From: Pratylenchus scribneri
Taxonomy: Eukaryota > Nematoda > Chromadorea > Rhabditida > Pratylenchidae
Direction of reading: 5' to 3'
Assembly (NCBI GenBank): GCA_030063045.1
Contig: JAQSEB010000069.1
Span: 744,001-808,000, forward strand
Length of the DNA: 64,000 nucleotides
The notes under the pieces are model-generated. The model was not told the origin of the DNA, did not search any database, and saw only the letters and a list, made by a program, of their open reading frames with translations. Position numbers and translations under genes: made by a program. Positions within the stretch are counted from its first letter, which is position 1, and each line of letters begins with the position of its first letter. Shown piece by piece: positions 1 through 64,000 of this stretch.

Positions 1-1069
1 TTTGTCTGAAAAAAATAGTAACCATTAATTTATATACTGATTTGTAAAAAATTTTTAAACATTTTTTTGAACCATTTATTCAAATTTCAAAATCATTGCC
101 ATATTGTTCGGATTCCATAACAATGAAAAGCACTTAATAGATTTTTAAGACAAAAAGAAAAAAATATTAATAAAAATAAAGAACCATTGATGAGAATATG
201 ATTTTGGACTAATTTTAATATGGTAAGACATGGGCGGTCTTTTGATGATTATGGAAAGAACTATAGATTCAGTTATATTAGAGATACATTGATGGAATTT
301 GAAAATAAATATGAGGCCTATGAAGCTTTTTATTAAATGAAATGCTTGATTACAACCAAATTCCCCAAATTGGCTTTTTTTACTACTTTTGTATAAGAGA
401 ATATCATTTATTATTCAGGAATGACGCCATTGGATTTTATAAACCATAATTTCCATTATTTTGGAACGTAATTATTAATTAAGTTGAATCGACACTAGGC
501 GACAAATCAAGAAATGCCAAAGATTCCACAATAACAAACAAGCTAGAGGGTATGAAAATCTGTGGAGAATGGATTCAATGAGTGTCTGAAATTGCTGATT
601 CCCCTACTATAGAGAGGAATGAAAAGTGCCAGACAATGGATGAGCCAAGATCCGAGAAGCAAATTGAATAATAATTGACTGGTACTATTGATCGTTCATA
701 ATGAAAAGAAGAATAAAAATTGAAGATAAGAAAAAGAATTACAAAGAGAGAGGGATGGAATAATTAATAATCCTTTTCTCAAATTTAGCCAAAAAATATG
801 TAATTGATAAATATCTTTGACCAATCATTCGCATTTTTGAAAAATTAAAAACATAGGAGGGAAGATGATTACTTAGCCACAATTCAAAATTCTGGGCCAA
901 TAATTTCATAAATCTCCAACCATTACCATACCCTCCCCATGCATTTAAATATGGATTTTATCTTATGATCCCTTAGTAATTGATTCAACATTTTATCTTT
1001 AGCAAAAAAAAAATATTTTGACCATTTTGAATGTATTATCTTCCCAAAAATCACTCCTTCTATTCAGTT
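1..1069. other. AT-rich intergenic stretch, no supported gene
   Basis: No domain-bearing reading frame was found on either strand. The only short frame with coding-like composition is 220-336 on the plus strand (38 codons, starts MVRHGRSFDDYG). Its first codon overlaps a perfect splice-donor sequence (ATG followed by GTAAGA), so it is not called as a gene. A second short open stretch lies near 580-670, also without support. Confidence 0.5.
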
Positions 1070-2362
1070 TTATTCCACATTTTTTTGACATTTATCCTCC
1101 GTAACACATCGTCTATTTTGGTGCCGTTTGTAGCCCCGCTCACATGTGCATGCATGATTCAATCGTAGAGTTTGATTGTGTTCATTTTTGACAAATTCTG
1201 ATGGACAATTCTCTCCAAAGCAACTATCACTGCATGGGAAACGAATATAGGTGATGGAATCCTCGCCGGCAGGACAGCCTGTTAAAATAAATAATTTCAT
1301 CGTATTTTTTAATAAAAGCTATTAACCAATATTATATTTTAAAAATTGATAAGCAAAAATATGATAAAAAAATATCGTTCGTACCCTATTAGTTTTTTAA
1401 AAAAATTAAATTTTCATTTTTTCTCATAAAATTATGAATGTGTTGAATCCGAATAACGCATTGGTTTTGAATTCTGGCTTGTTCAAACACCGGTTTATTA
1501 ATTTTTTTTTATTTGTTCTTTGGTGTATACAAAGATTTTTTCAAACCGGTTTATGAATCAATCCTAGTAACCAGAATTAAAAATCAATTCTATATTCGGA
1601 TTCAACGATATCGAAAATGAAAATCAATTATTAATATAATTTTATAAGAAAAAATAAAACAACATTTTTACCAATTTTATTTTGAAGTTATATTTTAAAA
1701 AGAAATGTTAGAATGACAAATATACATTTTTTGGCATATTTTGTCCGAAAGTCAGAAATTTTAATTGCTTTTTCAAATTCGAATTTTTCTTCAAAAATCT
1801 TTTTTTTTTTTGCAGAAAAAATTTCCACAATTTTAATATCTTTTAAATATAAATTCCTTCGTTTAAATGTTAAATCTAAAATGTCAAACAAAATAATTTA
1901 ATTCAAAGAAAAAACAATCTGAATTCATAATAATTGTTTTCTTACCAAATTGCATTCCAGGATAAACATAGGCATATGGATCCACGTCGATTATTGGACA
2001 TTCTTCCGGTGGAATACATTTTCCCGTTCCCTGATGTCGGAAAAGACCATATTTACAGGCACAACCGCTTCCTCGTTTTGGCAATGATTTTTGCCATGGC
2101 CTCACGAATTCTTCCTCGTTCGTAAAATTTCCTTCACGGTATTCACATTTTTGAAAACTGAGAATTGGAAGAAAACGGAAGAACTCTTCGCCGGGAGGAC
2201 ATTCATCGACAACAACTTTATTTCCATGCTAAATTTTGTAAAAAATTCTCAAATTAATTAATTTTCTTTTCTAAAAAATTTTCCCTTGCAAATTTTTTCA
2301 CATTCAGCCATGCTTGCAAAATGATTGTCATTCACGGGGCAATTGTATAAATATGGCCATTC
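1070..2362 (-). CDS. Kunitz/TIL-type cysteine-rich protein (5' incomplete)
   Basis: Three exons are read on the minus strand: 2362-2285, 2228-1946 and 1278-1070 (stop TAA at 1072-1070). The first encodes YLYNC-PVNDNHFASMAEC-EKIC, the spacing of the C-terminal half of a Kunitz domain. The second encodes DECPPGEEF to CACKYGLFRHQGTGKC and EEC, and the third GCPAGEDS to CTCERGYKRHQNRRC and DKC; both have the CxC-G-x-R-C pattern of trypsin-inhibitor-like (TIL) cysteine-rich modules. Exons two and three join in phase 1 through a GTAAG donor and a TTTTAACAG acceptor. The joint between exons one and two keeps frame only if the donor is GG instead of GT (2284-2283). The N-terminal half of the Kunitz domain and a signal peptide were not found upstream. 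AATAAA overlaps the stop codon. A secreted protease-inhibitor-like role is inferred from the folds. Confidence 0.55.
1442..1606. mobile_element. Hairpin MITE in intron of the TIL gene
   Basis: Perfect 14-bp terminal inverted repeats (GTTGAATCCGAATA at 1443-1456 and its complement at the right end) enclose further inverted segments (TTTGAATTCTGG / CCAGAATTAAAA and ACCGGTTTAT-type arms), so most of the 165 bp folds on itself. There is no coding capacity. No clear target-site duplication was seen. It lies in the 1279-1945 intron. Confidence 0.6.
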
Positions 2363-3887
2363 CTAAAAATTTGCATTTCGATAAAATACTATCATTCGAA
2401 AAATCAACTAGTATTTGTCAATTTTAAAAACCGAAACCGAGGATTTTTAGTGCAAAACCAGAAACCGAGGGTCATCAAAACCAGCTGGTTTCAGATTGAG
2501 ATGCAATTTTTGACTGCAATTTTAACATGTGGGATCATTTTTATAGCTAAAATTTCTCTCTTTTAGACAAAAAGATTTAGCAATTGATTAAGGAAAAAGT
2601 ATTAGAGATAATATTCGAATTATTTTGTTTAGTTTTTTTCGATATTTTATGAAAATGACAAATTTTTACGAGCTTAAAAATTTATATTGATAAATGTTTT
2701 ATGTCGAAGAATTTAATTAATTTTTGGAAATTTTGTGATATTTTGTTCAATAATCAGAATTAGGAAGCTTCTTTATAATTATACTAAATTATCAATTATT
2801 TCCATCATATCTTTAATGTAAAATGAAAAGACAATTTAATAAAACGAGAATAAATGAGCGCCAGAATTTAATTTTAATGATTTTAAAATTTTGCCATTAT
2901 TCTCTCTGCATATTCTCCATAATTTTCGCATTATTCTCTCTGCCTTAAGGTTGAAGAACTAAGTCAAAGTGGATGAATTGAGGAACGAAAAAATGTGTAT
3001 GATTGAAACATATTGTGCATAATTGCTTAAAGGGAAATTGTGATGGAGCTTGGGGATTCCCTGACTGACTGAGTGAAAAAGGGCATTTTTAATAAATAAA
3101 TCAAAAGTTAATTAATCATCATCGGCATTGGCATTGGGACACAAAAGCAGCGCAGATTGGAATTTACAAATTTCAAAATTCATTCTGATTTTTTTCCTTT
3201 TGATAAAATTTGCTTGAGGCAATTTTCCCAGACATTTTCCAAGGCACATTCGCCTACTTATCAGCCATATTTAATATTTATGCCTTCCATAAATTGGGTC
3301 CGCCAAATTAAAGAATAAAGTTCTGCTTGCTTGAATGAAATCACCACATTCTGCTGCACAATTCTCAACCAATTCAAAATGTTCCAATCTTATTGCAATT
3401 TATAATTTCAAAATTTCAATTATTATGTCCTGAATTAAATTCTGGTATTTAGGTGAATCATTTAAATTTTAGCAAAATTAATTTTTTTTTTGGCTATTTT
3501 GGATGCTAAACTCAATTATGACCATATTTCAGTCATATTTGACCAAATTGGTAATAATATGCCATCTTGGTAAAAAGTTGGCTTTACTTACCAAGATATG
3601 ACTTATTCTTGTTAATTACCAAGATTGTCATAATAGGATGAAAATTGGTCAAAATTGGTGTTTACTGTCCATCTTTTTCCCATTTTCCAGACAAAACAAA
3701 TAAAACAAATTTTTGACAAAGATCACACAATTTTGGTGCATCTAAAACCCCAAAGTTTTCAATTGCATCATTTTTATTTTATTTTTCTTATCAAAAATTG
3801 CCCAATTTTGTATTAAAATAAAAGCTGATTAAATAACAAATAAAATAATCCCCCCTTTTTCATTTCACTTTCCCGGTTTCGCCTAAT
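2363..3887. other. AT-rich intergenic stretch
   Basis: This should hold the missing 5' exons of the Kunitz/TIL gene, but none could be identified. Around 2430-2490 there are low-complexity CCGAAACCGAGG-like repeats. About 3525-3665 has small inverted segments (CATCTTGGTAA / TTACCAAGAT and TTGACCAAATT / AATTGGTCAA), which suggest a decayed hairpin element. Nothing else was recognised. Confidence 0.4.
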
Positions 3888-4067
3888 ATGGGAAAAATTG
3901 TTGTTATCGCTTTTTGTATATTGATTTTTTTGACTGCGTCCCGTCCACCGAATGAGTGTCTCCTCCATTCCCCATTTAAAAATGGAGGCCAAACCAAAGA
4001 GCCACCGGCCCTATTCCATTCAACAACCACCTTGCCTTTTTCCGCATTCGACTCGACCATTCATTAA
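3888..4067 (+). CDS. Candidate small secreted peptide, 59 aa
   Basis: A single uninterrupted frame, ATG at 3888 to TAA at 4065-4067. It begins MGKIVVIAFCILIFLTAS, a textbook signal peptide: a Lys near the start, a hydrophobic core of about 13 residues and a small-residue cleavage region. The predicted mature part is about 41 residues (RPPNEC... to ...STIH) with one Cys and no dibasic sites. It stands out as a GC-richer island in AT-rich DNA. An AATAAA lies at 4238-4243. The opposite strand of the same island is also open (4060-3860), so composition alone could explain the frame. No family is recognised; it might also be the first exon of something larger. Confidence 0.35.
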   Translation: MGKIVVIAFCILIFLTASRPPNECLLHSPFKNGGQTKEPPALFHSTTTLPFSAFDSTIH

Positions 4068-4773
4068 AAAGAGTGTTGTTTTGCTTAATTTCTAAATTTG
4101 CCCATTTTTTACCTTTTTATTCTATTGATTTTTTCTATAATAAGAAGAAATACCGAGGATTTTTAGATAAAATCCATCCACCCAAATATTTGAATAGGTT
4201 ATGATTTTTGCCTGAGGCAAATTTCTCATCAGAGTCAAATAAATTCCCTTTTAAAAAATACGTAAATTGCCTCATTCCAACCACATAGCGCATTCCTTTT
4301 ACAGTATAGAATCGTAAATATAAATATATGGGACTTTTCTTATTTCAAATATTTGATTGAACCCTCAAGCAATGTTGAAAACATTATTTTTTCTTATTTC
4401 AATTTTTGAATTTACCTTATAGGCAAATTCCCAACAAATCAAAATTGTAATCTGGGAGAAGAAGAAATCAGAAATTTTTTTCTTGATTATTTGCTGATTA
4501 TAAGAGAAAGACCAAGATAATGACCCTTTATTATCTGCTTTAATAAAAAAATAGAAAAATGATCATAAATCACTCCATTTCTGCTTCCTTCCCCTCCCAA
4601 CTCATTCATTTTTCTAATCAAAAATTAATTTTTTATATATTTACATATCCAAAAAGCAACATTTGTGCGCCCACTATAATTAAACAAACTAATTTTGCAA
4701 ATATTAAAAATATTTTTCAAATTTTAGCTTTCAAACAAAATTGACAAAAAATTATAATAATTCTTTAACAAAA
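4068..4773. other. Upstream region of the CAD gene
   Basis: AT-rich non-coding sequence, with a likely poly(A) signal for the small peptide at 4238-4243. It should contain the CAD promoter and 5' UTR, but no initiator or trans-splice acceptor could be singled out. A 61-codon open frame at 4559-4744 is AT-driven and is ignored. Confidence 0.4.
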
Positions 4774-27079
<22,306 letters not shown>

Positions 27080-27413
27080 AAGAATATTTACAATTGATTC
27101 CATTTTTTGTTAAAACTAAATTATGAAACATTTTGATTTGATTCCATTTTTAATTGTTAAACCGGATTTATTAATTTTTTTAAGTTATTCTTATCAATTT
27201 TTAATATAATTTTGAGATAAAGACGAATAACAGATTTTGTTGGAATTATTTTTTGATTTCCTCTCCTCCCAAATTAAAATTTGCAATTTGGAATTTTCTC
27301 TGTTTCTGAAAATTTTCCTTAACGATAAATGAATACATTTAAAAAAAGAGTGATAAATGTTATTATTTTTCCACATTGCCTATAGGACATCAATACAATA
27401 TGTCAAATGTTTG

Positions 27414-27419
27414 AATAAA
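27414..27419 (+). promoter_or_regulatory. Candidate CAD poly(A) signal
   Basis: The first AATAAA hexamer noted downstream of the CAD stop (335 nt). Weak evidence; a variant hexamer nearer the stop may be used instead. Confidence 0.3.
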
Positions 27420-27982
27420 AAACAAAAGTCCATAATTCTGCAAACAATTCTTTAAATGAAAGATTGCTATCATTGAAAAAGGTGTCATTTGGCGGATTTT
27501 TAAGAAGAAATAATTTATATGGTCATTTAGCGGATTTTTTAGAAGGAATAATTTATTTGAATTATGAGAAATTTGTATCAGGATATTCATATATTTTGGG
27601 TGGATGGATTTTGCCCTAAATTCTTCTCGCCATTCCTCTTATTTTAGTCATTTTAGAACTCCTATATTAGAATTTTTGAAACTTACTCTGCCTCTGGGAA
27701 TTTGCCTACAAGGTAAATTCAGAAATTAAAAATAAGAATTTAAGACTAAGACCATTCACTGGAATCTGCTGGAATAGAATGGCGATGATGATGATCATGA
27801 TGATATAAAGTTAAAGATCGAAACAAAAATTTACATAACAAGAAGAAGAAAGATAGACATACAAAAAGCAAAATGTTTATTCCATAGCTATGAGCTAAAT
27901 AAATGCTTAATATTATAAATAAAATTAATATTTTGGCGATAATGTTAATAATAATAATTTTGCATTAATTTTCTATATATGT

Positions 27983-27988
27983 TTTATT
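27983..27988 (-). promoter_or_regulatory. Candidate poly(A) signal of the Ly6-like gene
   Basis: TTTATT on the plus strand is AATAAA on the gene's strand, 133 nt past its stop codon. Confidence 0.4.
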
Positions 27989-28120
27989 AGCCTAAACAAA
28001 AATTGAATTCATCATTCCTTTTTTCTGTTTTTGCCATTTTCTAAAAAAATCGAATTGAAAAAATTCGGTAATTTTTCTTTCGGTATCTGTGATTGATTTC
28101 TTTTTTCCTCCGAATTCTCC

Positions 28121-28842
28121 TTATTCTTCCTTAAACTGTTGCTGCACTGCCTGTGGCTGATTGCACTGGTCTGTCTCACACAGCTTACAGTCCACCAGTG
28201 TTCCGCCTTGTCGTTCACAACCAATGTTCGCTCTTTCGCAACTGCGCTCATTCCCACAGCCAGCAAATTCAGTTGAATTGTTTCCTAAAAAAAAGAGTGC
28301 GCATTCTTCTGTCGACAAATCAGTCTTTTGAATATAACATTTTAGTGTTTGATCCTACACATTTTATAGAGCTCATCAAGATGCATCGATTGATATATAG
28401 TGTTATCTGTGTTTGGTTCAAAACTAAAAGAGTTATAAACCAAAAACCAAAATAGGGTTTAAACAGTTTAACACTTTGAATTTTGGCCAAAATCCTGACA
28501 AATTATACATCAAACGTTGCATCTCAATGAGCTCTATAAAATGGGTATAAGATTTGGAGATCTAGGATCAAAGACTAAAAAGTTATACTCAAAAAAATGA
28601 TTTGTCGGCAAAAGAATGTAATTTTGAGAAAATAACAAATATTTCCTAAAAGATAAAAAAAAACGGAGATTTACAAAATTAGAAAGAATTCACCAATTTT
28701 ACAAATTGTCAGGGCGCATCGAGTCTCATCCGGTCCATGGCATTTCATCGTAGTCACTGTCGTTGGCACTTCTGCTGTGTAATTGCCATTCACTTTATCA
28801 ACGGATAAACGCAAAGGTTTTGGATCGGCATTTTGTGTTGCC
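28121..28842 (-). CDS. Small cysteine-rich Ly6/ET-like domain protein (5' incomplete)
   Basis: Two minus-strand exons: about 28842-28694 and 28284-28121 (TAA at 28123-28121). They join in phase 1 through GTGAATT and TTTTTTTTAG, giving KCHGPDETRCALTICKIG then NNSTEFAGCGNERSCERA and so on. Nine cysteines are present, ending GTLVDCKLCETDQCN. The C-x2-C-x3-D/Q-CN ending and cysteine spacing are those of nematode Ly6/uPAR-like and ET-module extracellular domains; which of the two cannot be settled by eye. The N-terminal exon with a signal peptide was not found, and the acceptor at 28843-28844 has a poor polypyrimidine tract, so the 5' limit is uncertain. The intron contains a MITE. A secreted or GPI-anchored surface protein is inferred. 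Confidence 0.5.
28304..28617. mobile_element. Palindromic MITE in intron of the Ly6-like gene
   Basis: Same family as 21696-22071: shared AGAGCTCATC, CGATTGATATATAGT, GTTTGGTTCAAAACTAAAAG and ATGAGCTCTATAAAATG, in the same order. The two arms here have diverged (for example GACAAATCAGTCTTTTG against CAAAAAAATGATTTGTC), so this copy is older. Confidence 0.8.
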
Positions 28843-30513
28843 CTGGTACTCCCTTTTGTGTCGGAAATTTGTAATTTTGTCCATTATTTTTTTGGGCATT
28901 TTAATGGTAGATGATACCCAATGTCCTCCTTCCCAAATCCCCACCCCTTTTTGAGTTGAAAATTTGTCATTATATCCATTCATTCTTTTAGGCGTTTTTT
29001 AAGCAAAAAACACCCAAATGAAGCCCATTTTGTTTTTTGTTAAACCCTAGCTTTTACAGGCATTTTCCCTAGGGTCCAACCCTTGGGCACAGTGCCCCAT
29101 CATTAAGAAAATGGGAATGGGATGTGATGGATTGGATATTCAATTATCCTCATTCTGCTGCTGCGCCGTTCTTGTTTTTGGTCTCATCCCACTCATCTAT
29201 TCCCGCGTTCTCTTTCGTCATTAATGCCGCAATGCCATTCTCTGCTGGCCTTCCCTCCCTTTGCTTGAAAAGCGCATAAAGAAAATGCGGGACGGGCTGC
29301 TGTTCTTGTTTTTGTTCTTATTCTCTTTAGAGTTGCTCACGGTTTCCGTTTGAGAAAATCTATACAATTTAAAATCGAAATTGAAAATTTTTGTTCAAAA
29401 AGACGAAAATAGGAGAAACCGAAACCCAAATTCGACATTTTTCAAAAACCCAAAACCAGGTTTTAAAACCGATATATTCGAAAAACTGATTTTGAGTAAC
29501 CCTAGTTCTCATTCCACTCATCCCATTCCATTCTCTTTCATCATTAATTCCAATGCCCATATCCCCGGCCTTCTCCCTCCTTTGCTTGAAAAGCGCATAA
29601 AGAAAATGCGGGGAGGCTAACTCTCGTCATTGGGCTCTCTATTGGGAAGGCCGAGAGCGGCGGCAGCGGCACATTTTATGCCCAACAGTGCTGCCAGCTT
29701 TGCCCCCACACTTATTTTCCATATATCGATTTTTTTATTGTGCCACCACCATGAGCTATGCCACATCCTCCCTTCTTCCTCCCTTTGGACCATGGACCGG
29801 CACCCCACTTTTCTTTTCAAAAAGCCCACATCCGCTTTTCCTTCCGACATTTCCTCCTTTTTTTTATTTTTATTATCTGTGATGGGGCTTTGGGCAACGA
29901 ATAGTAGAGAGGGACTAGTGCTATTCGTGAATCGAAAATGAGGATTCAGGATACGTGTGCAATTTTTAGGCTGCAGTTTTTTATTTTCTATCATTCCAAA
30001 TCCCAATATGAGAGTAAAAATTATTAATGTTATTTAATAGCTTAAATCTGTACATATTTATTTTTATTTTAATGTCAAATTAATTTTGCCTTTTCCAAAA
30101 ATTTGAACGTAATTTTTATTTATAATTCCATATAATTGACATAATTTAACTTATATTCATTTTTCTTTAGGTTATTCTCGAGATGAATTTCAGCTATTAT
30201 TAAAATTCGGTTAATTTACCTAAATTTAATCTTTTATTTCTAATATATGACCACAATAGATTAGGAATTTAAATTTAATCTTTATATTATATTAGAGCAT
30301 ACCCCCAGTTCCATAAGAAAAATTCGAATAAAATCCATTAAACTATTAAATAAACAATAGGTAATATTTTCTATAATGTAGTTAACTAAAATATTAAATT
30401 ATTTTTATTATTTATATTTATTAAATATAATATTTTTTGAAAATATTTTTCAATTAAATATATTCCAGTTTATTTGATTAGAATTTAAAATTGTTGTCAA
30501 TTGGTGACTAAAA
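28843..30513. other. Intergenic and unc-104 upstream region, with a duplicated GC-richer segment
   Basis: 29182-29292 and 29507-29614 are copies of one segment (ending GCTTGAAAAGCGCATAAAGA). They arose as a tandem duplication, as the shared GTTCTTGTTTTTG upstream shows. The second copy is split by an insert at about 29325-29505 with imperfect inverted ends (TAGAGTTGCTCA / TGAGTAACCCTA). 29630-29940 is a C/T-rich tract open on both strands without a recognisable protein. The unc-104 promoter and 5' UTR should lie here, and the missing first exon of the Ly6-like gene may too. Confidence 0.5.
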
Positions 30514-33500
30514 ATGTCTTCTGTAAAAGTGGCCGTCAGGGTGCGACCCTTCAATACCCGTGAAATTGGTAAAAATTATTAATAAAAAAATTTAAAAATA
30601 TTTTTTGATTATTGAAAATAATTTTAATAGCAAATTAAAAAAATATATAAAATTTGATTCCCTCATTTGCACAGAAATGTCATCCAAATGTGTTATTGAT
30701 ATGCTGGATAAAAAAACATGTAAATTAATAATTAAAATTAATTAATAAAAACTTTTTTAAGTCATTACAAACAATGCCAATCAAACCTACAATTTTGAAT
30801 TTGATTTCTCCTATTCATCTTTTGATCGAACCAATCCAAAATATGCCAGCCAGGAGCGTGTCTACAAAGAGATTGGTTTGTAATTTGTTTGAATATTTTA
30901 TTGCAAAAATTTTTGGGTATCATCCGAAAATGTGTAAAATGTAGGGGAAAATTTCATTAAAATGGGCATTATTTTGTCCATGAAACATTGAAATAATTGT
31001 CAATTTCAATCTGCTGCTGGGAATATATGCTTTGGGAAAACCCAATTCTATAAATTTGGCCTTTATAAATATAAGAACTTCAGCAGCTCTTAAATAGATA
31101 TTTTTGATTATAACAAAACAACACATTACTATTGTCATAAAAAATTAAAAAAATAACTTTTTTAGAGTTCTTTAAGGCTTTTAGAGGAATATCGTCTTTC
31201 CAAATTGCTATGCCCAAAAGAATGGGTCAAAGTTTTGAAATTTGTTACTTAATGTTTGTTTCCCTTCATTAGGTATTATTTATATATTTTGGGGCACAGC
31301 AGAGAAATAATTTTTGAGGCATTAAAAAATGCTTGGAAAATATTTTGAATGAAGATGAAAGTCTTCCTTTAAGAAAAATCAAAAAATATTAAAAATAGAT
31401 AATAACTAATTAAAAAATTTTACAGGTACTGAAATGCTTGACCATGCTTTTGATGGGTAAATATAGAAATTATTTAATGATAAAAAATATTTTTACATTC
31501 CAGTTACAATGTTTGTATTTTTGCCTATGGTCAAACTGGTTCCGGCAAATCGTACACAATGAGTAAGCATTATCATTTTGTGTTTAGATTTATGATTAGA
31601 ACTTTGATGTATTTTTAGATTTCAACCAAATAATTTTTAAATTATTCCGGATATTTATTGAGTTGAGCATTTTCGTACCAATAAAACTTAATTAATTGAC
31701 ATAGAAATTTATAGCCAAAAAATTGCCGTATTTTGCTTCATTTTGGATTATTATATTTTTTTTGTCCAATTTCTAATCAAATCCAATAATTCTTTTAAAT
31801 AATTCATCAAAATCAAAATCATGGTTATAAATAATTTATCTGAAAAATGTTTTTTTATAGTGGGCCAACCAAATTGCCCCGATGAGATGGGATTAATTCC
31901 TCGGCTTTGCCGAAGCTTATTTGCCCGGATCATGGAGAACCAAAAAAATGTGCACTTGAAATATACAGTCGAGGTAAATATTTTTAAATATTTTTACAAA
32001 TTAAAATTATTTTCTTCAAGATCTCCTATATGGAAATTTACTGTGAAAAGGTCAAAGATTTGTTATGCCCTAAGGATGAGAATTTGAAAGTGCGAGAGCA
32101 TCCAATTTTGGGCCCATATGTGGACAATTTGAAGAAGATGGCCGTTTGCACATATGAAGAGTGAGTTTGCCCTAGGGGATGGATAAGGGATATTCTCCAT
32201 TTTTGCAAATGAATTTTTCGCATAAATTTTTAAATGAATATTAGTGAATTTAGATAAATTGATTAGAATTAGAGAGATAATCCTAGTGAATGTGAAAAAT
32301 CGATAAAATAGGTAAAAAATTAAACAGTTTATATTTTTGGTGAATTATTTTCTGACCAATTATGTTTTTGATTCATTTTGATATTAAAAATGCTTAATGA
32401 AAAGAAATTATATAGCTTAAAAATAGTTGAGATCAGGGACGGGTTCGATGTTTCGATTTTTTCGATTCGATGTCGATTTTCGGTCATTTTTGGCATCGAA
32501 ATTTCGTTTTTCGTTTTCGAAAAATTTTTTGACCCTCCGAAATTTCGTTTTTCGGTTTCGAAAAATTTTTTGTCTCCCCGAAATTTCGATTTTCGATTTC
32601 GATTTTTTATTTTGGGCCATCGAACCCATCCCTGGTTGAGATATTAGATATTACCAACTTGCAAAATCTAGGTAAACAAAATTTAGATAGTCATTCAAAT
32701 AAATTATAGTAAAAGTTATTTAAATTCCCATTATTTTAGTATTTTTGCCTTGATGGATGCTGGAAATAAAGCCAGGTAAATTTAAATAAAAATCGATTAA
32801 TAAGTTAATTTAATTCATCAGAACGGTGGCCGCCACCAACATGAATTCCACATCTTCACGATCGCATGCAATTTTCACAATTATTTTGACTCAACGGGAA
32901 CATGATTTGGGCACCGATCTGGACACTGAAAAAGTTTGAGCATATGCATAATTTAATTTTTTAAATTTATTTTTCCATTCTTGGATATGAGGCTATAGAC
33001 AAAAATTAAAATTAATTAGCTCTTCGATATATTGGACAATCTTTCATCAATAACTCACCAGAGCAAGGAGGGAATTAATATTAATTTATCTGAAAATGGG
33101 ATATAATTTTGGAGATCCCAATGTTTCCTCTATAATTTGGCATATCTTAAATATAATTAAATTTGATTTTAAAAAAGTTAATTGTCTTTGAATTTGAACT
33201 GTATTGAATTCTAATCTTTTGAGGAAAATTTGCTTATTTTTCATATTATTTTAGCAAGTTTTCAAAAAATCAGTGGATATTTAGGGCATATTTCTATCAG
33301 AGAATTAATGGTTGTTCCCTTCTTTCAATTATTGTGAAAAAATCTAAACAGCTATTTAATTGGCACTATCAAATCTGCTGCTTTGATAAATTAATTCTAA
33401 ATTTAATAATTAAAAAAATAAATTCTCTGCTTATGAATTCAAATAATTAATTCATTAGGCCTATTTATGGAAAAACAAAAATAATTTAACTAAAAATTTT

Positions 33501-36500
33501 AAATAAATAAAAAAAACAATTCAGGTGAGCAAAATTTCATTGGTCGATTTAGCCGGTAAATTCTTTTCCTTTTAGGACAATCGAAATAATTTTATTATAC
33601 CTAAAGGCAGTGAAAGGGCGGATTCCACGGGTGCTGAAGGGCAAAGATTGAAGGCAAATCAAATTCGATTTATTCATTTTATCATTTTTTTAAGGAAGGT
33701 GCCAACATCAATAAAAGTTTGACCACTTTGGGATTGGTCATCAAAAAGGTTATTTTTATTGTTCTCTAAATATTTTTTTTTTTTGTAATTTTTTACTTAT
33801 AATTTAATTTTTAGTTAGCCGAACAGTCGACCAAGAAGAAAGTTAACATTCGGGCTGCTGTCATTCCATACAGGGTAAGTGAGAGAGAAGAGACGATGCC
33901 TTAGGCTTCTCAAATTTTCAAGCAATCCCAATGGATTAATTTTTTCTAATCGAAAATTTTGATAACAAAATAATAATCAAAAAACATAATTGGCCAGAAA
34001 TTTATGACCAAAAAAACTCAACGATTTTTTGCCCAGTTTGTGAATGTTTTGGCCATAATTTTTTGCCAATTTCCAATCAAATCCATTAATTCTTTTTCTA
34101 ATCAAAAGATAAAAATTTATATAACGATAAAAATTTTCCTAACTTAAAGCAAAAAAATTCACTTGAAAATTCGGTTGCTCAAATTTCGTACCACAAATAA
34201 AATAGGCAGATTTCAAATGCCTTTTAGGAAATAAAATCGCCTTATATAAATTCTTAAAGAGAATTTTAATTTCAGGATTCCGTGCTAACCTGGCTTCTGA
34301 AAGAATCATTAGGTGGCAATTCTAAAACTGCAATGATTGCGGCTCTCAGTCCGGCTGATGTAAATTTTGAAGAAACACTTAGCACTTTGAGGTTAGTGGC
34401 ATGAAAATTAGAGAAATTATAAGCAATAAAATTATAATTCCATTGTTGCTTAGCCACTAATTTGAACTTTTTCAAAGGCCTTCATCACTTATAAATTAGG
34501 CCATAAAAAAGTCGGAAAGATGGCAATTTAATATCATCATTTCAGAATTTACTGGGAGCATTCTTTTATATACATTCTATAACAACATTGAGGAGCTAAT
34601 TTACTCTAAAAAACAATTAAATACCATGGGATTTTAAAAATGTTCTCTATAATTTTTTTTACAATTATAATTAAATTTTAAGAAAATTTTATATTTCTTT
34701 GAGTGTGATCTGATAAATACGAATTTAGAAAGATGTGAAAGTTACAGGGTCTATAGCTAGAAGGGGAAAGTTTAGTTTTTGCATAAAATTTTTTAGTGCA
34801 AATCCAAAATTAAGTATAAATACCTTAAAGATATGCGGACAGCGCGAAACAAATAATGTGCCGTGCCAAAGTCAATGAAGATCCCAACGCAAAATTGATC
34901 AGAGAATTGAAAGAGGAAGTTCAAAAATTACGATCCATCCTACAAGAACGAAAAATCGAGGCAAGAAATTGTTCAAAAATGAATACATTTTTTAGTTAAA
35001 CGAAAATGGCGAAGTGATTTCATCGAATATGCGAATTTATTCGGCCGAGGAAGACACAATTGAACAGTTGAAAACTTCCGAAAAATTGATTGCCGAATTA
35101 AACGAAACATGGGATGAAAAATTGCGCAAAACGGAGGCGTTGAAGTAAGTGGTTAAAAATTTTTCTGTTGGGCTATTGAAATTCCTTAGTCCCTTTTATT
35201 TTCTGTTGAGCTATTCAGAAAGTCCTTAGTCCCTTTTATTTTTTTTTAGATTAATTAGGAAAGCTAATTTTAAATTATTTTCTTGGAACTTCATAATTTA
35301 TTAATTTTAATAAAAAATTAAAAAAGATGTAAAAATGTTTAAATGTATGTTGGATAAATTAGAAAAAAAAAAACATAAAAAACAATACTCTATCTTTATT
35401 ATTTTGCCCTAAAAACTTATTTTCCTCCTATTTTCTCTTTAGGACATTTTCTCTTCGAAAGCCTTATTTTCCTGATTTTCCCTAATAAGAAATTTTATTT
35501 ACATTTTTTAAAATAATTTATTATGAAATTTCTTAGAAAAGCACAAATTCTTTTAATAAAAATTTCTGAATTTTTTTTTTAGAAAAATCCGTGAAGAGGA
35601 ACTCCGTGAACTCGGTTTGGCCACATCGGCAGATGGCACAGCGCTGGGCGTATTCTCCCCTAAAAAGCTACCGCATTTGGTGAATTTGAACGAGGATCCA
35701 TTAATGAGCGAATGCCTACTCTATTATTTGAAAGTTGGCATCACAATGTAAGTATATTGGATTGATTGAGCTTTTGGTCAGTGAAATTTTGAGCAATAAA
35801 AAATCTCTCAACAATCTTTGAAAATCATTTATATCATTTGTTTATTTTTATTAGTCCTTATCTTAGGCAAAATTTGTCCGGGGTGAGAGCGGGTCTATGT
35901 TCTTGCTCCGGGCCTTCACAAGGGGCCTAAGCGTCCAATGGCCCAAAGGACGGGATATTGATAAAGGGAACTAGACTTTTAATTATTATTTAACTGTTTT
36001 GCTGGAAAATTCTGATAATAATGTTGCAAAATGATACAGAAGTGAACATTTTGGAGGAAAATATGCGCGTTTAAAAAGATAGATTTAGGCTATACCGTAA
36101 AACCTCTATTAGAAGCCCCGGGGCTTATAAATTTCAGAGACCCTCCGAGTGGCAACTTTTCTGAATTTTTTGAAACAAAAAATGCTTATTTCGGCTTAAT
36201 TTCACCTCTAAATTGGTCAGTTTTGACATAAATTTTTTGATGAGGGGGCTTCTAATAGAGGGGGGGCTTCACGGTATTTGATTAATTGTGTCGGGGTGAT
36301 AAGGCAAAAAGTGAGGGGTACAGTACAATATTATGAGGCCCTTCCTTAGGCATTACAGGCATTGACAATTTTATCTTTATAATTCTAGGAAATTAAATGA
36401 TTGATAAAAAATATAATTTGCCTGAAAGTTATGGTCAAATAAAGAACGAAAAATTGTCCAAGTTTGATATATTTTCTCCCCTTTTTATTATTTTTTAACA

Positions 36501-39064
36501 AATTAGAATTAATTAATTAATTTTCTTTAATCTACTAATCCAAATCAAAAGACTACAATGGTCACAAACTAGCTAATAAGAAACTAACATTCACGCATAC
36601 TAATTCAACAAATATCGAATATCCCCTTCTTTTTCAACAGAGTTGGACGCGATGACCGTGAGTTGAAAACTATGTCAAAGGACCAACGGCCAGATATTCT
36701 ACTCAACGGTGACCATATAAAGAGTCGACATTGCCAATTTGAGAATACCAATGGACTGGTCAACATTTGTCCAATCCAAGGCGAATGCTTCCTTAATGGC
36801 GAGCCAATTGCAGGTTTCATTTTAATGGAAGTTTTGGTTATAATAATTGTAAAATTGCAGCTGGCCAAACCCAGAAATTAACTTCAGGATGTCGAATAAT
36901 CCTTGGCCGAAGCCATGTATTCCGCTTCAATGGTAAGTGCTTTTATAGTTTTAGGAAAAGAAAAAAAAATTAACAAGCTTAGATCAAACAAGGAGTTCAA
37001 TAAATGCCCCATTCTTTTAGCTATAGCCAAATAAGGAAATAACCAGTTAGAAAGGCGGCGATATGCTATTTTAAAGCGCTAAATGTCCTCTAAATAATGG
37101 CTTTAACATTTTTTAAAAATTAATAACAGTTATTAAATAGGCAGATTTCTTTCAAAGATTAAAATTAATTATTATACACTCACCAAAGGCATGCTACTTT
37201 TTTAAATTCATTGGAAAGTCCTAAATATCTTTTAAAAAATTCATTTATAATTTTCTGAATTTTTAACATTTATAAAATAAGCATTCCAACAAAACTTTTT
37301 TTTTTAAATTTTTATTTAAAAAAAATTTAAAAGACAAAATTATAGAGAATACTTAGGACTTTCTAATGATTTATCGTTTTCATAGCTAACTTATTTCTTC
37401 GCGAGTTATAGCGAAAGTTTGCTCAGTTTAAGAAAAATCAGAAAAATAAATTTATTTTTAAATGGAGTTCATATTATTCAATTTACATAAACAGATCCTC
37501 AAGAAGCGAAACAAAGTCGCCATAATTTGGCAGCCCTTGCCTCATCCAACATTGGCGAACAACAACCAATAATTGATTGGCGATTTGCACAGCATGAATT
37601 ATTCCAGCATCAGGGAATTGACTTGAAGCAGGAAATGGACGCAAAATTGCTGGAAATGGAACAACAATTCCGCAAAGAATTGGAATTAATGGAAAGAGAG
37701 CATAAAAGGAAGAAAAATGTATGTTAGACATTTCTTATTAAAATAAAAAATAATTAATTGGTGGTGGGGTAAATTTGAAAAAGGGTGATTTGGAGTAAAC
37801 TGAGAAGAGTTTTGTCCGTATTTTTTTTTAACATAGTTCAGAACAAGGCAATTATAAGCTGCAAATCAGAAAGAAATTTCTCTATTCCACAGTGCTATTT
37901 TTTGACAATTTTTAAATTAAGCAACTTTTTAAAATATAATATTTTTACTGTAAATATTAGAAAATTTGGACTGTAGAATTACCTCAAAGATTAGCTATTA
38001 CTTCACTGAATGATTGGTTAAAACATAATGAATGGCCTCTAGTGCATAAATTTATGGGAAAGTTTGTGATTATTCAAAAATTTGTATCATAGCTATATTT
38101 ATTTGAATGCAATTTTAAAAGTAATCTAAAATTATTTTCTTAAACTTAAAAATCTTTATTACAGGAATATGAAAGCCGTATTGAAAGTCTGCAACGGCAA
38201 GTGGACTTGGCCCAAAGTCAGCTGATTTCATCCGGATGTTCAAGTTGGAATAACAGCGAATTCATTTTGAGTAAAAGTCTGCTGGCTGAAGGTAAATAAT
38301 TAAATTAATGTTCACGTATATTCATTGAAGATGAAACAGTTACAAAAACAATTTATATAGCATTTTATTGATAAAAAATTAATTATAAAATAAATATTTT
38401 TGAATATATTGTACCAAAAAACTTCAATTTAATAATCCAAAATTATGTTTTTGTTCAGTCAATTTTTAGCCATAACTCAATAATATCAAAGTTTGGCTAT
38501 TTTAATATAATAGTAGCTAATTTTATTAAAAATAAAATTAAATTAAAAATTGACCAAGCAACGTTATCTCATTGGAAAAAACATTAGTCCAAGCACCAAA
38601 TATAAATTTATAGGGATATAGAAAAAAAGGGTATTCCATAGATATATCAATCTGATTATCTAAGAGACAATTCTTTATCTATTGAACATTAAATTAACAG
38701 TTAACAACGATGATTCTTGGACACCAGAATTGGCATTGAAAGTCCAAAAGGCCGCATTCAAATGGCGCTATTATCAGTTCAAATCCGTTCGGGACGATCT
38801 TTGGATGTTTGCTCATTTATTGAGTAAGTTTATGGGAAAATTTATTAAAAATTGTACAAAAATTATCTTTTTTTTGCAGAGGAAGCGAATATAATTTCCA
38901 TTGAATTGAAGAAGAGAGTGGAATTCCAATTTGTTTTGCTCACAGATTCAAGTAAATTAGGGATTTGTAACAAATTAAAATTTCGAATTCAGTGTACAGT
39001 CCATTGCCACCAGAATTGTTGCCACCAGGCGAAAATCTCAGCATTAGGCCATATCCAAAGACAG
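30514..39064 (+). CDS. unc-104: Kinesin-3 UNC-104/KIF1A, N-terminal half (24 exons, 3' part absent)
   Basis: UNC-104 carries synaptic-vesicle precursors along axonal microtubules. Exons: 30514-30568, 30675-30719, 30762-30875, 31426-31456, 31504-31562, 31861-31973, 32021-32160, 32740-32775, 32822-32933, 33525-33555, 33607-33653, 33695-33748, 33815-33874, 34276-34391, 34831-34960, 34996-35144, 35583-35747, 36641-36813, 36861-36932, 37495-37718, 38165-38291, 38701-38823, 38880-38951, 38993-39064. They give 773 codons plus one base, all in phase. Motor: [14 protein letters not shown] start, P-loop GQTGSGKS (91-98), switch [11 protein letters not shown] (204-213), LVDLAGSE (241-248), K-loop TKKK. 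The neck, coiled coil, FHA domain (about 486-567) and [14 protein letters not shown] region follow. The last exon ends ...SIRPYPKT at a donor. The family runs to about 1,600 residues with a C-terminal PH domain; that half is not in the window. Introns 11 and 15 are GC-AG. Confidence 0.93.
32434..32634. mobile_element. hAT-type MITE with perfect 8-bp target duplication, unc-104 intron 7
   Basis: Terminal inverted repeats CAGGGACGGGTTCGATG / CATCGAACCCATCCCTG (16 of 17 match) bound a 201-bp element. The flanks 32426-32433 and 32635-32642 are both GTTGAGAT, an exact 8-bp duplication as made by hAT transposases. The inside is built from tandem CCGAAATTTCGTTTTTCG-like words. Confidence 0.93.
33654..33694 (+). 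other. unc-104: unc-104 intron 11: 41-nt GC-AG intron
   Basis: The exon ends GGGCAAAGATTGAAG, the intron starts GCAAATC and ends TTTTTTAAG. Removal restores [13 protein letters not shown] exactly. Keeping it would shift the frame, because 41 is not a multiple of 3. Confidence 0.85.
34961..34995 (+). other. unc-104: unc-104 intron 15: 35-nt GC-AG intron
   Basis: The exon ends CGAAAAATCGAG, the intron starts GCAAGA and ends ATTTTTTAG. Read-through meets a TAA within 14 codons; removal continues the neck/coiled-coil frame (RKIE-LNENGEV). 35 nt is close to the lower size limit for spliceosomal introns. Confidence 0.8.
35160..35250. repeat. Short tandem duplication in unc-104 intron 16
   Basis: TTTTCTGTTG(G/A)GCTATT and TCCTTAGTCCCTTTTATT occur twice in the same order, about 48 bp apart. 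Confidence 0.6.
36093..36276. mobile_element. Mariner-like MITE in unc-104 intron 17
   Basis: The ends TACCGTAAAACCTCTATTAG and CTAATAGAGGGGGGGCTTCA-CGGTA are inverted repeats with inner GAAGCCCC/GGGGGCTTC arms, flanked by TA. Length is 184 bp with no open frame. The TA target and the CCGTRAARCC-type ends fit a Tc1/mariner-derived element. Confidence 0.8.
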
Positions 39065-39272
39065 GTAGCCTTCATCAATAATGTATCCTATATCGAATCC
39101 GATTTTAATTTAAATTAGAAAATTTTTGGTGAAAAATTATTATGAAATATTATTATTAATTAATTAATTTATCCACAAAATAAATAATTAATTTATCCAC
39201 AAAATAAATGAATATAGTAAAATTTTTAATAATGAAAGTGAATCTAATTTGTCTGAAAATTTATTATTATTA
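39065..39272 (+). other. Start of unc-104 intron 24, running into the array
   Basis: The donor GTAGCC follows exon 24 (ACAG); unspliced reading hits TAA at 39080-39082. The AT-rich sequence includes a 24-bp tandem duplication (AATTTATCCACAAAATAAAT, 39165-39209). At 39261-39272 it reaches TTATTATTATTA, where the satellite begins. No acceptor or following exon exists downstream in the window. Confidence 0.7.
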
Positions 39273-40601
39273 CTAGAAAATAAGGTGGGTAGACGCGGCT
39301 TTGGAAAACTCCAGCTCTCTTCAAAATGGTCCAATCGACAAGCGGTTTGGTGCAAACCATATCTTGACCTTGTGTAGATTACGACAAAACTCTGACTTTT
39401 CCAAAATTTTCATTCCGCGCGGAGCTCCGCGCGGAAAACGGTTTTTTTGAGACCCATAGGGGGGACCCTTCTCTTTTCAAAAAATTTTTTTCGAGATAAA
39501 CACTGTGGAATGGGTAGTCGAGGTCGGGGATCCCGAATATGAAAATTTTTTTGAGATCCGCAAAGCGGTGCGCGAGTTACCGCGGTGCAAACCGCGGAGC
39601 GGATTTTTCAAAATTTTCACAAAAATAGTGTTATATGGGGTAAACGAGGTCGGGGATTACGAATATTATATCCGTTTTGAACGAAACCTAAAGGTGCGCG
39701 AGATTAAGCCGGATAAAGGGGGATTAAGAGGGATTAAGGTTCAAAATGATGGGATTAAGGTGGGAAATGGGCCGGAGGCCACCCCATTGAGCCCCGAAGG
39801 GGCGAAGATGGAAACAAACCCCCCTGAGCCCCGAAGGGGCGAGGATGGAGATAACCCCCCTGAGCCCCGAAGGGGCGAAGATGGAGATAAGATGGAAACA
39901 AACCCCCTGAGCCCCGAAGGGGCGAAAATGGAGATAACCCCCCTGAGCCTCGAAGGGGCGAAGATAGAGATAACCCCCTCTGAGCGCCGAAGGGGCGAAG
40001 ATGAAGATAACCCCCCTGAGCCCCGAAGGGGCGAAGATGGAGATAACCCCCCTGAGCCCCGAAGGGGCGAAGATGGATCAAACCCCCCTGAGCCCCGAAG
40101 GGGCGAAGATGGATCAAACCCCCCTGAGCCCCGAAGGGGCGAAAATGGAGATAACCCCCCTGAGCCTCGAAGGGGCGAAGATAGAGATAACCCCCTCTGA
40201 GCGCCGAAGGGGCGAAGATGAAGATAACCCCCCTGAGCCCCGAAGGGGCGAAGATGGAGATAACCCCCCTGAGCCCCGAAGGGGCGAAGATGGATCAAAC
40301 CCCCCTGAGCCCCGAAGGGGCGAAGATGGATCAAACCCCCCTGAGCCCCGAAGGGGCGAAAATGGAGATAACCCCCCTGAGCCTCGAAGGGGCGAAGATA
40401 GAGATAACCCCCTCTGAGCCCCGAAGGGGCGAAGATGGAGATGAACCTTGCGAAAATATATCAATTCCCTCCGAGTCACTCAAATAGCCTAAAGAAGGCT
40501 AGACTCAGTGAAATCCCGCAGGGATTCCAAAAACAAAGTGTCCTAAGCATATTTCCACATATCTCAAGGCAAGAGAGCCCCGCAGGGGCTAGTTATTATT
40601 A
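39273..40601 (+). repeat. Array unit 1 (1,329 bp)
   Basis: Head CTAGAAAATAAGGTGGGTAG. Palindrome at 39415-39434. About 18 minisatellite copies (39788-40441), including an internal duplication with a 217-bp shift. Its second half is the same allele as the second half of unit 8. Confidence 0.9.
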
Positions 40602-40643
40602 CTAGAAAATAAGGTGGGTAGACGCGGCTTTGGATTATTATTA
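40602..40643 (+). repeat. 42-bp truncated unit head
   Basis: CTAGAAAATAAGGTGGGTAG plus 12 bases, then ATTATTATTA and a new head. Only the first 33 or so bases of a unit are kept between two TTATTATTA boundaries. Confidence 0.85.
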
Positions 40644-41940
40644 CTAGAATATAACAAGGGTCCAATATCAAAAAGATTCAACCACCGGCTCGGGGTTTGC
40701 TCAGTAGGTCGGGAATTTTGCAAAAAAGGTGCACAGACCCGGTCGTCCCTATGAGAAAAATCCGTTTTTTCAAAAATTTTCACTCCGCGCGGAGCTCCGC
40801 GCGGAAAACGGTTTTTTTTACACCCATAGGGGGGACCCTTCTGTTTCCAAAAATTTTTTTTCCAAATTTTGCCACCAAAAGTTTGTGGAATGGGTAATCG
40901 AGGTCGGCGAAGCCGAATATCGAACTTTTTTCGAGATTGGCCAAGCGGTGCGCGAGTTACCGTGGCCAAACCGCGGAGCGGTTTTTTCCAAAATTTTCTC
41001 AAAAATAGTCGTATATGGGGTAATCGGGGTCGGGGATTCCGAATATGATAACGGTTTTGAACGAAACCTAAAGGTGCGCGGGATATAGCCGGATTAAGAG
41101 GGATTAAGGCGGATTAAGGATCAAAATGATGAGATTAAGGCGGAAAATGGATCGGAAGTGAAGGGGAAGCGTGCCGAAGGCACGTGGGCCGGGCCGGAGG
41201 CCCTGTAGCTGGGCTGGATATAGCCGGATAAAGGGGGATTAAGGCGGATTAAGAGGGATTAAGGGTCAAAATGATGAGATTAAGCGGAGAAATGTGCCGA
41301 AGGCCACCCCTTGAGCCCCGAAGGGGCGAAGATGGAAATAGCAGGCTTGGGAGTGCGTGGGATTAAGCCGGATAAAGGGGGATTAAGAGAGATTAAGCCG
41401 GATTAAGGGTCAAAATGAAGGGATTAAGTGGTGAAATGGGCCGTAGGCCCAAGGCAAACGAGCCGAAGGCTCGTGGGCCCGGCCGAAGGCCGGAATAAGC
41501 CTAGGATTAACCCGGATAAAGGGGGATTAAGTTGGATTAAGGGGGATTAAGGTTCAAAATGATGGGATTAAGGCGGGAAATGGATCGGAAGTGAAGGGGA
41601 AGCGTGCCGAAGGCACGTGGGCCGGGCCGGAGGCCCGGTAGCTAGACTGGATATAGCCGGATAAAGGGGATTAAGTGGGATTAAGCCGGATTAAGGGACA
41701 AAATGATGGAATTATGGTGGGAAAGGGGCCGAAGGCCACCCCCTGAGCCCCGAAGGGGCGAAGATGGAAATAGCGTGAGATTAAGCCGGATAAAGAGGGA
41801 TTAAGGTGGATTAAGCCGGATTAAGCTATAAAATGACTCAAAAATCATCTAGAGACAGTGAAATCCCGCAGGGATTCTAAAAATGAATAAGCCCAAATGA
41901 TCTCAAGGCAAGAGAGCCCCGCAGGGGCTAGTTATTATTA
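40644..41940 (+). repeat. Array unit 2 (1,297 bp)
   Basis: Head CTAGAATATAACAAGGGTCC. Single minisatellite copies are interspersed with GGATTAAG blocks. It contains C(GNA)G hairpins with all four loops. Its last ~480 bp recur in units 17 and 18. Confidence 0.9.
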
Positions 41941-43128
41941 TAAGAATATAACAAGGGTGGTCCAACAAACAGAAACTATTATCTCCCTTCAAAATGGTCC
42001 GTAGGCTGCAAATTTGGTACCGATCGAGTCCGCTTCGGCCGTAGATCATGAGAAAAATATGAACTTTGTCTAAACTTCATTCCGCGTGGAGCTCCGCGCG
42101 GAAAACGGTTTTTTTGGCACCCATAGGGGGGACCAAGCACTTTTCAAAAATTTTTTGTCTTATTTTTTCTTGAAATCGATACAGGAATGGGTAATCGAGG
42201 TCGGCGAAGCCGAATATCGAAAAAAATTTCGGGGTTGACCGAGCGGTGCGCGAGTTACCGTGGCCAAACCGCGGAGCGGAAAATAATTTTTTCTTCAATT
42301 TAGACTAAAAAATAGTAGTATATGGGGTAATCGAGGTCGGCGAAGCCGAATATCGAACTTTTTTCGAGATCCGCGAAGCGGTGCGCGAGTTACCGCGGCC
42401 AAACCGCGGAGCGGTTTTTTCCAAAATTTTCACAAAAATAGTCGTATATAGGGTAATCGGGGTCGGGGATCGCGAATATCATATCCATTTTGTACGAAAC
42501 CTAAAGGTGCGCGAGATTAAGCCGGATAAAGGGGGATTAAGAGGGATTAAGGGTCAAAATGATGGGATTAAGTGGGAAATGGGTCGGAAGTGAAGGGGAA
42601 GCGTGCCGAAGGCACGTGGGCCGGGCCGGAGGCCCGGTAGATGATCAGTATATAGCCGGATAAAGGGGGATTAGGAGGGATAAAGCCGGATTAAGGGTCA
42701 AAATGATGAGATTAAGGTGGGAAAGGGGCCGAAGGCCACCCCTTGAGCCCCGAAGGGGCGAAGATGGAAATAGCAGGTTTTGGAGTGTGTGGGATTAAGT
42801 CGGATAAAGGGGATTAAGCCGGATTAAAAGGGATTAAGCCGGATTAAGGGTCAAAATGATGGGATTATGACAGGGAAAGGGGCCGAAGGCCATCCCTTGA
42901 GCCCCGAAGGGGCGAAGATGGAAATAGCAGGCTTGGGAGTGCGTGGGATTAAGCCGGATAAAGGGGATTAAGCCGGATAAAGAGGGATTAAGCGGGATTA
43001 AGCTATAAAATGACCCCAAAATCACCTAGACTCAGTGAAATCCCGCAGGGATTCCAAAAACGAAGTGTCCCAAGCACAGATCCATATATCTCAAGGCAAG
43101 AGAGCCCCGCAGGGGCTAGTTATTATTA
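41941..43128 (+). repeat. Array unit 3 (1,188 bp)
   Basis: Head TAAGAATATAACAAGGGTGG. No apparent difference from unit 11 along its length. Palindrome left arm changed (CCGCGTGGAG). Confidence 0.9.
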
Positions 43129-44667
43129 CTAGAAAATAAGGTGGGTAGACGCGGCTTTGGAAAACTCCAGCTCTCTTCAAAATGGTCCAATCGACAAGCG
43201 GTTTGGTGCAAACCATATCTTGACCTTGTGTAGATTACGACAAAACTCTGACTTTTCCAAAATTTTCATTCCGCGCGGAGCTCCGCGCGGAAAACGGTTT
43301 TTTTGAGACCCATAGGGGGGACCCTTCTCTTTTCAAAAAATTTTTTTCGAGATAAGTCCAGAGGAATGGGTAGTCGAGGTTGACGAAGCCGAATATGACA
43401 ATTTTTTCGAAATCCGCGAAGCGGTGCGCGAGTTACCGCGGTTTAAACCGCGGAGCGGAAAAATATTTTTTTCAAATTTTGACTTAAAAATAGTCGTTTA
43501 TGGGGTAATCGAGGTCGGGGATCACGAATATCATATCCGTTTTGAACGAAACCTAAAGGTGCGCGAGATTAAGCCGGATATAGGGGGATTAAGGCGGATT
43601 AAGTATCAAAATGGTGGGATTAAGGTGGGAAATGGATCGGAAGTGAAGGGGAAGCGTGCCGAAGGCACGTGGGCTGGGCCGGAGGCCCGGTAGCTGGGCT
43701 GGATATAGCCGGATAAAGGGGGATTAAGGGGGATTAAGAGGGATTAAGGGTCAAAATGATGGGATTAAGGTGGGGAAAGGGGCCGAAGGCCACCCCTGAG
43801 CCCCGAAGAGGCGAAGATGGAGATAACCCCCTGAGCCCCGAAGGGGCGAAGATGGAAACAAACCCCCCTGAGCCCCGAAGGGGCGAAGGTGGAGATAACC
43901 CCCCCTGAGCCCCGAAGGGGCGAAGATGGAGATAACCCCCTGAGCCCCGAAGGGGCGAAGATGGAAACAAACCCCCCTGAGCCCCGAAGGGGCGAAGGTG
44001 GAGATAACCCCCCTGAGCCCCGAAGGGGCGAAAGTGGAGATAACCCCCCTGAGCCCCGAAGGGGCGAAGGTGGAGATAACCCCCCTGAGCCCCGAAGGGG
44101 CGAAGGTGGAGATAACCCCCCTGAGCCCCGAAGGGGCGAAGATGGAGATAACCCCCTGAGCCCCGAAGGGGCGAAGATGGAAACAAACCCCCCTGAGCCC
44201 CGAAGGGGCGAAGGTGGAGATAACCCCCCTGCCCCGAAGGGGCGAATATGGATCAAACCCCCCTGAGCCCCGAAGGGGCGAAGATGGATCAAACCCCCCT
44301 GAGCCCCGAAGGGGCGAAGATGGAGATAACCCCTCTGAGCCCCGAAGGGGCGAAGATGGATCAAACCCCCCTGAGCCCCGAAGGGGCGAAGATGGAGATA
44401 ACCCCCCTGAGCCCCGAAGGGGCGAAAATGGAGATAACCCCTCTGAGCCCCGAAGGGGCGAAGATGGATCAAACCCCCCTGAGCCCCGAAGGGGCGAAAA
44501 TGGAGATAACCCCTTCGAAAAGAGATAAAATTCCCTCCGAGTCACTCAAATAGTCTAAAGAAGGCTAGACTCAGTGAAATCCCGCAGGGATTCCAAAAAC
44601 GAAGTTTCCCAAGCACAGATCCATATATCTCAAGGCAAAAGAGCCCCGCAGGGGCTAGTTATTATTA
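43129..44667 (+). repeat. Array unit 4 (1,539 bp)
   Basis: Head as in unit 1. About 20 minisatellite copies (43797-44512). It contains the canonical G-quadruplex motif at 43718-43750. Confidence 0.9.
43718..43750 (+). other. Canonical G-quadruplex motif
   Basis: Four runs of at least three G (5, 5, 3 and 3) separated by ATTAA, ATTAAGA and ATTAA, that is loops of 5, 7 and 5. It arises from consecutive GGATTAAG repeats in the G-rich block of unit 4. Other units have three such runs or longer loops. Confidence 0.6.
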
Positions 44668-45979
44668 CTAGAAAATAAGGTGGGTAGACGCGGCTTCTCT
44701 TTTCAATAACTCTTTTCAAAATTGTCCTATCGACAAGCGGTTTGGTGCAAACCATATCTTGACCTTGTGTAGATTTGGCGAAAACTATAGAGAAGTTTCA
44801 AAATCCACTCCGCGCGGAGCTCCGCGCGGAAAACGGTTTTTTTGAGACCCATAGGGGGGACCCTTCTCTTTTCAAAAAATTTTTTTCGAGATAAACACTG
44901 GGGAATGGGTAGTCGAGGTCGGCGAAGCCGAATATGAAACTTTTTTCGAAATCCGCGAAGCGGTGCGCGAGTTACCGCGGTGTAAACCGCGGAGCGGATT
45001 TTTTAAAATTTTCACAAAAATAATCATATATGGGGTAATCGAGGTCGGGGATTACGAATATCATATCCGTTTTGAACGAAACCTAAAGGTGCGCGAGATT
45101 AAGCCGGATAAAGGGGGATTAAGAGGGATTAAGGGTCAAAATGATGGGATTAAGGCGGGAAATGAGTCGGAAGTGAAGGGGAAGCGTGCCGAAGGCACGT
45201 GGGCTGGGCCGGAGGCCCGGAAAGTTCGCGGGATATAGCCGGATATAGGGGGATTAAGCAGGATTAAGAGGGATTAAGGGTAAAAATGATGGGATTAATG
45301 TGGGAAAAGGGCCGAAGGCCTCCCCCTGAGCCCCGAAGGGGCGAAGATGGAAATAGCAGGCTTGGGAGTGCGTGGTATTAAGCCGGATAAAGGGGATAAA
45401 GGCGGATTAAGGGGGATTAAGGGTAAAAATGATGGGATTAAGGCGGGAAATGAGTCGGAAGTGAAGGGGAAGCGTGCCGAAGGCACGTGGGCTGGGCCGG
45501 AGGCCCGGAAAGTTCGCGGGATATAGCCGGATATAGGGGGATTAAGCAGGATTAAGAGGGATTAAGGGTAAAAATGATGGGATTAATGTGGGAAAAGGGC
45601 CGAAGGCCTCCCCCTGAGCCCCGAAGGGGCGAAGATGGAAATAGCAGGCTTGGGAGTGCGTGGTATTAAGCCGGATAAAGGGGATAAAGGCGGATTAAGG
45701 GGGATTAAGGGTAAAAATGATGGGATTAAGGTGGGGAAAGGGGCCGAAGGCCACCCCCTGAGCCCCGAAGGGGCGAAGATGGAAATAGCAGGCTTGGCAG
45801 TGCGTGGGATTAAGCCAGATATAGAGGGATAAAGGGGGATTAAGCCGGATTAAGCTCTGATTTCCACCAAAATCACCTAGACTCAGTGAAATCCCGCAGG
45901 GATTCCAAAAACGAATTGTCCCAAGCACAGATCCATATATCTCAAGGGAAAAGAGCCCCGCAGGGGCTAGTTATTATTA
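44668..45979 (+). repeat. Array unit 5 (1,312 bp)
   Basis: Head type GTGGGTAGACGCGG. The segment ending in the GGATTAAG block occurs twice in tandem (about 45130-45390 and 45430-45690). Its first half equals unit 6 and its tail equals unit 19. Confidence 0.9.
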
Positions 45980-47361
45980 CTAGAAAATAAGGTGGGTAGA
46001 CGCGGGAATTCTTTCAATTATCTCTCTTCAAAATGGTCGTATCGACAAGCGGTTTGGTGCAAACCATATCTTGACCTTGTGTAGATTTGGCGAAAACTAT
46101 AGAGAAGTTTCAAAATCCACTCCGCGCGGAGCTCCGCGCGGAAAACGGTTTTTTTGAGACCCATAGGGGGGACCCTTCTCTTTTCAAAAAATTTTTTTCG
46201 AGATAAACACTGGGGAATGGGTAGTCGAGGTCGGCGAAGCCGAATATGAAACTTTTTTCGAAATCCGCGAAGCGGTGCGCGAGTTACCGCGGTGTAAACC
46301 GCGGAGCGGATTTTTTAAAATTTTCACAAAAATAATCATATATGGGGTAATCGAGGTCGGGGATTACGAATATCATATCCGTTTTGAACGAAACCTAAAG
46401 GTGCGCGAGATTAAGCCGGATAAAGGGGGATTAAGAGGGATTAAGGGTCAAAATGATGGGATTAAGGCGGGAAATGAGTCGGAAGTGAAGGGGAAGCGTG
46501 CCGAAGGCACGTGGGCTGGGCCGGAGGCCCGGAAAGTTCGCGGGATATAGCCGGATATAGGGGGATTAAGCAGGATTAAGAGGGATTAAGGGTAAAAATG
46601 ATGGGATTAATGTGGGAAAAGGGCCGAAGGCCTCCCCCTGAGCCCCGAAGGGGCGAAGATGGAAACAAACCCCACTGAGTCCCGAAGGGGCGAAGATGGA
46701 GATAACCCCCCTGAGCCCCGAAGGGGCGAAGATTGAGATAACCCCCCTGAGCCCCGAAGAGGCGAAGATGGATCAAGCCCCCCTGAGCCCCGAAGGGGCG
46801 AAGATGGATCAAGCCCCCTGAGCCCCGAAGGGGCGAAGATGGAGATAACCCCCCTGAGCCCCGAAGGGGCGAAGATGGAGATAACCCCCCTGAGCCCCGA
46901 AGGGGCGAAGATGGATCAAGCCCCCTGAGCCCCGAAGGGGCGAAGATGGAGATAACCCCCCTGAGCCCCGAAGGGGCGAAGATGGAGATAACCCCCCTGA
47001 GCCCCGAAGGGGCGAAGATTGAGATAACCCCCCTGAGCTCCGAAGGGGCGAAGATGGATCAAGCCCCCCTGAGCCCCGAAGGGGCGAAGATGGAGATAAC
47101 CCCCCTGAGCCCCGAAGGGGCGAAGGTTGAAACAAATCCCTTAAAAAATAGATCACTTCCGGAGATAACCCCCCTGAGCCCCGAAGGGGCGAAGATGGAG
47201 ATAACCCCTGCGAAAATAGATCAATTCTCTCCGTTTTGCTCAAATAGTCTAAAGAAGGCTAGACTCAGTGAAATCCCGCAGGGATTCCAAAAACGAAGTT
47301 TCCCAAGCAAAGATCCATATATCTCAAGGCAAGAGAGCCCCGCAGGGGCTAGTTATTATTA
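45980..47361 (+). repeat. Array unit 6 (1,382 bp)
   Basis: Head type GTGGGTAGACGCGG. Minisatellite tract at about 46638-47213, interrupted once by AAAAAATAGATCACTTCCGG, a piece otherwise found only at the tract end. Confidence 0.9.
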
Positions 47362-48758
47362 CTAGAAAATAAGGTGGGTAGATACGGCTTCTCTAACCTA
47401 GAACTCTCTTCAAAATGGTCCAATCGACAAGCTGTTTGTTGCAAACCATATCTTGACCTTGTGTAGATTTGTAGAAAAATCTGACTTTTCCAAAATTTCC
47501 ACTCCGCGCGGAGCTCCGCGCGGAAAACGGTTTTTTTGACACCCAAAGGGGGGACCCTTCTCTTTTCAAAAAATTTTTTTCGAGATAAACACTGGGGAAT
47601 GGGTAGTCGAGGTCGGGGATCCCGAATATGAAAATTTTTTCGAGATCCGCGAAGCGGTGCGCGAGTTACCGCGGTGTAAACCGCGGAGCGGAAAAATAAT
47701 TTTTTCCAAATTTTGACTTAAAAATAGTCGTTTATGGGGTAATCGAGGTCGGGGATTACGAATATCATATCCGTTTTGAACGAAACCTAAAGGTGCGCGA
47801 GATTAAGCCGGATAAAGGGGGATTAAGAGGGATTAAGGGTCAAAATGATGGAATAAAGGCAAGAAATGAGTCGGAAGTAAAGGGGAAGCGTGCCGAAGGC
47901 ACGTGGGCTGGGCCGGAGGCCCGGTAGGTGCGCGGGATATAGCCGGATATAGGGGGATTAAGAGGGATTAAGGCGGATTAAAGGTCAAAATGATGGGATT
48001 AAGGCGGGGAAAGGGGCCGAAGGCCACCCCCTGAGCCCCGAAGGGGCGAAGATGGAAACAAACACCCCTGAGCCCCGAAGGGGCGAAAATGGAGATAACC
48101 CCCTGAGCCCCGAAGGGGCGAAAGTGGAGATAACCCCCCTGAGCCCCGAAGGGGCGAAGATGGAGATAACCCCCCTGAGCCCCGAAGGGGCGAAGATGGA
48201 GATAACCCGCCTGAGCCCCGAAGGGGCGAAGATGGAGATAACCCCCCTGAGCCCCGAAGGGGCGAAGATGGAGATAACCCGCCTGAGCCCCGAAGGGGCG
48301 AAGATGGAGATAACCCCCCTGAGCCCCGAAGGGGCGAAAGTGGAGATAACCCCCCTGAGCCCCGAAGGGGCGAAGATGGAGATAACCCGCCTGAGCCCCG
48401 AAGAGGCGAAGATGGAGATAACCCCCCTGAGCCCCGAAGGGGCGAAGATGGAGATAACCCGCCTGAGCCCCGAAGAGGCGAAGATGGAGATAACCCCCCT
48501 GAGCCCCGAAGGGGCGAAGATGGAGATAACCCCCCTGAGCCCCGAAGGGGCGAAAGTGGAGATAACCCCCCTGAGCCCCGAAGGGGCGAAGATGGAAACA
48601 AATCCCTTAGAAAATAGATCACTTCCCTACGAGAAATTCAAATAGTCTAATTAGGCTAGACTCAGTGAAATCCCGCAGGGATTCCAAAAACGAAGTATTC
48701 CAATCATAGTTCCACATATCTCAAGGGAAAAGAGCCCCGCAGGGGCTAGTTATTATTA
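47362..48758 (+). repeat. Array unit 7 (1,397 bp)
   Basis: Head type GTGGGTAGATACGG. About 16 minisatellite copies (48030-48603), mostly of the GGAGATAA spacer class. The tract is a longer version of those in units 9 and 12. Confidence 0.9.
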
Positions 48759-50108
48759 TAAGAAAATAAGGTCGGGGTTCCAACAAATTCTTTCAAGTTT
48801 AAGACTTCACAGGTGTCCGTATACTGCAAATTTGGTCTCGATCTGTGGGCGACCAGGTTGCGGTTTGTAGAAAACTTCAAACTTTTTTCCAACTTTACTC
48901 CGCGCGGAGCTCCGCGCGGAAAACGGTTTTTTTGGTACCCATAGGGGGGACCAAGCACTTTTCAAAAATTTTTTGTCTTATTTTTTCTTGAAATCGATTC
49001 AGGAATGGGAAATCGAGGTCGGCGAAGCCGAATATCGAAAAAAATTTCGGGGTTGACCGAGCGGTGCGCGAGTTACCGTGGCCAAACCGCGGAGCGGAAA
49101 ATAATTTTTTCTTCAATTTAGACTAAAAAATAGTAGTATATGGGGTAATCGAGGTCGGCGAAGCCGAATATCGAACTTTTTTCGAGATCCGCGAAGCGGT
49201 GCGCGAGTTACCGCGGTTTAAACCGCGGAGCTGGAAATAATTTTTTCTTAAATTTCGACATAAAAATAGTGCGGAGCGGATTTTTCAAAATTTTCACAAA
49301 AATAGTGTTATATGGGGTAAACGAGGTCGGGGATTACGAATATTATATCCGTTTTGAACGAAACCTAAAGGTGCGCAAGATTAAGCCGGATAAAGGGGGA
49401 TTAAGAGGGATTAAGGTTCAAAATGATGGGATTAAGGTGGGAAATGGGCCGGAGGCCACCCCATTGAGCCCCGAAGGGGCGAAGATGGAAACAAACCCCC
49501 CTGAGCCCCGAAGGGGCGAGGATGGAGATAACCCCCCTGAGCCCCGAAGGGGCGAAGATGGAGATAAGATGGAAACAAACCCCCTGAGCCCCGAAGGGGC
49601 GAAAATGGAGATAACCCCCCTGAGCCTCGAAGGGGCGAAGATAGAGATAACCCCCTCTGAGCCCCGAAGGGGCGAAGATGAAGATAACCCCCCTGAGCCC
49701 CGAAGGGGCGAAGATGGAGATAACCCCCCTGAGCCCCGAAGGGGCGAAGATGGATCAAACCCCCCTGAGCCCCGAAGGGGCGAAGATGGATCAAACCCCC
49801 CTGAGCCCCGAAGGGGCGAAGATGGAGATAAGATGGAAACAAACCCCCTGAGCCCCGAAGGGGCGAAAATGGAGATAACCCCCCTGAGCCTCGAAGGGGC
49901 GAAGATAGAGATAACCCCCTCTGAGCCCCGAAGGGGCGAAGATGGAGATGAACCTTGCGAAAATATATCAATTCCCTCCGAGTCACTCAAATAGCCTAAA
50001 GAAGGCTAGACTCAGTGAAATCCCGCAGGGATTCCAAAAACGAATTGTCCCAAGCACAGATCCATATATCTCAAGGGAAAAGAGCCCCGCAGGGGCTAGT
50101 TATTATTA
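48759..50108 (+). repeat. Array unit 8 (1,350 bp), visible recombinant
   Basis: Head TAAGAAAATAAGGTCGGGG, shared with unit 19; the middle is like unit 3. At about 49270 the module sequence jumps (AATAGT directly to GCGGAGCGG) into the unit 1 allele, which continues through about 13 minisatellite copies. Confidence 0.9.
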
Positions 50109-51361
50109 CTAGAAAATAAGGTGGGTAGATACGGCTTTTCCAAACTCTAGCTCTCTTCAAAATGGTCATATCGACAAGCGGTTTGGTGCAAACCATATCT
50201 TGACCTTGTGTAGATTTGTGGAAAAATCTGACTTTTTCAAAATTTTCATTCCGCACGGAGCTCCGCGCGGAAAACGGTTTTTTTGGGACCCATAGGGGGG
50301 ACCCTTCTCTTTTCAAAAAATTTTTTTCGAGATAAGCATTGGGGAATGGGTAGTCGAGGTCGGCGAAGCCGAAAATGAAACTTTTTTCGAGATCCGCGAA
50401 GCGGTGCGCGAGTTACCGCGGTGTGAACCGCGGAGCGGAAAAATAATTTTTCCTCAATTTTGACTTAAAAATAGTCGTTTATGGGGTAATCGAGGTCGGG
50501 GATTACGAATATCATATCCGTTTTGAACGAAACCTAAAGGTGCGCGAGATTAAGCCGGATAAAGGGGGATTAAGAGGGATTAAGGGTCAAAATGATGGAA
50601 TAAAGGCAGGAAATGAGTCGGAAGTAAAGGGGAAGCGTGCCGAAGGCACGTGGGCTGGGCCGGAGGCCCGGTAGGTGCGCGGGATATAGCCGGATATAGG
50701 GGGATTAAGAGGGATTAAGGCGGATTAAAGGTCAAAATGATGGGATTAAGGCGGGGAAAGGGGCCGAAGGCCACCCCCTGAGCCCCGAAGGGGCGAAGAT
50801 GGAAACAAACACCCCTGAGCCCCGAAGGGGCGAAAATGGAGATAACCCCCTGAGCCCCGAAGGGGCGAAAGTGGAGATAACCCCCCTGAGCCCCGAAGGG
50901 GCGAAGATGGAGATAACCCCCCTGAGCCCCGAAGGGGCGAAGATGGAGATAACCCGCCTGAGCCCCGAAGGGGCGAAGATGGAGATAACCCCCCTGAGCC
51001 CCGAAGGGGCGAAAGTGGAGATAACCCCCCTGAGCCCCGAAGGGGCGAAGATGGAGATAACCCGCCTGAGCCCCGAAGAGGCGAAGATGGAGATAACCCC
51101 CCTGAGCCCCGAAGGGGCGAAGATGGAGATAACCCCCCTGAGCCCCGAAGGGGCGAAAGTGGAGATAACCCCCCTGAGCCCCGAAGGGGCGAAGATGGAA
51201 ACAAATCCCTTAGAAAATAGATCACTTCCCTACGAGAAATTCAAATAGTCTAATTAGGCTAGACTCAGTGAAATCCCGCAGGGATTCCAAAAACGAAGTA
51301 TTCCAATCATAGTTCCACATATCTCAAGGGAAAAGAGCCCCGCAGGGGCTAGTTATTATTA
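50109..51361 (+). repeat. Array unit 9 (1,253 bp)
   Basis: Head type GTGGGTAGATACGG. About 12 minisatellite copies. Same length as unit 12 and almost identical in sequence. Palindrome left arm changed (CCGCACGGAG). Confidence 0.9.
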
Positions 51362-52542
51362 CTAGAAAATAAGGTGGGTAGACGCGGGAATTCTTTCAAT
51401 TATCTCTCTTCAAAATGGTCGTATCGACAAGCGGTTTGGTGCAAACCATATCTTGACCTTATGGAGATTGTGGGAAAACTTCCAGTTTTTCAAAATTTTC
51501 ATTCCGTGCGGAGCTCCGCGCGGAAAACGGTTTTTTTGACACCCATAGGGGGGACCCTTCTCTTTTCAAAAAATTTTTTTCGAGATAATTATTGGGGAAT
51601 GGGTAGTCGAGGTCGGGGATCCCGAATATGAAAATTTTTTCGAGATCCGCGAAGCGGTGCGCGAGTTACCGCGGAGCGGATTTTTCAAAATTTTCACAAA
51701 AATAGTCGTATATGGGGTAATCGGAGTCGGGGATCACGAATATTGCAATTTTTTCGAGATCCGCGAAGCGGTGCGCGAGTTACCGCGGTGTAAACCGCGG
51801 AGCGGATTTTTCAAAATTTTCAGAAAAATAGTCGTTTATGGGGTAATCGAGGTCGAGGATTCCGAATATGATAGCGGTTTTTAACGAAACCTAAAGGTGC
51901 GCGGGATTAAGCCGGATAAAGGGGGATTAAGAGGGATTAAGGGTCAAAATGATGGGATTAAGATGGGAAATGGGCCGAAGGCCACCCCTCTGAGCCCCGA
52001 AGGGGCGAAGATGGAACAAACCCCCCTGAGCCCCGAAGGGGCGAAGATGGAAACAAACCCCCCTGAGCCCCGAAGGGGCGAAGATGGAAACAAACCCCCC
52101 CTGAGCCCCGAAGGGGCGAAGATGAAGATAACCCCCCTGAGCCCCGAAGGGGCGAAGATGGAGATAACCCCCCTGAGCCCCGAAGGGGCGAAGATGGAAA
52201 CAAACCCCCCTGAGCCCCGAAGGGGCGAAGATGGAAATAATCCCCTGAGCCCCGAAGGGGCGAAGATGGTAACAAACCCCCCTGAGCCCCGAAGGGGCGA
52301 AGATGGAGATAACACCCCTGAGCCCCGAAGGGGCGAAGATGGAGATAACCCCCCTGAGCCCCGAAGGGGCGAAAATGGAGATAACCCCTTCGAAAAGAGA
52401 TAAAATTCCCTCCGAGTCACTCAAATAGTCTAAAGAAGGCTAGACTCAGTGAAATCCCGCAGGGATTCCAAAAACGAAGTGTCCCAAGCATAGATCCACT
52501 TATCTCAAGGGAAAAGAGCCCCGCAGGGGCTAGTTATTATTA
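51362..52542 (+). repeat. Array unit 10 (1,181 bp)
   Basis: Head type GTGGGTAGACGCGG; two 126-bp modules, the first shortened. About 11 minisatellite copies (51991-52390). Palindrome left arm CCGTGCGGAG. Confidence 0.9.
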
Positions 52543-53730
52543 TAAGAATATAACAAGGGTGGTCCAACAAACAGAAACTATTATCTCCCTTCAAAATGGT
52601 CCGTAGGCTGCAAATTTGGTACCGATCGAGTCCGCTTCGGCCGTAGATCATGAGAAAAATATGAACTTTGTCTAAACTTCATTCCGCGTGGAGCTCCGCG
52701 CGGAAAACGGTTTTTTTGGCACCCATAGGGGGGACCAAGCACTTTTCAAAAATTTTTTGTCTTATTTTTTCTTGAAATCGATACAGGAATGGGTAATCGA
52801 GGTCGGCGAAGCCGAATATCGAAAAAAATTTCGGGGTTGACCGAGCGGTGCGCGAGTTACCGTGGCCAAACCGCGGAGCGGAAAATAATTTTTTCTTCAA
52901 TTTAGACTAAAAAATAGTAGTATATGGGGTAATCGAGGTCGGCGAAGCCGAATATCGAACTTTTTTCGAGATCCGCGAAGCGGTGCGCGAGTTACCGCGG
53001 CCAAACCGCGGAGCGGTTTTTTCCAAAATTTTCACAAAAATAGTCGTATATAGGGTAATCGGGGTCGGGGATCGCGAATATCATATCCATTTTGTACGAA
53101 ACCTAAAGGTGCGCGAGATTAAGCCGGATAAAGGGGGATTAAGAGGGATTAAGGGTCAAAATGATGGGATTAAGTGGGAAATGGGTCGGAAGTGAAGGGG
53201 AAGCGTGCCGAAGGCACGTGGGCCGGGCCGGAGGCCCGGTAGATGATCAGTATATAGCCGGATAAAGGGGGATTAGGAGGGATAAAGCCGGATTAAGGGT
53301 CAAAATGATGAGATTAAGGTGGGAAAGGGGCCGAAGGCCACCCCTTGAGCCCCGAAGGGGCGAAGATGGAAATAGCAGGTTTTGGAGTGTGTGGGATTAA
53401 GTCGGATAAAGGGGATTAAGCCGGATTAAAAGGGATTAAGCCGGATTAAGGGTCAAAATGATGGGATTATGACAGGGAAAGGGGCCGAAGGCCATCCCTT
53501 GAGCCCCGAAGGGGCGAAGATGGAAATAGCAGGCTTGGGAGTGCGTGGGATTAAGCCGGATAAAGGGGATTAAGCCGGATAAAGAGGGATTAAGCGGGAT
53601 TAAGCTATAAAATGACCCCAAAATCACCTAGACTCAGTGAAATCCCGCAGGGATTCCAAAAACGAAGTGTCCCAAGCACAGATCCATATATCTCAAGGCA
53701 AGAGAGCCCCGCAGGGGCTAGTTATTATTA
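52543..53730 (+). repeat. Array unit 11 (1,188 bp)
   Basis: Copy of unit 3, same length, 10,602 bp away. Confidence 0.9.
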
Positions 53731-54983
53731 CTAGAAAATAAGGTGGGTAGATACGGCTTTTCCAAACTCTAGCTCTCTTCAAAATGGTCATATCGACAAG
53801 CGGTTTGGTGCAAACCATATCTTGACCTTGTGTAGATTTGTGGAAAAATCTGACTTTTTCAAAATTTTCATTCCGCACGGAGCTCCGCGCGGAAAACGGT
53901 TTTTTTGGGACCCATAGGGGGGACCCTTCTCTTTTCAAAAAATTTTTTTCGAGATAAGCATTGGGGAATGGGTAGTCGAGGTCGGCGAAGCCGAAAATGA
54001 AACTTTTTTCGAGATCCGCGAAGCGGTGCGCGAGTTACCGCGGTGTGAACCGCGGAGCGGAAAAATAATTTTTCCTCAATTTTGACTTAAAAATAGTCGT
54101 TTATGGGGTAATCGAGGTCGGGGATTACGAATATCATATCCGTTTTGAACGAAACCTAAAGGTGCGCGAGATTAAGCCGGATAAAGGGGGATTAAGAGGG
54201 ATTAAGGGTCAAAATGATGGAATAAAGGCAGGAAATGAGTCGGAAGTAAAGGGGAAGCGTGCCGAAGGCACGTGGGCTGGGCCGGAGGCCCGGTAGGTGC
54301 GCGGGATATAGCCGGATATAGGGGGATTAAGAGGGATTAAGGCGGATTAAAGGTCAAAATGATGGGATTAAGGCGGGGAAAGGGGCCGAAGGCCACCCCC
54401 TGAGCCCCGAAGGGGCGAAGATGGAAACAAACACCCCTGAGCCCCGAAGGGGCGAAAATGGAGATAACCCCCTGAGCCCCGAAGGGGCGAAAGTGGAGAT
54501 AACCCCCCTGAGCCCCGAAGGGGCGAAGATGGAGATAACCCCCCTGAGCCCCGAAGGGGCGAAGATGGAGATAACCCGCCTGAGCCCCGAAGGGGCGAAG
54601 ATGGAGATAACCCCCCTGAGCCCCGAAGGGGCGAAAGTGGAGATAACCCCCCTGAGCCCCGAAGGGGCGAAGATGGAGATAACCCGCCTGAGCCCCGAAG
54701 AGGCGAAGATGGAGATAACCCCCCTGAGCCCCGAAGGGGCGAAGATGGAGATAACCCCCCTGAGCCCCGAAGGGGCGAAAGTGGAGATAACCCCCCTGAG
54801 CCCCGAAGGGGCGAAGATGGAAACAAATCCCTTAGAAAATAGATCACTTCCCTACGAGAAATTCAAATAGTCTAATTAGGCTAGACTCAGTGAAATCCCG
54901 CAGGGATTCCAAAAACGAAGTATTCCAATCATAGTTCCACATATCTCAAGGGAAAAGAGCCCCGCAGGGGCTAGTTATTATTA
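53731..54983 (+). repeat. Array unit 12 (1,253 bp)
   Basis: Copy of unit 9, same length, 3,622 bp away. Confidence 0.9.
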
Positions 54984-56753
54984 CTAGAAAATAAGGTGGG
55001 TAGACGCGGCTTCTCTTTTCAATAACTCTTTTCAAAATTGTCCTATCGACAAGCGGTTTGGTGCAAACCATATCTTGACCTTGTGTAGATTTGGCGAAAA
55101 CTATAGAGAAGTTTCCAAACTCACTCCGCGCGGAGCTCCGCGCGGAAAACGGTTTTTTTGGGACCCATAGGGGGGACCAAGCACTTTTCAAAAAATTTTT
55201 TTCGAGATAAACACTGGGGAATGGGTAATCGAGGTCGGCGAAGCCGAATATGAAACTTTTTTTGAGATCCGCGGAGCGGTGCGCGAGTTACCGCGGTGCA
55301 AACCGCGGAGCGGATTTTTCAAAATTTTCACAAAAATAGTCATTTATGGGGTAATCAGGGTCGGGGAACACGAATATCAAGTTTATTTTGCGATCCGCGA
55401 AGCGGTGCGCGAGTTACCGCGGTGTAAACCGCGGAGCGGATTTTCCAAAATTTTAACAAAAATAGTCATTTATAGGGTAATCGAGGACGGCGAAGCCGAA
55501 TATCATATCCGTTTTGCACGAAACCCAAAGCTGCGCGGGATATAGCCGGATAAAGGGGGATTAAGAGGGATTAAGGGTCAAGATGATGGGATTAAGGTGG
55601 AAAATGGGCCGGAGGCCACCCCTCTGAGCCCCGAAGGGGCGAAGATGGAACAAACCCCCCTGAGCCCCGAAGGGGCGAAGATGGAAACAAACCCCCCTGA
55701 GCCCCGAAGGGGCGAAGATGGAAACAAACCCCCCCTGAGCCCCGAAGGGGCGAAGATGAAGATAACCCCCCTGAGCCCCGAAGGGGCGAAGATGGAGATA
55801 ACCCCCCTGTGCCCCGAAGGGGCGAAGATGGAAACAAACCCACCTGAGCCCCGAAGGGGCGAAGATGGAAATAATCCCCCTGAGCCCCGAAGGGGCGAAG
55901 ATGGAAACAAACCCCCCTGAGCCCCGAAGGGGCGAAGATGGAGATAACCCCCCTGAGCCCCGAAGGGGCGAAGATGGAGATAACCCCCCTGAGCCCCGAA
56001 GGGGCGAAGATGGTGATAATCCCCTTGAGCCCCGAAGGGGCGAAGATGGAAACAAACCCCTGAGCCCCAAGGGGCGAAGATGGAGATAACCCCCCTGAGC
56101 CCCGAAGGGGCGAAGGTGGAGATAACCCCCCTCTGAGCCCCGAAGGGGCGAAGATGGATCAAACCCCCCTGAGCCCCGAAGGGGCGAAGATGGAGATAAC
56201 CCCCCTGAGCCCCGAAGGGGCGAAGATGGAGATAACCCCCCTGAGCCCCGAAGGGGCGAAGATGGTGATAATCCCCTTGAGCCCCGAAGGGGCGAAGATG
56301 GAAACAAACCCCTGAGCCCCAAGGGGCGAAGATGGAGATAACCCCCCTGAGCCCCGAAGGGGCGAAGGTGGAGATAACCCCCCTCTGAGCCCCGAAGGGG
56401 CGAAGATGGATCAAACCCCCCTGAGCCCCGAAGGGGCGAAGATGGAGATAACCCCCCTGAGCCCCGAAGGGGCGAAGATGGAGATAACCCCCCTGAGCCC
56501 CGAAGGGGCGAAGATGGAGATAACCCCCCTGAGCCCCGAAGGGGCGAAAATGGAGATAACCCCCTTGAGCCCCGAAGGGGCGAAAATGGAGATAACCCCT
56601 TTGAAAAGAGATAAAATTCCCTCCGAGTCACTCAAATAGTCTAAAGAAGGCTAGATTCAGTGAAATCCCGCAGGGATTCCAAAAACGAAGTTTCCCAAGC
56701 ACAGATCCATATATCTCAAGGCAAAAGAGCCCCGCAGGGGCTAGTTATTATTA
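54984..56753 (+). repeat. Array unit 13 (1,770 bp), longest
   Basis: Head type GTGGGTAGACGCGG. About 27 minisatellite copies (55625-56600) with an internal duplication of about 250 bp; both duplicates carry the same one-base deletion in the loop (GCCCCAAGGGGC). Its first half equals unit 15. Confidence 0.9.
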
Positions 56754-57653
56754 TAAGAATATAACAAGGGAGGTCCAACAAATTATTTCAAGTTTAAGAC
56801 TTGACAGATGTTCGTAGGCTGCAAATTTGGTACCGTTCGATGCCGCTTCGGCCGTAGATTATGAGAAAACTTCAACCAAATTTCCAACTTTACTCCGCGC
56901 GGAGCTCCGCGCGGAAAACGGTTTTTTTGGTACCCATAGGGGGGACCAAGCACTTTTCAAAAATTTTTTGTCTTATTTTTTCTTGAAATCGATTCAGGAA
57001 TGGGTAATCGAGGTCGGCGAAGCCGAATATCGAAAAAAATTTCGGGGTTGGCCAAGCGGTGCGCGAGTTACCGCGGTTCAAACCGCGGAGCGGAAAATAA
57101 TTTTTTCTTAAATTTCGACATAAAAATAGTGTAATATGGGGTAATCGAGATCGGAGAATCCGAATATCACATTCGTTTTGAACGAAACCTAAAGGTGCGC
57201 GGGATTAAGCCGGATAAAGAGGGATTAAGCCGGATTAAGGGTCAAAATGATGGGATAAAGGTGGGAAAGGGGCCGGAAGTGAAGGGGAAGCGTGCCGAAG
57301 GCACGTGGGCCGGGCCGGAGGCCCGGTGTCTGGGCTGGGTATAGCCGGATAAAGGGGGATTAAGTGGGATTAAGCCGGATTAAGGGTCAAAATGATGGGA
57401 TTATGGTGGGAAAGGGGCCGAAGGCCACCCCTTGAGCCCCGAAGGGGCGAAAATGGAAATAGCAGGCTTGGGAGTGTGTAGGATTAAGCCGGATAAAGGG
57501 GGATTAAGCCGGATTAAGGGGGATTAAGCCGGATTAAGCTATAAAATGACCCCAAAATCACCTAGAGACAGTGAAATCCCGCAGGGATTCTAAAAATGAA
57601 TAAGCCCAAGTGATCTCAAGGCAAGAGAGCCCCGCAGGGGCTAGTTATTATTA
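56754..57653 (+). repeat. Array unit 14 (900 bp), shortest full unit
   Basis: Head TAAGAATATAACAAGGGAGG. One minisatellite copy. It carries the A-T version of the module stem (TCGGA-GAA-TCCGA, 57151-57163). Confidence 0.9.
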
Positions 57654-59029
57654 CTAGAAAATAAGGTGGGTAGACGCGGCTTCTCTTTTCAATAACTCCG
57701 CGGTAAATGGTCCTATCGACAAGCGGTTTGGTGCAAACCATATCTTGACCTTGTGTAGATTTGTAGAAAAATCCGTTTTTTTCAAAATTTTCACTCCGCG
57801 CGGAGCTCCGCGCGGAAAACGGTTTTTTTGGGACCCATAGGGGGGACCAAGCACTTTTCAAAAAATTTTTTTCGAGATAAACACTGGGGAATGGGTAATC
57901 GAGGTCGGCGAAGCCGAATATGAAACTTTTTTTGAGATCCGCGGAGCGGTGCGCGAGTTACCGCGGTGCAAACCGCGGAGCGGATTTTTCAAAATTTTCA
58001 CAAAAATAGTCATTTATGGGGTAATCAGGGTCGGGGAACACGAATATCAAGTTTATTTTGCGATCCGCGAAGCGGTGCGCGAGTTATCGCGGTGTAAACC
58101 GCGGAGCGGATTTTCCAAAATTTTAACAAAAATAGTCATTTATAGGGTAATCGAGGACGGCGAAGCCGAATATCATATCCGTTTTGCACGAAACCCAAAG
58201 CTGCGCGGGATATAGCCGGATAAAGGGGGATTAAGAGGGATTAAGGGTCAAGATGATGGGATTAAGGTGGAAAATGGGCCGGAGGCCACCCCTCTGAGCC
58301 CCGAAGGGGCGAAGATGGAACAAACCCCCCTGAGCCCCGAAGGGGCGAAGATGGAAACAAACCCCCCTGAGCCCCGAAGGGGCGAAGATGGAAACAAACC
58401 CCCCCTGAGCCCCGAAGGGGCGAAGATGAAGATAACCCCCCTGAGCCCCGAAGGGGCGAAGATGGAGATAACCCCCCTGAGCCCCGAAGGGGCGAAGATG
58501 GAAACAAACCCCCCTGAGCCCCGAAGGGGCGAAGATGGAAATAATCCCCCTGAGCCCCGAAGGGGCGAAGATGGAAACAAACCCCCCTGAGCCCCGAAGG
58601 GGCGAAGATGGAGATAACCCCCCTGAGCCCCGAAGGGGCGAAGATGGAGATAACCCCCCTGAGCCCCGAAGGGGCGAAGATGGAAACAAACCCCCCTGAG
58701 CCCCGAAGGGGCGAAGATGGAAATAATCCCCCTGAGCCCCGAAGGGGCGAAGATGGAAACAAACCCCCCTGAGCCCCGAAGGGGCGAAGATGGAGATAAC
58801 CCCCCTGAGCCCCGAAGGGGCGAAGATGGAGATAACCCCCCTGAGCCCCGAAGGGGCGAAAATGGAGATAACCCCTTCGAAAAGAGATAAAATTCCCTCC
58901 GAGTCACTCAAATAGTCTAAAGAAGGCTAGACTCAGTGAAATCCCGCAGGGATTCCAAAAACGAAGTGTCCCAAGCATAGATCCACTTATCTCAAGGGAA
59001 AAGAGCCCCGCAGGGGCTAGTTATTATTA
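57654..59029 (+). repeat. Array unit 15 (1,376 bp)
   Basis: Head type GTGGGTAGACGCGG. Two 126-bp modules. About 16 minisatellite copies (58295-58875) in nearly the same variant order as the first part of unit 13. Confidence 0.9.
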
Positions 59030-60016
59030 TAAGAATATAACAAGGATGGTCCAACCTTTGATTTCAATTAACTTTCTTCAAAATATCCCGTAGGCTGCAA
59101 ATTTAGTCTCGATCGAACGCACTTCGGCCGTAGATTTCGGTAAAAATATTAAGAAGTTTCCAAATTCATTCCGCGCGGAGCTCCGCGCGGAAAACGGTTT
59201 TTTTGGTACCCATAGGGGGGACCAAGCACTTTTCAAAAAATTTTTTTCGAGATTAACACTGGGGAATGGGTAATCGAGGTCGGGGATCCCGAATATGAAA
59301 ATTTTTTCGAGATCCGCGAAGCGGTGCGCGAGTTACCGCGGTGTAAACCGCGGAGCGGATTTTTCAAAATTTTCACAAAAATAGTCGTATATGGGGTAAT
59401 CGGAGTCGGGGATCACGAATATTGCAATTTTTTCGAGATCCGCGAAGCGGTGCGCGAGTTACCGCGGTGTAAACCGCGGAGCGGATTTTTCAAAATTTTC
59501 ACAAAAATAGTCATATATGGGGTAATCGAGGTCGGCGAAGCCGAATATCATATCCGTTTTGCACGAAACCCAAAGCTGCGCGGGATATAGCCGGATAAAG
59601 GGGGATTAAGAGGGATTAAGGTTCAAAATGATGGGATTAAGGTGGGGAAAGGGGCCGAAGGCCACCCCCTGAGCCCCGAAGGGGCGAAGATGGAAATAGC
59701 AGGCTTGGCAGTGCGTGGGATTAAGCCGGATATAGAGGGATAAAGGGGGATTAAGGGTAAAAATGATGGGATTAAGGTGGGGAAAGGGGCCGAAGGCCAC
59801 CCCCTGAGCCCCGAAGGGGCGAAGATGGAAATAGCAGGCTTGGCAGTGCGTGGGATTAAGCCGGATATAGAGGGATAAAGGGGGATTAAGCCGGATTAAG
59901 CTATAAAATGACCCAAAAATCAATCTAGACACAGTGAAATCCCGCAGGGATTCTAAAAATGAACAAGCCCAAGTGATCTCAAGGCAAGAGAGCCCCGCAG
60001 GGGCTAGTTATTATTA
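59030..60016 (+). repeat. Array unit 16 (987 bp)
   Basis: Head TAAGAATATAACAAGGATGG. Two 126-bp modules, two single minisatellite copies. The part visible in unit 20 (351 bp) matches its start. Confidence 0.9.
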
Positions 60017-61321
60017 CTAGAATATAAGGTCTCAACAAAATCAAATTCTTTCAATTATCTCTCTTCAAAATGGGCCGAAGGCCCTGAAATTTGAACTGAA
60101 GGAACCGAAGCCGGTCGCGGTTTGGAGAAAAATCCGAAATTTGAAAAATTTTCATTCCGCGCGGAGTTATACCGCGGTTTGCGGTTTTTTGAGACCCATA
60201 GGGGGGACCCTTCTCTTTTCAAAAAATTTTTTTTCGAATTTTGTCTTCAAAAGTTTGTGGAATGGGTAATTGAGGTCGGCGAAGCCGAATATCGAACTTT
60301 TTTCGAGATTGGCCAAGCGGTGCGCGAGTTACCGTGGCCAAACCGCGGAACGGATTTTTTCAAAATTTTCACAAAAATAGTCGATTATGGGGTAATCGAG
60401 GTCGGGGATTCCGAATATGATAACGGTTTTGAACGAAACCTAAAGGTGAGCGGGATTAAGCCGGATATATGGGGATTAAGAGGGATTAAGAGGGATTAAG
60501 GGTCAAAATGTTGAGATTAAATGGTGAAATGAGCCGAAGGCCCAAGGCAAACGAGCCGAAGGCTCGCGGGCCCGGCCGAAGGCCGAAAGATGCCGGGGAT
60601 TAAGCCGGATAAAGGGGGATTAAGGCGGATTAAGAGGGATTAAGAGTCAAAATGAAGGGATTAAGTGGTGAAATGGGCCGTAGGCCCAAGGCAAACGAGC
60701 CGAAGGCTCGCGGGCCCGGCCGAAGGCCGGAAGATGCCGGGGATTAAGCCGGATAAAGGGGGATTAAGGCGGATTAAGAGGGATTAAGAGTCAAAATGAA
60801 GGGATTAAGTGGTGAAATGGGCCGTAGGCCCAAGGCAAACGAGCCGAAGGCTCGTGGGCCCGGCCGAAGGCCGGAATAAGCCTAGGATTAACCCGGATAA
60901 AGGGGGATTAAGTTGGATTAAGGGGGATTAAGGTTCAAAATGATGGGATTAAGGCGGGAAATGGATCGGAAGTGAAGGGGAAGCGTGCCGAAGGCACGTG
61001 GGCCGGGCCGGAGGCCCGGTAGCTAGACTGGATATAGCCGGATAAAGGGGATTAAGTGGGATTAAGCCGGATTAAGGGACAAAATGATGGAATTATGGTG
61101 GGAAAGGGGCCGAAGGCCACCCCCTGAGCCCCGAAGGGGCGAAGATGGAAATAGCGTGAGATTAAGCCGGATAAAGAGGGATTAAGGTGGATTAAGCCGG
61201 ATTAAGCTATAAAATGACTCAAAAATCATCTAGAGACAGTGAAATCCCGCAGGGATTCTAAAAATGAATAAGCCCAAATGATCTCAAGGCAAGAGAGCCC
61301 CGCAGGGGCTAGTTATTATTA
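60017..61321 (+). repeat. Array unit 17 (1,305 bp)
   Basis: Head CTAGAATATAAGGTCTCAAC. The palindrome is broken: after CCGCGCGGAG comes TTATACCGCGG. Direct tandem copy of unit 18. Confidence 0.9.
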
Positions 61322-62626
61322 CTAGAATATAAGGTCTCAACAAAATCAAATTCTTTCAATTATCTCTCTTCAAAATGGGCCGAAGGCCCTGAAATTTGAA
61401 CTGAAGGAACCGAAGCCGGTCGCGGTTTGGAGAAAAATCCGAAATTTGAAAAATTTTCATTCCGCGCGGAGTTATACCGCGGTTTGCGGTTTTTTGAGAC
61501 CCATAGGGGGGACCCTTCTCTTTTCAAAAAATTTTTTTTCGAATTTTGTCTTCAAAAGTTTGTGGAATGGGTAATTGAGGTCGGCGAAGCCGAATATCGA
61601 ACTTTTTTCGAGATTGGCCAAGCGGTGCGCGAGTTACCGTGGCCAAACCGCGGAACGGATTTTTTCAAAATTTTCACAAAAATAGTCGATTATGGGGTAA
61701 TCGAGGTCGGGGATTCCGAATATGATAACGGTTTTGAACGAAACCTAAAGGTGAGCGGGATTAAGCCGGATATATGGGGATTAAGAGGGATTAAGAGGGA
61801 TTAAGGGTCAAAATGTTGAGATTAAATGGTGAAATGAGCCGAAGGCCCAAGGCAAACGAGCCGAAGGCTCGCGGGCCCGGCCGAAGGCCGAAAGATGCCG
61901 GGGATTAAGCCGGATAAAGGGGGATTAAGGCGGATTAAGAGGGATTAAGAGTCAAAATGAAGGGATTAAGTGGTGAAATGGGCCGTAGGCCCAAGGCAAA
62001 CGAGCCGAAGGCTCGCGGGCCCGGCCGAAGGCCGGAAGATGCCGGGGATTAAGCCGGATAAAGGGGGATTAAGGCGGATTAAGAGGGATTAAGAGTCAAA
62101 ATGAAGGGATTAAGTGGTGAAATGGGCCGTAGGCCCAAGGCAAACGAGCCGAAGGCTCGTGGGCCCGGCCGAAGGCCGGAATAAGCCTAGGATTAACCCG
62201 GATAAAGGGGGATTAAGTTGGATTAAGGGGGATTAAGGTTCAAAATGATGGGATTAAGGCGGGAAATGGATCGGAAGTGAAGGGGAAGCGTGCCGAAGGC
62301 ACGTGGGCCGGGCCGGAGGCCCGGTAGCTAGACTGGATATAGCCGGATAAAGGGGATTAAGTGGGATTAAGCCGGATTAAGGGACAAAATGATGGAATTA
62401 TGGTGGGAAAGGGGCCGAAGGCCACCCCCTGAGCCCCGAAGGGGCGAAGATGGAAATAGCGTGAGATTAAGCCGGATAAAGAGGGATTAAGGTGGATTAA
62501 GCCGGATTAAGCTATAAAATGACTCAAAAATCATCTAGAGACAGTGAAATCCCGCAGGGATTCTAAAAATGAATAAGCCCAAATGATCTCAAGGCAAGAG
62601 AGCCCCGCAGGGGCTAGTTATTATTA
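61322..62626 (+). repeat. Array unit 18 (1,305 bp)
   Basis: Adjacent copy of unit 17, same length; only the boundary changes (next unit starts TAAG, not CTAG). Confidence 0.9.
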
Positions 62627-63649
62627 TAAGAAAATAAGGTCGGGGTTCCAACAAATTCTTTCAAGTTTAAGACTTCACAGGTGTCCGTATACTGCAAATT
62701 TGGTCTCGATCTGTGGGCGACCAGGTTGCGGTTTGTAGAAAACTTCAAACTTTTTTCCAACTTTACTCCGCGCGGAGCTCCGCGCGGAAAACGGTTTTTT
62801 TGGTACCCATAGGGGGGACCAAGCACTTTTCAAAAAATTTTTTTCGAGATAAGTTCATAGGAATGGGTAATCGAGGTCGGGGATTCCGAATATCGAAATT
62901 TTTTCGAAATCCGCGAAGCGGTGCGCGAGTTACCGCGGTTCAAACCGCGGAGCGGATTTTTTAAAATTTTCACAAAAATAATCATATATGGGGTAATCGA
63001 GGTCGGGGATTACGAATATCATATCCGTTTTGAACGAAACCTAAAGGTGCGCGAGATTAAGCCGGATAAAGGGGGATTAAGAGGGATTAAGGGTCAAAAT
63101 GATGGGATTAAGGCGGGAAATGAGTCGGAAGTGAAGGGGAAGCGTGCCGAAGGCACGTGGGCTGGGCCGGAGGCCCGGAAAGTTCGCGGGATATAGCCGG
63201 ATATAGGGGGATTAAGCAGGATTAAGAGGGATTAAGGGTAAAAATGATGGGATTAATGTGGGAAAAGGGCCGAAGGCCTCCCCCTGAGCCCCGAAGGGGC
63301 GAAGATGGAAATAGCAGGCTTGGGAGTGCGTGGTATTAAGCCGGATAAAGGGGATAAAGGCGGATTAAGGGGGATTAAGGGTAAAAATGATGGGATTAAG
63401 GTGGGGAAAGGGGCCGAAGGCCACCCCCTGAGCCCCGAAGGGGCGAAGATGGAAATAGCAGGCTTGGCAGTGCGTGGGATTAAGCCAGATATAGAGGGAT
63501 AAAGGGGGATTAAGCCGGATTAAGCTCTGATTTCCACCAAAATCACCTAGACTCAGTGAAATCCCGCAGGGATTCCAAAAACGAATTGTCCCAAGCACAG
63601 ATCCATATATCTCAAGGGAAAAGAGCCCCGCAGGGGCTAGTTATTATTA
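62627..63649 (+). repeat. Array unit 19 (1,023 bp)
   Basis: The head equals unit 8, the tail equals unit 5: a mosaic of two alleles. Confidence 0.9.
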
Positions 63650-64000
63650 TAAGAATATAACAAGGATGGTCCAACCTTTGATTTCAATTAACTTTCTTCA
63701 AAATATCCCGTAGGCTGCAAATTTAGTCTCGATCGAACGCACTTCGGCCGTAGATTTCGGTAAAAATATTAAGAAGTTTCCAAATTCATTCCGCGCGGAG
63801 CTCCGCGCGGAAAACGGTTTTTTTGGTACCCATAGGGGGGACCAAGCACTTTTCAAAAAATTTTTTTCGAGATTAACACTGGGGAATGGGTAATCGAGGT
63901 CGGGGATCCCGAATATGAAAATTTTTTCGAGATCCGCGAAGCGGTGCGCGAGTTACCGCGGTGTAAACCGCGGAGCGGATTTTTCAAAATTTTCACAAAA
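63650..64000 (+). repeat. Array unit 20 (cut by window end)
   Basis: The first 351 bp match the start of unit 16. Confidence 0.9.

Follow-up and report, generated by a model that had tools for sequence, protein, structure and literature searches.

The window, a stretch of 64,000 nt of Pratylenchus scribneri DNA, contains an exon with an FHA domain that belongs to a gene which we take to be kinesin-3-like. The downstream intron of this gene has expanded to about 44.7 kb from an original size of a few hundred bases, and it houses a tandem array that was absent from five related loci. Owing to divergence of the introns, no alignment of the exact insertion site was possible. Within the window, the array consists of 19 complete head-to-tail units of 0.9-1.8 kb (Table 1). 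A search for SL1 yielded 41 matches, none of them above the cut-off.

Table 1. Features of the window; C69 denotes positions on the whole contig
Feature	Position	Strand	Remarks
Host-gene exon, FHA domain PF00498	36588..36878	+	E 5.6e-4, score at cut-off
Intron of FHA-domain gene, array-expanded	39065..64000, to C69:827761	+	end placed by eye
Tandem array of non-autonomous Helitron units	39265..64000, to about C69:827535 outside the window	+	
Unit 1	39265..40593	+	1329 bp
36-bp minisatellite of C(GAA)G hairpins, unit 1	39781..40447	+	
3'-terminal hairpin GCCCC-GCA-GGGGC, unit 1	40577..40589	+	followed by TAGT and next unit
Unit 2	40594..41932	+	1339 bp; extra copy of 5' end motif at 40636
Hairpins with GAA loop, unit 2	40904-40916, 41170-41184, 41315-41327, 41459-41473, 41479-41493	+	confirmed
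Hairpin-bearing repeat module, about 144 bp, unit 2	41091..41738	+	
Hairpin with GGA loop, unit 2	41191-41203	+	confirmed
Hairpin with GTA loop, unit 2	41438-41450	+	confirmed
Hairpins with GCA loop, unit 2	41862-41876, 41915-41929	+	confirmed
Subterminal hairpin AATCCC-GCA-GGGATT, unit 2	41862..41876	+	ATCCCGCAGGGAT core in 19/19 units
Unit 3	41933..43120	+	1188 bp; identical to unit 11
Unit 4	43121..44659	+	1539 bp
36-bp minisatellite, unit 4	43793..44513	+	
Unit 5	44660..45971	+	1312 bp
Unit 6	45972..47353	+	1382 bp
Unit 7	47354..48750	+	1397 bp
Unit 8	48751..50100	+	1350 bp
Unit 9	50101..51353	+	1253 bp; identical to unit 12
Unit 10	51354..52534	+	1181 bp
Unit 11	52535..53722	+	1188 bp; identical to unit 3
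Unit 12	53723..54975	+	1253 bp; identical to unit 9
Unit 13	54976..56745	+	1770 bp; longest minisatellite tract
36-bp minisatellite, unit 13	55618..56599	+	27 copies
Unit 14	56746..57645	+	900 bp
Unit 15	57646..59021	+	1376 bp
Unit 16	59022..60008	+	987 bp
Unit 17	60009..61313	+	1305 bp; identical to unit 18
Unit 18	61314..62618	+	1305 bp; identical to unit 17
Unit 19	62619..63641	+	1023 bp
Unit 20	63642..64000	+	start only, cut by window end

The units begin with TATTATTA and end with GGGGCTAGT, and by eye the two ends have ACTAG/CTAGT in common. The order at the 3' end is a subterminal ATCCC-GCA-GGGAT hairpin, the terminal GCCCC-GCA-GGGGC hairpin, and TAGT; this terminus was found in 19 of 19 units, abutting the first nucleotides of the next unit. 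When 41 sources from the window and further loci were scanned at CTAGTT for perfectly paired stems around 3-nt loops of any sequence, the loop was GCA at 65 of 65 ends. Genome-wide, with the loop left free and a perfect stem plus TAGTT required, the stem GCCCC was found in 259 copies, 254 of them with a GCA loop (99 GCA and 1 GAA at the first 100 places; the four further copies are non-GCA by subtraction). The compensated stem GCGCC had the GCA loop in all 27 copies. A T precedes the unit at all three left array edges; at three right edges the T was a scan requirement, and the right-hand T of a T|T site is present by construction because the end scans demanded TT after CTAG. Inspection of the array edges by eye revealed no obvious target-site duplication, the related introns being too diverged to align the site. 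Exact inverted repeats of 7-14 bp between the first 90 and the last 190 bp were sought in four of the 19 units; two units contained none and two contained one of 7 bp.

Beyond the window, the array also contains an autonomous Helitron of 11.5 kb (C69:808.6-820.2k), the ends of which match the units. Its Rep was recognized by the Helitron_like_N domain (PF14214; L010:6818-7297, E 8.8e-29, 101.5 bits versus a cut-off of 28.9, spanning model positions 76-187 of 191), and the same element encodes a Pif1-family helicase (PIF1, E 3e-32; Pif1_2B, E 5.7e-13). The piece after the helicase gave sub-cut-off matches only (HAD_2, E 0.0071; OTU, E 0.032), and an AP endonuclease domain was absent from the Pfam matches among the open frames scanned, which represent part of the element's frames. 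The Rep (HUH) nuclease domain, the Pif1 helicase, and the 3' hairpin near the terminus place the element in the Helitron superfamily. All 19 units of the window matched its 5' region (77-89% over 201-596 bp) as well as 29-35 bp of its subterminal 3' end. The units have kept the 5' end (up to about 590 bp) and the 3' end of the autonomous element, while its coding middle is replaced by hairpin-bearing repeats of 144 bp and 36 bp. The original prediction had treated the region as a satellite. A separate satellite class is not supported for it; the array consists of tandem Helitron copies.

That prediction had also stated that the region was built almost entirely of hairpins with a C(GNA)G triloop, constant across differing stems. 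GNA mini-hairpins are closed by a C-G pair. All nine hairpins named for unit 2 were present, with perfect stems and the loops given. "Almost entirely" was too strong, as 4,436 of the 24,736 array bases (17.9%) lie within C(GNA)G hairpins. The proposed comparison with shuffled DNA clearly bore out the loop rule. Between positions 39273 and 64000 (24,728 bp), 319 hairpins with a stem of at least 5 bp and a 3-nt loop were counted, compared with a mean of 31.6 and a maximum of 42 in ten dinucleotide shuffles, and 268 of the 319 were C(GNA)G (207 GAA, 38 GCA, 18 GGA, and 5 GTA loops). GC-stemmed triloop hairpins were defined by a stem of at least 4 bp with at least three G/C among the four loop-proximal bases. 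In the 24.7-kb array, C(GNA)G accounted for 335 of 345 such hairpins on the plus strand and for none of the 345 on the minus strand, versus a mean of 1.74 and a maximum of 5 across 100 shuffles of the array; the 335 hairpins are not 335 independent events because the copies are related by descent. The controls yielded 0 of 12 (plus) and 1 of 12 (minus) for the window flank, 0 of 1 for Helitron coding DNA, and 0 of 3 for a GC-richer 2-kb flank. Palindromes with other loop lengths were enriched too, e.g. 120 with 5-nt loops versus 35.9 in shuffles of positions 39273-64000.

Twelve stretches, i.e. the window array and loci L010-L019, with flanks partly included and L001-L008 omitted due to overlap with other stretches, were pooled. 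They contained 967 triloop hairpins with stems of at least 5 bp, namely 626 C(GNA)G, 1 C(TNC)G, and 340 others, mostly AT-rich; only nine distinct 5-bp stems underlie the 626. Folding energies were also calculated. The mean z of 41 array tiles was -1.53 for the plus and -1.63 for the minus strand, compared with 0.06 for the flank and 0.36/0.42 for Helitron coding DNA. A strand difference in folding energy was rejected. The DNA parameters assign equal energies (-4.2) to the loops, so that energy is unable to test the GNA rule.

In this genome, two additional Helitron families also have C(GNA)G hairpins terminally or close to the 3' end, on the same strand as Rep; beyond these three families, none were seen. 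The patterns used for both further families fixed the loop G and A, so the frequency of other loops is not readable from the counts. In the second family, CAGTCCC-GAA-GGGACTG occurs in 74 copies; of 21 Reps, which were grouped by eye on E-values and model coverage, 20 are followed by it at a distance of about 3.6 kb. The subterminal hairpin of this family has the loop CCC, not GNA. In the third family, GAGCCGC-GNA-GCGGCTC occurs in 27 copies, three of which lie 4.4-5.7 kb downstream of Reps; the contigs that carry the related Reps (C112, C163, C16, and C41) lack the hairpin. The Rep match on C34 and the unit ends listed there are on opposite strands, and on C68 the same holds for most unit ends among the matches listed. 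Wherever the two are comparable within a family, the hairpins are on the Rep coding strand. The core hairpin of the array is also carried by a dispersed element with a head that looks tRNA-like by eye; ARAGORN detected no tRNA gene in three loci.

The stems vary in a paired manner. Hairpin B was compared in 65 distinct unit rows (7 of 72 aligned rows were omitted as not being 144-bp units), and it showed three stem classes and two covarying pairs, with 98.5% pairing versus 79.2% when shuffled (maximum of 1000 shuffles, 84.9%). The core of the 36-bp repeat was analyzed in 337 copies, i.e. every place in the 12 stretches within five mismatches of a 27-base pattern. No loop base was changed, and variation reached 14% outside the core. 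The low-variation core extends past the hairpin (TGAG before, CGAA after), and several non-loop positions are invariant too, so that the conserved entity may exceed the hairpin. A CENP-B box-like motif (PMC3694981) was considered for this core and not adopted.

Together, we regard it as probable (about 0.75) that the region is an intronic head-to-tail array of non-autonomous Helitron-superfamily copies in which the C(GNA)G hairpin is a 3' terminator read through its loop. The terminator would be recognized on the displaced plus strand, mainly via the loop, and the internal hairpins would be amplified terminator-like signals. Insertion would occur between two T's, and the array could have grown by insertion at its own T|T junctions, by joining or replication of circles, and by unequal exchange. 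A process handling single-stranded DNA had been predicted, and Helitron (rolling-circle) transposition is now a concrete candidate for it. Nothing in the window hints at single-strand hairpin promoters like those of phage N4, which are recognized by a virion RNA polymerase. For the bat Helitron Helraiser, passages of PMC4778049 report that changing the loop, together with one base pair, equals deletion of the hairpin, that about 90% of the activity is retained when the stem is swapped, and that the loop is ATT and the hairpin not absolutely required; a passage of PMC5876387 gives the authors' conclusion that the plus strand alone is transposed. The hundreds of hairpins with variable stems and a fixed loop in three families parallel this loop-versus-stem mutant test. 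The shared loop may signal to elements of this kind the point at which copying should end. More tentatively, C(GNA)G might be a stop code common to several Helitron families, with a transposase that sees the triloop and leaves the stem free, and with units filled with stop copies that act as decoys titrating the transposase of the autonomous partner or as alternative stops setting the length. A hairpin satellite would thereby have arisen from a transposon.

The best-surviving alternative, which we consider unlikely, is that the palindromes were spread by array amplification and have no terminator role in the units, their arms being kept paired by replication template-switching. The three identical unit pairs (1188, 1253, and 1305 bp) attest to strong recent amplification, and unpartnered stem changes do exist, as 12 imperfect variants in 28 of the 337 copies of the 36-bp repeat. 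However, copying of one arm onto the other would put no constraint on the loop, and still GNA is kept across stems and in three Helitron families. Still less probable is selection at the RNA level, in which the element would be protected, processed, or silenced through hairpins formed by array transcripts. With respect to the intron, the hairpins are on the sense strand, and the dispersed element shares the core hairpin; however, the terminal hairpins lie at DNA ends, the known site of Helitron termination, and no Rfam match at gathering score was obtained in the window. In six small loci, three weak matches to RNA families were found, all below gathering.

That the array is a structural chromosome satellite, telomeric or centromeric, of a root-knot nematode is highly improbable and was rejected on position and unit structure. 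The assembly lacks TTAGGC x4, as papers report for Meloidogyne, a fit that is no proof; the composite repeat shows GC skew, and C14:724, the C69 array (27 kb), and the second C186 array (about 20 kb) lie near contig ends. Against this, arrays separated from either end by 100 kb or more were present, among the matches listed, on the following contigs of known length: C186 (first array), C82, C142, C44, C189, C12, C34, C47, C9, C99, and C32; one scan of array positions lists some of its 376 matches and gives a minimum, and another lists 100 of 254. In addition, units of about 1.2 kb with transposon ends differ from the described composite telomere repeat of 250-300 bp. Equally remote is a structurally meaningless accident of a few repeated words, which the nine stems behind the 626 hairpins would favor, but against which stand the covarying stems, the compensated terminal stems GCCCC/GCGCC, and the same loop in two further families.

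Our reading remains that C(GNA)G is probably a terminator recognized by its loop on the strand that is transposed, with copies multiplied within the units. How Helitrons recognize their 3' ends, and why they frequently read through and capture host DNA, is unsettled in the field, and the question of loop reading can now be reduced to a simple binding and cleavage assay. The locus is also a clear case of a satellite built of tandem rolling-circle elements beside their autonomous partner, and of array-driven intron growth.

In the literature searched (titles, abstract openings, and passages), no mention of a C(GNA)G hairpin grammar was found. A survey of transposons in plant-parasitic nematodes (PMC11118728) treats Helitrons in one passage, in which hairpins and satellites are absent, and the words Helitron, hairpin, and palindrome are absent from a nematode satellitome paper (PMC9673304). 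GNA mini-hairpins of the d(GCGAAGC) type (Yoshizawa 1997, as cited in a passage of PMC6479982) share the loop type and are unusually stable, but the citing passage concerns chemistry only and no biological array. The composite telomeric repeats of Meloidogyne, as described in passages of PMC10844300 and PMC10630426, are likewise G-rich, strand-oriented, complex, and accompanied by a lack of TTAGGC x4, whereas the present repeats are mostly interstitial, about 1.2 kb long, and bear transposon ends. HINEs and non-autonomous Helentrons (oyster Cg_HINE, PMC7492417; mite HINE and Drosophila DINE-1, PMC4067079; passages of both) resemble the units in their left and right modules flanking tandem central repeats, their 3' palindrome, and perhaps their T-rich insertion sites. 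In contrast to them, subterminal inverted repeats of 11-15 bp were not found here (none above 7 bp, exact matches, four units), whole units are in tandem, the central repeats are fixed-loop hairpins, and the autonomous partner resides in the same array. Helitron2, according to passages of PMC3627910, has in common with the units a 3'-terminal hairpin, a 5' T, the lack of TC/CTRR ends, and compensatory stem changes, but its asymmetric terminal inverted repeats of 8-15 bp, with which a 5'-terminal hairpin is formed in Helitron2, were not found as exact matches in four units. Helraiser and canonical Helitron1 (passages of PMC4778049 and PMC5876387) are alike in Rep and Pif1-type helicase and in the 3' hairpin, here a probable terminator; Helraiser also has head-to-tail junctions in common with the array and, on the present reading, a loop that outweighs the stem and a transposed plus strand. 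Unlike in Helitron1, the ends are TATTATTA and GGGGCTAGT rather than 5'-TC and CTRR-3', and the target would lie between two T's instead of being AT; unlike in Helraiser, as described in these passages, the hairpin is 4 nt and not 11 nt from the inferred end, with a GNA instead of an ATT loop.

The original prediction described window positions 39273-64000 as a satellite built almost entirely of C(GNA)G hairpins, that is, three-nucleotide GNA loops closed by a C-G pair. The nine hairpins that it named were all found in place, with perfect stems and the predicted loops. "Almost entirely" was an overstatement, as the C(GNA)G hairpins make up 17.9% of the array. Stems of at least 5 bp with a three-nucleotide loop numbered 319 in this stretch, compared to a mean of 31.6 and a maximum of 42 in 10 dinucleotide shuffles. 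The C(GNA)G type made up 268 of the 319. With GC-rich stems and a minimum stem length of 4 bp, C(GNA)G accounted for 335 of the 345 three-nucleotide-loop hairpins in the array, and 100 shuffles gave a mean of 1.74. The fraction was 0/345 on the opposite strand, 0/12 (forward) and 1/12 (reverse) in the 39-kb window flank, and 0/1 in Helitron coding DNA. The refuting outcomes that the prediction had named were not seen: the shuffles contained at most 5 such hairpins, and a GC-richer 2-kb stretch, which is a small control, yielded 0/3. Across 12 stretches examined, 626 of 967 three-nucleotide-loop hairpins were C(GNA)G, with nine distinct 5-bp stems behind these copies; 340 others were mostly AT-rich, and one was C(TNC)G.

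The units of the array are non-autonomous Helitrons arranged head to tail. Each unit in the window opens with TATTATTA(C/T) and closes with the hairpin GCCCC-GCA-GGGGC followed by TAGT, and the next unit begins directly past this TAGT. Unit ends were scanned for in 41 sources (the window and the fetched loci L010-L019 and L030-L059) as a perfect stem with any three-nucleotide loop at CTAGTT. The window and L010-L019 together accounted for every one of the 65 ends found, and the loop was GCA in 65/65, on a GCCCC stem in 61 cases and on the compensated stem GCGCC in four. With the loop left free and TAGTT following, the GCCCC stem occurred 259 times in the genome, 254 times with GCA (99 GCA and one GAA among 100 listed copies, and four further non-GCA copies elsewhere), and all 27 copies with the GCGCC stem had GCA.

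Inside the units, hairpin B of the ~144-bp repeat module was compared over 65 distinct aligned rows, one per unit. Its stems fell mainly into three classes (GCCCC, GTGCC and GAGCC), and two base pairs were changed on both sides. The loop was GAA in all three classes, with a single GTA exception. Watson-Crick pairs amounted to 98.5%, compared to 79.2% (maximum 84.9%) in 1000 shuffles, a figure that is not a probability because the rows are related. In 337 copies of the core of the 36-bp repeat, a hairpin minisatellite, the three loop bases were invariant and the stem bases varied by 0-2.1%, with variation of up to 14% outside the core. The low-variation stretch extends past the stem, to TGAG before it and CGAA after it, and thus a recognition site longer than the hairpin is possible.

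The window corresponds to C69:744001-808000, and the array runs rightward beyond it to C69:827535, with protein-coding DNA inside. In this coding part, matches were found to the nuclease domain Helitron_like_N (Rep; E 8.8e-29), the PIF1 helicase (E 3e-32) and the Pif1 2B domain (E 5.7e-13). The piece after the helicase gave only matches below the cut-off (HAD_2, E 0.0071; OTU, E 0.032) and was read by eye as a putative OTU domain. The region C69:808.6-820.2k is a Helitron some 11.5 kb long. Its first 590 bp were matched by 19/19 window units, with 77-89% identity over 201-596 bp, and a stretch of 29-35 bp around its subterminal 3' hairpin also matched 19/19 units. On contig C47, end hairpins of the same kind recur in four successive copies spaced exactly 11,617 bp apart, and Rep matches recurred at the same spacing in three copies, so that autonomous elements also occur in tandem. 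For the six Rep matches of this family listed on C47, the PF14214 match contained no internal stop. In the 227-Mb assembly, units were listed on at least 20 contigs. A Rep lay within about 30 kb on ten of those listed (C69, C186, C44, C9, C12, C34, C47, C82, C99 and C68), and no Rep of that lineage was found nearby on the other ten (C189, C101, C142, C14, C145, C160, C86, C76, C75 and C33). The terminal-hairpin ends listed added at least two contigs, C32 and C25. Compared to the listed unit ends, the Rep was on the opposite strand on C34 and opposite to most ends on C68.

In a second Helitron family, many Reps lie within open frames some 2,100 amino acids long. Its 3' end, CAGTCCC-GAA-GGGACTG, was present in 7/8 regions fetched and absent in one (C75). 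The pattern with loop GNA has 74 copies in the genome, and the loop is GAA in each. Of 21 Rep matches that we grouped into this family, 20 are followed by the hairpin at a distance of about 3.6 kb on their coding strand. The subterminal hairpin of this family has the loop CCC, which argues against a GNA rule for all hairpins. The hairpin GAGCCGC-GNA-GCGGCTC (27 copies: 9 GAA, 17 GCA, 1 GGA) is the putative end of a third group. Three copies lie on the coding strand, 4.4-5.7 kb downstream of closely related Reps (C15, C54 and C167), and it is absent from the contigs of more distant Reps (C112, C163, C16 and C41). As the stems differ among the three families, they have the loop and the strand in common, not the stem.

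Changing stems, a fixed loop and one strand are the trace to be expected from a terminator that is read through its loop. The terminal C(GNA)G hairpin would thus most likely be a stop signal, a proposal based on these regularities, on the bat Helitron Helraiser and on the stability of GNA loops. The 3' hairpin of Helraiser has been described as a terminator; with the stem replaced and the loop kept, activity was about 90%, a loop change plus one base pair was like deletion of the hairpin, and the hairpin was not absolutely required (PMC4778049). Extracts from PMC5876387 give the authors' conclusion that transposition moves the plus strand alone, with precise head-to-tail circles as intermediates. 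GNA loops are unusually stable in DNA (as cited in an extract from PMC6479982). The internal hairpins would be amplified relatives of the terminal one, because the latter has GAGCCCCGNAGGGGC in common with the 36-bp core, and might serve as decoys or alternative stops or be passengers. Single-stranded DNA folding gave mean z values of -1.53 and -1.63 for the two strands of the array versus 0.06 for the flank, under an energy model that assigns the same energy to all loops tested.

In three cases (window 39264, L012 and L017) the left edge of an array has a T just before the unit, and in three (L011, L014 and L019) the right edge has one just after it, where the scan itself demanded a T. Because the unit ends recreate T|T at each junction, a new copy inserted there would extend the array and leave no scar. 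Three identical unit pairs, over 1188, 1253 and 1305 bp, indicate that the array is under renewal by recent amplification. The tandem junction CTAGT-TATTATT-ACTAG forms a small hairpin (e.g., window 40589-40605), and TATTATTAC is its loop plus 3' side. Origins of small circular DNA viruses carry the nonanucleotide NANTATTAC, which TATTATTAC presumably fits.

The array sits inside an intron. Sequence from both of its flanks recurs at five other loci (C44 twice, C131, C89 and C101). At those loci, just 222-409 bp separate the two flank matches, and exons lie on both sides. The intron, with splice sites placed by eye, extends from window 39065 to C69:827761. Through the array it has grown to about 44.7 kb, from an original length of a few hundred bases. 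The genome contains at least five loci related to the gene. The host gene, which we take to be a kinesin-3, contains an FHA domain with a score at the cut-off. Elsewhere in the window, an AT-rich 11/33-bp tandem repeat (23275-23800; 15.1 copies of the 33-bp unit) lies in a stretch with exons that look CAD-like by eye; the only confirmed domain is CPSase_L_D2 (11439-11825).

A separate dispersed element has, by eye, a tRNA-like head with box A and a box B-like motif. Its core TGAGCCCCGAAGGGGCGAAG occurs twice, about 60 bp apart, and is accompanied by a hairpin, GAACGCCC-GATA-GGGCGTTC, and a CTAGT end as in the Helitron units. ARAGORN found no tRNA gene at these loci, and the element may be SINE-like or a Helitron with a captured tRNA piece. 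The core GAGCCCCGAAGGGGCGAA occurs 1,627 times in the genome (754 forward, 873 reverse), some of the first places listed being outside large arrays; the reversed control pattern does not occur.

Locations of the tandem Helitron ends and of the dispersed element
Feature	Location	Remark
Tandem autonomous-type Helitron ends	C47:2497048-2531916	spacing exactly 11,617 bp
Dispersed element (L070-L072)	C5:2127800-2128400, C4:191050-191650, C1:1376800-1377400	roughly 250 bp

The composite telomere repeat of Meloidogyne was rejected as the identity of the array, as it lies mostly at contig ends and has units of 250-300 bp (PMC10844300). Four consecutive TTAGGC copies are absent from the whole assembly, and papers on root-knot nematodes report that the canonical nematode telomere is missing. 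Helitron1 elements have TC/CTRR ends, whereas the array units lack them, and subterminal inverted repeats like those of Helentron/HINE or Helitron2 were not found in four units tested. Therefore, the units are filed only as Helitron-superfamily elements. In the literature searched, mostly titles and abstract openings, nothing mentioned a hairpin code defined by its loop. According to extracts from the literature, Helitrons in tandem arrays and satellites carried by Helitrons are both already known, and, as excerpted from PMC4067079 and PMC7492417, HINE elements with satellite-like central repeats are closest in their workings to the array units.
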